A stretch of 56,964 nt of DNA from Clostridia bacterium (GTDB lineage: Bacteria > Bacillota > Clostridia > Oscillospirales > CAG-272): assembly GCA_017466445.1 (NCBI GenBank), contig JAFTUC010000020.1, positions 1-56,964 of the forward strand, written 5' to 3'. Positions 1 through 56,964 of this stretch are shown here, in pieces (positions within the stretch are counted from its first letter, which is position 1; each line of letters starts with the position of its first letter). The notes under the pieces are model-generated. The model saw only the letters and a program-made list of their open reading frames with translations, ran no database searches and was not told the origin of the DNA. The translations under genes and the position numbers were made by a program.

Positions 1-520
1 AGTAATATTCCTTGCCGTCGGGGAAGATAAGCGTGCCGTCGGGACGGGCGGTGAAATTCTGCCAACCGTTTTCGCCGTGCTCGGGATAAGTGCAGGTGAG
101 TTCTCCGTCAAGCTCGACCTTCACCGAGCATACGGTCTCCTTTTCGGGATAGAGGTATATGACCGGTTTGTCGTATTTTGTTTTGTTTGCTAAATAAACC
201 TCTTTTGCATATATTATAAAATAAGTTTCTCCCTCGATACGATCGATGTGTATATAGACCTCTTCTCCGATGGATATATCGTCGGAGTAAGTTTTGCCGA
301 GCTTTACGGTTGCGGTCTTTCCGAAATATTTTTGATATTCTTCACATACGTCTACCTTGAGAGTGTCCTTGTCGGGTATGTCGGTTACCACGGCAGAAAG
401 ATATGTTTGAGTTATTTCCTCAACGGGCGGAAGATCGTATTTCGGGGGATTTTTTGCGCATGATGCAAAGCAGCATACGCATGCGGCAAATACTAAAATG
501 ATACATAAAGCTTTTTTCAT
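1..520 (-). CDS. Putative lipoprotein, 3' end cut by window edge
   Basis: The reading frame starts with ATG at 518-520 on the minus strand behind an AAAGGAA ribosome site and runs off the left edge (173 codons seen). It opens with a short charged-hydrophobic signal peptide ending in a lipobox-like F-A-S-C near residue 20, so it should be a lipid-anchored surface protein. The middle looks like a small beta-rich domain. The end of the visible part has the string KPVIYLYPEKE followed by a Tyr-Pro-rich, GW-containing stretch, a pattern I associate with an uncharacterised family of clostridial secreted proteins. Function unknown. It is convergent with nothing visible and is separated by about 310 bp from tRNA-Val. 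Confidence 0.75.
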   Translation of the reverse strand, partial: MKKALCIILVFAACVCCFASCAKNPPKYDLPPVEEITQTYLSAVVTDIPDKDTLKVDVCEEYQKYFGKTATVKLGKTYSDDISIGEEVYIHIDRIEGETYFIIYAKEVYLANKTKYDKPVIYLYPEKETVCSVKVELDGELTCTYPEHGENGWQNFTARPDGTLIFPDGKEYY

Positions 521-791
521 AACTGAGTGTTCCTTTCGTTTGATGTTATTTTTTTGTATCCTCCGTAAATAAAGACACCAAAAGATCGTAAAAAAATCGC
601 ATAATTTGAAAAAAAGTGTTTAGTTTACAAAAAGTTAATATTTTTTGCGGTCAGACATTAAGATAGAGCTTTGATGCCGACGGTATCCCGATTCCATAAT
701 AGGATGTGGCGTATCTGAAGTCAAGATCAGATACATACTTTCGCCCGAATGTTCAATTAAAGAAAATTGTAAAATAAATGCCGAAAAGTAC
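521..791. other. Intergenic stretch, no gene seen
   Basis: AT-rich spacer between the lipoprotein gene and tRNA-Val. A weak minus-strand promoter candidate for the lipoprotein (TTGGTG at 576-581, TACAAA at 553-558, 17-bp spacer) is the only signal I see. No RNA gene or conserved ORF is evident. Confidence 0.5.
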
Positions 792-820
792 TTGACAAAT
801 CGAGACTTGTGTGATACAAT
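792..820 (+). promoter_or_regulatory. Sigma-A promoter of tRNA-Val
   Basis: TTGACA at 792-797 and TACAAT at 815-820 with an exact 17-bp spacer, ending 11 bp before the tRNA. Confidence 0.85.
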
Positions 821-831
821 AGCGTAGTCGC

Positions 832-905
832 GGGGGCGTAGCTCAGCCGGTTAGAGCGCATGCTTGACATGCATGAGGTCACAGATTCGAATTCTGTCGT
901 CCCCA
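832..905 (+). tRNA. tRNA-Val (anticodon GAC)
   Basis: A full cloverleaf can be folded: 7-bp acceptor stem with one G-U pair (832-838 with 898-904), D-arm GCTC/GAGC, anticodon stem CATGC/GCATG with loop TTGACAT (anticodon GAC), T-arm ACAGA/TCTGT with TTCGAAT loop. The CCA end is not encoded. It stands alone between its own promoter and a terminator. Confidence 0.95.
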
Positions 906-912
906 TTAAAAA

Positions 913-949
913 AGCACACACTGTCTTGATGGCAGTGTGTGCTTTTTTT
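913..949. terminator. Bidirectional intrinsic terminator
   Basis: Perfect 11-bp stem (913-923 with 933-943) followed by T7 on the plus strand and preceded by A6, so it can end tRNA-Val on the plus strand and the nanA-like operon on the minus strand. Confidence 0.9.
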
Positions 950-979
950 GTACTGTTCGGTAAGCCGTAGACCGGCAAC

Positions 980-1900
980 TTAGAGCGCCTCGAAAAGGCT
1001 GCAGCTTACGTCGGTGCTTTCCTTTATATTTTTCAACTCGGAAAGGAATTTTTGCTTTGAGGTCTCGTCCATCATTGCAAATGGAGTGGGATTGTATCCT
1101 GCGTCCATTCCCATAATTTCGGTGCAGACCTTCATTGCGGCTTGAATATCATTTTTGAGCAGCGATTCTACTATTCTGTTGGCAACGAACATTTCCTTCT
1201 GCGCGCCCTTCAGATCTCCGCCTTCGAACTTTGCTTTGGCGCTTATGTAAAGGTCGGGGATGACGTTGTAGGTTCCGCCGATAAGCGCGTCCGCACCGAA
1301 TATGAGTCCCGACAGGAACATTTCGTCAAAGCCCGAATAGACCATAAAGTCCTTGCCGAGCCTTTCCTTGATGCGTCCCATCATATAATGGTTGGCGCCC
1401 GTGAACTTCAGTCCCTTTACGTTCGGTATAGTGGCGAGTCTCTCGAACATCTCGACAGAGGGCTCGTAAACGTGTGTTTGTGCGTAAATAACGAGCGGAA
1501 GATCGCTTGCCGCGGCTATCTCACTGTAATAGCGGTACATTTCATCCGGATTCAGCTTGTAATAGTAGGAGGGAACTGCCGAAACACCGGTGCATCCGAC
1601 ACTTTCCGCATGACGCGCCATCTTTGCCGAAAGCTGACCCGATACTGCTGCAATATGCGCAACGACCGGAACTCTTCCGTCAACTATATCGCATATCGAT
1701 TCAACGACCTTCATTCTCTCACAAGAATCCATAGCGGCACCGAAGCCGTTGCTTCCCGTAAGATAAAATCCTCCGACGCCCTGCGAAATAAGCCAATTTA
1801 CAACCTCCTTCGCAGATTTTTCGTAATAATTTCCCTCCTTGTCAAACGGAGTTACGTACGCAGGGATGACCCCCGTAAATTCTTTAAGCTCAAATTTCAT
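980..1900 (-). CDS. N-acetylneuraminate lyase-like aldolase (DapA/NanA family)
   Basis: 306-aa TIM-barrel class I aldolase of the DHDPS/NAL family; the likely reaction is cleavage of sialic acid or a related 2-keto acid to pyruvate plus an aldose. The Schiff-base lysine is Lys165 in GLKFTG, the same number as in E. coli NanA, and the proton-relay tyrosine is Tyr139 in VIYAQT. The carboxylate-binding loop reads GSNGFG (49-54) where most members have GS/TTGE, so substrate specificity may differ. ATG start is supported by AAAGGAT. It follows the BNR protein by 34 nt in one operon, opposite a divergent AraC regulator, which favours a sugar-acid catabolic role. A true dihydrodipicolinate synthase is less likely in this context. 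Confidence 0.75.
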   Translation of the reverse strand: MKFELKEFTGVIPAYVTPFDKEGNYYEKSAKEVVNWLISQGVGGFYLTGSNGFGAAMDSCERMKVVESICDIVDGRVPVVAHIAAVSGQLSAKMARHAESVGCTGVSAVPSYYYKLNPDEMYRYYSEIAAASDLPLVIYAQTHVYEPSVEMFERLATIPNVKGLKFTGANHYMMGRIKERLGKDFMVYSGFDEMFLSGLIFGADALIGGTYNVIPDLYISAKAKFEGGDLKGAQKEMFVANRIVESLLKNDIQAAMKVCTEIMGMDAGYNPTPFAMMDETSKQKFLSELKNIKESTDVSCSLFEAL

Positions 1901-1934
1901 TTTCGTATCCTTTCCTATGTTTATATAATTTGTT

Positions 1935-2981
1935 TTATTGTTTCACGAGAAGCGAATCGATCTTGAAGCTGTATCCGCGTATCTGTGCCTTTGGTGCATC
2001 GTCGAGGATATAGTTTACCATATATATCTCGCCGTCGGGAAATGCCACCCAGCCGGTATATCCCGTATCCGCGGTGTGGCTTCTGTCATAGTCGAGGGGA
2101 ACGATGCGGTATCCCTGCTTCCATCTGTTTGGTTCCTTTGCGCTCTCTTCGTTGCAGATCGCGTAGAAGGTATTCTGACAGCAGAAGGCGTACGGTCTTT
2201 CGCCGCCTGTTATGAAGCGGTAGGAGATGAGCACGCTTCCGTCGGGTAAAAATCCGCTGACAGGACGGTGACATCCGGGAAGGTTCGAGGGATATACCTT
2301 GCTCCACGTTTCGCCGTTGTCGTAGGATATTGTTTTCATACAGTCATATCCCAAAAGCGAATTTTCACGCATGAAGGCTACGAGCGTGCCATCGTGACAC
2401 TCAAGTATCGATGCCTCACAGAGATTGTATCTTTCGTCGGATGCAACGGTGATGCGCTCGGACCAGGTCTTCATATTGTCATCACTGTACCAAAGGTACT
2501 CTTCAAGCTTGCCCGTTTCGATACTTTTGTTGTGTGCGGCGAGTATGATTCTGCCGTTTTTCAGCTGCTTAAGCTTATCGGGAACGATGCCGCAGAAGGG
2601 ATAAACAGTCGGCTCACTCCAAGTGTTTCCGTCGTCCTCGCTGAGCCATACCCATATTTCCGATTCGTAAACCGGACCGCGCTCACCGCCTTCTACTTTG
2701 TCACACACGACTGCGATGCGTCCGTCGCCTAGTACCGAAACACGCGAGTTGTTGAAATAGCATGCCGCGTTTGACATCTCGGTGAAGGGTCTTTTTTTGC
2801 TCCACGTTCTGCCACGGTCAAGGCTCTCGGTTATCACTATGCGCGAATCGTCTCGGTTGTGGTGATGCTTACATTCGGTAAAGGTACAGATAAGCTTACC
2901 GCTTGGTGTGAGTGTGATATCCGGCCACGCCTCGTAGGTCGAGTCGTCACGGCTGACAATAAATTTTTTGAGTCCTTCCAT
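1935..2981 (-). CDS. BNR/Asp-box (sialidase-like) beta-propeller protein
   Basis: 348 aa starting at ATG 2979-2981, chosen because AAAGGAGAG lies just upstream; a TTG at 3000-3002 is in frame but lies in that ribosome site. At least four Asp-box motifs are visible (SLDRGRTW, SEDDGNTW, SDDNMKTW, SYDNGETW), the hallmark of sialidase-type six-bladed propellers. There is no signal peptide, so it should be cytoplasmic. The FRIP motif of classical GH33 sialidases is not evident near the N-terminus, so the exact glycosidase activity is uncertain. Operon partner of the NanA-like aldolase; together they suggest processing of an imported sialylated or related sugar. Confidence 0.75.
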   Translation of the reverse strand: MEGLKKFIVSRDDSTYEAWPDITLTPSGKLICTFTECKHHHNRDDSRIVITESLDRGRTWSKKRPFTEMSNAACYFNNSRVSVLGDGRIAVVCDKVEGGERGPVYESEIWVWLSEDDGNTWSEPTVYPFCGIVPDKLKQLKNGRIILAAHNKSIETGKLEEYLWYSDDNMKTWSERITVASDERYNLCEASILECHDGTLVAFMRENSLLGYDCMKTISYDNGETWSKVYPSNLPGCHRPVSGFLPDGSVLISYRFITGGERPYAFCCQNTFYAICNEESAKEPNRWKQGYRIVPLDYDRSHTADTGYTGWVAFPDGEIYMVNYILDDAPKAQIRGYSFKIDSLLVKQ

Positions 2982-3067
2982 TTTTATGGTCTCTCCTTTC
3001 AATTGTAGGTTTATTTGATTATAATATAATTTTTAATGTTTTTCTATATGAATATTGCTTGCTTTTA

Positions 3068-3095
3068 TTGACATATTGCTTTTTGGTGGTATAAT
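3068..3095 (+). promoter_or_regulatory. Promoter of the AraC-type regulator
   Basis: TTGACA at 3068-3073, TATAAT at 3090-3095, 16-bp spacer, 27 bp before the start codon. A minus-strand TATAAT (3019-3024) for the BNR/aldolase operon lies in the same 140-bp divergent gap, a natural place for regulator binding. Confidence 0.8.
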
Positions 3096-3122
3096 ATAGA
3101 AAAAGAATATGTGGAGTACAAC

Positions 3123-3914
3123 ATGAGCGTAAACATAGTATCACCTCCTTTCCGTGAGCGGGGAAGGGACAAAATGTATAATATGTGGCATCGCGTAAAC
3201 GACGGAGCCGAGCTTATCCTTGTTCTTGAAGGCACGGGAAGTATAGTTTTTAAAAGCGGAGTCTATCCTCTTGTGAGCGGAGGACTGTATTATATCGCAC
3301 GCGGTGCGCTTCATTATACCTTGCCGGATGATCCTACGTGCTATGACCGTATAAAGATGCTTGTCGGAGCGTCCGTGATCGAGGCGGATAAAGAGCTCTT
3401 TGAGTTTCTGGAGGAAAAGGAGGCAGTATTCTCAAAGCTCTCCGACGATGCGCTGGAAAAGGCAAGGATGCTTTTTGACACTATATCCTCGCGCGATGAT
3501 CTTGAAATGAAGAACGCAGAATCGCTTTCAAGCGCGCTCGGTCTACTTGTTCTGCTTTGCAGATACAATATGGGAACCATCAGCTCGCCACGCGATACTA
3601 TATCAAGAACGATATCCTACATAAATGAGCATATACACGAGCAGATAACTATCGATACCCTGTGCGATGTTTCCCATACCAGCAAATATCATCTCTGCCG
3701 CAAATTTAAATCGCAGATGGGAATGACTATAGTTGAATACATAACCGATACCCGTATAGAGCTTGCAAAGGAGATGCTGACGGGAAAGGATAAGCTTTCT
3801 GTAAGCACTGTGTCGGAGAGATGCGGCTTTGTGAACGAATCGTATTTTTGTGCGGTTTTTAAAAAGCGTACCGGCGTGTCGCCGCTTGGATACATGAGAG
3901 AATTGAAAAAATAA
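3123..3914 (+). CDS. AraC-family transcriptional regulator
   Basis: 263 aa with an N-terminal cupin-like sensor domain (roughly residues 15-140) and a C-terminal double helix-turn-helix (roughly 165-263) containing the typical SKYHLCRKFK first helix and CGFVNESYFCAVFKKRTG second half. I start at ATG 3123 because GGAG sits 6 nt upstream; a GTG at 3111 is in frame but poorly supported. It is divergent from the BNR/NanA-like pair and most likely controls that operon in response to a sugar. Ligand unknown. Confidence 0.88.
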   Translation: MSVNIVSPPFRERGRDKMYNMWHRVNDGAELILVLEGTGSIVFKSGVYPLVSGGLYYIARGALHYTLPDDPTCYDRIKMLVGASVIEADKELFEFLEEKEAVFSKLSDDALEKARMLFDTISSRDDLEMKNAESLSSALGLLVLLCRYNMGTISSPRDTISRTISYINEHIHEQITIDTLCDVSHTSKYHLCRKFKSQMGMTIVEYITDTRIELAKEMLTGKDKLSVSTVSERCGFVNESYFCAVFKKRTGVSPLGYMRELKK

Positions 3915-3944
3915 AAGCACGGAGATCTCCGTGCTTTTGTTTTG
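3913..3944. terminator. Bidirectional intrinsic terminator
   Basis: Near-palindromic stem AAAAGCACGGA/TCCGTGCTTTT with A and T tracts on either side, between the convergent AraC and GTPase genes; it can serve both. Confidence 0.88.
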
Positions 3945-4016
3945 GTATTAAGCTTTTTTTAACGTGAGGAAGGCAAAGATAGATATCCTTGTTTGGAACA
4001 AATTCGGATCTTCATA

Positions 4017-4964
4017 TCAGTAGAAGGTAGCTACCGGTTGCTCGGGTTTTTCCGTATGCGTAGCACTCAGAGCCTCGAATACCGGTCCCGGACCGTTGTA
4101 GAGCTTGTGACGCTCGGTACGCATCACTCCCTCAAGTATAGCCCAGTCATATGTGCTGAAATCGTACGCCTTTCTACATTTGCAGATAATAGGGCAGTAT
4201 TTGATATCGTCCGCGCAGCAGGTCATGATGTGACGCCCTATCAGCATCTCCCCCGAAGCAAGCTCGACGTTTTTGACGGTCATTACCTTGAAGCGTAGGG
4301 TCTTTCCCTCGTATGTGTCGGGATTTTCGGTAAGATCGCGGAAAAAGATCGCGAAATCCTTGTCGGCGATCTCGATCACGGGAGCATTTACGTCGTAGGG
4401 AAGCGGATCCTCAATGTCATCGTTCATTATCTCGCCGGTCACCTTTTCAAAAAGTATCATAGCGCGTCTGTTTGTCGCACGTACTACCTTGTGAAAAAGA
4501 TCGAAATTACTGTCATCATTTGCACGGTTGAATACGACGAGATCGGTGTCGTTTAGCTTGTCGACCGTAAGGTTTCTCATGTTGTTATTGTAGATCTCAA
4601 AGGTGGTGGAATCGAAGAAGAGCACCTGCTGGGCTATCGCCCAATTTTGCGGAAATGCGGCATAGAGCTCCTCCAAAAGGTGCATTCCGTTGCATTCGAT
4701 CATGACCTTGTCGATCTTGTGCTCCTTCTCGAATCCGGCGAAGGTGAGGGAAGAATATTCGCTTTCGGGATCTATCTGCTTTAGAAAGACATTTTTACTT
4801 GCAAATTCGCTCGGATCAAGCTCGATCTCGCCCTCCTCAAAGGAAATTACGAGAACTCTGTCCTTTTTCTCGCAAAAATTAGGATCTGCAAGAGTCTGCT
4901 GGATAAAGGTTGTCTTTCCCGAATCCAAGTATCCTGTTATTATATATACCGGAATTTCTCTCAT
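4017..4964 (-). CDS. G3E (CobW-type) GTPase with DUF1980-like Cys-rich tail
   Basis: 315 aa. A P-loop GYLDSGKTT (11-19) and a G3E-like MIECNG segment place it in COG0523, the metallochaperone GTPases. It lacks the CxCC metal-entry motif that its neighbour carries. The C-terminal third (after about residue 215) has a 'GKTLRFKV ... GRHIMTCCADD' pattern that strongly recalls DUF1980/YcgQ-type proteins, which are encoded beside CobW GTPases in zinc-limited Bacillota. I therefore infer a GTPase fused to a metal-binding tail with clustered Cys (MTCCADDIKYCPIICKC). It starts 12 nt after the His-rich GTPase gene and is surely co-transcribed. Zinc allocation is the favoured role; metal identity is not proven. 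Confidence 0.75.
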   Translation of the reverse strand: MREIPVYIITGYLDSGKTTFIQQTLADPNFCEKKDRVLVISFEEGEIELDPSEFASKNVFLKQIDPESEYSSLTFAGFEKEHKIDKVMIECNGMHLLEELYAAFPQNWAIAQQVLFFDSTTFEIYNNNMRNLTVDKLNDTDLVVFNRANDDSNFDLFHKVVRATNRRAMILFEKVTGEIMNDDIEDPLPYDVNAPVIEIADKDFAIFFRDLTENPDTYEGKTLRFKVMTVKNVELASGEMLIGRHIMTCCADDIKYCPIICKCRKAYDFSTYDWAILEGVMRTERHKLYNGPGPVFEALSATHTEKPEQPVATFY

Positions 4965-4976
4965 CTGTTTTTCCTC

Positions 4977-6299
4977 TTATCTGAAAAGCTCCTCAAGTGC
5001 ATCGGTGTTGATCTTTGATCCTATGACACAGAAGCGTCCGCAGGGTGCGGGAGAGCCTGTGCGTATGTCGGGATCTTCGGGAGTGAAATCGAAATAATAC
5101 CAGCAGCCGTCGCCTGCAACGTATCCCTTTGCGCGCAAAACATATCCGTATTTGCTCGTGTTGTCAAGCTCGCTGAGGATGCTTTCAAGCTCGTCCTTGG
5201 TGTATTTTCTTGCACTTTCCTTGCCCCAGCTTGTGAAGACCTCGTCGGCGTGATGGTGATGATGATCGTGATCGTGGTGATGGTGATGACACTCACACTC
5301 CTCGTCGTGATCGTGGTGATGGTGATGACACTCGCATTCCTCGTCGTGATCGTGGTGATGGTGATGACACTCGCACTCCTCGTCGTGATCGTGGTGGTGG
5401 TGATGACACTCGCACTCCTCGTCGTGATCGTGGTGATGGTGGTGGCACTCGCACTCCTCGTCGTGATCGTGGTGATGGTGGTGGCACTCGCACTCCTCGT
5501 CGTGGTCGTGGTGATGGTGATGACACTCGCATTCCTCGTCGTGATCGTGGTGATGGTGATGACACTCGCACTCCTCGTCATGATCGTGGTGATGGTGATG
5601 GCACTCGCACTCCTCGTCATGATCGTGATGATGGTGGTGATGCTCACCGCATACGGGACAGCGTGCTTCGTCTTCAAGCGCCTTGAGCTCGTCCGAAAGG
5701 GAAGGCGCGGAGCGCTCGATCGTCTCAAGAAGCTGCTTTCCGTCGAGCTCGTTCCAATCGGTGGTAACTATCAAAGCGTCCTCGTTGTGCTCGCGTATGA
5801 GCTTTACGCTTTCCGCTATCTTTTCATCCGAAAGACCCGCAGTGTGGCTGAGGACTATCGTTTTTGCGTGCTCTATCTGATTGTTGAAGAATTCTCCGAA
5901 ATTCTTCATATATACCTTGCATTTTTTTGCGTCTATTACCGCGACCGCACCGTCAAGGGAAAGACGGGTCTCACCTGCGTTCTCGACCGCTTTTATAACG
6001 TCGGAGAGCTTTCCGACACCCGAGGGCTCGATGAGGATACGGTCGGGAGAATAATCGTCGAGCACCTTGGTGAGCGCCTTTCCGAAGTCTCCTACGAGCG
6101 AGCAGCAAATACAACCCGAATTCATCTCGGTGACGTTTACGCCTGCCTCACTTAAAAATCCCGAATCTATTCCGATCTCTCCGAACTCGTTTTCGATAAT
6201 GACGAGCTTTTCATTGTCAAAGGCTTCGTTTACGAGCTTTTTGATAAGTGTGGTCTTTCCTGCACCGAGGAAGCCTGAAAAAATATCCGCTTTTGTCAT
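4977..6299 (-). CDS. G3E (CobW-type) metallochaperone GTPase with nine-fold His/Cys repeat
   Basis: 440 aa. N-terminal GTPase with P-loop GFLGAGKTT (9-17), metal-binding CICC within NSGCICCS (Cys63, 65, 66), and IEPSGV. After CPVCGEH comes a low-complexity segment of nine 13-residue units HHHHHDHDEECEC ending in more histidines, then a CobW C-terminal domain (about 355-440). It is expected to hold and deliver a transition metal (zinc, nickel or cobalt) to a client in a GTP-dependent way. The start is supported by AAGGAG 10 nt upstream; an earlier ATG gives a two-codon ORF. Upstream are a terminator and tRNA-Leu; downstream the second GTPase. Confidence 0.88.
   Translation of the reverse strand: MTKADIFSGFLGAGKTTLIKKLVNEAFDNEKLVIIENEFGEIGIDSGFLSEAGVNVTEMNSGCICCSLVGDFGKALTKVLDDYSPDRILIEPSGVGKLSDVIKAVENAGETRLSLDGAVAVIDAKKCKVYMKNFGEFFNNQIEHAKTIVLSHTAGLSDEKIAESVKLIREHNEDALIVTTDWNELDGKQLLETIERSAPSLSDELKALEDEARCPVCGEHHHHHHDHDEECECHHHHHDHDEECECHHHHHDHDEECECHHHHHDHDEECECHHHHHDHDEECECHHHHHDHDEECECHHHHHDHDEECECHHHHHDHDEECECHHHHHDHDEECECHHHHHDHDHHHHHADEVFTSWGKESARKYTKDELESILSELDNTSKYGYVLRAKGYVAGDGCWYYFDFTPEDPDIRTGSPAPCGRFCVIGSKINTDALEELFR
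5289..5640 (-). repeat. Nine in-frame 39-bp tandem repeats (His/Cys-rich coding repeat)
   Basis: Nine near-identical 39-bp units inside the GTPase gene, each encoding five His, D-H-D-E-E and C-E-C. Differences among units are mostly silent (GAT/GAC, CAC/CAT), so the protein repeat is conserved while the DNA drifts, as expected under selection for metal binding. Confidence 0.93.
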
Positions 6300-6329
6300 A
6301 ACATTTTTACTCCTTAATATGAAAAAATT

Positions 6330-6360
6330 AAAAGAAAAACGGGCGTCACTCGGACGCCCG
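6330..6360 (-). terminator. Terminator after tRNA-Leu
   Basis: Minus-strand stem CGGGCGT/ACGCCCG (6340-6346 with 6354-6360) followed by a T5 tract, between tRNA-Leu and the His-rich GTPase gene. Confidence 0.75.
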
Positions 6361-6367
6361 CAACTTA

Positions 6368-6449
6368 TGCGAGAAACGGGACTTGAACCCGTACGGAGTA
6401 ATCCACACGCCCCTCAAACGTGCGCGTCTGCCAATTCCGCCACTCTCGC
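6368..6449 (-). tRNA. tRNA-Leu (anticodon GAG)
   Basis: Class II tRNA with acceptor GCGAGAG pairing TTCTCGC, anticodon stem CACGT/GCGTG, loop TTGAGGG (anticodon GAG), an extended variable arm and a GGGTTCAAGTCCC T-arm. No encoded CCA. Confidence 0.94.
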
Positions 6450-6480
6450 AGATTGTGTCACCGTATCGGCGACATTCACT

Positions 6481-6509
6481 ATTATACTCATAAAAAAAAA
6501 TTTGTCAAC
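6481..6509 (-). promoter_or_regulatory. Promoter of tRNA-Leu
   Basis: On the minus strand TTGACA (6504-6509) and TATAAT (6481-6486) with a 17-bp spacer. It may also feed the downstream GTPase genes by read-through, as I see no other clear promoter for them. Confidence 0.87.
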
Positions 6510-6722
6510 CCCTTTTTTGAAATTTTTTCAATTTTTTTCAAAGTTTTTTTTAAAGCCGTTTTTAGCCACTGAAAAGCGTGGATTTATACGCGTTTTTGTC
6601 GCTTGCTGCGGCAAAAAATTAAAATAAAGTCTGACAATATCGACAAAATGTATAAAAGGGCGTAAAAAGAAGAGCTTTTTTTGATTTTTTGTCCGAAAAT
6701 TAAAAGCATGTGGTGAATTTGC

Positions 6723-6751
6723 TTGACAATTAGGAGAAAAGGACATATAAT
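6723..6751 (+). promoter_or_regulatory. Promoter of aspartokinase operon
   Basis: TTGACA 6723-6728 and TATAAT 6746-6751, 17-bp spacer. The 6510-6720 stretch before it is T/A-rich with nothing recognisable; no lysine riboswitch core is apparent. Confidence 0.87.
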
Positions 6752-6798
6752 GTAAGGTATAGTTTTATATTTTGTGTAAAAACAAGGAGAGATACACT

Positions 6799-8124
6799 GT
6801 GCAAAGTAGTTATGTAAAGACGGTAAAATTCGGAGGCAGTTCGCTTGCTGATGCGACTCAGTTTAAAAAGGTAGCGGACATCGTTCTCTCGGATAAGACA
6901 AGAAAATACGTGGTACCCTCCGCTCCCGGCAAACGATTTGACGGAGATACCAAGGTTACGGATATGCTTTATTCCTGCCATACGCTCGCATCATCGGGCA
7001 AGGGTATAAACGAGATCTTCGATAAGATAAAGGAAAGATACAACGCTATTATAGCCGATCTCGGACTCGATCTTTCTCTCGATGGGGAATTTGATGCTAT
7101 ATACGAGAATATCACGTCGGGTGCCGATGATAGCTACGCAGCGAGCAGAGGAGAATATCTTAACGGTATGATTCTTGCCGCATATCTCGGCTTTGATTTC
7201 ATAGACGCTGCAAAATGTATATTCTTTACCGAAAATAAGCAGCTCGACTCGGAAAAGACGAATAGTGTACTTGCAAAGGAGCTTGAAAAGCACGAATATG
7301 CGGTCATTCCCGGCTTTTACGGATCTCTTCCAAACGGAAAGGTAGTGACCTTCTCAAGAGGCGGAAGCGATATTACGGGATCGGTCGTCGCAAGAGCCGT
7401 TCAGGCGGATATATATGAGAACTGGACCGACGTTTCGGGATTTTTAATGGCTGATCCCCGCATAGTTAAAAACCCGAAGACTATCGACGTTATAACCTAT
7501 CACGAGCTTCGCGAGCTCGCATATATGGGCGCTACCGTCCTTCACGAGGATGCTATATTCCCCGTAAGACTCAGCGGTATCCCGATCAATATCAGAAATA
7601 CCAACAGACCCGACGATGCAGGAACCATGATCGTTGCAAAGGCAGATAAGGATGATACCAAAAATCTTATCACGGGTATTGCGGGAAGAAGAGGCTTTTC
7701 CGCTATCTCGCTTGAAAAGGATATGATGAACTCGGAGATCGGATTCGGAAGAAGACTTCTCAGCGTTCTCGAAAATCACTCGATACCCTTTGAGCATCTT
7801 CCTTCGGGAATCGATACCATGAGCGCCATCGTGTCGACTCACGAGCTTGAGGGATGCCGTTCCGAAATAGTTCACGAGATATGCCTCGCTTGTAATCCCG
7901 ACACCATCTACGTTGAGGACGGACTCGCTCTTATAGCGGTAGTCGGACGCGGAATGGTACAGTCCTACGGAACTGCGGCAAGAGTTTTCAACGCGGTCGC
8001 ATCGGCAGGTATCAATATCAGAATGATCGATCAGGGTTCGAGTGAGTTCAATATCATCCTCAGCGTTGAGGAGCATGATTTTGAATCGGCTCTCAAGGCT
8101 ATATATAACGAGTTCGTAAGGTGA
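6799..8124 (+). CDS. Aspartate kinase
   Basis: 441 aa. Phosphorylates L-aspartate, the first step toward lysine/DAP, threonine and methionine. The N-terminus has the family signature KFGGSSLA; the kinase domain contains FSRGGSDITGS; two ACT domains for feedback control fill the end (about 300-441, with VVGRGM and RMIDQGSSEFNI). GTG at 6799 is the start because AAGGAGAG lies 7 nt upstream; an in-frame TTG at 6772 has no ribosome site. A consensus promoter is 48 bp upstream. The meso-DAP dehydrogenase gene 6 kb downstream belongs to the same pathway. The stop overlaps the next gene start. Confidence 0.93.
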   Translation: MQSSYVKTVKFGGSSLADATQFKKVADIVLSDKTRKYVVPSAPGKRFDGDTKVTDMLYSCHTLASSGKGINEIFDKIKERYNAIIADLGLDLSLDGEFDAIYENITSGADDSYAASRGEYLNGMILAAYLGFDFIDAAKCIFFTENKQLDSEKTNSVLAKELEKHEYAVIPGFYGSLPNGKVVTFSRGGSDITGSVVARAVQADIYENWTDVSGFLMADPRIVKNPKTIDVITYHELRELAYMGATVLHEDAIFPVRLSGIPINIRNTNRPDDAGTMIVAKADKDDTKNLITGIAGRRGFSAISLEKDMMNSEIGFGRRLLSVLENHSIPFEHLPSGIDTMSAIVSTHELEGCRSEIVHEICLACNPDTIYVEDGLALIAVVGRGMVQSYGTAARVFNAVASAGINIRMIDQGSSEFNIILSVEEHDFESALKAIYNEFVR

Positions 8125-9167
8125 TGAACGATCTTTGGAGCTATCTTGTCGAGGCAAAAAGACCGTTAGTCATGTACGGAATGGGCAACGGTGCCGATAA
8201 GATCATCGATGTCCTTGACCTTTACGGACTTGAGATCAGTGATTTCTTTGCCTCGGACGGATTTGTCAGAGGTCAGAGCTTTCACTCAAAAAGGGTCTTG
8301 TCCTTTTCGGAGATAAAAGAAAAATACGAGGATCCTATAATCCTCGTTTCGTTCGGAAGTCCGAGAAGAGAAGTGCTTGATACGCTTTATGAAATGTCCG
8401 GTAGGTACGAGATGTATTCACCGGACGTTCCTCTTGCGGGCGAAACGCTTTTTAATTTCGGGTTTTTTGAGAGATCAAGGGAAAAGCATGACCGTGTCAG
8501 AGATCTTCTTGCCGACGAAACGTCAAGAAATATATTCGACAACATAATAAAGTACAAGCTGAGCGGAAGGATAGACCTTTTGCGCGCGGCGGTGAGCGAT
8601 CCGAACGATACGCCGCTTCGCTACGCAGACTTTAAGATAGCTGTAGATGCGGGAGCGTATACCGGGGATACTGCAAGCGCACTTTTAAATATGTGTCGGT
8701 CTGTCGAGAAGATATTCTGCCTTGAGCCCGATATCAGAAACTTCCGTAAGCTTAGGACCTTTGCCGATAATTACCCGGGAAAAATAAACGCGATCCCGGC
8801 AGGCGCGTGGGATAAGGACGAACAGGTGGCGTTCGGAAGTGCGGGAAACCGAAACTCCAACGCTTTTTCGGGCGGTAAGGAAATACTTGCTGATATGGTC
8901 CGCATTGACAGTGTCGCACGTGGATATAAGGTAGATTATATCAAATACGACGTCGAGGGCGCTGAAATGAAGGCACTTGTCGGAAGCTCCGAGATTATAA
9001 AAAGAGATCTACCCGATCTTCTGATCTCGCTCTATCACAGAAGTGAGGATATATTCGATATACCGCTCTATATAAATGAAAATTATCCGGAATATAAGCT
9101 TTATCTCCGAAGAAAGGAATGCGTTCCCGCATGGGAGATGGATCTTATAGCAGTAGCGGATCAGTGA
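8124..9167 (+). CDS. FkbM-family methyltransferase-like protein with N-terminal Rossmann-like domain
   Basis: 347 aa. The second half is an FkbM-type SAM-dependent methyltransferase: motif I DAGAYTGDTA near residue 170 and the family string YDVEGAEMKAL near 275. The first ~150 residues have a dinucleotide-binding-like start (YGMGNGADKI) and resemble the extra domain found in some polysaccharide-associated methyltransferases. Start ATG overlaps the aspartokinase stop (TGATG); a GTG three bases earlier is possible. The link to aspartokinase is by operon only; the substrate, probably a sugar or small molecule, is unknown. Confidence 0.7.
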   Translation: MNDLWSYLVEAKRPLVMYGMGNGADKIIDVLDLYGLEISDFFASDGFVRGQSFHSKRVLSFSEIKEKYEDPIILVSFGSPRREVLDTLYEMSGRYEMYSPDVPLAGETLFNFGFFERSREKHDRVRDLLADETSRNIFDNIIKYKLSGRIDLLRAAVSDPNDTPLRYADFKIAVDAGAYTGDTASALLNMCRSVEKIFCLEPDIRNFRKLRTFADNYPGKINAIPAGAWDKDEQVAFGSAGNRNSNAFSGGKEILADMVRIDSVARGYKVDYIKYDVEGAEMKALVGSSEIIKRDLPDLLISLYHRSEDIFDIPLYINENYPEYKLYLRRKECVPAWEMDLIAVADQ

Positions 9168-9199
9168 CAAAACAAACAAAATGAAGGGAGGAGAACTTG

Positions 9200-11104
9200 A
9201 TGATCGCACTCGGATGCGAAAAAATATCACTTGCTTTCGGCGTAAAGCAGGTGCTTGAAAATATATCTTTTTCCGTTCAGAGCGGAGAAAAAATGGGCAT
9301 CGTCGGAGTAAACGGTGCGGGAAAATCAACTCTCTTCTCGATAATAACGGGAGAGACTCTGCCCGATAGCGGCAGCGTCTATACGGCAAAGGGATATACT
9401 CTCGGATATCTCGCGCAAAATGCGATGGTAGACAGCTCGAGAACCCTCTACGAGGAAATGCTTGATGCCCGAAGCGATATGATCGAGCTCGAAAAGACGC
9501 TCGATGAGCTGAGACGAAGGGTAGATGAGGGCGACGAGTACGCATCGTCCGAATTTTCCGTACTGCACGAGAGATTTGTACGTGACGGAGGACTTGAATA
9601 CAGAGGACGTTGCAAGGGAATACTGAGTAGCCTCGGGTTTAATGAGGAAATGCAGAAGATGCCCGTAAATTCGCTCAGCGGCGGACAAAAAACAAGAGTT
9701 GCCCTCGCAAGACTTCTCGTTAGAGAGCCGGATATCATCCTGCTCGACGAGCCGACGAACAATCTTGATATCGAAAGCATCGCGTGGCTTGAAAGATTCA
9801 TACAGCTCAGTAAAAAGACCTTCCTTATAATCTCGCACGACAGATATTTTCTTTGCTCGGTTACAGATCATACACTTGAAATAGAGCACTGCAAAGCAAA
9901 GATCTATAACGGAAATTACGACAGATATCTCGAGACCAAGAAAAAGGACAGAGAGGTTCTCGAGCATCAGTATAAGAATCAGCAGAAGGAGATAGCCCGT
10001 ATCGAGGCATATATCGAGCAGCAGAGAAGATGGAACCGCGAGAAGAATATAATCGCCGCGGAGAGCCGTCAGAAGCAGCTTGATAAGATGGTCCGTATTG
10101 AGGCACCCACTAATGATCCCGGCAAGATACGTATGCATTTCGAGCAGTCGCAGGAAAGCGGTGACGACGTTCTTTCGGTAAAAAGACTTTCAAAGGCGTT
10201 CCCCGGAAAAGCTCTTTTTGAGGACCTTTCCTTTGAGGTTAAAAAGAGGGACAGGCTCTTTATATCGGGAACTAACGGATGCGGAAAATCTACGCTTATA
10301 AAGATACTCAACTATAAGGAATCACCCGATTCGGGACGATTTGACTACGGATATAACGTAAAGGTCGGATATTACGATCAGGAAAATCAAAATCTTTCGC
10401 CCGAGAGCACCGTTCTTGACGAGCTTTGGGACGCCTATCCCGATCTTACCCAGACCGAGGTCAGAAGCGCGCTCGCTCTTTTCATGTTCAGAGCGGACGA
10501 TATCCTTAAGGAGGTAAGAGTCCTCAGCGGAGGCGAAAAGGCAAGACTTACCTTTGCAAAAATGATGCTCTCGAAGATGAATCTTCTTTTCCTCGATGAG
10601 CCGACCAACCATCTCGATATCCCATCCAGAGAGGTGCTTGAGGATGCGCTTCTTCAGTTCCCGGGAACTGTCGTCGCCGTATCGCACGACAGATATTTCG
10701 TAAAAAAGCTTGCAAGCAGGATGCTTGTCTTCGAAAAGGATAGACTACTTGATTTTGACGGCGGTTACGAGGATTATCAGAGGTACAGAGAACGTATCGA
10801 GGAGGAAGGCAGGAGCTCTTTTGCGGATAGATCGGAGCAAAATCTTTCCGACTCCAAGAAGAAATATCTTTCGGATAAAAAGAATGCATCCGAGAAAAGA
10901 AAAAAGGAAAGACGTATAGCATACCTTGCAAGCGAGATCGAAAATACCGATAAGCGCCTTTCGGAGATATCCGAGGAATGCTCTGGAAGTGCCGCTACCG
11001 ATCACGTAAGACTTACCGAACTCTACGAGGAGTCCCAAAGACTTGAAGATTATATGATGTCCTGTATGGAGGAGCTCGAGGAGCTTGAAAAAAATAACGA
11101 TTAA
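9200..11104 (+). CDS. ABC-F family ATPase
   Basis: 634 aa with two ATP-binding cassettes and no membrane segment. Cassette 1: Walker A GVNGAGKST, signature LSGGQKTR, Walker B LLDEPTNNLD. Cassette 2: GTNGCGKST, LSGGEKAR, LFLDEPTNHLD. The two are joined by a charged helical linker, and a Lys/Glu-rich coiled coil closes the protein (about 545-634), an Uup/YdiF-like layout. Such proteins bind the ribosomal E site and act in translation or antibiotic protection; nothing here distinguishes those roles. Start is ATG 9200 behind GGGAGGAG, not the adjacent TTG. Confidence 0.9.
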   Translation: MIALGCEKISLAFGVKQVLENISFSVQSGEKMGIVGVNGAGKSTLFSIITGETLPDSGSVYTAKGYTLGYLAQNAMVDSSRTLYEEMLDARSDMIELEKTLDELRRRVDEGDEYASSEFSVLHERFVRDGGLEYRGRCKGILSSLGFNEEMQKMPVNSLSGGQKTRVALARLLVREPDIILLDEPTNNLDIESIAWLERFIQLSKKTFLIISHDRYFLCSVTDHTLEIEHCKAKIYNGNYDRYLETKKKDREVLEHQYKNQQKEIARIEAYIEQQRRWNREKNIIAAESRQKQLDKMVRIEAPTNDPGKIRMHFEQSQESGDDVLSVKRLSKAFPGKALFEDLSFEVKKRDRLFISGTNGCGKSTLIKILNYKESPDSGRFDYGYNVKVGYYDQENQNLSPESTVLDELWDAYPDLTQTEVRSALALFMFRADDILKEVRVLSGGEKARLTFAKMMLSKMNLLFLDEPTNHLDIPSREVLEDALLQFPGTVVAVSHDRYFVKKLASRMLVFEKDRLLDFDGGYEDYQRYRERIEEEGRSSFADRSEQNLSDSKKKYLSDKKNASEKRKKERRIAYLASEIENTDKRLSEISEECSGSAATDHVRLTELYEESQRLEDYMMSCMEELEELEKNND

Positions 11105-11133
11105 AAACGGAGAGGAGACTCTCCGTTTTTTAT
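11103..11133 (+). terminator. Terminator of the ABC-F gene
   Basis: 12-bp stem AAAAACGGAGAG/CTCTCCGTTTTT overlapping the stop codon, followed by a T tract. Confidence 0.9.
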
Positions 11134-11193
11134 CATAAAAAAGCGGTATCGCTCATACCTTGTGGTATGAAACGAAAGAGAGGAAATGATACC

Positions 11194-12432
11194 GTGAAAA
11201 AAACAGTCAGACTACGGGCGATAATTGTCTCGCTCGCCCTTGTGATCGCTCTTCTTACGTCTAACGTGGGATACGTTTACGCTTCGGATGAGATACTCGA
11301 CAGAGAGGATGAAAGCACCTCGGGACCGTCGCAGGACGGAATGCTTGACGATACAAGCGTCTCGCTTGACGTGCGCCTCGATCTCGATGCAAAGGCTGCA
11401 ATACTCGTTGAGGCAAGCACCGGAAAAGTGCTTTACGAGCAGAACTGCGACGAGTCTATGTCTCCTGCTTCGGTCACAAAGATAATGACCCTTCTTCTTA
11501 CTATGGAGGCGATGGAATCGGGCGCGTTTACGCTTGATACGCTCGTTACCGCAAGCGAGCACGCATCCTCGATAGGAGGATCTCAGATCTATCTTGAGGC
11601 GGGAGAGCAGCTCAGCGTAAAGGATATGATAAAGTCGGTGGTAGTGGCCTCGGCAAACGACGTGGCGACCGCTCTTGCCGAGCTTGTCAGCGGAAGCGAG
11701 GAGCTTTTCGTTCAGAAAATGAACGAGCGCGCAAAGGAGCTCGGAATGAAGAATACCAATTTCGAAAATCCTACCGGTCTTGACGATAATACCGTAAATC
11801 ATGTGACGAGCGCACGAGATATCGCTATAATGTCGCGCGAGCTTATGAAGCACGAGCTGATCTTTGAGTTTACGGGTATCTGGCAGGACAGTATAAGAAA
11901 CGGAGAATTCGTTCTGACAAATACCAATAGAATGATACGCTATTACAGCGGTTGTACCGGACTTAAGACGGGATCTACGTCCAAGGCGGGGTACTGTATA
12001 AGCTCTACCGCAGAGCGTGACGGAATGGAGCTTATAGCCGTTATTCTCGGAGCCTCGACCAGAGAGAGCAGAAATGCATCCGCCGCAAAGCTTCTCGACC
12101 ACGGCTTCTCAAATTACGCGTACGTGTCTATCGAAGGAAAAACGCTTGATCCGATAAACGTAAGCTTCGGTGTGAAAAACTCGGTCGGACTCGGATATAA
12201 GAGCTTTTCTGCGGTCTGCGCCAAAAGTGACGCCCAAAAAATAAATGCCGAGATAGTTGTCCCCGATAAGCTCAGCGCACCGATAGTAAAGGGCGACCTC
12301 GTCGGTGAGATAATTTATAAGTCGGGTGATAAAGAACTGGGACGGGAAAAGATATACGCTCTTGATAACGTCGAAAAAGTGACCTTTTCGCACGTTCTCG
12401 GTAAAATTTTGAAAAAATATCTCTTTATCTGA
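11194..12432 (+). CDS. Serine-type D-Ala-D-Ala carboxypeptidase (DacF/PBP5-like, S11)
   Basis: 412 aa secreted or membrane-attached enzyme that trims the terminal D-Ala of peptidoglycan stem peptides. Signal peptide about 1-30 ending VYA. Penicillin-binding motifs in order: SVTK (Ser93, Lys96), SAN (153-155), KTG (258-260). A C-terminal beta domain follows. I start at GTG 11194 because AGAGAGGA lies 10 nt upstream and the signal peptide then begins with MKK; an ATG at 11167 is in frame but lacks a ribosome site. Its only visible exit is the long hairpin before pgi. Confidence 0.92.
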   Translation: MKKTVRLRAIIVSLALVIALLTSNVGYVYASDEILDREDESTSGPSQDGMLDDTSVSLDVRLDLDAKAAILVEASTGKVLYEQNCDESMSPASVTKIMTLLLTMEAMESGAFTLDTLVTASEHASSIGGSQIYLEAGEQLSVKDMIKSVVVASANDVATALAELVSGSEELFVQKMNERAKELGMKNTNFENPTGLDDNTVNHVTSARDIAIMSRELMKHELIFEFTGIWQDSIRNGEFVLTNTNRMIRYYSGCTGLKTGSTSKAGYCISSTAERDGMELIAVILGASTRESRNASAAKLLDHGFSNYAYVSIEGKTLDPINVSFGVKNSVGLGYKSFSAVCAKSDAQKINAEIVVPDKLSAPIVKGDLVGEIIYKSGDKELGREKIYALDNVEKVTFSHVLGKILKKYLFI

Positions 12433-12452
12433 ATAAAGTTAACAAAATATTC

Positions 12453-12481
12453 TTGATTACTTCCAAGCGATGTAGTATTAT
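12453..12481 (+). promoter_or_regulatory. Probable promoter of pgi
   Basis: TTGATT 12453-12458 and TATTAT 12476-12481, 17-bp spacer. The -10 lies inside the left arm of a long inverted repeat. Confidence 0.6.
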
Positions 12482-12523
12482 AAATTAAGTATATTTATAA
12501 TACACATCACTTGGAGGTTTTTT
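12460..12523 (+). promoter_or_regulatory. Long hairpin enclosing the pgi ribosome site, with T6
   Basis: Arms 12460-12484 and 12494-12517 pair over about 22 of 24 positions with one bulge and a 9-nt loop. The right arm contains the pgi Shine-Dalgarno TTGGAGG and is followed by TTTTTT then ATG. In a transcript reading through from dacF it could act as a terminator or hide the ribosome site; a transcript started at the local -10 would lack the left arm. Confidence 0.65.
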
Positions 12524-13864
12524 ATGGTACTCAAATTAAAAGACACCTATCTTTCTGACGTTATTTCCTCTTCCGATTATAAGGCTATCGAGGGGGATAT
12601 AAAAAAGGCTCACGATATGCTTTACGCAAAGAGCGGTCCCGGAAGCGATTTTCTCGGATGGACCGATCTTCCCGTAAATTACGATAAGGAAGAGTTTGCA
12701 AGGATACAGAAGGCCGCAAAGAAGATCGCGGGACTTTGCGATATCTTTGTTGTTATCGGAATCGGAGGCTCTTACCTCGGCGCGAGAGCGGCTATAGAAT
12801 TCTGTAAGGGTGCAAATTATAATAATCTTAAAAAGGATACCCCCGATATCTATTTCACGGGTAATGATATTTCGGCTACCAATATGTCCGAGCTTCTTGA
12901 GATCTGTGAAGGACGTGACGTTTGCGTTAACGTTATCTCCAAGTCGGGAACCACCACAGAGCCGGCTATCGCCTTCCGTATCTTCCGTGAGCTTCTTGAA
13001 AAGAAGTACGGTAAGGACGGCGCGAAGGATAGGATCTTCGTTACCACCGATAAGTGCAGAGGAAAGCTTAAGGAGCTCTCTGACGCAGAGGGATACGAGA
13101 CCTTCGTAGTACCGGATGACGTGGGCGGAAGATATTCTGTTCTTACTCCCGTGGGACTTCTTCCCATCGCAGTTGCCGGAATCGATATTCAGGAAATGAT
13201 GAACGGCGCGGCAGACGCGAGAAGCGCGTATTCCGAGTGCGATATCGAAAAGAATGACTGCTATAAGTACGCGGCTATCCGAAATATCCTCTACAGACAG
13301 GGTAAGAGCGTTGAGTTCTTCGTTTCTTACGAAAGCTCGCTCATTATGACCGCTGAATGGTGGAAGCAGCTCTACGGTGAATCCGAGGGTAAGGAGGGCA
13401 AGGGAATCCTTCCCGCATCCGTATCCTTCACGACCGACCTTCACTCTATGGGACAGTTTATCCAGGAGGGAAGCAGAATAATGTTCGAGACCGTTATCGA
13501 TCTCGTTAACGTTGAGCGCTCGGTTGAGATCCCGTATGATGAGGCGAACTCCGACGGACTTAACTTCCTTGCCGGCAAGGATATGCACGACGTTTGCAGA
13601 ACCGCGTTCAAGGCTACCGCTATCGCGCATACCGACGGAAAGACTCCCAATATCATTCTCGAGCTTGAGCGCCGCGGTGCTTATCAGTTCGGTTATCTTG
13701 TATATTTCTTTGAGCTCGGATGTGCTATCTCCGGATACACGCTCGGCATAAATCCCTTCGATCAGCCCGGAGTGGAGGAATATAAGAAGAATATGTTCGC
13801 TCTTCTCGGTAAGCCGGGTGCGGATAACGAGGCAAGACGCCGCGAGCTTGAGGCAAAGCTCTGA
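12524..13864 (+). CDS. pgi: Glucose-6-phosphate isomerase
   Basis: 446 aa cytosolic enzyme interconverting glucose-6-phosphate and fructose-6-phosphate, usual length for Bacillota. Recognised from [12 protein letters not shown] (about 77-88), [10 protein letters not shown] (about 142-151) and the conserved region around GQFIQEGSR carrying the catalytic glutamate. ATG start sits behind TTGGAGG. It pairs metabolically with the PPi-type phosphofructokinase at 49.5 kb. No terminator follows; the next gene has its own promoter. Confidence 0.95.
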
Positions 13865-13899
13865 TCAAAAAATAAATTTTCATATTGCGCGATCAATTA

Positions 13900-13928
13900 T
13901 TGACAAGCAAGTGAGAATATGCTAAAAT
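13900..13928 (+). promoter_or_regulatory. Promoter of small P-loop gene
   Basis: TTGACA 13900-13905 and TAAAAT 13923-13928, 17-bp spacer. Confidence 0.82.
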
Positions 13929-13986
13929 AAAGACATAAAGGGTAATATCCCTTAATAAACATCTTTTTATATCAGGAGGACAAAAC

Positions 13987-14394
13987 ATGATTAAACTTGT
14001 CGTAGGTCTTAAAGGCTCCGGAAAAACCAAGACTCTTATTGAGCGTGCTAACGCAGCAGCAGAGGAAACCCAAGGCAGCGTGGTATGCATAGAGAAGGGC
14101 GATAAGCTTATCCACGAAATAAAATATCAGGTTCGTCTCGTTGACACCGATGAATATAACGTAACCACCGCCGCCTCGCTTTACGGCTTTGTAGCGGGAA
14201 TGTTCGCAAGCAACCACGATATCACGTCTATCTTTATCGATTCCGCTCTCAAGATCTGCGGAAACGATATGGCAGGATTTGAGCAGCTCGTTTGTGAGCT
14301 TGCAAATCTTGCTGATAAGAACTCTCTCGATGTATTTATTACCTCTTCCTGCACCGACGCAGACCTTCCCGAGTCGGTAAAGAAGTATCTCTGA
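13987..14394 (+). CDS. Small P-loop NTPase-like protein, function unknown
   Basis: 135 aa with an N-terminal Walker A, GLKGSGKT (7-14), and a later FIDSAL segment (about 78-83) that could serve as Walker B. The full length is only a minimal P-loop fold. Proteins of this size and start are common and conserved in Clostridia, often labelled vaguely as ATP-binding or PilT-like; I do not know a function. AGGAGG precedes the ATG. It lies 45 nt before ddh with no terminator between, so the two may be co-transcribed. Confidence 0.72.
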   Translation: MIKLVVGLKGSGKTKTLIERANAAAEETQGSVVCIEKGDKLIHEIKYQVRLVDTDEYNVTTAASLYGFVAGMFASNHDITSIFIDSALKICGNDMAGFEQLVCELANLADKNSLDVFITSSCTDADLPESVKKYL

Positions 14395-14439
14395 GAACAG
14401 TTCTGACGCAAAACTCTACCCCTAAGTAAGGATTTTTAT

Positions 14440-15435
14440 ATGAAAAACACTAAAATCAAGGTAGCTGTTTACGGCTACGGTAATATCGGACGCGGAGTTG
14501 AGGCGGCTCTTTCCAAATGCGACGATATGGAGCTCGTTGCGATATTCACCCGCAGGGAGCCCTCGAAGATAAAGCCAAACGGAAAAAACGTTCCCGTCTT
14601 CAGAGCACAGGATATCCTTTCCTTTAAGGATAGGATAGATGTAGTGATCCTGTGCGGCGGAAGCGCTACCGATCTTCCCGTTCAGACTCCCGAGCTCGCT
14701 CTCGATTTTTGCGTGGTCGATAGCTTCGATACGCACGCAAGGATCCCCGAGCACTTTGAGCATACCGATATTGCGGCAAGACGCGGACACAGATCGGCTA
14801 TCATATCCTCGGGATGGGATCCCGGACTCTTCTCGCTTATGCGTCTCTACTCGGAGGCGGCTCTTCCGTGCGGAACGAGCTATACCTTTTGGGGCAAGGG
14901 CGTAAGCCAGGGTCATTCGGATGCTATCCGCCGTATCGACGGGGTTAAGGATGCAAGACAGTATACAGTTCCCGTGCCCGAGGCTCTCGATGCAGTAAGG
15001 TCCGGAAATGCTCCCGAGCTTTCGGTACGTGATAAGCATACGAGAGAATGCTACGTTGTGGCGCAGGAGGGCGCCGATCTTGAGCGTATCGAGCGCGAGA
15101 TCAAGGAGATGCCCAACTATTTTGCCGATTATAATACCACGGTGTATTTCATAAGTCAGGAAGAGCTTTTGAGAGATCATTCAAAACTTCCTCACGGAGG
15201 CTCTGTCATAAGAAGCGGAAAGAGCGGATTTGATAACGAAAACTCGCACGTAGTTGAATTTTCGCTGAAGCTCGACTCTAATCCCGAGTTTACCTCGGGT
15301 GTGCTCGTAGCGTCTGCAAGAGCCGTTTACCGTATGAAGGAAAATGAGATGTACGGATGTAAAACGCTGTTTGACGTTCCGCCATCCTATTTCCATCCCA
15401 TGACTCCCGAAGAGCTCAGAGCAAAGCTTCTCTGA
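14440..15435 (+). CDS. ddh: meso-Diaminopimelate dehydrogenase
   Basis: 331 aa NADPH-dependent enzyme making meso-DAP directly from tetrahydrodipicolinate, the short route to lysine and peptidoglycan. N-terminal Rossmann fold with VYGYGNIGRG (about 9-18); the substrate-binding region contains SSGWDPGLFS and WGKGVSQGHSDAIR, characteristic of Ddh. Length matches the family (~326). Presence of ddh with an S11 carboxypeptidase suggests DAP-type peptidoglycan. A strong terminator follows. Confidence 0.93.
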   Translation: MKNTKIKVAVYGYGNIGRGVEAALSKCDDMELVAIFTRREPSKIKPNGKNVPVFRAQDILSFKDRIDVVILCGGSATDLPVQTPELALDFCVVDSFDTHARIPEHFEHTDIAARRGHRSAIISSGWDPGLFSLMRLYSEAALPCGTSYTFWGKGVSQGHSDAIRRIDGVKDARQYTVPVPEALDAVRSGNAPELSVRDKHTRECYVVAQEGADLERIEREIKEMPNYFADYNTTVYFISQEELLRDHSKLPHGGSVIRSGKSGFDNENSHVVEFSLKLDSNPEFTSGVLVASARAVYRMKENEMYGCKTLFDVPPSYFHPMTPEELRAKLL

Positions 15436-15449
15436 TCTTGTTTGCTTTT

Positions 15450-15484
15450 AAAAAGAGATCTGTGTGTTTGCAGATCTCTTTTTC
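15450..15484 (+). terminator. Terminator of ddh
   Basis: 13-bp perfect stem (15450-15462 with 15471-15483), T-rich right arm. Confidence 0.9.
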
Positions 15485-15594
15485 GTAAAATCTTAAATGA
15501 TAATTTTTTGCTATAACTTCGCAAAAAAATTCCCCAAAAAACATTCTGCGAGATGTATAATCTCATTATAAATGTGTAAGGAGGACGGATAAAA

Positions 15595-17418
15595 ATGAAC
15601 AGTGTATTCAGACCGTATACAACAAAAGAAATAAAACCCGAGGGATGGCTCCGTGATCAGCTTGTGATACAGGCAAACGGTCTTGCCGGAAACCTTGATA
15701 AAATGTGGCCGGACGTTCGTGATAGCCGCTGGATCGGCGGAGATAAGGACGGTTGGGAAAGAGTTCCGTATTGGCTCGACGGATTTGTTCCGCTCGCGTA
15801 TCTTCTCGAGGACGAGGATATGATAGCGCGCGCAAAGAAATATATCGATGCCATACTCGACGGTCAGCAGGAGGACGGATGGATATGTCCTTGCGAAAAG
15901 CATCAGAGGGCAACCTATGATATGTGGGCGCTCTTTCTCATACTTAAGGTTCTTATCCTTTATCACGACTGCTCAAATGATCCGAGAGTAGAGGAAGCGG
16001 TGTACAGAGCACTTAAAAATTATGACGCTCACGTTGGGGGAAATCTTGTTCATAACTGGGCAAGCAGCCGCTGGTATGAATGCGTTATAGCTATCGCGTG
16101 GATCTATGCCCGTAGACCCGAAAAATGGCTCATAACACTTGCAAAGTCTCTTGAGGCACAGGGAATGGACTATACAAGAGCCTTTGACGTAATGAAGGAA
16201 AAGAGCACCGATTGGAGATATTATACTCACGTTGTGAATCTCGCAATGGCAATAAAGACCGATGCGGTCATGTCTCTTGTCGACGGCAGAGACCCGAGCA
16301 AATATGCCGAGACTCTCGCAGGATTCCTCGATACCTATCACGGAAATATCAACGAATATTTCAACGGAGACGAATGTATTTCGGGACGCTCGCCCTCGCA
16401 GGGAACAGAGCTTTGCGGAGTCGCTGAGGCTATGTATTCTTATGAGGTGCTTTCCTGCGTCTCGGGTAAGGTAAAGTGGGCGGATAAGCTTGAAAGGATC
16501 GCCTTTAACGCTTTTCCCGCAACCGTCAGTGAGGATATGTGGACGCATCAGTATAATCAGCTTTCAAATCAGCCATACTGCGTTGATTATAAAATGAAGC
16601 CGCACTTCTCGACTAACGTAAGCGGATCGCATATCTTCGGACTTGAGCCCCATTACGGATGCTGTACCGCAAATATGGGACAGGCATTCCCCAAGCTTGC
16701 TATCCACACCTTTATGAAAGCGGATGACGGAGTCGCTTTGGTCTCTCTTGCACCCGCTACGCTTTCGGACAAGATAAACGGTACTGAAGTAAGGATCACA
16801 ACCGATACGCTCTATCCGTTCAGGGATAGAGTCGATATCAGAATAAAAGCCGATAAGCCCGTAAAATTCGCGCTCAAAATAAGGATACCGGGATTTTCGG
16901 ACTCGGCTAAGGTTAACGGACAAGATGCGGCAGTCGGAGAATATTTCGTCTGTGAGAAGGAATTTTTCGATGACGTTGTCACCGTAGAGCTTCAAAACAG
17001 CGCAAAATTTGTCAAGAGAGATTCGCTTTATGCGGTAGTAAGAGGCGCGCTCACCTATACGCTTCCTGTCAAGGAAAGATGGGAGATGCACGAATACAGT
17101 GCAAACGGCGTTGAACGTAAATTCCCTTACTGCGACTACGAGATATATCCCGAGAGTGAGTGGAGATACGGATTTTCCTCCAAAGAGCTTGAATACGTTG
17201 AGCACGACGGTTATAAATCGGCGTTTTCAACCGAAAAGCCGCTCTGCGGAATAAAGACCAAGGTAAAGCGTGTCGATTGGGAATTTATGAGCGGAACTAA
17301 TTATATCGCGGATACTACTCCGAAAAGCACCGAGGGTCTCGGAGATGATATTTGCGTAGAGCTCGTTCCTTACGCGTGCGCAAAACTCAGAATGACCGAG
17401 CTTCCTTTTGTGGATTGA
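15595..17418 (+). CDS. Glycoside hydrolase family 127-like protein (beta-L-arabinofuranosidase type)
   Basis: 607 aa without signal peptide, so probably cytoplasmic. The alpha/alpha-barrel begins with IKPEGWLRDQL; the active-site region has GTELCGVAE (Glu272, Cys274, Glu278) and the CC pair of GCCTAN (Cys356-357), matching the zinc-cysteine site of GH127 (DUF1680). C-terminal beta-sandwich domains follow. GH127 releases beta-L-arabinofuranose from plant or hydroxyproline glycans; the exact sugar is not proven. AAGGAGG precedes ATG. The last 15 codons and the following 39 bp are duplicated 19 kb downstream. Confidence 0.88.
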   Translation: MNSVFRPYTTKEIKPEGWLRDQLVIQANGLAGNLDKMWPDVRDSRWIGGDKDGWERVPYWLDGFVPLAYLLEDEDMIARAKKYIDAILDGQQEDGWICPCEKHQRATYDMWALFLILKVLILYHDCSNDPRVEEAVYRALKNYDAHVGGNLVHNWASSRWYECVIAIAWIYARRPEKWLITLAKSLEAQGMDYTRAFDVMKEKSTDWRYYTHVVNLAMAIKTDAVMSLVDGRDPSKYAETLAGFLDTYHGNINEYFNGDECISGRSPSQGTELCGVAEAMYSYEVLSCVSGKVKWADKLERIAFNAFPATVSEDMWTHQYNQLSNQPYCVDYKMKPHFSTNVSGSHIFGLEPHYGCCTANMGQAFPKLAIHTFMKADDGVALVSLAPATLSDKINGTEVRITTDTLYPFRDRVDIRIKADKPVKFALKIRIPGFSDSAKVNGQDAAVGEYFVCEKEFFDDVVTVELQNSAKFVKRDSLYAVVRGALTYTLPVKERWEMHEYSANGVERKFPYCDYEIYPESEWRYGFSSKELEYVEHDGYKSAFSTEKPLCGIKTKVKRVDWEFMSGTNYIADTTPKSTEGLGDDICVELVPYACAKLRMTELPFVD

Positions 17419-17455
17419 TAAATAAAAAGGCACATTTTGGCGTACCTGCGATAAA
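17372..17455. repeat. Left copy of 84-bp direct repeat bounding the 19-kb island
   Basis: 82 of 84 bases match 36477-36560 in the same orientation. It covers the end of the GH127 coding sequence and the start of its 3' region. The left copy continues into a GTACCTGC/GCAGGTAC hairpin; the right copy diverges exactly at the hairpin loop end. Confidence 0.95.
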
Positions 17456-17468
17456 GCAGGTACAAATC

Positions 17469-17505
17469 AAAAGACATAGCTTATTTTTAGGCTATGTCTT
17501 TTTTT
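17469..17505 (+). terminator. Terminator of the GH127 gene
   Basis: 12-bp stem AAAAGACATAGC/GCTATGTCTTTT with T7. Confidence 0.9.
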
Positions 17506-17553
17506 GAATAGAAAAATAATACGATTGGTAGAATTAGGTCTATGTTGCGGTTA

Positions 17554-17582
17554 TTGATTTATAAGTTAAAATACTGTATAAT
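17554..17582 (+). promoter_or_regulatory. Promoter of broken XRE gene
   Basis: TTGATT 17554-17559, TATAAT 17577-17582, 17-bp spacer. Confidence 0.7.
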
Positions 17583-17626
17583 GTATTCAGACGCGTCGGA
17601 ACAACTTGAATTTGGAGGTTAATACT

Positions 17627-17785
17627 ATGGAACTTGTGGTTGGTGAAAAGTTGAAGAAATTGCGCCGTAACAGAGATTTGACTCAGGAAGAGGTGGCAAC
17701 TCATATTTGTATTTCATATCAAGCCATCAGCAAAAAAGCACATTGCAAAGGCAGATATACCACCATCCTTTCGGAGGTCGATTAA
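17627..17785 (+). pseudogene. Truncated XRE-family repressor
   Basis: 52 codons after a TTGGAGG site. Residues 1-35 are a clear HTH_3 N-terminus (GEKLKKLRRNRDLTQEEVA followed by ISYQAISK), the start of a type of regulator normally several times longer. After ISK the sequence loses similarity (KAHCKGRYTT) and stops, and the following DNA resembles a transposon protein in another frame. I read this as a repressor gene cut by an insertion or deletion. Confidence 0.7.
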
Positions 17786-17976
17786 ATGAATATCTTCACG
17801 AAATCGACCTTGAAGCAAACGAGATGCTTGAAACCATCGTCCTCCGCCTTGCTACCTAAAGAAGTATTGACGAGAACTTGAAAGCTCGTGATATGCTTCG
17901 TTGGGTTGCCGAGATGAACAACATCAAAGCAAGCGCAGAAGAAATCGTTTTGCGGGAGGTGGTGTTGGTAGAATAA
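17776..17976 (+). pseudogene. TnpV-like transposon protein remnant
   Basis: In the frame of 17776 the DNA encodes GRLNEYLHEIDLEANEML, an in-frame TAA at 17857-17859, then KARDMLRWVAEMNNIKASAE and an EEIVL-type ending before TAA at 17974-17976. This order (LHEID, RWV.MNNI, AEEIVL) is that of the C-terminal half of TnpV, a small protein of Tn4451-like and other clostridial mobile elements. No start or N-terminal half remains. Confidence 0.55.
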
Positions 17977-18072
17977 TCAACGAGTGCAGATCGAAACAAT
18001 CGGTCTGCACTTACTTTTTGCTTTAGAAGTAAAACTTTCAACTGACCTTCATAAAAATTCACAATTTCATCA

Positions 18073-18101
18073 TTGACAATTACATTTACGAATAGTATAA
18101 T
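18073..18101 (+). promoter_or_regulatory. Promoter of marR-ABC exporter operon
   Basis: TTGACA 18073-18078, TATAAT 18096-18101, 17-bp spacer. A GTTC-N6-GAAC inverted pair lies between the -10 and the marR start and could be a MarR operator. Confidence 0.85.
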
Positions 18102-18137
18102 ATGGAATAGTTCAAAAACGAACAAAAGGAGATTTTT

Positions 18138-18578
18138 ATGATAACGATCCAAGAAATGAACGGACACGCAAGAAAGATAGGGTTGGCATACGAAAAGGCG
18201 TTATTGCCGTTGTCTAAAGAAACCGACATGCCTCATACGGCGATAAGTATCCTTCTTTTTATTGCCAATAATCCCGAGTTTGCTACGGCAAGCTATATTT
18301 GCGATATGAGAGGACTGAAGCGCCCCGTGGTATCCGCTCACGTTGAAAGTTTGGTGCAGGGGGGATACATAGAGAGGCGCGCCGTTCCCGGAGACAGAAG
18401 AAAGGACGCCCTTGTTTGTACGGAAAAGGCGCAGAAGATCGTTGAAGCAGGACGGGAGCGTCAGATTCAGTTTGCAAAAGCGGTTTTGGAAGGGATTAGC
18501 GAGGAGGATCGCGCCGTGATGGAACGTTGCTTCAAATTGATGGACGCAAATATTGATAAGATCATAAAGGAGAAATAA
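18138..18578 (+). CDS. MarR-family transcriptional regulator
   Basis: 146 aa winged-helix regulator: a dimerisation helix at each end and a central HTH with the wing containing ERRAVPGDRRKDALV, the classical basic beta-hairpin of MarR. AAAGGAG precedes ATG 18138. It is first in a tight operon with two ABC exporter subunits (7-nt gap), the standard layout for a repressor of a drug or lipid exporter, probably autoregulated and relieved by the export substrate or a relative. Confidence 0.88.
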   Translation: MITIQEMNGHARKIGLAYEKALLPLSKETDMPHTAISILLFIANNPEFATASYICDMRGLKRPVVSAHVESLVQGGYIERRAVPGDRRKDALVCTEKAQKIVEAGRERQIQFAKAVLEGISEEDRAVMERCFKLMDANIDKIIKEK

Positions 18579-18585
18579 TTTCAAG

Positions 18586-20343
18586 ATGCTCAAATTGCTG
18601 AAATACATGAAAAATCGGGAACGCTGGATGGTTCTCGGTTGTATTGCTTTGATCATCGGACAGATCTATTTTGATCTGACGATGCCCGACTATATGAGTG
18701 ATTTGACGGTTTTGATCAACACCCCCGGAAGTGAAATGGCAGATATTCTGACTGTGGGCGCGAAAATGCTCGGTTGTACGCTTGCAAGTGCGGCACTTGC
18801 GATCGCTTGCGGATTTTTGACCTCGCGTATCGCCGCAGGATATAGCTATGCCGTCAGAGAAAAGTTGTTTTCTCACGTGATGATGCTTGGCAAAGCAGAA
18901 ACTTCAAAGTTTTCGATCCCGAGCTTGATCACAAGAACGACCAATGATATCACGCAATTGCAGATGATCGTCGTTATGGGCTTGCAATCGCTTGTAAAAG
19001 CGCCTATCATGGCGGTATGGGCGATCATCAAGATCCTCGGCAAGAGCTGGGAGCTATCTGCCGTCACCGCAGGTGCGGTGGTCGTGATCTGTACGACCGT
19101 TCTTTCTATTATGATGGTTTGTCTGCCTCGTTTCCGTAAGGTACAAAAGCTGACCGATACTCAGAACCGTATGGCAAGAGAAAATCTGACGGGTATCAAC
19201 GTAGTCCACGCTTTCAATGCGGAAGAATATCAAACCGAAAAGTTTGACGTGCCCAACACCGAGATGATGAATACGCAGCTGAAAAATCAGCGCTTGTTCT
19301 CCTTGATGCAGCCTGTGATGGGAAGTTGTATGAACGGTCTTTCCTTGGCGATCTATTGGCTCGGCGCGGCTCTAATCAATCAAATAGCACTGACCGACGT
19401 TGCGGGCAGAATTGCGATGTTCAGCGACGTTGTGGTGTTCAGCACCTATGCGACCTATGTGGTCATGTCCTTTATGATGATGGTCATGGTATTTATGATG
19501 CTTCCCGCAGCGCAGGTGTCGGCGGAGCGTATCAACGAGGTGCTTGACAGACAGGCAACCGTCACCGAGGGTGCAAATAGCAGTGCCGACGAGATCGGAA
19601 CTGTAGAGTTCAAGAACGTGTCTTTTGCTTATCCCGAGGCACAGGAGGAGGCTATTTCCGATATCTCCTTCCGCATCGAAAAGGGACAGACGCTTGCCAT
19701 CATCGGCGCAACAGGATGCGGTAAAACCACTCTCATTTCCTTGATCGCGCGCTTCTATGACGCGACGGGGGGCGAAGTCCTTGTAGACGGAGTAAACGTC
19801 AAGGATTATACCTTTGATGGCTTGTATAATAAGATCGGCTATATCACGCAAAAGGCAGTTTTGTTTGCGGGCAGTATCCGTGAGAATATTACCTTTGGAG
19901 AAAGTCGTGACGGCTTTGACGAGGAAACGGTGGATATGGCGATCTCGCTCTCTCAGGCAAAGGAATTTGTGGATAAGACCGAGGGCGGCAAGGAGCATCA
20001 CATCGTTCAGCTTGGCAAAAACGTGTCGGGCGGACAAAAGCAACGTCTTTCGATTGCCCGCGCTCTTGCAAGAAAGCCCGAAATTCTGATCTTTGACGAT
20101 TCCTTCTCGGCACTTGACTATAAGACTGATGCCACCCTTCGACACGGACTTGCAAAGGAGCTGTCGGATACCACTAAGGTCATCGTTGCGCAACGGATCA
20201 GTACCATTCGAGACGCTGATAAGATCATCGTGCTTGAGCGCGGTGAGGCAGTCGGTATCGGCACGCACGACGAGCTGATGGAAAGCTGCCCCGTCTACCG
20301 TGAGATCGCGCAGTCTCAGCTGACCGCTGCCGAGCTTGAGTAA
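18586..20343 (+). CDS. ABC exporter half-transporter, degenerate-ATPase subunit
   Basis: 585 aa: six-helix exporter membrane domain (about 15-310) followed by a nucleotide-binding domain. Walker A GATGCGKTT, signature VSGGQKQR. Walker B ends FDDSFSALD, with Asp where the catalytic Glu normally stands, and the switch position reads AQRIST instead of AHRLST. Both changes mark the non-catalytic site of heterodimeric exporters of the TM287/288 or BmrCD class. Its partner is the next gene, 12 nt downstream. Substrate unknown; drugs, peptides or lipids are all possible. Confidence 0.88.
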   Translation: MLKLLKYMKNRERWMVLGCIALIIGQIYFDLTMPDYMSDLTVLINTPGSEMADILTVGAKMLGCTLASAALAIACGFLTSRIAAGYSYAVREKLFSHVMMLGKAETSKFSIPSLITRTTNDITQLQMIVVMGLQSLVKAPIMAVWAIIKILGKSWELSAVTAGAVVVICTTVLSIMMVCLPRFRKVQKLTDTQNRMARENLTGINVVHAFNAEEYQTEKFDVPNTEMMNTQLKNQRLFSLMQPVMGSCMNGLSLAIYWLGAALINQIALTDVAGRIAMFSDVVVFSTYATYVVMSFMMMVMVFMMLPAAQVSAERINEVLDRQATVTEGANSSADEIGTVEFKNVSFAYPEAQEEAISDISFRIEKGQTLAIIGATGCGKTTLISLIARFYDATGGEVLVDGVNVKDYTFDGLYNKIGYITQKAVLFAGSIRENITFGESRDGFDEETVDMAISLSQAKEFVDKTEGGKEHHIVQLGKNVSGGQKQRLSIARALARKPEILIFDDSFSALDYKTDATLRHGLAKELSDTTKVIVAQRISTIRDADKIIVLERGEAVGIGTHDELMESCPVYREIAQSQLTAAELE

Positions 20344-20355
20344 GGAGGTGCTGAA

Positions 20356-22107
20356 ATGAGACAAACACTTGCTAAAATTTTCAAATATATGGGCAACGCG
20401 CCTCTGGTTATTTTTGCGTTGCTTCTCGCCGCGCTTGCCGCTGTCATGACGATCATCACGCCCGATAAGGTCGGAGAGATCACCGATATCATTTCCGACG
20501 GACTTGTTGGCGGCATTGATATGTCGGCTATTGCGAGAGTAGGCATCACGCTGATCGTATTTTATCTTATCGGTGCTCTTGCAAACTTTGTTCAGCATTA
20601 TATTATGGCGACCGTTACACTAAAGGCTTCCCGCAGAATGCGCCACGACCTTTCGGTCAAGATCAACAAAGTGCCGCAAAAGCAATTCGGCGAGACCTCA
20701 ACGGGAGATATTCTCAGCCGTATTACCAATGACGTATCGGTGCTTCAACAAGGAATGACCAATAGTTTGCCCACAATGATCAGCGCCGCAACACAGTTTA
20801 TCGGATGCCTAATTATGATGTTCGTGACCGAATGGCATCTTGCCCTGACCGCCGTTTTGATCACGATGGTCGGTATGGTGCTTTTGATGCTCATTATGGG
20901 ACGTTCGCAGAAATACTTTAAGCAGCGGCAGGTCAGCCTCGGCGCGCTGAACGGATACGTTGAGGAAATGTATTCGGGACACGATGTGGTTCGTATCTCC
21001 AGAGCCGAGAAGAAGGTGCTGAACCGATTCGGTAAGCTTAACAAAGACGTTTATGACGCAAACTGGAAATCTCAATTTTTGTCGGGCATGATGCAGCCGC
21101 TTATGAACGTTATCGGTAATCTTTCCTACGTTGCCGTATGTGTTATCGGCGCGGTGCTTGCCATAAACGGAACGATCAAATTCGGCGTTATTATTTCCTT
21201 TATTCTGTACGTTCGTCTTTTTACCGCTCCCTTGACGCAGATCGCGCAGGGAATGACCAATCTGCAAACGGCTACCGCAGGTGCAGGACGCATCTTTGAG
21301 TTCATGGAAGCCGAGGAGCTTGAGGATGAAAGCGGCAAGCCCAAGCACGAAACCGAGGAAACAAAGGGAGCGGTCGTATTCGATCACGTTCGCTTTGCCT
21401 ATCCCGAAAATCCCGATAAGATCATTATCAAGGATTTCTCGGCAAAAGTGACACCCGGACAAAAAGTCGCCATTGTCGGCCCCACGGGTGCGGGAAAAAC
21501 AACTATGGTCAACCTCTTGATGCGTTTCTTTGAGATCAACTGCGGCAGTATTACGGTTGACGGCACGCCCATTCACGACATTCGCCGCGAGGACGTTCAC
21601 GATATGTTCGGTATGGTATTGCAGGACACTTGGCTCTTTGAGGGAACGGTTCGTGAAAATCTTGCCTACAATATGAAAGAGATCACCGACGAGGATATTA
21701 TGCGCGTTGCCAAGGTCTGCGGAATCGACAAGTTTATTCGCTCCTTGCCGAAGGGGCTTGACACGGTGCTGACCGAGGGAACGACTATCTCGGCAGGACA
21801 AAAGCAGCTCCTCACCATCGCCCGCGCGATGCTTCAGGATGCGCCTATGCTGATCCTTGACGAAGCGACTTCATCAGTAGATACGAGAACAGAGGTCATT
21901 ATTCAAAGAGCGATGGATGAGCTGACAAAAGGAAGAACCAGCTTTGTCATCGCGCACCGCCTTTCCACGATTCGCAACGCCGATCTGATTCTTGTTATGA
22001 AGGACGGTGACGTGATCGAAAGCGGAGATCACGAAGCTCTTATGAAACAAGAAGGCTTCTACTATCAGCTTTATCAGAGTCAGTTTGACGTAGAAGAAAG
22101 CATATAA
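20356..22107 (+). CDS. ABC exporter half-transporter, catalytic subunit
   Basis: 583 aa with an exporter membrane domain and a nucleotide-binding domain: Walker A GPTGAGKTT, Walker B LILDEATSSVD with the catalytic Glu, switch His in IAHRLST. The signature is ISAGQKQ rather than LSGGQ, the complementary lesion expected for the partner of a degenerate subunit: one composite site is active, the other is not. AGGAGGTG precedes ATG. Confidence 0.9.
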   Translation: MRQTLAKIFKYMGNAPLVIFALLLAALAAVMTIITPDKVGEITDIISDGLVGGIDMSAIARVGITLIVFYLIGALANFVQHYIMATVTLKASRRMRHDLSVKINKVPQKQFGETSTGDILSRITNDVSVLQQGMTNSLPTMISAATQFIGCLIMMFVTEWHLALTAVLITMVGMVLLMLIMGRSQKYFKQRQVSLGALNGYVEEMYSGHDVVRISRAEKKVLNRFGKLNKDVYDANWKSQFLSGMMQPLMNVIGNLSYVAVCVIGAVLAINGTIKFGVIISFILYVRLFTAPLTQIAQGMTNLQTATAGAGRIFEFMEAEELEDESGKPKHETEETKGAVVFDHVRFAYPENPDKIIIKDFSAKVTPGQKVAIVGPTGAGKTTMVNLLMRFFEINCGSITVDGTPIHDIRREDVHDMFGMVLQDTWLFEGTVRENLAYNMKEITDEDIMRVAKVCGIDKFIRSLPKGLDTVLTEGTTISAGQKQLLTIARAMLQDAPMLILDEATSSVDTRTEVIIQRAMDELTKGRTSFVIAHRLSTIRNADLILVMKDGDVIESGDHEALMKQEGFYYQLYQSQFDVEESI

Positions 22108-22152
22108 TAAACATTATTTTAAGTGAATAAACAAAAAAGGAGAAATATCATT

Positions 22153-22572
22153 ATGAAAATTGCAGTAACTTATGAAAACGGACAGATCTTTCAGCATTTC
22201 GGACATACCGAGCAGTTTAAGATCTACACGGTAGAGGACGGTAAGATCGTTTCTTCCGAGGTCGTGGATACGAACGGTAGCGGTCACGGCGCGCTTGCGG
22301 GATTTCTTGCAGAACAAAACATATCCGTTCTGATCTGCGGCGGGATCGGCGGCGGTGCGCAGATGGCACTTGCGAGTGCGGGTATTCAGCTTTTTGGCGG
22401 TGTCAGCGGTTCTTGTGACGATGCGGTTAACGCATTGCTTGCAAATAACTTAAACTTCAACCCGGAGGTCAGATGCGATCACCATGACCACGAACATAGT
22501 GAAGAAGGACACACCTGCGGCAGTCACGGCTGCGGATCGCATAATTGCGGTAATCACGGATGTGGCAATTAA
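22153..22572 (+). CDS. NifX/NifB-type iron-molybdenum cofactor-binding-like protein
   Basis: 139 aa. Residues 1-105 form the small dinitrogenase-cofactor fold (starts KIAVTYENGQIFQHFGHTEQ; ICGGIGGGAQ near 60). The tail is a Cys/His-rich segment with repeated CGSHGCG/CGNHGCG units, suited to metal binding. No nitrogenase genes are nearby, so this is likely a stand-alone metal or Fe-S chaperone of the MTH1175 type. Start is ATG 22153 behind AAAGGAGA; a GTG at 22123 is in frame but unsupported. Confidence 0.8.
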   Translation: MKIAVTYENGQIFQHFGHTEQFKIYTVEDGKIVSSEVVDTNGSGHGALAGFLAEQNISVLICGGIGGGAQMALASAGIQLFGGVSGSCDDAVNALLANNLNFNPEVRCDHHDHEHSEEGHTCGSHGCGSHNCGNHGCGN

Positions 22573-22583
22573 AGGAGAATACG

Positions 22584-23381
22584 TTGAAAAAACAACATCA
22601 GGATAAGGATACAATGTTTGATGATTCGGATGAGGTGGTACTTCCGAACGCGCTTGCCACGATACAAAGCAGCGTGATGAATGCGCTCTATCATCAGACA
22701 AAGAAAATGATGGGCAGAATGGTGGATTACAAGGAACTTCGAATGATCTACGCCTGTGCGATTAAGGAGATCAAAACGAAATTTGACATATTAAACACAG
22801 AGTTCAATCTCCAATATCATCGCAATCCGATCAATTCTATTCAAACGCGCCTCAAAAGCACGGCAAGTATCATAGAGAAGCTTGCAAAGCTGAATATTCC
22901 CGTTGATATCAACAGCGTTTCAGAAAACATACACGATATTGCCGGTGTCAGAGTGATCTGTTCTTATATCGATGACGTTTATTTAGTTGCCGAAGCACTT
23001 TTGAAGCAGGACGACATTACGCTCGTTACACGAAAGGATTATATTGCAAATCCAAAGGAAAACGGGTATAGGAGTTTACATCTGATCGTTAAGGTTCCCG
23101 TGTTCCTTTCGGAGCGACGCTTGGAGATGGAGGTAGAGGTTCAGCTTCGAACCATCGCTATGGATTTTTGGGCAAGTCTTGAGCATCAGCTTCATTATAA
23201 AACCGATTTTGACGGTAAGGACGAGCTTGTAGACGAGCTTCGCAGGTGCGCCGAAACGATCAACCAAACCGACAATGATATGATGAAGATACGCTCGAAA
23301 ATGGAAACCCTTGTTGACATTCCAAGCGAGGATGAGATCTTGTTTGAGAGGATCAGAAAGCTCGATACGCCTATCGAGTAA
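22584..23381 (+). CDS. Small GTP pyrophosphokinase ((p)ppGpp synthetase, RelA/SpoT domain)
   Basis: 265 aa from TTG 22584 (AAAGGAG 6 nt upstream; an ATG at 22614 is the alternative). It has the synthetase core without the RelA hydrolase or regulatory domains: DIAGVRVICSYIDDVY, ENGYRSLHL (substrate binding) and EVQLRTIAMDFWASLEH (catalytic). This is the YjbM/YwaC-type small alarmone synthetase class, which transfers pyrophosphate from ATP to GTP or GDP under stress. It lies inside the island, between a NifX-like protein and a two-component system. Confidence 0.88.
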   Translation: MKKQHQDKDTMFDDSDEVVLPNALATIQSSVMNALYHQTKKMMGRMVDYKELRMIYACAIKEIKTKFDILNTEFNLQYHRNPINSIQTRLKSTASIIEKLAKLNIPVDINSVSENIHDIAGVRVICSYIDDVYLVAEALLKQDDITLVTRKDYIANPKENGYRSLHLIVKVPVFLSERRLEMEVEVQLRTIAMDFWASLEHQLHYKTDFDGKDELVDELRRCAETINQTDNDMMKIRSKMETLVDIPSEDEILFERIRKLDTPIE

Positions 23382-23390
23382 AATATATTT

Positions 23391-23422
23391 GGCTCACAAA
23401 CGATCTGTCTGTGAGCCTTTTC
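23391..23422 (+). terminator. Terminator after alarmone synthetase
   Basis: 8-bp stem GGCTCACA/TGTGAGCC followed by a short T tract. Confidence 0.75.
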
Positions 23423-23478
23423 AATATTTGCGAATTGTTTATTTTCGGTTTAGATTACATAGATAAAATTTTTATTGT

Positions 23479-23506
23479 ATAAGGATTATTTGATAAGGAT
23501 TATTTG
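23479..23506. repeat. Two abutting 14-bp direct repeats upstream of the response regulator
   Basis: ATAAGGATTATTTG occurs twice back to back, 32-59 bp before the response-regulator start. OmpR-type regulators bind tandem direct repeats, so this may be an autoregulatory site. Confidence 0.6.
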
Positions 23507-23537
23507 AATTGATAACTTTTAAGAAAGCGGTGAAAAA

Positions 23538-24212
23538 ATGTTCCATATTCTTGTGGTAGACGATGATAAAAATACGAGGATGTATTTTGAGGCGGTACTG
23601 AAAACCAACGGATACACCGTAACCGTTGCCAAAAACGGCGCGGATGCGCTGGATGCGATGGATAAGGAGCACATCGACCTTGTGGTGCTTGATATTATGA
23701 TGCCTAAGATGGACGGATATGAGTTTACTAAGACTCTGCGCGAGTGCGATAATAATCTGCCTATTCTGATGGTTTCTGCCAAGCAGTTACCCATAGACAA
23801 GAATAAGGGCTTTGCGCTCGGTACGGATGACTATATGACAAAGCCCGTCAATCAAGACGAGTTCCTATATCGCATCAAGGCACTACTGCGCCGTGCAAAG
23901 ATTGCAAACGAACGAAAGATCGTTGTCGGTGACGTTATCCTTGATTATGATTCCTTGACAGTGACAAAAGGTAACGAGGTACAGGAGCTTCCGCAGAAAG
24001 AATTTATGCTTCTCTATAAGCTTCTCTCCTATCCCGGAAAGATCTTTACCCGTATTCAACTCATGGACGAAATATGGGGAGCGGAAAGTGAGACGGGATG
24101 GGAGACGGTTACCGTACACGTTGGCAGACTCCGCAAGCCGTTCGAGGGGTGGAGTGAATTTGAAATAGAGTCGGTTCGCGGACTCGGATATAAGGCGGTG
24201 AAAAAAGTATGA
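23538..24212 (+). CDS. OmpR-family response regulator
   Basis: 224 aa. Receiver domain with acidic pocket VDDDK, phospho-acceptor Asp in LVVLDIMMPKMDG (about residue 54) and the conserved Lys in TKPV; C-terminal winged-helix DNA-binding domain (about 128-224). Start ATG 23538. Its stop overlaps the histidine kinase start by 4 nt (ATGA), so the two are coupled. Targets are likely within this island, including its own promoter. Confidence 0.93.
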   Translation: MFHILVVDDDKNTRMYFEAVLKTNGYTVTVAKNGADALDAMDKEHIDLVVLDIMMPKMDGYEFTKTLRECDNNLPILMVSAKQLPIDKNKGFALGTDDYMTKPVNQDEFLYRIKALLRRAKIANERKIVVGDVILDYDSLTVTKGNEVQELPQKEFMLLYKLLSYPGKIFTRIQLMDEIWGAESETGWETVTVHVGRLRKPFEGWSEFEIESVRGLGYKAVKKV

Positions 24213-25297
24213 AAAAGACACCGCAACTTAACATAGAAAAAATTAAAGAAAGAAGATCAAGAATGTCCTTGACGCTTGCTTTCTCTATCTTTGTATTTGC
24301 TATTCTTCTATCGGCAATTGCTTTGACCGCGATTGGACTTTGGTTGCTGACCAAAGCTGGAGTGATCGTAGACGTTGACGGTGATCTTCAGCTCGGTCAG
24401 GTCATTCTCTTTATGTCGCTGATCAGCCTGATCATCGGAGGTGTGACTGCCTTTTTCAGTAGCCGTCTACCGCTAAAGCCTGTGAATGAGATCATCAATA
24501 AGATGAACCGTCTTGCGGCGGGAGATTTTAAGACGAGATTGAAGTTTGGCGATACCATGTCGGCACACCCTGCTGTCAAAGAGCTTACAGATAGCTTTAA
24601 TACGATGGCAGAGGAGCTTGAAAATACAGAGCTTCTTCGAAATGACTTTATCAATAATTTTTCCCACGAATTCAAAACGCCCATCGTTTCGATCACAGGG
24701 CTTGCCAATTTGCTTGAATCAGGGAATCTTACAGAAGAACAGCGTGTGCAGTATGCCCGTGCCATTCGCGAGGAGTCCATGCGTCTTTCCTCTATGGCAA
24801 GCAACGTATTGAATCTGACCAAGGTGGAAAATCAAACGATACTTACCGACGTATCTCACTTCAATCTTTCCGAGCAGATACGCTCTGCTGTACTATTGCT
24901 CGAAGAAAAATGGTCAAGTAAAAATATAGATCTTCAGCTTGACTTCGACGAATATATGATCAAGGCAAATGAGGAAATGCTCAAGCAGGTGTGGATCAAT
25001 CTCATCGATAACGCCGTAAAATTTGTTCCGAGATGCGGAACGGTCGAGCTTGAGGTGATCGATGCGGGTGAAAATCTTTGCGTGAAGGTCAGCAATACGG
25101 GCAGCGAGATCCCACCCGAGAAGCAGGAAAAGATCTTCGCAAAATTCTATCAAGCCGATGAATCCCACGCAACGCAAGGCAACGGTATCGGACTTGCCAT
25201 TGTGAAAGGTATCGTAGAGCTTCATAACGGAGAGATAAGCGTAAATAGCGGAAACGGTATCACCACCTTTGCGGTTATGCTACCGAAAAAGCAATGA
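24209..25297 (+). CDS. Sensor histidine kinase
   Basis: 362 aa. Two N-terminal membrane helices (about 25-50 and 70-90) with only a ~20-residue external loop, so it probably senses the membrane itself or a partner. HAMP follows, then HisKA with phospho-His in NFSHEFKTP and HATPase_c motifs NLIDNAVKF and GNGIGLAIVKG. Such intramembrane-sensing kinases often respond to cell-envelope or membrane-active stress, fitting the lipid and export genes around it. Confidence 0.92.
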   Translation: MKKTPQLNIEKIKERRSRMSLTLAFSIFVFAILLSAIALTAIGLWLLTKAGVIVDVDGDLQLGQVILFMSLISLIIGGVTAFFSSRLPLKPVNEIINKMNRLAAGDFKTRLKFGDTMSAHPAVKELTDSFNTMAEELENTELLRNDFINNFSHEFKTPIVSITGLANLLESGNLTEEQRVQYARAIREESMRLSSMASNVLNLTKVENQTILTDVSHFNLSEQIRSAVLLLEEKWSSKNIDLQLDFDEYMIKANEEMLKQVWINLIDNAVKFVPRCGTVELEVIDAGENLCVKVSNTGSEIPPEKQEKIFAKFYQADESHATQGNGIGLAIVKGIVELHNGEISVNSGNGITTFAVMLPKKQ

Positions 25298-25310
25298 TAT
25301 GGGGGTATGA

Positions 25311-25943
25311 ATGAAATACATACTTTGTATACTAATCGGATATTTGATAGGAGCTGTAAATCCGTCTTACATTATTGCAAAAGCTCGCGGATTTGATATA
25401 CGTGAAAAAGGATCGAAGAATGCGGGAGCATCCAATGCGTTGATTCTGTTTGGAAAGGTACTCGGTATAGGATGTGCGTTTTTTGATATAGCAAAGGCAA
25501 CCTTTGCCATATGGCTTTGCAGAAAGCTGTTTCCCGAGCTTACATATTCGTTTGCGGTTACCGGTGTGGCTTGTATCCTCGGACACGTCTTTCCGTTCTA
25601 TATGAATTTCAAGGGCGGTAAAGGGCTTGCCTGCCTTGGCGGTATGATCCTTGCGTTTGACTGTCGAGTGTTCCTCATTATGCTTGCCGCGGAGATCGTA
25701 GTGGCAATCGTAACCGACTACATCTGTTTCGTTCCTCTGACTGCATCGGCGGTCTTTCCGATCGTGTACGGCATTATGCGCCAAGATGCGTGGGGAGCAT
25801 TGATCATTGCCCTTATCCTTCCGCTTATGATATACAAGCATAAAGAGAATTTGAAGCGGATCAAGCAAAAAACGGAGATGCCGTTCAGTTTCCTTTGGAA
25901 GAAAGAAAAAGCACTTGAAAAAACAAAAATTACAAAAGAATAG
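25311..25943 (+). CDS. plsY: Acyl-phosphate:glycerol-3-phosphate acyltransferase (PlsY), copy 1
   Basis: 210 aa multi-helix membrane protein with the PlsY signature loops: GSKNAGASN (GSGNPGATN in most) and FPFYMNFKGGKG. It transfers the acyl group of acyl-phosphate to the sn-1 position of glycerol-3-phosphate, starting phospholipid synthesis. It has a long basic C-terminal tail. GGGGG is the probable ribosome site. The kinase gene ends 13 nt upstream. A second PlsY lies 4.5 kb further on next to fatty acid kinase. Confidence 0.88.
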   Translation: MKYILCILIGYLIGAVNPSYIIAKARGFDIREKGSKNAGASNALILFGKVLGIGCAFFDIAKATFAIWLCRKLFPELTYSFAVTGVACILGHVFPFYMNFKGGKGLACLGGMILAFDCRVFLIMLAAEIVVAIVTDYICFVPLTASAVFPIVYGIMRQDAWGALIIALILPLMIYKHKENLKRIKQKTEMPFSFLWKKEKALEKTKITKE

Positions 25944-25957
25944 ATCATTGTCAAGAG

Positions 25958-25992
25958 CGAGCAGTACCATAACGGAACTGCTCGTTTTTTAT
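25958..25992 (+). terminator. Terminator after plsY copy 1
   Basis: 8-bp stem CGAGCAGT/ACTGCTCG followed by T6; separates the regulatory half of the island from the ftsH-led operon. Confidence 0.85.
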
Positions 25993-26094
25993 TTTGAAAA
26001 AAATCCTTGTAAGTTTCGATTCAGTTTAGAAAACGACTGTAAAATTATGTCGTAAAATGAATAATTTTCTTTCGTATAAAAGGAGATTTGAAAA

Positions 26095-27918
26095 GTGAAA
26101 GAAGTAAACAAACCGAAAAGAATGCTGCGAAATTTCTATCTCGTAGCCCTCGCCGTGCTTCTCGTGCTGAATATGGTCATTATGCCGATGATCATGAACG
26201 CCCAAGTCAAAGAAACCGATTACGGCACGTTCATGACGATGATAAACGAGGGTAATATTGGACTCGTTCAGATCGTGGAGACCGAAAACTATATCATGTT
26301 TACCGATAAAGAGGAAAAACAGGTATATAAGACGGGCATTGTAAACGATCCCGGACTTACCGAGCGGCTTCATATGGCAGGTGCGAACTTTTCGGGTGAG
26401 ATCATTGAGCAGCCCGGTATTTTCTCGCAGATCATTTTTAATTGGGTTCTCCCGATTGTCGCATTCTTTTTGATCGGTCAGCTCATTTCCAAGCACATGA
26501 TGAAGAAAATGGGCGGTCAGAACTCCATGATGTTCAATATGGGCAAGAGCAATGCCAAGGTTTACGTCAAGTCGGATAACGGCATCAAATTTTCGGACGT
26601 TGCGGGCGAGGATGAGGCAAAGGAAAACCTTGCTGAAATTGTGGATTATTTGCATAATCCGAAGAAATATGAAGAAATCGGTGCGAAGATGCCCAAGGGA
26701 CTCCTTCTTGTAGGCCCTCCCGGTACAGGTAAGACCATGCTTGCCAAAGCCGTCGCAGGCGAGGCGGGCGTTCCGTTCTTCTCGATGTCGGGCTCGGAGT
26801 TCGTGGAAATGTTCGTAGGTATGGGCGCGTCCAAGGTGCGCGATCTCTTTAAACAGGCAAAGGAGAAAGCACCTTGTATCGTGTTTATTGACGAAATCGA
26901 CGCCATCGGCGGTAAGCGTAGCAACGGCGGTGTGGGCGGTCATGACGAGCGTGAGCAAACGCTCAATCAGCTCCTTACCGAAATGGATGGCTTTGAAGGT
27001 AACTCGGGTGTTGTGATTTTGGCGGCTACCAACCGTCCCGAAACACTTGATCCCGCGCTGACCCGTCCCGGACGTTTTGACAGACGCGTTCCCGTGGAGC
27101 TTCCCGATTTAAAGGGGCGTGAAGAAATTCTCAAGGTTCACGTAAAGAAGATCAAGGTCGAGCCTAATGTGGACTACACGCAGATCGCTCGTATGGCATC
27201 GGGCGCGTCGGGCGCGGAGCTTGCCAATATCGTCAATGAAGCGGCACTCCGAGCCGTCCGTCAAGGACGAAAGGCAGCAACGCAGGCTGACCTTGAAGAA
27301 AGCATTGAAACGGTTATTGCCGGTTATCAAAAGAAAAACGCCATTCTTACCGACCGGGAGAAAATGGTGGTGGCATATCACGAGATCGGACACGCGCTGG
27401 TTGCGGCGAAGCAATCGAACTCCGCGCCCGTGCAGAAGATCACCATCGTGCCTCGTACCTCGGGCGCACTCGGCTACACGATGCAGGTGGATGAGGGCAA
27501 TCACTATCTGATGACCAAGGAAGAAATCGAAAACAAGATCGCCACCTACACGGGCGGTCGCGTGGCAGAGGAAATCGCCGTTGGTTCTATTACCACAGGT
27601 GCATCCAATGACATTGAGCAGGCGACAAAACTCGCACGTGCCATGATCACAAGGTTCGGTATGAACGATGAGTTCGGGATGGTCGCATTTGAAACGGTAA
27701 GCAACCAATACCTCGGCGGTGACACCGCACTTGCTTGCTCTGCCGAAACACAGACCAAGATCGACGAAAAGGTGGTCGAGGTAGTTAAGGCACAGTACGA
27801 AAAAGCAAAGAAGATCATCACCGAAAACAAGAGAAAGCTCGATCAGCTCGCGCAGTATCTTTATATCAACGAGACCATCACGGGCGATGAATTTATGGAT
27901 ATCTTAAATCAAGAATAA
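26095..27918 (+). CDS. ftsH: ATP-dependent zinc metalloprotease FtsH
   Basis: 607 aa membrane protease that extracts and degrades membrane and unstable cytosolic proteins. Two N-terminal helices flank a ~75-residue external domain; AAA module with Walker A GPPGTGKT (206-213), Walker [14 protein letters not shown] and second-region [20 protein letters not shown]; zinc site HEIGH (429-433). The start is GTG 26095 behind AAAGGAG. Codon use (CTG, CGT, GGC) differs from the flanking chromosome, so this is probably an accessory rather than the housekeeping copy. It leads a tight operon of lipid genes. Confidence 0.93.
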
Positions 27919-27938
27919 GAAATAAGGAGAATACCATC

Positions 27939-28832
27939 ATGAGAAAAGTAAAAGTTATTGCGGATTCCTGCGCTGATCTGAACGTAGCGCAGCTGAACAA
28001 ATATGGCATTGCATTTGCCAAAATGTCTACCTCCTGCGACGGTGTGGAAAGCGTTGCAACGCTTTTGTGGACGGAGGATGAGGTTCACGCACTCTACAAC
28101 AAAATGAGAGACGGCAAGCGTATCATCACGGCACAGGTCTCGGTCGAAGAATTTCAGCGTATCTTTGAAGAGTACTTAAAGCATAATATGGACATCGTTT
28201 ACATAGGCTGTTCTTCAAAGCAGTCGGGTTCTGTCAATACCGGCTTTGTCACCGCAAAGAAGCTGATGGAAAAGTATGAAGGAAGCACGATCATTTGTAT
28301 CGACTCGCTCAACGCAAGTATGGGTGAAGGAATGCTCGCCATTGAAGCGGCAAAGATGGCAAACGACGGTGCGTCCGCTACGGAAATTGAAGCGCACATA
28401 CTCGCTATTCGTAAAAAGGTCAATCAGTACGTAACCGTTCACTCTCTCGATGCTCTTAGGCGTGCGGGCAGAGTCAAGGGCTCGGCGGCGTTCTTCGGCA
28501 ATCTGATGGGAGTTAAGCCGATCATTATTGCTGACGCAAACGGTGATCAGGCAGCGTATAGAAAGGTCAAGGGCAGACAAAAGTCTTTTGAGGAGATCGT
28601 TGCTATGTTGAAGGCTTCCATCATAGAACCCGAAAAGCAAACCATCTATCTGACTCACGCCGATTGTGCGAAGGAAGAAATCGACGGGCTTGTAGAGCTT
28701 ATCAGAAAAGAGATTCCTTGCCTTGATGTAGAGGTTGGTTACATCGGCCCGATCGTCGGTGCATCCATCGGCCCCGATGCAGTCGGTATTTGGGGATTTG
28801 GACAAGAGGTAACTTACAAAATAGGAGACTAA
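27939..28832 (+). CDS. DegV-family fatty acid-binding protein (FakB)
   Basis: 297 aa with the DegV start VKVIADSCADL, central GCSSKQSGSVNTG and the hinge region HSLDALRRAGRVKGSAAFFG. Proteins of this family hold one fatty acid and present it to the kinase FakA. The very next gene is FakA-like, 2 nt away, which makes the FakB role convincing. AAGGAG precedes ATG. Confidence 0.88.
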   Translation: MRKVKVIADSCADLNVAQLNKYGIAFAKMSTSCDGVESVATLLWTEDEVHALYNKMRDGKRIITAQVSVEEFQRIFEEYLKHNMDIVYIGCSSKQSGSVNTGFVTAKKLMEKYEGSTIICIDSLNASMGEGMLAIEAAKMANDGASATEIEAHILAIRKKVNQYVTVHSLDALRRAGRVKGSAAFFGNLMGVKPIIIADANGDQAAYRKVKGRQKSFEEIVAMLKASIIEPEKQTIYLTHADCAKEEIDGLVELIRKEIPCLDVEVGYIGPIVGASIGPDAVGIWGFGQEVTYKIGD

Positions 28833-28834
28833 AT

Positions 28835-30469
28835 ATGAAGACTTTGGACGGAATTCTTTTCGCCCGTATGATAAACTCGGGCGCAGCGAACTTAAAGGCG
28901 CACGCAAAAGAGATCAACGACTTAAACGTATTTCCGATCCCCGACGGTGACACGGGGGATAATATGCTGATGACCATGATGGGCGGTGTTCATCACGATA
29001 CGAGTAGTTGCGACTCCTTGTGCGAGATGGCAGACCGCGTATCAAGCGGGATGCTTCTCTCGGCAAGAGGCAATTCGGGCGTTATTCTCTCACAGTTTTT
29101 TGAGGGCATCAAAAACGGCTTTACGGGGCTTCAAACGGCTGATACAAAAGAGATCGGTGAAGCCTTCCGTCAAGGCGTGACGCAGGCGTATAGCTCGGTT
29201 ATGACTCCTACCGAGGGAACGATATTGACCGTTGTGCGTGAGGCGACCGAGTATGCCTGTGAGCAGAATACCCAAACCCCCGAGAAATTTCTCAACGCTT
29301 TCATTGATGAAGCAAAACGCTCTCTTGCGCGTACTCCCGAGTTATTACCTGTGCTCAAAAAAGCAGGCGTGGTCGATTCGGGCGCGGCAGGTCTTATCTA
29401 CATCGTTGACGGCATGATGCGAGCTGTAATCGGTGAGGATATTGCAGATTTCTCTGAGGCATCCGAGAAAACGCAGGAGCTTGATCTTGACGCTTTCAAC
29501 GAGGACAGCGTATTGGAGTTTGGCTATTGCACCGAGCTTCTCGTTCGTTTGCAGAATGCCAAGACCGATATTTCCACATTTGACGTAAAGGTTATAACAG
29601 ACTATTTGCAGACCATAGGTGACTCTATCGTGACCGTCCGGAATGGCAGTATCGTCAAGCTCCACGTACATACCATGACCCCTCAGAAGGTGCTGGATTT
29701 CTGTCAGCAGTACGGTGAATTTCTCAAGGTCAAGATTGAAAATATGTCCTTACAGCATAACAACACAGTTACCGAAGAAAAAGAAACCTATCCCACAAAG
29801 GAACGAAAAAAATACGGAGTGGTCGCCGTTGCCTGCGGAGAGGGATTGAAAGAGACCTTCCGTGAACGAGGGGCTGACGTGATCGTGGACGGAGGTCAGA
29901 GCATGAACCCGTCCGCAGAGGATTTTATTGAAGCCTTTGACGAGGTAAACGCCGACGTGATCTTCGTGTTCCCGAACAATGGAAACATCATACTGACCGC
30001 CGAGCAAGCGGCGAATTTATATGACAAATCCGACGTGCGCGTGATCGAAAGCACAACTATCGGCGCGGGATACGCCTCTCTCGCTATGCTTGACACAAGC
30101 TCGGGCGGTACCGATGCCATCGTGGAAGATCTCCGAATGGCAATGGATGGAGTAATCACCGCTGAGATCTCTCACTGTGTCAGAGATGCCACCATTGATG
30201 GCAAGGAGATACACACGGGAGACTATATCGGCTTTGTAGGTAAAGATATGCTTTCAGTTAACGAAAGCAGACTTGTGACCGTTTGCGAAAGCATTGATGC
30301 GTTAAACTTTTCAAGGTATGATTTCTGTATTCTGATCTGCGGTAAGGACGCGACCGACGAGGAAGCAGAAAAGATCGAGGCATACGTCAATTCTCATTAC
30401 AGAGGAAAAGAGATATACATCATAAACGGCGGTCAGGACGTTTATGATTATATTATGATCGTAGAATAA
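28835..30469 (+). CDS. fakA: Fatty acid kinase, DAK2-domain subunit (FakA)
   Basis: 544 aa, close to the ~550 of S. aureus FakA. N-terminal DhaL/DAK2 ATP-binding domain with Mg-binding aspartates in FPIPDGDTGDNM and SARGNSGVILSQ; middle region and C-terminal DegV-like domain follow. It phosphorylates fatty acid bound to FakB, giving acyl-phosphate, the substrate of PlsY. Start ATG 28835 (ATAGGAG upstream) is 2 nt after the degV stop. Next gene is plsY copy 2, so the whole route from free fatty acid to lysophosphatidic acid is encoded in a row. Confidence 0.9.
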   Translation: MKTLDGILFARMINSGAANLKAHAKEINDLNVFPIPDGDTGDNMLMTMMGGVHHDTSSCDSLCEMADRVSSGMLLSARGNSGVILSQFFEGIKNGFTGLQTADTKEIGEAFRQGVTQAYSSVMTPTEGTILTVVREATEYACEQNTQTPEKFLNAFIDEAKRSLARTPELLPVLKKAGVVDSGAAGLIYIVDGMMRAVIGEDIADFSEASEKTQELDLDAFNEDSVLEFGYCTELLVRLQNAKTDISTFDVKVITDYLQTIGDSIVTVRNGSIVKLHVHTMTPQKVLDFCQQYGEFLKVKIENMSLQHNNTVTEEKETYPTKERKKYGVVAVACGEGLKETFRERGADVIVDGGQSMNPSAEDFIEAFDEVNADVIFVFPNNGNIILTAEQAANLYDKSDVRVIESTTIGAGYASLAMLDTSSGGTDAIVEDLRMAMDGVITAEISHCVRDATIDGKEIHTGDYIGFVGKDMLSVNESRLVTVCESIDALNFSRYDFCILICGKDATDEEAEKIEAYVNSHYRGKEIYIINGGQDVYDYIMIVE

Positions 30470-30482
30470 ATCGGAGACTCTT

Positions 30483-31106
30483 ATGAAGATACTTCTTTAC
30501 ATATTAGCGGCGGTATGCGGTTACGTTATCGCAGGAATGAACCCCGCAATCGCCATATCAAAAGCGGTCTATCACAAGGATATTCGTGAATGCGGAAGCG
30601 GAAATCCCGGATTCACCAATTTCAAGCGCACCTTTGGAAACAAATGGGCATGGTGGGTGCTTGTACTTGACCTTTCAAAAGCCGCAGTTGTCGTAGGACT
30701 TTTTGCGTGGCTTCTGTCCCGACAGGGCGTTGACTTTCAGCTTGGAGCGGCGTACACGGGAATGTTCTGTATGCTCGGTCATGCCTTTCCGTTCCAATTC
30801 AAATTCAAGGGTGGCAAGGGATTTCTTGTCTGCCTTTCAACAATGTACGTCATCGACTGGCGTGTGGGACTGATCGCAACGGGAATTATGGTCATTCTGC
30901 TTCTCATCACCAAATATATGTCGCTTTCCACTACTCTTTCCATGCTTCTTTGCCCGATATTGCTGATCCCGTTCGGCGCGTCTGTTCCTGTTATTCTGAT
31001 GGCACTTGCTTGCGCCGTATTTATGGCGGTCAGACATAAAGAAAACTTCATAAGGCTAATACAAGGTAAAGAAGCCAGATTCACTCTCAAGTCGAAGAAA
31101 GAATAA
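30483..31106 (+). CDS. plsY: Acyl-phosphate:glycerol-3-phosphate acyltransferase (PlsY), copy 2
   Basis: 207 aa multi-helix membrane protein with GSGNPGFTNFKRTFG and FQFKFKGGKG loops. It shares the layout of copy 1 but clearly differs in sequence, so it is a diverged paralogue, not a fresh duplication. Position directly after fakA suggests it uses FakA-made acyl-phosphate. Start ATG 30483 behind CGGAGA. Confidence 0.88.
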   Translation: MKILLYILAAVCGYVIAGMNPAIAISKAVYHKDIRECGSGNPGFTNFKRTFGNKWAWWVLVLDLSKAAVVVGLFAWLLSRQGVDFQLGAAYTGMFCMLGHAFPFQFKFKGGKGFLVCLSTMYVIDWRVGLIATGIMVILLLITKYMSLSTTLSMLLCPILLIPFGASVPVILMALACAVFMAVRHKENFIRLIQGKEARFTLKSKKE

Positions 31107-31159
31107 TAAAGGATACATGAGATTTGTTATATAAAAAACAACTTATGGGAGAAACAATT

Positions 31160-34100
31160 TTGAAGGAATACAGAGCAGGTATCGACATCGGCTCCACAAC
31201 GGTCAAGCTCGTGGTGCTGGATGCCGAGGATCATATCATATACGGACAATACAGACGACATATGGCGAAAACGCAGGAAACGCTTGCCGCGCTTTTACGC
31301 GAAGCAACGGAAACGCTTGGTGACTGTGCCTTGAAAGTGAAAATAACGGGCTCGGGCTCGATCAATCTCGGTAAAGCCCTTGGCATTGAATTTGTTCAAG
31401 AGGTCGTGGCGGTTGCGACGGCACTCAAAAAGGTTGCGCCGCAGACAGACGTTGCCATCGAGCTTGGCGGCGAGGATGCGAAGATCATCTACTTTACGGG
31501 CGGTCTTGAAGAACGCATGAACGGTGTGTGTGCGGGCGGTACGGGCTCGTTCATCGATCAGATGGCGGCACTCTTGCAGACCGATGCCGAAGGACTCAAT
31601 AAAGCAGCCGAGAATTATAAAGAAATATATCCGATTGCCGCGCGTTGCGGTGTGTTTGCCAAGACCGATATTCAGCCGCTTATTAACGAGGGAGCGACTA
31701 CGGCAGACCTTGCTGCATCCATTTTTCAAGCGGTGGTCAATCAAACCATTTCGGGTCTTGCCTGCGGAAAGCCCATTCGCGGATGCGTTGCCTTTCTCGG
31801 TGGCCCACTTCACTTTATGCCCGAGCTGAAAAAGGCGTTTATTCGCACCTTGAAGCTGACGGATGAAACCACGGTCAATCCCGAAAATTCGCACTTGTTT
31901 GCGGCAATGGGCGCGGCTCTTGAATCCGAGGGAGAATGTGCCGTTTCCGCAAGTGAGCTTGTTGGTCGGCTCTCCGAGGGTGTAAAAGTCACCTATGAAA
32001 TGCCTCGTCTTGAGCCATTGTTTGCGACAAACGAGGAATACGAGGCATTCAAGGCTCGTCATAAGACGGCAGTACTGCCCAAGGGCGATATTTCTACATA
32101 TAACGGCAATGCCTTTCTCGGAATCGACGCAGGCTCGACCACAACCAAAATGGTGCTGATCGGTACACAGGGTGAATTGCTGTTCTCATTCTATGCAAAT
32201 AATAGAGGCGATCCCATCAAGACCACCAAGGAAGCCATCGGCAAGCTGAAGGAGCAGATGCACGACGGTGTTCAAATCGTCCGTTCCTGCTCCACGGGAT
32301 ACGGCGAGGCACTTCTCAAATCCGCTTTTTCTCTTGACGAGGGTGAGGTGGAGACTATCGCGCATACAACGGCGGCATCATTCTTTGACCGTGATGTGGA
32401 CTGCGTTCTCGACATTGGCGGTCAGGACATGAAATGCATCAAGCTCAAAAACGGCGCGGTGGATACTATATTGCTTAACGAGGCTTGCTCCTCGGGGTGC
32501 GGCTCGTTCATTGAAAACTTTGCAAACTCTCTTGGCTTTACCGCCGAGGATTTTGCAAAAGAAGCGCTGTTCGCAGAAGCTCCTGTTGACCTTGGAACTC
32601 GCTGCACCGTCTTTATGAATTCCAACGTCAAGCAGGCACAAAAGGAGGGCGCATCCGTTTCGGATATTTCGGCGGGACTTGCGTACTCCGTAATCAAGAA
32701 CGCACTGTATAAGGTCATCAAGCTTGCCGATGCCAAGGATCTCGGAAAGCATATTGTTGTACAAGGCGGCACATTCCATAATGAAGCCGTTCTTCGCGCC
32801 TTTGAGAAGATCGCGGGTGTGGAAGCCACTTGCCCCGATATAGCGGGTCTGATGGGCGCATTTGGCGCGGCTCTGATCGCAAAGCAAAATTACCACGGCA
32901 AACCAACCGAGATGCTTTCTCTTGAAGAAATAACCGAGCTTACCTATACGGCAACAAGCAGACGTTGCGGCGGATGCTCCAACAACTGTATGCTTACCGT
33001 CAATCGCTTCTCAAACGGACAGAGCCATATCACCGGCAACCGTTGTGAGAAAGGAATCGGTAACGTCGGCGGCAGAAGAAAAGTACCGAATATGATGGAA
33101 TACAAGCGCAAGCGTATATTCGATTACGAGCCGCTTGACGAAAAAGACGCGCCGCGCGGTGTGATCGGTATTCCGAGAGTGCTGAATATGTACGAAAACT
33201 ATCCCTTCTGGGCGACCTTTTTCCGTGAGCTTGGCTTCCGTGCCGTGCTTTCTCCTTGGTCGAGCAGAAAAATATACGAGCTTGGTATGGAGTCGATCCC
33301 GTCCGAATCGGAGTGCTATCCGGCAAAGCTGTCCCACGGTCACGTGGAATGGCTGATCGAGCAAGGGATCAAAACCATATTCCATCCGTGCATCTACTAC
33401 GAGCATAAGGAGATCACCACGGCACAGAACCAATATAACTGTCCTATCGTTGTGTCCTATGCTGAAAATCTCAAGAATAACGTCGAAGCCATCACGCGCG
33501 GGGACGTTCGTCTCGTCCGTCCGTTTATGGCATTCACCTCGGAAAAGATCGCCGCTGACCGATTGGTCACCATTTGCCGAGAGGAGTGGAATATTCCCGA
33601 AAAAGAGGTCAGAGCCGCTGTGCTTGCCGCTTGGCAGGAGCAACAGAGAGCAAGATTTGATATTCGCGCAGAAGGAAAGAGACTGCTTTCCGATATGCAG
33701 ATGAACGGCGGTAGCGGTATTGTACTCGCAGGTCGTCCGTACCACATTGATCCCGAGATCAACCACGGCATTCCCGAGCTGATCGCATCCTACGGTTTTA
33801 CCGTGTTTACCGAGGATAGTTTGCCCGTAGATATTTCTCCCGAAAGACCTTTGCGTGTGCTTGACCAATGGGTGTACCATTCAAGGCTTTATGCCGCCGC
33901 CGAATTTGTGCGAGAACGTGACGATATGGAGCTGATACAGCTCAATTCCTTCGGCTGCGGTCTGGATGCGGTCACTACCGATCAGGTAAATGAGATACTT
34001 GAGGGCAGTAACAAGCTCTATACGGTCTTGAAGATCGACGAGGTGAACAATCTCGGCGCTGTGCGTATTCGTATTCGCAGCTTGATATCAGCTATGCGGA

Positions 34101-35383
34101 TGCGCCGTAAGCAGAATATCAAGGCAGAGCCTAAGCCAACAGTATACCACCGCACCGAATATACGCAGAAGATGAAGGACGAGAACTATACCATTCTCGC
34201 GCCTCAAATGCTGCCGATCCACTTTGATATTATCGAGTCTGTATTTCACAAGTACGGATACAATCTTGAAATACTGAAAAACGATAACCGCAAGGCAATA
34301 GATACAGGGCTGAAATATGTCAATAATGACGCTTGTTTTCCGTCGATCACCATTGTCGGTCAGTTTATGGAGGCAGTCACGTCCGGAAGATATAACACCG
34401 ATAAGCTTGCTGTTTTGATGACTCAAACGGGAGGTTGCTGCCGTGCTTCCAACTACGTTGGACTGATCAGGCGAGCCCTCGACAAAGCAGGATATTCACA
34501 TATTCCCGTGATCTCTCTCAGTATGGGCGGTATTGAGAAGAACGAGGGATTTCAGATCAATTTGAATATGATTAAGGATGCGGTGTATGCGCTTCTTTAC
34601 GGCGACCTTATTATGCGTTGCCTTTACAGAGTCAGACCTTACGAGCTGACTAAAGGCTCAGCAAACGAGTTGAGAGATAAACTCATCAAGAGTTGTATTT
34701 CCTCCTTGACCGATAAGAATGACAGGACGAGCTATCGAAAAATGTGCAACACGATCGTGCAGAGCTTTGATGCGCTTCCTGTCAACGAGAATATGAAAAA
34801 GCCTCGCGTCGGTATTGTCGGTGAGATACTTGTAAAATATATGCCGCTTGCCAATAATCACCTTGTAGAGCTTCTTGAAAGAGAGGGCGCAGAGGTTGTC
34901 GTTCCGGACTTTATTGATTTTGTCAATTACAGTATGCTTAATGCCCGTTATAAGCGGAAATATTACGGCAAATCCAGAAAAAGCGTATTTGCATCCAATT
35001 TTGTTCTTCGTATCATTGCAAACCTGAGAAAGCCTGCTATCGATGCTCTGAAAAGGAGTAAACGATTTGACGTTCCCGCACCTATCGAAGAAATTGCCGA
35101 AATGACAAAGCCTATTCTGTCGCTCGGAAATCAGTACGGTGAGGGATGGTTCCTCACGGGTGAGATGGTGGAGCTGATCACGCATGGAACGCCGAATATC
35201 GTATGTATTCAGCCCTTTGCGTGTCTGCCCAATCACGTGGTCGGCAAGGGCGTGATCAAAAAGCTCCGTGAGACCTATCTGCAGGCAAACATCGTTGCCG
35301 TGGATTACGATCCCGGAGCAAGTGAGGTAAACCAACTAAACAGAATAAAACTCATGCTGTCCGCAGCAAAGGAGCGGATGTAA
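31160..35383 (+). CDS. Giant 2-hydroxyacyl-CoA dehydratase activase/reductase fusion, plasmalogen-synthase-like
   Basis: 1407 aa from TTG 31160 (GGGAG 8 nt upstream; ATG 31145 is the alternative). Two BcrAD/BadFG ATPase modules (about 5-250 and 325-570), each starting D-x-GSTT and each with a Cys pair 39 residues apart (Cys124/163 and Cys443/482), the spacing that binds a bridging [4Fe-4S] in HgdC. Then a Cys cluster CGGCSNNC (Cys603, 606, 610, with Cys629), a DUF2229 region, and an HgdB-like C-terminal half (QTGGCCRASNY). Known relatives do ATP-driven low-potential electron transfer. From memory, C. perfringens PlsA, which converts diacyl lipids to plasmalogens, has this kind of architecture; next to plsY and fakA that role is plausible but unproven. 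Alternative: an orphan CoA-dehydratase activase. Confidence 0.8.
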   Translation: MKEYRAGIDIGSTTVKLVVLDAEDHIIYGQYRRHMAKTQETLAALLREATETLGDCALKVKITGSGSINLGKALGIEFVQEVVAVATALKKVAPQTDVAIELGGEDAKIIYFTGGLEERMNGVCAGGTGSFIDQMAALLQTDAEGLNKAAENYKEIYPIAARCGVFAKTDIQPLINEGATTADLAASIFQAVVNQTISGLACGKPIRGCVAFLGGPLHFMPELKKAFIRTLKLTDETTVNPENSHLFAAMGAALESEGECAVSASELVGRLSEGVKVTYEMPRLEPLFATNEEYEAFKARHKTAVLPKGDISTYNGNAFLGIDAGSTTTKMVLIGTQGELLFSFYANNRGDPIKTTKEAIGKLKEQMHDGVQIVRSCSTGYGEALLKSAFSLDEGEVETIAHTTAASFFDRDVDCVLDIGGQDMKCIKLKNGAVDTILLNEACSSGCGSFIENFANSLGFTAEDFAKEALFAEAPVDLGTRCTVFMNSNVKQAQKEGASVSDISAGLAYSVIKNALYKVIKLADAKDLGKHIVVQGGTFHNEAVLRAFEKIAGVEATCPDIAGLMGAFGAALIAKQNYHGKPTEMLSLEEITELTYTATSRRCGGCSNNCMLTVNRFSNGQSHITGNRCEKGIGNVGGRRKVPNMMEYKRKRIFDYEPLDEKDAPRGVIGIPRVLNMYENYPFWATFFRELGFRAVLSPWSSRKIYELGMESIPSESECYPAKLSHGHVEWLIEQGIKTIFHPCIYYEHKEITTAQNQYNCPIVVSYAENLKNNVEAITRGDVRLVRPFMAFTSEKIAADRLVTICREEWNIPEKEVRAAVLAAWQEQQRARFDIRAEGKRLLSDMQMNGGSGIVLAGRPYHIDPEINHGIPELIASYGFTVFTEDSLPVDISPERPLRVLDQWVYHSRLYAAAEFVRERDDMELIQLNSFGCGLDAVTTDQVNEILEGSNKLYTVLKIDEVNNLGAVRIRIRSLISAMRMRRKQNIKAEPKPTVYHRTEYTQKMKDENYTILAPQMLPIHFDIIESVFHKYGYNLEILKNDNRKAIDTGLKYVNNDACFPSITIVGQFMEAVTSGRYNTDKLAVLMTQTGGCCRASNYVGLIRRALDKAGYSHIPVISLSMGGIEKNEGFQINLNMIKDAVYALLYGDLIMRCLYRVRPYELTKGSANELRDKLIKSCISSLTDKNDRTSYRKMCNTIVQSFDALPVNENMKKPRVGIVGEILVKYMPLANNHLVELLEREGAEVVVPDFIDFVNYSMLNARYKRKYYGKSRKSVFASNFVLRIIANLRKPAIDALKRSKRFDVPAPIEEIAEMTKPILSLGNQYGEGWFLTGEMVELITHGTPNIVCIQPFACLPNHVVGKGVIKKLRETYLQANIVAVDYDPGASEVNQLNRIKLMLSAAKERM

Positions 35384-35404
35384 AGAAAAGGAGTATAAGA
35401 GAAA

Positions 35405-36370
35405 TTGAGCAAAAAAGGTATTATCATCGGCGCAGGCATTGCCGCCCTTGGAGTAGCCGCAGGCGTGGCTATTTCACATACGATAACGAAGGGCTTGGTA
35501 AAATTCGCAATTGAGCGCGATATGCCAAAATCGTTTGAAAAGCAAAGACCCAAGCTGACACAAGGCGATCGCGTGAAGGCTTTTCAGAAGTGCATCAACG
35601 AAACGGGAAAAATACTTCTTGAGAAGGATATCGAGGAAGTTGAGATCAGAAGCCGAGACGGACTCCGCCTTGTCGGACACTTTTATCCCTGCGAGAACGC
35701 AAAGCGCGTGATCGTTGCTATGCACGGATGGCGTTCCGCATGGTATACGGACTTTGGAATGATTGCTGACTTTTGGCATAACGAGGGGTGTAGTATTCTG
35801 TTTGCCGAGCAAAGAGCACAGAATAACAGTGAAGGCGAATATATGACCTTTGGCTATATGGAGCGTTACGATTGCCTGGATTGGATCAACTTTGTAAACG
35901 AACGCACCGAACAAAAGTATCCTATCTATTTAGCGGGTGTTTCTATGGGCGCATCCACAGTATTGATGACGGCTGGGCTTGATCTTCCCGAAAACGTCAA
36001 AGGTGTCATTGCCGACTGCGGTTTTACATCCGCTTACGATGAATGGCGTTATGTGGTCAAGGATAATATGAAGCTTTCTTACGGCTTGCGCGGACTTATG
36101 ATCGACCGCATTTGCCAAAAGAAGATCAATACCGACTCCAAGAATATCACGACGATCACTGCAATGCAGAAAACGCAGCTCCCGATCCTGTTTATTCACG
36201 GAACGGATGATAAATTCGTTCCCGTAAGAATGACGTATGAAAATTATAAAGCCTGCAACGCTCCTAAAGAGCTGTTGATCGTCCCCGGTGCTATCCACGG
36301 GGAGAGCTACTACGTAGAGCAAGAGAAGTACGAAGCGGCGACAAAAAATTTTTGGAATATATATAAGTAA
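35405..36370 (+). CDS. Alpha/beta hydrolase, membrane-anchored
   Basis: 321 aa. An N-terminal hydrophobic stretch (about 3-24) probably anchors it; then an alpha/beta-hydrolase fold with MHGWRS (oxyanion region), nucleophile elbow GVSMGAST (Ser in G-x-S-x-G), acid Asp in HGTDDKFVP and His in the final GAIHGES. Substrate unknown; as last gene of a lipid operon a phospholipase, lysophospholipase or thioesterase would fit. The start is TTG 35405, 12 nt after AAGGAG. Terminator follows. Confidence 0.82.
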   Translation: MSKKGIIIGAGIAALGVAAGVAISHTITKGLVKFAIERDMPKSFEKQRPKLTQGDRVKAFQKCINETGKILLEKDIEEVEIRSRDGLRLVGHFYPCENAKRVIVAMHGWRSAWYTDFGMIADFWHNEGCSILFAEQRAQNNSEGEYMTFGYMERYDCLDWINFVNERTEQKYPIYLAGVSMGASTVLMTAGLDLPENVKGVIADCGFTSAYDEWRYVVKDNMKLSYGLRGLMIDRICQKKINTDSKNITTITAMQKTQLPILFIHGTDDKFVPVRMTYENYKACNAPKELLIVPGAIHGESYYVEQEKYEAATKNFWNIYK

Positions 36371-36375
36371 CGCAA

Positions 36376-36407
36376 AAAGAGGTTCTGCAAAAATTCGGAA
36401 CCTCTTT
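36376..36407 (+). terminator. Terminator ending the lipid operon
   Basis: 10-bp stem AAAGAGGTTC/GAACCTCTTT; T tract is within the right arm. Confidence 0.75.
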
Positions 36408-36476
36408 AGCTTAAATATTCACTTTGCATACTGAAACATTTTGTTTCTCGGAGGCGTTATGCGAAGAAAAGACGAA

Positions 36477-36560
36477 ACGCGTGCGCAAAGCTCAGAATGA
36501 CCGAGCTTCCTTTTGTGGATTGATAAATAAAAAGGCACATTTTGGCGCACCTGCGATAAA
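36477..36560. repeat. Right copy of 84-bp direct repeat bounding the island
   Basis: Matches 17372-17455 at 82/84 positions. It carries the last 15 codons of a GH127 gene with its stop but no GH127 sequence before them, so it is an orphan fragment. Confidence 0.95.
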
Positions 36561-36581
36561 TGAGATTCAAAAAAATATTCA

Positions 36582-36629
36582 AAAAATTAGGGTAGAAACC
36601 AAATTTGGTTTCTACCCTAATTTTTCAAC
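36582..36629 (+). terminator. Perfect 44-bp palindrome, terminator-like
   Basis: 22-bp arms with no loop (36582-36603, 36604-36625), right arm ending in TTTTT. Lies just outside the right direct repeat. Probably an intrinsic terminator; perfect symmetry also fits a mobile-element end or protein-binding site. Confidence 0.75.
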
Positions 36630-36666
36630 CGTTGGTTTAATTGATTAGAAATCCATCAAAACACTA

Positions 36667-36695
36667 TTGACAAAAAGTGATTAGATGTGTATAAT
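36667..36695 (+). promoter_or_regulatory. Consensus promoter for the 36.7-38.1 kb gene set
   Basis: TTGACA 36667-36672, TATAAT 36690-36695, 17-bp spacer: full consensus. Confidence 0.9.
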
Positions 36696-36735
36696 ATCAG
36701 TGTGATCAATAAAAACAGAAAGGCGGAGATTATAT

Positions 36736-37230
36736 ATGAACAAACAAGAAATACTCAACGGTTTATTGACAATTACAAAAGAAAAGCATAATGCATGCAA
36801 GACAGATGCAGCATCAGTAGATAAAAATCATCCTACCGAGCGCGGAGCCTTGCAATTAAAATCCGGTATTTATAATGTTGCTATAGCAGCCGGACTTATC
36901 TCCGGAACAGATCAGGCAATCGAATTGATAAGTAAAAGATTTAAGAATTTAATAAAGTTTTTTCCCGATATCGCTGATTATTATCACAGATTGTCTGATG
37001 ATCAAAAAGAACTCATGGAGATTTCGCTCTACCCCGAAGTGTTTATGAGAGCTAACTTTTATAACACCTATAATACCGATCTTGAGCAAGCGGAACTGGA
37101 TGGAGATCCGCAAAAGATCTTTAAGGCAAGAATCAAAAAGGAAGTACTCGACGATATTTTGAATATGTGGCGAGAGTTTAGAGTCCAAAACGAATTGTTT
37201 GCTTTCGCTTTTAGTGAGAAGGAGGAATAA
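36736..37230 (+). CDS. Hypothetical protein, 164 aa
   Basis: Not recognised. Soluble, mostly helical by composition, no membrane segment or Cys motif. It starts with ATG behind GGCGGAGA and a consensus promoter 40 bp upstream. The region contains EKHNACKTDAASVDKNHPTE near the N-terminus and several acidic-aromatic helices later (FPDIADYYHRLSDDQKELME). It is followed in 2 nt by a 25-codon ORF and then two regulators. AT-rich and Lys-rich codons differ from both island and chromosome. Confidence 0.65.
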   Translation: MNKQEILNGLLTITKEKHNACKTDAASVDKNHPTERGALQLKSGIYNVAIAAGLISGTDQAIELISKRFKNLIKFFPDIADYYHRLSDDQKELMEISLYPEVFMRANFYNTYNTDLEQAELDGDPQKIFKARIKKEVLDDILNMWREFRVQNELFAFAFSEKEE

Positions 37231-37232
37231 TA

Positions 37233-37310
37233 ATGATCGAATATTCTATTCACGTAGAAAAGGACTGCCTCAACGAAGCGTGGCAAAGAAGAAAGGAAGT
37301 GATTCAGTGA
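37233..37310 (+). CDS. 25-aa small ORF, translationally coupled
   Basis: ATG 37233 follows a strong AAGGAGG site and encodes MIEYSIHVEKDCLNEAWQRR plus five residues; its TGA overlaps the GTG of the ArsR gene (GTGA). Strong ribosome site and overlap suggest it is translated, perhaps as a coupling leader; it could also be the stump of a longer gene. Confidence 0.5.
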   Translation: MIEYSIHVEKDCLNEAWQRRKEVIQ

Positions 37311-37840
37311 AAGAAAAGCTTGAACTTTTAAAGCTCCTTGCTGACGAAACACGTCTTGAAATACTCAATATCCTTTTGAAGGAAGATTCCTACGTAGAAA
37401 AGATCGCTTGTGAACTCTCTCTTACTCCAGCCACCATCTGCTACCATCTCAAAAAGATGGAATCAGCAGGCGTTGTGAATTGCTCTCGCTCACAGTTTTA
37501 CATTATCTATTCTTTAAATCGCGAAATCTTCGACAAACCACTTTTTGAGTTAATAAAAAAAGACGAAGAAATCGTTGATACGGAAGAAAAGTACAAAAAA
37601 GAAGTTATATCGCACTTTTTCAAATATGGACGACTGACACAGATACCGACTCAGAGAAAAAAGCGTGAGATTGTACTTGCCGAGATTCTTGAGCAGTTTG
37701 TTTTTGACCGCGAGTATCAGGAAAAAGAGGTCAACGAGATTATTTTGCGATATCACGAGGATTTTTGTACCATCAGACGTGAAATGATTGCATTTGGCAT
37801 GATGACGCGCGATCACGAAATATATAAACGAGTGAAATGA
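37307..37840 (+). CDS. ArsR-type HTH regulator with DUF2087 domain
   Basis: 177 aa. N-terminal ArsR winged helix (KLLADETRLEILNILL, then LSLTPATICYHLKKME) and C-terminal DUF2087 (about 105-177, GRLTQIPTQRKKREIVLAEI ending MMTRDHEIYKRVK). No ArsR metal-binding Cys motif is seen. GTG 37307 is the start since the upstream in-frame part overlaps two other coding regions. Stop overlaps the XRE gene (ATGA). Function of DUF2087 is unknown; regulator of this gene set is the simplest reading. Confidence 0.85.
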   Translation: MKEKLELLKLLADETRLEILNILLKEDSYVEKIACELSLTPATICYHLKKMESAGVVNCSRSQFYIIYSLNREIFDKPLFELIKKDEEIVDTEEKYKKEVISHFFKYGRLTQIPTQRKKREIVLAEILEQFVFDREYQEKEVNEIILRYHEDFCTIRREMIAFGMMTRDHEIYKRVK

Positions 37841-38088
37841 AAAACAAAATCCGTATAGGCGAATGTATATTAAATTACCGTAAGGAGCATAGGCTCACAC
37901 AGGGTGAGTTTGGAGAACTTCTGGGAGTGAGTACCCAAGCCGTATCTAAATGGGAAAATGAGATTTGCTATCCCGATATATTTCTCATTCCTGCTATCTC
38001 TGATCTTATTGGCATTTCTATAGACGAAATGATGGGAAAAGAATGTTGCTTTTGTGTACACAAAAGCAGTGATTGTCAGGAGAATTGA
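37837..38088 (+). CDS. Short XRE-family regulator with Cys-rich tail
   Basis: 83 aa. Residues 1-60 are a standard HTH_3 domain (NYRKEHRLTQGEFGELLGV, STQAVSKWENE). The short end GKECCFCVHKSSDC has four Cys and may bind metal or be redox sensitive. The start overlaps the preceding stop by 4 nt, so it is coupled to the ArsR-DUF2087 gene. Confidence 0.82.
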   Translation: MKNKIRIGECILNYRKEHRLTQGEFGELLGVSTQAVSKWENEICYPDIFLIPAISDLIGISIDEMMGKECCFCVHKSSDCQEN

Positions 38089-38184
38089 CGGATTTTTGAA
38101 GAGCACAAAACAAGGGAGGCGTATTGCCACCCGACAGAGCACCTAAAAAGTGTACAGATTATACCTTGTTTGGCAAGGCGTGTG

Positions 38185-38220
38185 AAAAGGAGTACGAAAT
38201 CGATCGTACTCCTTTTGTTT
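38185..38220. terminator. Terminator between convergent genes
   Basis: 12-bp stem AAAAGGAGTACG/CGTACTCCTTTT with a T tract; works for both directions. Two further small hairpins (38225-38242, 38252-38270) lie between it and the transporter gene. Confidence 0.82.
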
Positions 38221-38268
38221 CTCAGCAGGTAACGACCTGCTTTATGGAAGTCACCCAAAGGGTGCTTT

Positions 38269-39210
38269 TTATTCGCTTCTTGTTTTTTTCTTAAATATCC
38301 CCGAGGGAAGCTGAGCGAGTATGATCGCGGCAAACATTATTACAGATCCGGCAAGCTCACGGTAGGTTGGCATTTCTCTGAGTATGATAAATGCGGAAAT
38401 TACGGCGAAAACAGATTCGCAGCTCATGAGCAGAGAGGCAAGTGTAGGATTCAGATTTTTTTGCGCTACTATCTGAAGAGTAAACGCTATTCCGCTCGAC
38501 ATTACACCCGTGTAGAGAAGAGGCATCCATGCGGAAAAGATCATTTTCGGATCCGGATGCTCAATAAATATTGCAGGGAGAACTGTTACAAGTCCGCTGA
38601 AGAGGAACTGTATGCAGGAAAGCAGAACTCCGTTAGTCTCACGGACAAAAAAATCTGCTGCCATTATCTGTGCTGCAAATCCGAACGCGCATAGGATCAG
38701 GAGAATATCTCCGGGCGCTATGGTGAAATTTTCGCTGAAGGATAACAGATAAAGCGCAAAAATCGCGAGAGCTACCGATATCCAAAGCTTTGCGTCCACC
38801 CTTTGCCTGAAAAAAAGACCGAATATGGGCACAAGCAGAATGTACATAGTTGTTATAAATCCGGCTTTTCCGACGTTTCCTCCGGTTTGATTAAGATATA
38901 GTATTCCGTACTGCTGACAAAGCATTGCTATGACAAGAAATATTCCGCATATTACGCCACCCTTAACTGCGCGAAGGAAATTTTTTCTGTCAACGGGAAC
39001 CACGGGATTTGCGGGATCTCTCTTTTTTTGGATAGCCTGCATTACGAGAAGGACGGGAACGAGGGCAATAAAGCCGATAAATGAGCGTATACTGACGAAG
39101 GCGAGCGGACCGAGATGATCCATGCCGAGACTCTGCGCTATGAATGCGCTGCCCCATATGAAAGCGGCAAGAAGGAGAAGTAAGGATGATGTTATACTCT
39201 TTGATCTCAT
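38269..39210 (-). CDS. DMT-superfamily (EamA) transporter
   Basis: 313 aa, about ten hydrophobic helices in two EamA repeats. It opens LLLLLAAFIWGSAFIAQSLG, typical of the family, and has the SLLMSCESVFAVISAF motif in the second repeat. Exports or imports small metabolites such as amino acids, bases or sugars; substrate not predictable. ATG 39208-39210 is preferred; a TTG at 39249 is in frame. An 18-bp palindrome (39223-39240, TGCGAAAACC/TTTTCGCA) lies just upstream and may be an operator. Convergent with the XRE gene. Confidence 0.85.
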   Translation of the reverse strand: MRSKSITSSLLLLLAAFIWGSAFIAQSLGMDHLGPLAFVSIRSFIGFIALVPVLLVMQAIQKKRDPANPVVPVDRKNFLRAVKGGVICGIFLVIAMLCQQYGILYLNQTGGNVGKAGFITTMYILLVPIFGLFFRQRVDAKLWISVALAIFALYLLSFSENFTIAPGDILLILCAFGFAAQIMAADFFVRETNGVLLSCIQFLFSGLVTVLPAIFIEHPDPKMIFSAWMPLLYTGVMSSGIAFTLQIVAQKNLNPTLASLLMSCESVFAVISAFIILREMPTYRELAGSVIMFAAIILAQLPSGIFKKKTRSE

Positions 39211-39267
39211 AATAAGAATATATGCGAAAACCTTTTCGCAACCTTTCAAAACTGAAAATTCAATGCG

Positions 39268-39293
39268 AAACGGGAGCCGAGAGACTCCCGTTT
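39268..39293. terminator. Terminator-like hairpin between potD and the transporter
   Basis: 9-bp stem AAACGGGAG/CTCCCGTTT. T tracts are modest on both strands. Confidence 0.55.
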
Positions 39294-39326
39294 ATTTTAC
39301 TATTATATGAAAAAGGGAAGGATAGG

Positions 39327-40559
39327 TTAATTGTAACTCTTTTCGCGTCTCTTTTTTCTGATGCCTATCACGGTGAAGAAGGTTGCTATTACCGCGATAC
39401 ATACCCCGCATACTATGTATATGCTCGGATCCATGGGAGATTCTATCTTTAGTTTTTCCCAAAGTGAGGTGACGTATGCAAGAGTTTCATCGTCAAGAGA
39501 TTTGTAGCAGTATTTGTCGTAGGAGCTTGCGAAATCAAAATCCTCACCGAATGAATTGTAGAGAAGATCGTAGCCCTCCTCGCCCATGTATTTCTTGTAT
39601 TCCTCGGAGTTAAGCACGAGCGTGTTTGGGGAAGCGTAGTAGATGTATTCGGCGTTGGCAACTGCAATCTCCTCGCTCAGCATAAAGTCAATGAAGCGCT
39701 CGGCAGCAAGCTTGTTCTTGGAACCCTTGGGGATGCACATAGCGTCGATGAAGAAGTTTGTTGATTCGGGATAGTAAAATTTGAGATCCTCGTTGTTTTC
39801 AAGCATGGTGAGATAATCTCCCGCATAGTAGCTTGAGATCCATGCCTCGCCGCTCTCCATTTTGTTGTAGATCTCGTCCATTACGTAAGCCTGAACAAGA
39901 CTCTGCTGAGCTACAAGCTCACTGTACGCCTTGTCCCACTTGGAATGATCGGTGGTGTTTACGTCGATACCGAGCTTGTACATAGCGGTACCGAGTGCGT
40001 CACGCGAGTTGTTGTACTGGAGTATCTTTCCCGCGTACTTTTCGTTCCACATTACGTCCCACGACCTTGAGGCGACATCCTCCTCTGCAACGTGACGGCT
40101 GTTGTAGATAACGCCCGTTATTCCGTAGGTGTAGGGAACGGTATACTTTTCATCGGGATCGTAATAAAGTCCCTTGAATTCATCGCCGATGTACTTGTAG
40201 TTGGGAATGTTCTTGAAATCGATCTCCTCAAGAAGATCCTCGTTCGCAAGACGGGCGATCATGTAATCGGAGGGAATTATGATGTCGTAACCGTTTACTC
40301 CGTTTACGATCTTTGTGTAAAGATCCTCGTTCGATGCGTAGGTCGTGTAATTGACCTTCATCTTTACGTTGTAGGTTTTTTCATACCATTTTTCAAATTC
40401 CGCTATCGTGTTTATGCTGTCATCCGAGCCGTCCGAGATGTATTCACCCCAGTTGTAGACGTTGAGAGTCACGGTCTCCGAGGAGGAGCATGACGAAAGG
40501 CAGAAAAGAAAGGTAAGAGATGCGATGATAACGGTAAAAAGAATGAAAATCTTTTTCAA
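39327..40559 (-). CDS. potD: Spermidine/putrescine-binding lipoprotein (PotD) with C-terminal membrane helix
   Basis: 410 aa. Signal peptide with lipobox ending LSSC (Cys near 24), then VNYTTYASNEDLY and a PotD-type periplasmic-binding fold (starts TVTLNVYNWGEYI). Captures polyamines and delivers them to PotBC. Unusually the C-terminus adds a hydrophobic helix (YIVCGVCIAVIATFFTVIGI) and a basic tail RKKRREK, giving a second anchor. Start is TTG at 40557-40559 (no ATG available; AAAGGAG 13 nt upstream). Last gene of potABCD. Confidence 0.9.
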   Translation of the reverse strand: MKKIFILFTVIIASLTFLFCLSSCSSSETVTLNVYNWGEYISDGSDDSINTIAEFEKWYEKTYNVKMKVNYTTYASNEDLYTKIVNGVNGYDIIIPSDYMIARLANEDLLEEIDFKNIPNYKYIGDEFKGLYYDPDEKYTVPYTYGITGVIYNSRHVAEEDVASRSWDVMWNEKYAGKILQYNNSRDALGTAMYKLGIDVNTTDHSKWDKAYSELVAQQSLVQAYVMDEIYNKMESGEAWISSYYAGDYLTMLENNEDLKFYYPESTNFFIDAMCIPKGSKNKLAAERFIDFMLSEEIAVANAEYIYYASPNTLVLNSEEYKKYMGEEGYDLLYNSFGEDFDFASSYDKYCYKSLDDETLAYVTSLWEKLKIESPMDPSIYIVCGVCIAVIATFFTVIGIRKKRREKSYN

Positions 40560-40567
40560 TTCTGTTA

Positions 40568-41401
40568 TTAAACTCCTTTGGATGCTTTTTTGCGTTTTTC
40601 AGACTTAACGGTTTTGGAGTCTTCCTTGGCTCCGATAAAGTTGGAAAGAAGCAAAAGTGCGAAAATAGCTATGAACATGAGCGTCGAAACGGCATACATG
40701 TCGGGATTTATGCGACGCTTTACCTGAGAGTAGATGTGTATTGGCAGGGTCTGGAAGGTCGTTCCCGTAGTGAAGTTAGTGACTACGAAATCGTCCACCG
40801 AAAGGGTAAATGCCATTATAAATCCGGTAAGGATTCCGGGCGCGATCTCGGGAAGCTCGATCTTGAAAAAGGACTGCATCGGAGTGCATCCGAGATCGAG
40901 AGCCGCCTCGGGAAGATTTTTGTCCATCTGACGCAGCTTCGGCAGAACGTTCAAGATAACGTAGGGAAGGCTGAAGGAAATGTGAGATATAAGAACCGTC
41001 CAGAAATTCAGAGTGACCTCTCCGAACATTATCGTTCCTGCGAAGATGAAAAGAAGCATCATCGAGATACCGGTAACTATGTCGGGGTTCATCATCGGAA
41101 TGTTGGTAACGAAGATTACCGAATTTTTTATGTATCTGTTCTTATATTTGTGTATTCCGACTGCGGCGAGCGTTCCTATAACGGTCGATATTACCGAGGA
41201 TGTGATAGCAATTATAAGAGTATTCTTTAAGGCGCCGAGGGTTGCCGAATCCTTAAATAATTCCTTGTACCATCCGAGTGAAAATCCCTCAAATACTCCC
41301 GTACTGTTTGAGGAGTTGAATGAAAACAGGATCATGACCGCGATCGGAGCATAAAGGAATATGAAAGCAATGATCGTAATGATTCCGGAAAGCTTTTTCA
41401 C
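40568..41401 (-). CDS. potC: Spermidine/putrescine ABC permease PotC
   Basis: 277 aa with six predicted helices and the EAA loop PEAALDLGCTPMQSFFKIELP that docks to PotA. Starts overlapping the potB stop by 4 nt; stop is 8 nt before the potD start. Lys/Arg-rich C-terminal tail. Confidence 0.92.
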   Translation of the reverse strand: MKKLSGIITIIAFIFLYAPIAVMILFSFNSSNSTGVFEGFSLGWYKELFKDSATLGALKNTLIIAITSSVISTVIGTLAAVGIHKYKNRYIKNSVIFVTNIPMMNPDIVTGISMMLLFIFAGTIMFGEVTLNFWTVLISHISFSLPYVILNVLPKLRQMDKNLPEAALDLGCTPMQSFFKIELPEIAPGILTGFIMAFTLSVDDFVVTNFTTGTTFQTLPIHIYSQVKRRINPDMYAVSTLMFIAIFALLLLSNFIGAKEDSKTVKSEKRKKASKGV

Positions 41402-42228
41402 GGTGCAACACTCCCTTCATCATCCGAATATTTGTTAAGAATAAGCATGCTTATGAGAATAAGTATCATAAGACCGAGCGCAAGCGCGGAGCCAAGATTG
41501 TAATCGTACATCTCAGAGGTGAATTTCTTTTCAATAACATCTCCGATAAGATCAAACTTTTCTCCGACCATTTTTTTGGAAATGTAGAATGTGCTTATTG
41601 CGGGAACGAATACCATCGTGATTCCCGATACTATGCCCGAAATGCTGAGAGGCACGGTGACCTTGCAAAGAACTCCGAACCGAGTGCATCCGAGATCGTG
41701 AGCTGCCTCAATAAGACGGTTGTCCATTTTGGTAAGCACTGAGTAGATCGGAAGGATCATAAAGGGAAGGAAATTGTATACCATACCGATTATGACCGCG
41801 GCGTTGGTTCCGAGAATAGTGAATGTGGGAAGTCCTATAGTACGAAGCGCACTGTTGATAAGACCGTTGTCCTCGAATATTACCATAAGAGAATAGGTTC
41901 TTATAAGGAAGTTCGTCCACATCGGTAGCATAACGAGTATTATAAGAAGCTTTTGCATCTTTTCGCTTGCTCTTGAAATGTAGTATGCTACGGGGTATCC
42001 GATAAGCAGACAGATAAGAGTGGACAAAAAGGCAAATGCTATCGAGCGCGCGAAGACCCTGAGATAGGAGGGTGTAAAAACGCTTGCGATGTTTGAAAGA
42101 GTAAAGGCACCGTCGGCATCTGTAAAAGAATAATATATAACAAAGCAAAGCGGCGCAATTATAAAAAGCGTCATCCACACAAGGTGTGGTGCAGAAGCGC
42201 ATTTCTTGAGAAAATCGTTTCTTTTCAT
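41398..42228 (-). CDS. potB: Spermidine/putrescine ABC permease PotB
   Basis: 276 aa, six predicted helices, EAA loop EAAHDLGCTRFGVLCKVTVP. Forms the membrane channel with PotC. Begins 3 nt after the potA stop. Confidence 0.92.
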   Translation of the reverse strand: MKRNDFLKKCASAPHLVWMTLFIIAPLCFVIYYSFTDADGAFTLSNIASVFTPSYLRVFARSIAFAFLSTLICLLIGYPVAYYISRASEKMQKLLIILVMLPMWTNFLIRTYSLMVIFEDNGLINSALRTIGLPTFTILGTNAAVIIGMVYNFLPFMILPIYSVLTKMDNRLIEAAHDLGCTRFGVLCKVTVPLSISGIVSGITMVFVPAISTFYISKKMVGEKFDLIGDVIEKKFTSEMYDYNLGSALALGLMILILISMLILNKYSDDEGSVAP

Positions 42229-42231
42229 CGC

Positions 42232-43368
42232 TTATTCTTCCTCCGTAACCTCTGAAAGAAGCTCAAGCTCGTCACTGAAGGAGGAGTAATCTCCGAATTT
42301 GTCGGAGAATTCCGATTTTTTCATTATATGGATAGCGTCCGGCTCGATGTAAAGACCGATGCGCTCGTCCTTGCCGACGTAGTCTGTGGTCTGTATCATC
42401 CACTTGAATCCGCCGATGTCTACGATTATTTCCCAGTGTACACCCTTAAACGTGACAGAGGTAACGACACCCGAAAGCATGCCCTTCTCAACAGAGACGA
42501 CGTCAACGTCCTCCGGACGTACTACAACGTCGACCGGCTCGTTTTTCTCGAATCCGCAGTCGAGGCAGTCAAAGACGTGACCGGAGAATTTAGCCTTGTA
42601 ATCGGAAAGCATGATTCCGTCAACGATGTTACTTTCTCCGATAAAATCGGCAACAAAGGCATTTTGCGGTTCATTATATATGTCTGTTGGAGTTCCGATC
42701 TGTTGGATCTTGCCGTTTTCCATAACGACTACAGTGTCCGACATGGAAAGAGCCTCCTCCTGATCGTGAGTGACGTAGATGAAGGTTATACCGGTCTTGC
42801 TCTGAATGTTCTTGAGCTCGTTCTGCATGTCCTTTCGGAGCTTGAGATCAAGTGCGCCGAGGGGCTCGTCAAGAAGAAGGACGCGGGGCTTGTTTATAAG
42901 TGCGCGTGCGATGGCGACTCTCTGCTGCTGACCGCCCGAAAGCGTGCTTACACGCCTTCTCTCAAAGCCCTTAAGATTTACAAGCGCAAGCATTTCCTTA
43001 ACACTGTCGCGGATAACGTTTTCTTTTTCCTTGCGGATCCGCAGACCGAAAGCTATGTTTTCAAATACGTTGAGATGGGGAAAAAGGGCGTATTTCTGAA
43101 AGACCGTGTTTATGTGTCTTTTGTAGGGCGGGAGATCATTTATAAGAGCACCGTCAAAATATACGTTGCCGCTGTCAGGGGTCTCAAAGCCGCCTATTAT
43201 TCTGAGCGTGGTCGTTTTGCCGCAGCCGGATGGGCCGAGCAGGGTAACGAACTCGTTGTCGTGGATGTCGAGACTCACGCCGTTTAACACCTGTTCGCCG
43301 TCAAAGCTTTTGGTCAGATTTTCAAGCCTTATAACAATGTTGGATTCCGGTACAAGATTGTCTTTCAT
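42232..43368 (-). CDS. potA: Spermidine/putrescine ABC ATPase PotA
   Basis: 378 aa. Walker [10 protein letters not shown], signature LSGGQQQR, Walker [12 protein letters not shown], switch [12 protein letters not shown], then a TOBE-type regulatory domain (about 240-350). Powers polyamine import. First gene of the operon; ATG behind a GAGG site. Confidence 0.94.
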
Positions 43369-43446
43369 TCTACCTCATAATACCTCCGTGAATGTACTAT
43401 TTTTCGTATTTTATATAAATGCAGATCAAATACAAAAATACAGCAT

Positions 43447-43475
43447 ATTATAACAGATATTTTTCATAATTGCAA
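43447..43475 (-). promoter_or_regulatory. Promoter of potABCD
   Basis: Minus strand TTGCAA (43470-43475) and TATAAT (43447-43452), 17-bp spacer, about 80 bp before potA. Confidence 0.78.
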
Positions 43476-43548
43476 CAGTTTTTTTAAAAATATTTTGCTT
43501 GATGTCAATAAAAATACTTTTTTGGAAAAAATAGCCTTTTTTTGTATA

Positions 43549-43584
43549 AAAAACAAACGAAGCGAGGTTAATTCGCTTCGTTTT
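43549..43584 (-). terminator. Terminator of the TPR/LRR gene
   Basis: 10-bp stem AACGAAGCGA/TCGCTTCGTT followed on the minus strand by a T-rich tract. Confidence 0.85.
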
Positions 43585-43594
43585 AAGTGTGCTT

Positions 43595-44911
43595 TTATTG
43601 GTTTGAGTCCTTTAAAAACGTTACGTTTTCGGGATCGAACAGGCTACTGTCGGTGTAGAAGTCGATTTCGCTGTATTCCTCGGCGCTTCCGGGATATATT
43701 ACCTCCTCAAGAGCACTGCAGTATCTGAATGAATCCTGACCCACCTGCCTGACCGAACGGGGCAATACGAGCTTCTTCAGAGATGAGCATGAATCAAATG
43801 CCTGTACGGCGATCCTGATCACTGTATCGGGCAGGGCAATCTCCGTAAGGGAGGAGCATTCGCTGAACGCCTGATCCCCAATAGCATGTAAAAGCTCGGG
43901 AAAAACTATGCTTCTTAATGAAGAGCATCCCTTGAGCAGCATTGGAGAGATCTCGTCAAGATCCTTCGGCAGAATTATCTCGGTAAGCGAGGTACAGTAG
44001 CTGAATGCGCCGTTGCCGATATCGGTCACAAAATCCGATACCGTTACCTTTTTTATCTTGGTGCATTTTGAAAAGGCGTAATCCTCTACAGACCGTACGA
44101 TCGTGTTGTCAAAAACGTCGGGTATTATAAGATCTCCGTTGCCGCTGTACTCATTCGGATCAAAAGAGAGCTCTCCCGATGAATCTACCGAAAAATAAGG
44201 CATGTCCTCGGAATTTCCTACAACGATATCCTCATAGGTCAAAGGATATATCATTTCAAGGACCTTCTTTTTGTCTAGATAGTCTCTTAAAAACAGATTG
44301 TAGCAAAGCAAAAATACGATAAAGATCGACAGTATGATAATTCCCACGGTATATAGCTTTATCTGTAGGGCATCGCTTTTTTTCTTCTTTTCCTCTGCTA
44401 AGATGCGCTCGTTTTCAGCAGCTTGCTCGCTTTCAAGTGCTTCGCTCTCCTTTAGCTTGCGGGATAACGCCTCGTATCTTTTTGCTATCTGAGCAGAATC
44501 TCTGTAGCTTCCTATAGAGCGTAAAGTCGATGCCGCCTTTTCGTATCCCTCGCCCGTTTCGTCACAGTTTACCGCACGTACGTATATTCTTTCAAGTATA
44601 TCGCTGTCATAAAGAGATATGATACCGTGCTTATCCTCGCTGCTCTTTATAAGCTTTTCAAGCTCGCTTCGTCTGCCGTCGTCCGAAAGCATCAGGGCTT
44701 TTGAGATGTCATCGTTTGATGAGAGATCGAGAGCTGTATTTTCGAGCTCGGCCTCCGACTCGAGTCCGAGATCGGCAAGAGCGCGACCGAGATAGGCTTC
44801 CGAAAGAGAAGCGTCCTCCTCCAGTATTTTTGTAAAAGCCTCGCTTGCTTCCTCAAATCGCTTTTCGCCAAGAAGTGAGTATGCAATGCCGAGTTTGGAT
44901 GTGTCTGACAT
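43595..44911 (-). CDS. TPR plus leucine-rich-repeat (BspA-type) membrane protein
   Basis: 438 aa. Residues 1-45 form TPR-like repeats (AYSLLGEKRFEEASEAFTKI), a Glu/Lys-rich helical region follows, then one membrane helix near 185-205 (TVGIIILSIFIVFLLCYNLF), then five or six BspA-type LRR_5 units (about 255-425, e.g. SVEDYAFSKCTKIKKVTVSD). The N-terminal half should be cytoplasmic and the LRR part outside. Such proteins usually mediate contacts; the client is unknown. It is divergent from the next gene with its own promoter. Confidence 0.82.
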   Translation of the reverse strand: MSDTSKLGIAYSLLGEKRFEEASEAFTKILEEDASLSEAYLGRALADLGLESEAELENTALDLSSNDDISKALMLSDDGRRSELEKLIKSSEDKHGIISLYDSDILERIYVRAVNCDETGEGYEKAASTLRSIGSYRDSAQIAKRYEALSRKLKESEALESEQAAENERILAEEKKKKSDALQIKLYTVGIIILSIFIVFLLCYNLFLRDYLDKKKVLEMIYPLTYEDIVVGNSEDMPYFSVDSSGELSFDPNEYSGNGDLIIPDVFDNTIVRSVEDYAFSKCTKIKKVTVSDFVTDIGNGAFSYCTSLTEIILPKDLDEISPMLLKGCSSLRSIVFPELLHAIGDQAFSECSSLTEIALPDTVIRIAVQAFDSCSSLKKLVLPRSVRQVGQDSFRYCSALEEVIYPGSAEEYSEIDFYTDSSLFDPENVTFLKDSNQ

Positions 44912-44940
44912 TTTGATATCCTTTCACGTTTTCTTTCATC

Positions 44941-44970
44941 ATTATACATTCGATCTCCTCATTTTGTCAA
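44941..44970 (-). promoter_or_regulatory. Promoter of the TPR/LRR gene
   Basis: Minus strand TTGACA (44965-44970) and TATAAT (44941-44946), 18-bp spacer. Confidence 0.78.
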
Positions 44971-45020
44971 GGTGTAATTTGTATCATTTTATCTAAGGCA
45001 GAAAATTAACAAAATAACTG

Positions 45021-45048
45021 TTGCAAAATCCGTATAAATGTATATAAT
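45021..45048 (+). promoter_or_regulatory. Promoter of the 45.1-kb gene pair
   Basis: TTGCAA 45021-45026 and TATAAT 45043-45048, 16-bp spacer. Confidence 0.65.
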
Positions 45049-45081
45049 TGAAAAAAAGAGCAAAAATACGGAGGGATATGT

Positions 45082-45666
45082 ATGTCACAAAAAAACAAAC
45101 TCAGACTTATAGCGCTTGTGATAATGTCTCTTGTTATTTCGCTCGTTACGCTTGCTGTTGTGGGAGGATGCTTTTTCACGTCGCTCCATAAAAAAACGGT
45201 CAAAGCTCCTCCGAGCAGATATAAGCTTCTTATCGGGATCGAGGACGGCGATAAGGAATCGTTTAACGTCCGTGCCGATAAAACGGTGCGCGGCGGTGTG
45301 CGATTTACCGATTTTACGAGACTTTCCGATTTTCTTAAGTGGACTACCGTCAGAAACGGTAAGGATATACGCTTCTATCTTAATAACGAGGATGAAGACA
45401 TGCTCTTTTTTACTCTCGGAGATGACGTTGTGTATGTTAACGGAAATCCTGTAAGGCTGACGGGTGCATCTTTTGAGATGTCGGAGCATATCTACCTTCC
45501 GCTTGATTTTGTCGCATCGTCTTTTGACGGAATAAGCGTTGTTGAAAACAAGGAAAAAAACACGGTGACTATAGAATATATGGAGCCGAAAAAATGCTCG
45601 CTGAAGCTGAAATTTCCCGAGGCGCTGAAACCTCTCAGTGAAAACGAATTTGTAAATAACGGGTAG
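45082..45666 (+). CDS. Membrane-anchored protein with copper-amine-oxidase-N-like domain
   Basis: 194 aa. A single N-terminal helix (about 8-30) anchors it outside the cell. The outer part (about 85-165) has the pattern of the Cu_amine_oxidN1 fold (VYVNGNPVRLTGASFEMSEH, then YLPLDFVASSFDGISV), a non-catalytic wall- or glycan-associated module common in Bacillota. GGAGGGA precedes ATG. It lies 28 nt before the VanY-type peptidase and is probably co-expressed in envelope work. Confidence 0.78.
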   Translation: MSQKNKLRLIALVIMSLVISLVTLAVVGGCFFTSLHKKTVKAPPSRYKLLIGIEDGDKESFNVRADKTVRGGVRFTDFTRLSDFLKWTTVRNGKDIRFYLNNEDEDMLFFTLGDDVVYVNGNPVRLTGASFEMSEHIYLPLDFVASSFDGISVVENKEKNTVTIEYMEPKKCSLKLKFPEALKPLSENEFVNNG

Positions 45667-45694
45667 TATCTGTAAGGATGAAAGGATCTCTAAA

Positions 45695-47392
45695 ATGAAG
45701 GAAAATAAAAAAAGTATCGCGGTAAACGGAAAGCTTATTTTCGGATTTTTTCTCGTCTTTCTCTTTATTCTCGCAGCTGTCGTCATCTTTATGGGTGTAG
45801 CGGACGTTCTTTCTTCTTCGGAAAATCGTGATGACGGCGCTGAGACCGTTGGAAATGACGATAAAGAAGATAACGAAGATAATAATAACAATAACAATAA
45901 TAACAGTAATAATGAAAACAACTCGGATAATAACGGCGAAGATAATGAAAATCCCGGTGATGATGAAGATACGGTAGTACCGCCCATTCCCGAGCATATA
46001 ATAGGTGTTGAGGGCGAGCTCAAAGAAATCTTTGAGGGAGAAGAGCTTCCCGACCACGCCATCGTTCTTCAGCTTGAGGAGTCCCCTGAGTATAATGAGA
46101 ACGGACTTAAGGTAAGGCTTTTCTTCGGAACGTCGCTCTCGTCGGACGGAGTCTCAGATGCGGATAAGATCCTTGTAAAGCTTCTTCTTGAAAAGGAAGG
46201 TCTTGACCCCGTTAATATAGAAGAGATCAGCGGAAGGGATTTTTATAACGGAAGATACGCTCTTGCTCTTGTTGAAGAGACAGAGGATGAAAGCACGGTC
46301 AAAAAGCTTTCTTATATTAGAGTAATAGAGGTCACCGTGCCTCCGGAATACCTTTCCGAGAATTCGGGAGAGATGCTTTTCAGTCTTTCGGTCTCTCTTG
46401 TCGATGAAGAAAACGAGAGCGAGGAGACCTGCGAGGTGGTTGCCGACAGTCTTTTCTATAAAAAGAAGGGCGATGGAATAACTCTTTCCCACGAAAAGGA
46501 GAAGACCACGATCTACAGTTATGAATATAAGACCGATATATCCGAGCTTATAGATTATATCGAGCCGACGGGAGATCTTTGGAGCAACGATTATCTTCTT
46601 CTCGTAAATCCGTGGAACGCTCTCGAAAAGGGAGAGGAATTTACCTACGGAGTAGTTGCGCCTCAGTCTAAAATGAGCGCCGTTAAGTCGATCTATAATT
46701 TCAGTTATCTGCCGTCTATAAAGCTCAATACGACTGCTCTTAATGCGCTTGCCGCTATGTTTAGAGAAGCGGTGGAGACCACCGGGCTTACAACGAAAAA
46801 CCTGCAGGTGACGAGCTCGTACAGAGACTACGCTACACAAAAGACTATATTTGAAAGAAACGTCAAAAACACTAAAAAATACGTGTGCAATAACGCGGAA
46901 TGCCTTTTTGAGTATATTACTAAATATAGCTACGATAAGTGTAAGCAGTGCGGATCTACGGTCACAAACGTCACTATAACCAAGGAAGAGGCAGAGGCAA
47001 ACGTAAAGACCTATTCGTGCGCGCCCGGAACGAGTGAGCATCAGACAGGACTTGTCGTTGACGTTATAGACAGAAATTACAGCACCGATCTTATCGAGGG
47101 CTTCAAAAATACCGAGGCGGGAAAATGGCTTGCGGCAAACTGTAACAGATTCGGATTCATCCTTCGCTTTGAAAAGGAAAAGGAGGATATCACGGGAATC
47201 ATCTATGAGCCGTGGCATTTCAGATATGTCGGAAGATATCACGCGACGAGAATGACCGAACTGGGAATGTGTCTCGAGGAATACGTTGAATTTCTTACCG
47301 AGGAGGGGTATTTTGAGGATCCCGATTCGGTGCATAATCCGGCAAATATGGAGATCGATAGAGAGACTTATCTCATAGTCGATAAAAAATAA
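45695..47392 (+). CDS. D-Ala-D-Ala carboxypeptidase, VanY type (M15B), with Asn-rich linker and Cys4 insert
   Basis: 565 aa. N-terminal membrane helix (about 9-33), an acidic Asn-rich linker (about 50-92), an outer domain of unknown type, and a C-terminal VanY peptidase: SSYRDYATQ near 372, zinc-site HQTGLVVDV (His449, Asp456 region) and EPWHFRYVG (His508). Between the first two motifs is an insert with CNNAEC and CKQC (about 397-419), a probable zinc ribbon. It cleaves terminal D-Ala from peptidoglycan peptides. Start ATG 45695 behind AAGGAT. Confidence 0.88.
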   Translation: MKENKKSIAVNGKLIFGFFLVFLFILAAVVIFMGVADVLSSSENRDDGAETVGNDDKEDNEDNNNNNNNNSNNENNSDNNGEDNENPGDDEDTVVPPIPEHIIGVEGELKEIFEGEELPDHAIVLQLEESPEYNENGLKVRLFFGTSLSSDGVSDADKILVKLLLEKEGLDPVNIEEISGRDFYNGRYALALVEETEDESTVKKLSYIRVIEVTVPPEYLSENSGEMLFSLSVSLVDEENESEETCEVVADSLFYKKKGDGITLSHEKEKTTIYSYEYKTDISELIDYIEPTGDLWSNDYLLLVNPWNALEKGEEFTYGVVAPQSKMSAVKSIYNFSYLPSIKLNTTALNALAAMFREAVETTGLTTKNLQVTSSYRDYATQKTIFERNVKNTKKYVCNNAECLFEYITKYSYDKCKQCGSTVTNVTITKEEAEANVKTYSCAPGTSEHQTGLVVDVIDRNYSTDLIEGFKNTEAGKWLAANCNRFGFILRFEKEKEDITGIIYEPWHFRYVGRYHATRMTELGMCLEEYVEFLTEEGYFEDPDSVHNPANMEIDRETYLIVDKK

Positions 47393-47479
47393 AGATATCA
47401 AAACGCAGAAATTATTAAAAATTGTGAAATTTGGGCAACTTACACAAAAAAAAATAAAATATTTTGTAGAAAAAAGATA

Positions 47480-47508
47480 TTGCCTTTTTGCAAAAAAAGT
47501 GATATAAT
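47480..47508 (+). promoter_or_regulatory. Promoter of tRNA-Glu
   Basis: TTGCCT 47480-47485 and TATAAT 47503-47508, 17-bp spacer, 14 bp before the tRNA. Confidence 0.8.
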
Positions 47509-47522
47509 TTCTGCGTTGACAC

Positions 47523-47594
47523 GGCCCGTTGGTCAAGCGGTTAAGACGCTAGCCTCTCACGCTGGAAACATGGGTTCGATTCCCGTACGGGTCA
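47523..47594 (+). tRNA. tRNA-Glu (anticodon CTC)
   Basis: Acceptor GGCCCGT/ACGGGTC, anticodon stem CTAGC/GCTGG with loop CTCTCAC (anticodon CTC), T-arm ATGGG/CCCGT with TTCGATT. No encoded CCA. Confidence 0.94.
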
Positions 47595-47595
47595 T

Positions 47596-47636
47596 AAATA
47601 GAAAAACGAGGTCTCATGACCTCGTTTTTCTATTTT
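47596..47636 (+). terminator. Terminator of tRNA-Glu
   Basis: 18-bp perfect stem (47596-47613 with 47618-47635) and T tracts. Its AACGAGGTC-TCAT-GACCTCG core resembles the AGAGGTC-GACCTCT hairpins of the following tandem units. Confidence 0.9.
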
Positions 47637-47737
47637 TCAGACAAGATGCAATTGAACCCCGTGATCCGAAGGATCGCTATAGCGCGCGAAAAAGAAAACA
47701 AACGGTGGTGGAATATTTTACCGCGCGCGTTGGGTTC

Positions 47738-48339
47738 AGATTCCCGTATACGGTAAGAGGTCCTTGACCTCTGTTTTTTTGTTTATTTCCGCGCCGCAAG
47801 CGGCACGGCGCGCGAAAGCGCGCATGGGTTCGCATTTTGCGAGTAAGCCATCGGGAGCTCGCTCACGGATGGCACGAGCAAAAAATTCTGCTCGCAGAGC
47901 AGATTCCCGTATACTGTAAGAGGTCTTTGACCTCTGTTTTTTTGTTTGTTTCCGCGCCGCAATCGGCACGGCGCGCGAAAGCGCGCGTGGGTTCGCATTT
48001 TGCGAGTAAGCCATCGGGAGTTCGCTCACGGATGGCACGAGCAAAAAATTCTGCTCGCAGAGCAGATTCCCGTATACAGTAAGAGGTCTTTGACCTCTGT
48101 TTTTTGTTTATTTCCGCGCCGCAATCGGTACGGCGCGCGAAAGCGCTCATGGGTTCGCATTTTGCGAGTAAGCCATCGGGAGCTCGCTCACGGATGGCAC
48201 GAGTAAAAAATTCTGCTCGCAGAGCAGATTCCCGTATACGGTAAGAGGTCCTTGACCTCTGTTTTTTTGTTTATTTCCGCGCCGCAATCGGCACGGCGCG
48301 CGAAAGCGCGCGTGGGTTCGCATTTTGCGAGTAAGCCAT
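47738..48339. repeat. Four tandem ~163-bp structured units after tRNA-Glu
   Basis: Units start at 47738, 47901, 48064 and 48226 (AGATTCCCGTATAC each time); the first three are 163, 163 and 162 bp, the fourth stops at 48339. Identity is high (a handful of substitutions each). Each unit holds an AGAGGTC/GACCTCT hairpin with a T6-7 tract, a GCGCGC-GAAA-GCGCGC hairpin, GGGTTCG...GATTCCCGT like a split tRNA T-arm, and GAGCA...TGCTC. The 47640-47737 stretch looks like a decayed unit. Open frames here are by-products of the repeat. No CRISPR-like spacer variation. Confidence 0.88.
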
Positions 48340-48384
48340 ATGTACCCAAAGCACCCCTTGCCGACAGACGCTGTAAAGAATGTC

Positions 48385-48415
48385 GAAAAAATATAAAGAA
48401 ACCGATAGTGCTTCT
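48385..48415 (-). terminator. Terminator of the DMT transporter gene
   Basis: On the minus strand an imperfect stem (48403-48414 with 48421-48432, overlapping the gene end) is followed by a T-rich tract. Confidence 0.5.
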
Positions 48416-49303
48416 TTATAGAAGTACTACCGGTAAAATTATCGATACTATCGAAAGTATTATGCTTATGACGTGCTTTACCGTCAACTTTTCTTTGAAA
48501 TATACAGCCGATAATGCTGTGATAAGAAAGGCGGATGCCGCACTTATGACTGTGCTTGAAATGACTCCGATCCGGTCAACGAGCATCTTGGTAATGTATC
48601 CGCCAACCGAGCTTGAAAGCGTTACAAACAAGGTGAGAAGGAGAAGAGGAGCTTTGTATGCCTTGAGCTCGCTTATCGCATCGTTTTTTCTGAACATAAA
48701 TTCTTTGAAGGCGGTGAAGGCGGATGTGAGCGCAACAAATAGGTGCGTAAAGAGATAGAAGGAGAGAAGTCCGATAGTTCCGTCGTAAGCAACTACGAAT
48801 TTTGTAAGCATCGTTGTGGAGAGTCCGATTGCTACCGTGATCACTCCCCATACGATTTTTTGGCGCATGTTGTTTTTGTCCTTCATTAGGGATATTCCCG
48901 GAAGAAAGGCTGCAATGACAACGCAAATGCCACCTATAACGGTTCCGAGACCTTGACGCTCGTTCAAAAAAACGGCACATATAACGATCGGAAGAAAGAC
49001 AGAGCCAACGCGTCCGATTGCCGCGCTGATGATAATACCGTGATATCTGAGGGATTTGAAGTTTGCAAGATAAGCGAGACGGCAAACGAACGCATAGAAA
49101 AGAGAAAAGAGGATTATACGTAGATTGACTATAATGTTGAACTGAGTCAGTATAGAATAATTTACGCACGAAACTATTCCGGTTATAAATGCGTATATCG
49201 CGTATGACGTCTTACCTTCGGGAAATACCGTTTGTAGCTTTTTGTTACCGAACTGAGTCACAGCGGATGTCAAAATGGATGCAAGTAAGATTAGAAAAAT
49301 CAT
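48416..49303 (-). CDS. DMT-superfamily transporter (EamA-like)
   Basis: 295 aa, about ten hydrophobic helices with charged loops (MKDKNNMRQK after helix 5), duplicated EamA architecture. ATG behind AGGAGG. Unlike the 38-kb transporter it begins directly with a helix and shares little sequence with it. Substrate unknown. It follows the repeat array on the opposite strand. Confidence 0.8.
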   Translation of the reverse strand: MIFLILLASILTSAVTQFGNKKLQTVFPEGKTSYAIYAFITGIVSCVNYSILTQFNIIVNLRIILFSLFYAFVCRLAYLANFKSLRYHGIIISAAIGRVGSVFLPIVICAVFLNERQGLGTVIGGICVVIAAFLPGISLMKDKNNMRQKIVWGVITVAIGLSTTMLTKFVVAYDGTIGLLSFYLFTHLFVALTSAFTAFKEFMFRKNDAISELKAYKAPLLLLTLFVTLSSSVGGYITKMLVDRIGVISSTVISAASAFLITALSAVYFKEKLTVKHVISIILSIVSIILPVVLL

Positions 49304-49327
49304 GTCTGCCTCCTATAAATTTTCTTG

Positions 49328-49356
49328 ATTCTACCATATTTCCTTGTGAATGTCAA
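49328..49356 (-). promoter_or_regulatory. Promoter of the 48.4-kb transporter
   Basis: Minus strand TTGACA (49351-49356) and TAGAAT (49328-49333), 17-bp spacer. Confidence 0.8.
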
Positions 49357-49416
49357 TAGGAATTTGATGCAATATAATGAAAATTCAAACTCTGATATCG
49401 GTGTGAAAAATAGAGA

Positions 49417-49445
49417 TTGACAATGCTCTGTTCGTGTGGTATAAT
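49417..49445 (+). promoter_or_regulatory. Promoter of the PFK gene
   Basis: TTGACA 49417-49422 and TATAAT 49440-49445, 17-bp spacer: full consensus. Confidence 0.9.
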
Positions 49446-49479
49446 TTCAATATATTTATAAATAAAGGAGCAGGTTGAG

Positions 49480-50736
49480 ATGATCTTTAGTGAAAAGGCT
49501 AACGCAATAGTGGGTCAGTCGGGCGGTCCGACCGCCGCAATAAACGCAACGCTTGCGGGCGTTATTTCTGCGGCGCTTGACTCGGATAAGATAGACGTTC
49601 TGTACGGAGCAAGAAACGGAGTGGAGGGAATGCTGCGAGAGGACGTTATCGATCTTTCCGATATCTTCGGAGCTTCTGATAAAAATGAAAAGCTTGAAAG
49701 ACTTTCGGCTACCCCTTCTGCCGCTCTCGGATCGTGCAGAGTAAAGCTGCCTCCTGTCGATGACGCAGCAAATAATGAGAAATACATAAAGCTTTTCAAC
49801 TTTTTCAAAAAGATGAATATCCGATATTTCTTCTATATTGGAGGAAATGATTCGATGGATACTGTGTCCAAGCTTTCCGCAGTCTGCGATAAGTTTGATT
49901 GGGATATGAATTTTGTCGGAGTCCCCAAAACTATAGATAACGACCTTGATGTTACAGACCATACCCCCGGATACGGATCCTGCGCAAAATTTATAGCCAC
50001 CGTTATGAGCGAGATGCTTTGCGATACAGCCGTATATACAGTAAAGGCGGTCACTATCGTCGAAATAATGGGAAGAGATACCGGATGGCTGACCGCCGCA
50101 TCGGCGCTTTCAGCAGTAAATACGGGAATCGGACCCGACTATATATACCTTCCCGAGACCGATTTCGATTACGAAAGATTCTTTAAGGACGTTGAAAACG
50201 CATTCTCCAAGCATCCTAACGTAGTTATTGCCGTGTCGGAGGGTCTTCACTTCGCTGATGGCAGACTTGTAGGTGAAGGGATGCAGAGCGGCGCTACCGA
50301 CGTTTTCGGACATAAATATCTTGACGGAACGGCAAAGGCACTTGAGCTTGCTGTCAAGGAAAGATTCGGTTGTAAGGTGCGTTCGGTCGAGCTGAATCTT
50401 CCTCAGAGATGCGCGTCTCATATCGCGTCTCTTACCGATATAAAAGAAAGCTTCGGTGTAGGCTCTGCGGCAGTGGAGAGTGCGCTTAACGGTGACAGCG
50501 ACTGTATGATGTGCATAAAAAGAGAGGGAAACGGTGAAAAGTATGCAGTATCCTATAAGAGCGTTGCGATCGAGCTCGTGGCTAATCGCATAAAATACGT
50601 TCCCGATGACTTCATAAACGAGGAAGGAAACAACGTTACCGATAAGTGTATAGAGTATATGTTGCCTCTCGTTCAGGGATGTGCGCCCTATTTTACACAA
50701 AACGGAATTCCTGAATTTCTTATATTGTCAAAATGA
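49480..50736 (+). CDS. Pyrophosphate-dependent phosphofructokinase
   Basis: 418 aa. Phosphorylates fructose-6-phosphate, reversibly and from PPi. Two diagnostic positions support PPi use: GGNDS (121-125) has Asp124 where ATP enzymes have Gly, and PKTIDND has Lys150 where ATP enzymes have Gly. Also seen: MGRDTGWL for substrate binding. Asn123 replaces the usual Asp of GGDxS, which occurs in a subset of PPi enzymes. ATG behind AAAGGAG. With pgi it implies PPi-linked glycolysis, common in anaerobes. Confidence 0.88.
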   Translation: MIFSEKANAIVGQSGGPTAAINATLAGVISAALDSDKIDVLYGARNGVEGMLREDVIDLSDIFGASDKNEKLERLSATPSAALGSCRVKLPPVDDAANNEKYIKLFNFFKKMNIRYFFYIGGNDSMDTVSKLSAVCDKFDWDMNFVGVPKTIDNDLDVTDHTPGYGSCAKFIATVMSEMLCDTAVYTVKAVTIVEIMGRDTGWLTAASALSAVNTGIGPDYIYLPETDFDYERFFKDVENAFSKHPNVVIAVSEGLHFADGRLVGEGMQSGATDVFGHKYLDGTAKALELAVKERFGCKVRSVELNLPQRCASHIASLTDIKESFGVGSAAVESALNGDSDCMMCIKREGNGEKYAVSYKSVAIELVANRIKYVPDDFINEEGNNVTDKCIEYMLPLVQGCAPYFTQNGIPEFLILSK

Positions 50737-50737
50737 G

Positions 50738-50761
50738 TTGACAAATTGACCAATTGACAGA
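50738..50761. repeat. Three 8-bp TTGAC direct repeats after PFK stop
   Basis: TTGACAAA, TTGACCAA, TTGACAGA in direct succession, the first also pairing with TTGTCAA across the stop codon. Possibly a weak terminator or a binding site; function unknown. Confidence 0.4.
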
Positions 50762-50810
50762 ATTTAGGGGATTTTTGTTTGTTTAATCATACAATCTTTG
50801 CTTGATACTA

Positions 50811-50840
50811 TTGACAAACGGGTACTAAAGAATATATAAT
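50811..50840 (+). promoter_or_regulatory. Promoter of serC-serA
   Basis: TTGACA 50811-50816 and TATAAT 50835-50840, 18-bp spacer. No T-box or other riboswitch core is visible before serC. Confidence 0.82.
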
Positions 50841-50915
50841 AAATAAAAGTTAAAATTTTACCGTGCCTTGTTATAATTTATTTTGGCTCGGTATATCAGA
50901 AAGGATGATTGTTTT

Positions 50916-52007
50916 ATGAACAGAGTGTACAATTTTTCGGCAGGACCCTCCATGCTTCCCGTTCCCGTGCTTGAGAGAGCAGCATCGGAGATGATGTGTT
51001 ACGGAGACTCAGGTATGTCCGTTATGGAGATGAGTCACCGATCACCTGTTTATGAAAAAATAATAGCAGACGCAGAGGCAAAGCTTCGCGAGCTTATGAA
51101 TATTCCCGACAACTATAAGGTGCTCTTCCTTCAGGGTGGCGCATCCACTCAGTTTGCGGCAGTTCCGCTCAACCTGATCGGCAGAACCGGTAAGGCAGAC
51201 TATATCGTTTCGGGTCAGTTCTCCGGTAAAGCTTATAAGGAAGCTCAGAAAATGGGCTATGACGTAAAGTGCATCGCTACCTCCAAGGATACCAACTTTG
51301 ACCGTATCCCCGTAGTTACCAAGGATATGATCTCTCCCGATGCTTCATACGTTCATATCTGCTTCAATAACACCATTTACGGTACCAAGTATAGCTATAT
51401 TCCCGATACCGGAGATGTTCCTCTCGTAGCAGATATGTCCTCTTGCATCATTTCCGAGCCTGTCGACGTTACTAAGTTCGGCGTTATCTACGCAGGTGCA
51501 CAGAAGAATATGGCACCCGCAGGAGTGACCCTCGTTATCGTACGTGAGGATCTTCTTGAGTGCGGTGATCCCAAAATGCCCTCTATGCTTGATTGGAAGC
51601 TTATGGCAGAGAACGGATCTATGTATAATACTCCTCCTTGCTATTCGATCTACGTTGCAGGTCTCGTTTACGAATGGATCCTCGGTCTCGGCGGACTCGA
51701 CGCAATGAAGGAAAAGAACGTTAAGAAGGCAGCACTTCTTTACGATTACCTTGATAGCCAGGATTATTATATCGCTCCCGTTCAGAAGGATAGCCGTTCG
51801 ATGATGAACGTTACCTTTGTTACCGGAGTTGAGGAGATCGATAAGAAGTTCCCGAAGGAGGCTGCTGCGGCAGGTCTTGTAAACCTTAAGGGACACAGAA
51901 GCGTAGGCGGAATGAGAGCTTCTATCTATAACGCAATGCCTATCGAGGGTGTTGAGGCGCTCGTAGAATTCATGAAGAAATTCGCCGCAGAAAATCCCAA
52001 GGCGTAA
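50916..52007 (+). CDS. serC: Phosphoserine aminotransferase
   Basis: 363 aa PLP enzyme converting 3-phosphohydroxypyruvate and glutamate to phosphoserine. Starts NFSAGPSMLP, the SerC hallmark; PLP lysine is Lys197 in GAQKNMAPAG. ATG 50916 behind AAAGGAT, though the frame is open further upstream. serA follows after 32 nt, so the two act in one serine operon. Confidence 0.95.
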   Translation: MNRVYNFSAGPSMLPVPVLERAASEMMCYGDSGMSVMEMSHRSPVYEKIIADAEAKLRELMNIPDNYKVLFLQGGASTQFAAVPLNLIGRTGKADYIVSGQFSGKAYKEAQKMGYDVKCIATSKDTNFDRIPVVTKDMISPDASYVHICFNNTIYGTKYSYIPDTGDVPLVADMSSCIISEPVDVTKFGVIYAGAQKNMAPAGVTLVIVREDLLECGDPKMPSMLDWKLMAENGSMYNTPPCYSIYVAGLVYEWILGLGGLDAMKEKNVKKAALLYDYLDSQDYYIAPVQKDSRSMMNVTFVTGVEEIDKKFPKEAAAAGLVNLKGHRSVGGMRASIYNAMPIEGVEALVEFMKKFAAENPKA

Positions 52008-52039
52008 ATCGCGTTGATGCTTAGAAAGGATATTTTAAA

Positions 52040-53200
52040 ATGAGCAATATACTTCTTCTCAATAAGATCGCCAAGGTCGGAACCGACATTTTTGACGATA
52101 AGTATACAGTAAGTGACAGCTGCGAAAATCCCGATGCCGTAATGGTACGTAGCGCGGCTATGCACGATATGGAATTTCCCGCAAGCCTTAAGGCTATCGC
52201 AAGAGCGGGTGCGGGCGTAAACAATATTCCCGTTGAGGACTGCGCAAAGAAGGGAATCGTAGTATTCAACACTCCCGGCGCAAACGCAAACGGAGTTAAG
52301 GAGCTCGCTATCGCAGCGCTTCTCCTCGCGTCCAGAAATATCACCGGCGGTATAGAATGGGTCAAGACCCTCGCAGGCCAGGAGGATGCGGCTAAGGTTA
52401 TTGAAAAGAACAAGAGCGCATACGCAGGTATCGAGATCAAGGGTAAGACCCTCGGAGTTATCGGACTCGGTGCTATCGGCGGTATGGTCGCAAATGCGGC
52501 AGTGGCTCTCGGTATGGAGGTTATCGGATGCGACCCCTTCCTTACAGTTGAAGGTGCATGGGGACTTTCCAGATCGGTCAAGAAGGCGGCAAGCTACGAA
52601 GAGATCTTCGCAAAGAGCGATTTTATCTCGGTACACGTTCCCGCAACCAAGGATACCAAGAATATGTTCTGCGCAGAATCCTTTGCAAAGATGAAGGACG
52701 GCGTTCGTATAATCAATCTTTCGAGAAGCGAGCTTGTAAACAGTACCGATATGATCAAGGCAGTTGCTGATAAGAAGGTAGCATGCTACGTTACCGACTT
52801 TGCTACTCCCGATATCATCGGCGTTGATAATATAATCGTTATCCCTCACCTCGGTGCGTCCACTAACGAGTCTGAGGACAACTGTGCGGTAATGGCCGCA
52901 AAGCAGCTCGTTGATTACCTCGAGAACGGAAATATCGTAAATAGCGTTAACTATCCCGCGGTAGTTCTTGAGCGTGGCGGACTCAGCAGATGCTGTGTAC
53001 TCCATTATAACGTTCCCGCAGTTATTTCGGGAGTTTCCTCTGCATTTGCAGACGCAGGAATCAATGTTGAGCATTTCGTTAACCGTTCCAAGGGCGAGTT
53101 TGCATATACCGTTATCGACTTTAACGCAGAGCTTCCCGCAGGTGTGCTCGATGCGATCAAGGCGACCGACGGAGTTATTGCCGTAAACGTTATCGCGTAA
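52040..53200 (+). CDS. serA: D-3-phosphoglycerate dehydrogenase
   Basis: 386 aa NAD-dependent enzyme starting the serine pathway. NAD site GLGAIGG with the downstream acidic residue in CDPF; catalytic Arg in NLSRSELVN, catalytic His in PHLGAST; a C-terminal ACT domain (about 315-386) for serine sensing. Lacks the extra intervening domain of long SerA forms. AAAGGAT precedes ATG. Confidence 0.93.
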   Translation: MSNILLLNKIAKVGTDIFDDKYTVSDSCENPDAVMVRSAAMHDMEFPASLKAIARAGAGVNNIPVEDCAKKGIVVFNTPGANANGVKELAIAALLLASRNITGGIEWVKTLAGQEDAAKVIEKNKSAYAGIEIKGKTLGVIGLGAIGGMVANAAVALGMEVIGCDPFLTVEGAWGLSRSVKKAASYEEIFAKSDFISVHVPATKDTKNMFCAESFAKMKDGVRIINLSRSELVNSTDMIKAVADKKVACYVTDFATPDIIGVDNIIVIPHLGASTNESEDNCAVMAAKQLVDYLENGNIVNSVNYPAVVLERGGLSRCCVLHYNVPAVISGVSSAFADAGINVEHFVNRSKGEFAYTVIDFNAELPAGVLDAIKATDGVIAVNVIA

Positions 53201-53217
53201 GATTATTCAGCATTCCT

Positions 53218-53253
53218 AATACCGCAGTGTTAAATAAGCTCTGCGGTATTTTT
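53218..53253 (+). terminator. Terminator of serCA
   Basis: 10-bp stem AATACCGCAG/CTGCGGTATT followed by T3. Confidence 0.85.
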
Positions 53254-53292
53254 CTTAGATAAACAGTATTATACCCATAAAAGGAGAATAAC

Positions 53293-54930
53293 ATGCCTAT
53301 TACCGAGATACTTGAGAGAAACGCCGAGAAATTCGCTTCCGACGTTTGTCTTGTGGAGGTAAATCCAGATAGAGAAGAAACGAGACGTGTTACATGGAGA
53401 GAATATGAGCTTGTTGAGACAACACAGCCTAAATATTACCGTAGAGAGATAACGTGGAGCGTTTTCAATGAAAAGTCAAACAGATTTGCAAATGCTCTGA
53501 TAGCTAACGGAATCAAGAAGGGTGATAAGGTTGGAATCCTCCTTATGAACTGCCTTGAATGGCTTCCCATATATTTCGGAATACTTAAAACGGGTGCGCT
53601 CGCTGTTCCGCTTAACTTCAGATATTCTTCCGATGAAATAAAATACTGCCTTGAGCTTGCAGATGTCGATCTTCTTGTTTTCGGAAGCGAGTTTATAGGA
53701 CGAATCGAGGAGATCGAGCCTGTTATCCGTAAGAACAGACTTCTTGTTTACGCGGGATCGGACGTTTGCCCTACCTTTGCGGAGAGCTATGCTGATCTCA
53801 CCGCGGATCAGTCAAGTGCTTCTCCGAGTGTAGAGATAACCGATGACGATTACGGTGCAATTTACTTTTCTTCGGGAACTACGGGATTTCCTAAGGCTAT
53901 ACTTCATAAGCACAGAAGCCTTATGCACGCTTGTATCGTTGAACAGAAGCATCACGGACAGACTAAGGACGATATATTCCTTTGCATTCCTCCGCTTTAC
54001 CATACGGGAGCGAAGATGCACTGGTTCGGAAGCTTCCTTGTAGGAGGAAAAGCGGTCCTTCTCAAGGGAACGAAGCCCGAATACGTGCTCGAAGCTATTT
54101 CTAAGGAAAAGTGTACTATCGCGTGGCTTCTCGTTCCGTGGGCACAGGATATCCTCAACGCGCTCGACAGAGGTGATATGAAGAAGGAGGATTACTGTCT
54201 CGATCAGTGGCGCCTTATGCATATCGGAGCGCAGCCCGTACCAAAGAGCCTTATTGCACATTGGCTCGATTATTTCCCGACTCACGATTACGATACAAAC
54301 TACGGACTCAGTGAGTCGATAGGTCCCGGATGCGTGCATCTCGGAATAGGAAATATTTCCAAGGTCGGAGCGATCGGAATTCCCGGATACGGATGGGATG
54401 TGAAAATCGTCGATCCCGAAGGAAATGAGGTCGAAAAAGGTTGCGTAGGTGAGCTTTGTGTAAAGGGTCCCGGCGTTATGACCTGCTATTATAAAGATGA
54501 AAAGGCAACAAACGAGGTGCTCCGCGACGACTGGCTCTTTACCGGAGATATGGCACAGATGGACGAGGACGGATTTATATTCCTTGTCGATAGAAAGAAG
54601 GACGTTATCATAACGGGCGGAGAAAACCTCTATCCCGTGCAGATTGAGGACTTTATAAGCTCTCATCCCGCAGTTCACGACGTTGCCGTTATCGGACTTC
54701 CTGATAAGCGTCTCGGTGAGATCGCCGCGGCTATCATCCAGATAAAGAAGGGATATACCTGTACCGAAGAGGAAATCGAGCAGTTCTGCTCGGCACTTCC
54801 GAGATATAAGCGTCCCAAAAAGATAATCTTTGCCGATGTTCCGAGAAATCCGACCGGAAAAATCGAAAAACCGAAGCTTCGCCGTATTTACGGTGCCGAT
54901 ATGCTGGTTTCACAGCAGAATAATTCCTAA
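53293..54930 (+). CDS. Acyl-CoA synthetase (AMP-forming), class I adenylate-forming enzyme
   Basis: 545 aa. Phosphate loop SSGTTGFPKA (about 195-204), core motif YGLSES, hinge region LFTGDMAQMDEDGF and VDRKKDVIITGGEN, catalytic lysine in NPTGKIEKPK near the end. It activates a carboxylic acid as acyl-AMP and then CoA thioester; acid chain length cannot be told from sequence. No fused domain or signal. AAAGGAG precedes ATG. Could supply CoA esters to lipid metabolism, but no operon link. Confidence 0.88.
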   Translation: MPITEILERNAEKFASDVCLVEVNPDREETRRVTWREYELVETTQPKYYRREITWSVFNEKSNRFANALIANGIKKGDKVGILLMNCLEWLPIYFGILKTGALAVPLNFRYSSDEIKYCLELADVDLLVFGSEFIGRIEEIEPVIRKNRLLVYAGSDVCPTFAESYADLTADQSSASPSVEITDDDYGAIYFSSGTTGFPKAILHKHRSLMHACIVEQKHHGQTKDDIFLCIPPLYHTGAKMHWFGSFLVGGKAVLLKGTKPEYVLEAISKEKCTIAWLLVPWAQDILNALDRGDMKKEDYCLDQWRLMHIGAQPVPKSLIAHWLDYFPTHDYDTNYGLSESIGPGCVHLGIGNISKVGAIGIPGYGWDVKIVDPEGNEVEKGCVGELCVKGPGVMTCYYKDEKATNEVLRDDWLFTGDMAQMDEDGFIFLVDRKKDVIITGGENLYPVQIEDFISSHPAVHDVAVIGLPDKRLGEIAAAIIQIKKGYTCTEEEIEQFCSALPRYKRPKKIIFADVPRNPTGKIEKPKLRRIYGADMLVSQQNNS

Positions 54931-54935
54931 ATTAT

Positions 54936-54968
54936 AAGGATCCGACCAAGGTCGGATCCTTCGTTTTT
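54936..54968 (+). terminator. Terminator of the acyl-CoA synthetase gene
   Basis: 12-bp stem AAGGATCCGACC/GGTCGGATCCTT followed by CGTTTTT. Confidence 0.9.
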
Positions 54969-55027
54969 ATATGCGAAAACCACGCCATAGCGGAGTGTTT
55001 CATACGAGGTTAACCGATTAGAAGAAT

Positions 55028-55089
55028 TCCTCCAAATATGATATAATTAGAAAGACCTGACAGTCAAACTAAAAAACATATTTGGAGGA
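55028..55089 (+). promoter_or_regulatory. 13-bp inverted repeat around a TATAAT, covering the ribosome site
   Basis: TCCTCCAAATATG (55028-55040) and CATATTTGGAGGA (55077-55089) are exact complements; TATAAT at 55042-55047 lies between them. In a read-through RNA the GGAGGA ribosome site would be paired; in an RNA started locally it would be free. Confidence 0.65.
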
Positions 55090-55096
55090 TTTATCT

Positions 55097-55200
55097 ATGA
55101 AAAAAAGTGACCATAGATGAGATATTACGTTGATATCGTGGTTAAGAATACGAAGGCAATAAAAGCGTAGCCCGTAGTGTTAGTGCTATGCCCGAAACTG
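55097..55200 (+). pseudogene. Decayed ORF, possibly a mobile-element gene start
   Basis: ATG after TTTGGAGGA reads MKKSDHR then stops. With one A removed it would read MKKVTIDEILR, followed by more stops and EYEGNKSVARS. Strong expression signals before a dead frame point to a broken gene. I do not recognise the family; a transposase or small regulator start is possible. Confidence 0.35.
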
Positions 55201-55231
55201 AAATATCCACCCAATATGCGGGTGGATATTT
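55201..55231. terminator. Hairpin at convergent junction before the GH39-like gene
   Basis: 12-bp stem AAATATCCACCC/GGGTGGATATTT just after the glycosidase stop codon; T tracts are weak on both strands. Confidence 0.6.
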
Positions 55232-55233
55232 AT

Positions 55234-56610
55234 TTAAATATTCAAAAGCTTTATTTCTACGCAAGAGTTTTCGGGAAGCGTCAAAACTTCGTTTGCAAGG
55301 GTCTCACCTGTAAGAGTGTAACGGTTTTCCTCGTCAATTCGAAGTATCTGTATATCATCTGTTGGGAAACCACTGATATTTAGCCTTAGCGATACCTCCT
55401 GCTCGTTGACGTTTGCTATAACAATAGTTCCTTTTCTGTTGTTTACGGCGGCTTGAACGAAGACCTGCGGATCGTCACTTTTAGACGAAACAGCGTTTCC
55501 GAGCTTGTAAATCGAATCAAACATCATAAAAGCATAGTAGGTGCGGTATGGATACATCGTGTCCGGATTAAATAAAGGTCCGTAAGCGCTACATTCTATC
55601 CGCGCATCGTAGATGCACATAACGTCTGTAGATGTGTTTTGCATCATAAGCATGAATCCGAGGGATTTTGCCGCACCGCGGGGAGCATCGCGATGCTTTG
55701 TGTTTTTCCAAAGATTCCACTCGTTAAGGTGATGTTCTGCCGAGGTGTATCCGTATTTGTCAAGCATACGGCGAACGTATGATGCGTGCTCGGCGATGAT
55801 TAGGAAATTGTCCTTTGTAGAATGGTGGAGATGGTCATAAACATGCCATGAGAAGAAGTCAATCGGCGCACCGGTCGCCTTCTGATACTTGAAAAATCCG
55901 TGCATAAAGGAAATCACAAAATCGTATATGTAGGAGTCTTCGTGATCGAGCCCCTCAAGATTCCTGTCCTTTTCAAATTCGTAAACTCCACAGTGACCGT
56001 AGCCACCGACCTTTATGCTGTCTCCGAAGCAGGATTTGAGATGCTTTGCGGTGACCGAATAAAGCTCATAATATTGCTCTGGAGTTCCTTTCCACATTGC
56101 CGATGTTTCTTCCTTGTAGCAATCGTCCGGTTCATTCCAAACCTCCCAATACTTGATTCCGAATTTGTATCCGTTTGCCCATCCCTCGTTGTAGTGACGT
56201 ATAACATGCTCACATATTCTCGCCCATTTCGCAAAATCCTTGGGAGGATAGATGCGATATGCTTTTCTCATATGCTCGTTTTCTATGGTAACTCCGAGCC
56301 TGAAATATGGCTCGCAGTTTGCCTTCATAAGACCTTCTACGATCTTGTCGGTAAATGTGAAATCATATGAATTAGGATCGTTTTCATCGGCGTCAAAGTC
56401 ACGGAAAAGATTAGGAATATCAACGTATAGCCCTCCGCCTAACCAGCCTCCTACGTCATGTAGCCGAGAATAAGGAATTCCGGCTTGAGTGAGATAACGG
56501 TACATAACATCATTAAGACCGATGCTGGGAGGCTGTCCAACTCCGTGCATTGGCTTTATTTTGCCCGTGAGTTCACTGAAATTAACAGATATATTTACTT
56601 TTTTTGCCAT
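55234..56610 (-). CDS. GH39-like glycoside hydrolase (clan GH-A)
   Basis: 458 aa, no signal peptide. TIM-barrel with acid/base Glu160 in WEVWNEPDD and nucleophile Glu297 in HLNEWN, spacing and context of GH39 (beta-xylosidase / alpha-L-iduronidase family); a small C-terminal beta domain follows. The start GQPPSIG/PYSRLHD resembles GH39 substrate-loop regions. Substrate could be a xyloside or uronide. ATG behind an AGGAG-type site. It may work on plant glycans with the GH127 protein, though 38 kb apart. Confidence 0.82.
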   Translation of the reverse strand: MAKKVNISVNFSELTGKIKPMHGVGQPPSIGLNDVMYRYLTQAGIPYSRLHDVGGWLGGGLYVDIPNLFRDFDADENDPNSYDFTFTDKIVEGLMKANCEPYFRLGVTIENEHMRKAYRIYPPKDFAKWARICEHVIRHYNEGWANGYKFGIKYWEVWNEPDDCYKEETSAMWKGTPEQYYELYSVTAKHLKSCFGDSIKVGGYGHCGVYEFEKDRNLEGLDHEDSYIYDFVISFMHGFFKYQKATGAPIDFFSWHVYDHLHHSTKDNFLIIAEHASYVRRMLDKYGYTSAEHHLNEWNLWKNTKHRDAPRGAAKSLGFMLMMQNTSTDVMCIYDARIECSAYGPLFNPDTMYPYRTYYAFMMFDSIYKLGNAVSSKSDDPQVFVQAAVNNRKGTIVIANVNEQEVSLRLNISGFPTDDIQILRIDEENRYTLTGETLANEVLTLPENSCVEIKLLNI

Positions 56611-56657
56611 TGTTATTTCTCCTAATGCAGAGTTTGTTTAATGATATCTATGTGGTG

Positions 56658-56686
56658 ATTGTATTATAAAAACAACGCTTTGTCAA
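56658..56686 (-). promoter_or_regulatory. Promoter of the GH39-like gene
   Basis: Minus strand TTGACA (56681-56686) and TACAAT (56658-56663), 17-bp spacer. Confidence 0.78.
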
Positions 56687-56827
56687 GAGAAAAATGTGTT
56701 TTTTGCGATTCTTTTGAAAAAATATTACCTTTGTCGCGTTTTGCACAGAGCTTTTCCTGTTTTAACTGCCAAAACGGATTGTATGATCTCACAAAAACAG
56801 CCTCCCATCTTTGTGCAGTATCACACA

Positions 56828-56856
56828 TTGACAGGATATGCCATATATGATATACT
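56828..56856 (+). promoter_or_regulatory. Promoter reading out of the window
   Basis: TTGACA 56828-56833 and TATACT 56851-56856, 17-bp spacer. The following ~100 bp to the window end contain no clear start codon with a ribosome site, so a leader RNA or RNA gene may follow; I recognise none. Confidence 0.7.
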
Positions 56857-56964
56857 GTAAACGTAAGGGAAACGAAGAAGGCGGATCCCGAAAATAGCCA
56901 AAGTGGCATTTAATGATTTGAATAACCTGTTTGTTAGATGCATTTTGAGCGCACGGAAGGGATC

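Follow-up and report, generated by a model that had tools for sequence, protein, structure and literature searches.

Putative small cassettes in intrinsic terminator loops and a doubled GH127 gene tail around mosaic foreign DNA in a Clostridia genome

Related mobile elements and their targets

Mobile insertion cassettes (MICs), of which MIC231 of Bacillus cereus is an example, and the related MITEs resemble the cassettes described here in being small, in having inverted ends and a passenger gene but no internal transposase, and in presumably being moved in trans. Unlike them, the cassettes of this study appear to target the loops of host intrinsic terminators and carry many unrelated passengers under common ends. 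Integron cassettes are likewise mostly single-gene units with varied cargo and folded recombination sites, and one tandem pair (locus L330) is found among the present elements. However, each of these elements has two ends, and they lie dispersed among terminators rather than arrayed at an attI site; no attC boxes could be recognised by eye. Group IIC introns target intrinsic terminators, as the cassettes seem to do, but the cassettes lie between the terminator arms and their ends are inverted repeats; a search of the GH127-bearing contig described below with Rfam at gathering thresholds returned three tRNAs only and no intron.

Some elements of the IS1111/IS110 group target folded sites, attC and REP sequences among them, and IS1111 elements have subterminal inverted repeats of 11–13 bp (PMC11187229). 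In that group the target sequence is specific to each element, whereas the cassette arms vary by site and the scanned cargo holds no DEDD transposase gene. Integrative elements lacking an integrase (CIMEs) offer a further likeness, namely direct repeats at the 3ʹ end of a gene around integrase-free foreign DNA; the difference is that the repeats here consist of a doubled gene tail plus the ends of two different cassettes. To our knowledge, no known system has common ends that enclose many different cargo genes and are directed, with arms that vary by site, to terminator loops. Among the titles and abstract openings found in searches of open-licence PubMed Central papers, none describes cassettes in such loops.

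The repeat pair at the GH127 gene

The window analysed here is an entire contig (C14; JAFTUC010000020.1) of 56,964 nucleotides from a Clostridia genome of 2.09 Mb that is 86.6% complete with 6.3% contamination. All features lie on the forward strand unless stated otherwise. A gene with Pfam GH127 domains (15595–17418) has orthologues at 73–77% protein identity in three relatives, G001, G002 and G003. An earlier, sequence-only reading of the window reported that the end of this gene recurs 19 kb downstream as an orphan, and in this it was right: the stretches 17372–17455 and 36477–36560 have the same orientation and agree at 82 of 84 positions. GH127 ends naturally in the left copy, which is composed of the final 47 nt of the gene and 37 nt of 3ʹ flank. 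No GH127 gene stands before the right copy, which instead directly adjoins the opening six codons of a lexA-like gene. The two mismatches are at 17385 (A in the left copy, G in the right) and 17443 (T and C, respectively). All three relatives agree with the right copy at 17385, so it is the right copy that retains the older state. The window has six direct-repeat families of at least 30 nt, and apart from this one they comprise tandem arrays and shorter pairs of 77–83% identity. Against its own genome, the 84-base repeat gives two full matches and one partial match of 35 bases on contig C33, where a further cassette has its left end.

Each copy can be divided into a host part of 67 bases, made up of the GH127 tail with the left arm of its terminator (17372–17438 and 36477–36543; 66 identical), and 17 bases of the left end of a cassette. 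These last 17 bases belong to a different cassette in each copy, designated A (left end at 17439–17463) and B (left end at 36544–36568). The hairpin of the A end is intact, and the right arm of the B hairpin is decayed. The sequence-only reading placed a break in the right copy exactly at the hairpin loop, but there is no junction at that point. From about 36523, the right copy aligns through the hairpin with genomes of three other genera (G005, G317 and G145) at 78–83% identity, and the sequence upstream is unrelated there. Because this alignment stays in register throughout, the right hairpin arm has diverged by substitutions, and the loop was rejected as a point of recombination. In other genera, the left end of A and that of B each keep their own downstream sequence and are preceded by different upstream sequence, so that the hairpin marks where two distinct units begin on the left.

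A family of small cassettes

The hairpin core ACCTGCGATAAAGCAGGT is present in 54 of 295 genomes of the family, representing 29 of 71 genera, and the reversed control in none. Core sites numbered 122, of which 13 were left out (12 of these less than 1 kb from a contig start), and 109 distinct hairpin contexts were compared. Adjoining sequence is common to 192 pairs of sites on the downstream side versus two on the upstream side, where one pair represents a genuinely orthologous locus. Non-coding units of about 300 bp account for many of the 192 pairs on the downstream side, and 14 of 15 long pairs chosen by hand link different genera. Among viral contigs, the core was found in a single one, at the contig edge. 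The exact pattern TTGGCGNACCTGCGATAAAGCAGGT is absent from 80 loci (L093–L172), a set chosen for RelA.

Over a consensus of 39 elements, the left end (LE) reads TTGGCGYACCTGCGATAAAGCAGGT and the right end (RE) reads ACCTGCTTTATGGAAGGCACCCCTT, an imperfect inverted copy of LE; the shared tail of the units consists of a motif, T1, and this right end. Typical left ends number 79, and the 56 with at least 1300 bp of downstream sequence were used for counts of the tail. The RE motif follows within 2.2 kb in 38 of these 56, compared with 4 of 76 upstream controls, and T1 in 37 of 56, compared with 1 of 76. Both ends were found in 40 of the 109 contexts, including L315, where the right end is false, and L330, a nested pair in which a second cassette is inserted in the tail of the first and the arms belong to the outer element. 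The L315 row and both L330 rows were kept in the 40-element counts of arms and dinucleotides given below, and L315 was dropped from the set of 39. The 39 elements span 217–2074 bp; an ORF of at least 100 codons is present in 30, and 28 of these have exactly one. Collectively, the comparisons show that small and apparently mobile cassettes occur in this Clostridia family.

The cassettes usually carry one gene, often a regulator. A Pfam scan of 25 distinct cargo proteins identified 13 with an XRE-type HTH, two of AraC type (one with a Cass2 domain), and one each of MerR, sigma-70 and GNAT type; the remainder comprise two TnpV proteins, one with a DUF6304 match below the cut-off, and four with no match. 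The TnpV and MerR genes come after hairpins that are not typical left ends. No recombinase was found by Pfam among the 25 proteins.

Terminator loops as the apparent target

To the left of LE there is usually a G+C-rich arm, with an A-run in 69 of the 79 typical sites, and to the right of RE lies a complementary arm followed by a T-run. The separated arms match with a score of at least 9 in 33 of 40 elements, compared with a mean of 5.3 and a maximum of 11 when partners were shuffled 200 times. The same dinucleotide, mostly TT, stands beside both ends in 35 of 40 elements and may reflect a short duplication of target bases. As TT is common, about 26 such agreements are expected by chance (shuffle mean 26.2, maximum 32), and the observed number was reached in 0 of 2000 shuffles; where the left dinucleotide is other than TT, 5 of 9 agree.

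Unsplit target sites are also found. At L326, two genomes of the same genus (G424 and G430) have an unsplit terminator between the same two neighbour genes; this comparison covered 14 loci of relatives with the left gene of L326, of which these two have both neighbours and the rest the left gene alone within the compared stretch. The locus L347 matches L326 in the cassette alone. The flanking genes are convergent in only 13 of 39 elements, so convergence is not a rule. These comparisons place the cassettes within the loops of intrinsic terminators that belong to host genes, between the two arms. Once joined, the ends of a cassette form a TT-tipped hairpin, as does the terminator that it enters, which suggests that folded DNA, and not sequence, is recognised. 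The chances are about even that these elements constitute an undescribed class of one-gene cassettes, mainly carrying transcription regulators, that insert apex to apex into the loops of intrinsic terminators.

Cassettes A and B

Cassette A begins with a normal cassette junction at TT and is incomplete. Its left end is followed by a terminator-like hairpin (17470–17501) that is evident in the sequence and common to other genomes as a 65-base unit, and by the 5ʹ part of an XRE regulator gene (17627–17734) that is cut at 17734. The complete homologue of this gene, with HTH_3 and TPR domains, is found in G285 (L327). The stretch from 17440 to 17734, which takes in the hairpin, the terminator and the start of the XRE gene, is 94% identical in G285 and 90% identical in G106, and the sequence upstream of the match in the G285 stretch differs from that of the window. 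Past the cut lies 18.7 kb of mosaic DNA that ends six codons into the lexA-like gene.

Cassette B has both of its ends. Its left end is followed by a terminator-like hairpin recognised in the sequence (36586–36621), by genes for a 164-aa protein with no Pfam match and for a DUF2087 protein with an ArsR-type HTH (36736–37840), and by an XRE ORF read by eye (approximately 37838–38088). The T1 motif (38048–38081) and RE (38235–38257) complete the unit. A region homologous to its genes lies elsewhere in G001 and G003. Immediately beyond RE are the other terminator arm, with its T-run (38260–38273), and an EamA transporter gene (Pfam) on the reverse strand (38269–39249), convergent with GH127. The left arm AATAAAAAGGCAC precedes both A and B, and GGGTGCTTTTTATT comes after B. 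The arms around B are complementary with imperfect pairing and a one-base offset, and the dinucleotides that flank B differ (TT and AA).

A mosaic foreign block between the repeats

If the DNA between the repeats was inserted, as the sequence-only reading proposed, an empty site might be found in relatives. One is present in G002, a member of the same genus, where GH127 is joined directly to EamA with a terminator-like palindrome, seen by eye, between them. In G001 and G003 a different gene follows GH127, an M42 peptidase gene in G001. The block is evidently an insertion relative to the genus. The codon preference of the block, which the same reading had described as different, does differ: the distance observed between the 14 genes within the repeats and 23 flanking genes was reached in 0 of 2000 label permutations. 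Codon-usage distances of the block to each flank are 4.88 and 4.76, versus 2.50 between the flanks; overall GC and GC3 of the block are near left-flank values.

On its left side, the large foreign block starts at the join inside the cassette A gene, at 17734/17735. A broken TnpV fragment follows (17735–17970), which is 90–92% identical in G218 and G117 and precedes the first module in both; the G117 copy is TnpV and has DUF6809 after it. Three modules make up the bulk of the block. The first (17971–23480) encodes a MarR protein, two ABC exporters, a NifX-like protein and a RelA/SpoT domain. The second (23492–31106) encodes a response regulator, a histidine kinase, PlsY, FtsH, DegV, a FakA-like protein and another PlsY, and the third (31124–36370) a large CoA-enzyme activase and an alpha/beta hydrolase. 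The block closes with the start of the lexA-like gene, its promoter region and six initial codons (36415–36476). Within this stretch, 50–62 bases are matched at 92–98% in G135, G270, G310 and G301. In G301 the gene runs on and has a Peptidase_S24 domain, whereas in the window it is cut at the start of the right repeat; no clear microhomology was seen by eye at this border.

The block was searched against 395 genomes of the family, of which 380 were scored. A match at an E value of 1e-60 or better was obtained in 181 of the 380, and the best pieces, 90–92% identical, are in other genera with other flanks, which supports the sequence-only reading on this point. The modules are adjacent in some genomes and separated by other genes in others. 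Among G001–G003, the activase gene has a weak match in G002 and none in G001 or G003. A single donor for the entire block was rejected because the modules occur in different genera and because the stretches fetched from G044 and G020 match well in the activase only. The block is a mosaic of pieces with relatives in other genera. A Pfam scan of its 14 ORFs found no integrase, in line with the earlier reading. The activase shows a weak match to DEDD_Tnp_IS110 (6.9e-8) within its ATPase-like region, which is read as a shared fold and not as a transposase.

Origin of the doubled GH127 tail

A history of two GH127 alleles, together with terminator-loop cassettes moved by a trans-acting enzyme, is, taken as a whole, a fairly probable account of the locus. 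Because A and B occupy the same spot, the GH127 terminator would have existed as two alleles, each with one of the cassettes. Homologous recombination in GH127 would have brought the A-bearing allele, and the foreign block trailing behind it, into a chromosome that carried B. The other end of the incoming DNA, inside the lexA-like gene, would then have joined illegitimately to the resident GH127 tail, so that 67 bases were doubled. Movement of the cassettes themselves would have depended on a recombinase or transposase acting in trans. The older base of the right copy at 17385 speaks for this account. Weighing against it are the imperfect arm pairing and unequal dinucleotides around B, the lack of clear microhomology at the lexA-like border, the agreement of just five of the nine non-TT dinucleotides, and the absence of a recombinase from the scanned proteins. 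The sequence-only reading had raised recombination with a second GH127-like locus as a possibility; this comes close to the best explanation, with the partner being a second allele of GH127.

The main rival is an aberrant one-ended insertion of cassette A, which is unlikely on the evidence at hand. The LE of A would have joined the terminator TT normally, a distant site in the lexA-like gene would have replaced A's own RE and been joined 67 bases upstream on the target, and the GH127 tail would have been copied during repair. Such an event would account for a left junction that is normal at TT and a right junction that is abnormal. However, at least five pieces make up the mosaic that follows cassette A, and these demand earlier events anyway, and the difference between the copies at 17385, where the older base is on the right, would have to be one later mutation. 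Misassembly, by which the contig fuses pieces of different genomes via the repeat, might be suspected from the incompleteness and contamination of the genome and from the presence of the block's nearest relatives in other genera. It is nevertheless very unlikely: the copies are not identical and each opens into a unit of its own, and since gene order typical of the genus is preserved on both outer flanks, the assembly would have to contain two wrong joins leading back to the same genome.

The proposal of the sequence-only reading that the repeats are attL and attR of an integrative element at the GH127 3ʹ end, with its integrase lost or acting in trans, did not hold up and is, like misassembly, very unlikely. 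Direct repeats at the 3ʹ end of a gene, the insertion relative to G002, and the foreign codon usage are all as such an element would have them, but 17 of the 84 repeated bases come from the ends of two distinct cassettes, the main block begins only 279 bases inward of the left repeat, a gene is cut at the right border, and the scanned block ORFs include no recombinase. Least probable of all is a reading in which the hairpins do not end mobile cassettes but represent ordinary terminators or REP-like palindromes carried along with neighbour genes. Ten of the 109 contexts do fall in neither left-end class, with plain palindromes among them, and some units have no gene; against this stand the one-sided sharing of sequence, the two inverted ends, the split host terminators and the two unsplit sites.

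Implications

Direct repeats at the 3ʹ end of a gene need not be att sites. The signature of LE, RE and split terminator arms allows cassettes to be counted in genomes and the enzyme that moves them to be sought. If the proposed class of terminator-loop cassettes is real, such cassettes would also supply homologous anchors for larger foreign DNA. Furthermore, terminator loops would serve as generally safe landing sites for mobile genes, and this would explain how single regulators spread between genera while genes stay intact.

Non-coding units and the hairpin core

The hairpin core that forms the left end of the small mobile cassettes is also carried by non-coding units of about 300 bases, together with TGATGT-type repeats; such units were seen in loci L239, L272, L273, L315 and L317–L320 of relatives, among others. 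The other left end (CGGCG), which belongs to these non-coding units, accounts for 20 of the 109 distinct hairpin contexts taken.

Breakpoints and gene order in relatives

The foreign block termed module 1 shares its first base (17971 in the window) with its counterparts in L173, L177, L179–L181, L189, L191 and L192, loci that come from several genera. This start lies directly 5ʹ of a terminator-like hairpin, and the sequence upstream of it differs among those loci. In L191 and L192 (relatives' genomes G218 and G117, respectively), the XRE genes share one cut position, at conserved codons (about SKWE-GVS), and are followed by TnpV and DUF6809 genes, as if a site inside XRE genes were used by a TnpV element. 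The lexA-like gene is cut after its first codons in a second genome (L195, G270), at a point different from that in the window.

In the window, PlsY and the activase gene are immediate neighbours, whereas in L174 (G093) six open reading frames, including a CdsA-like one recognized by eye, separate them; the operon of the window therefore looks shortened.

Repeats and contig ends

Within the region of the open reading frame at 4977–6299 (minus strand), positions 5188–5717 of the window hold at least 10 head-to-tail copies of a 39-base unit. Farther along, tRNA-Glu (47523–47594), whose 3ʹ part is overlapped by an inverted repeat (47572–47659), is followed by four copies of a unit of about 163 bases (47737–48339). 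Among the sites of the family genome scan, many copies of the hairpin core are no more than a few hundred bases away from the end of a contig, and these hairpin repeats may thus break metagenome assemblies.
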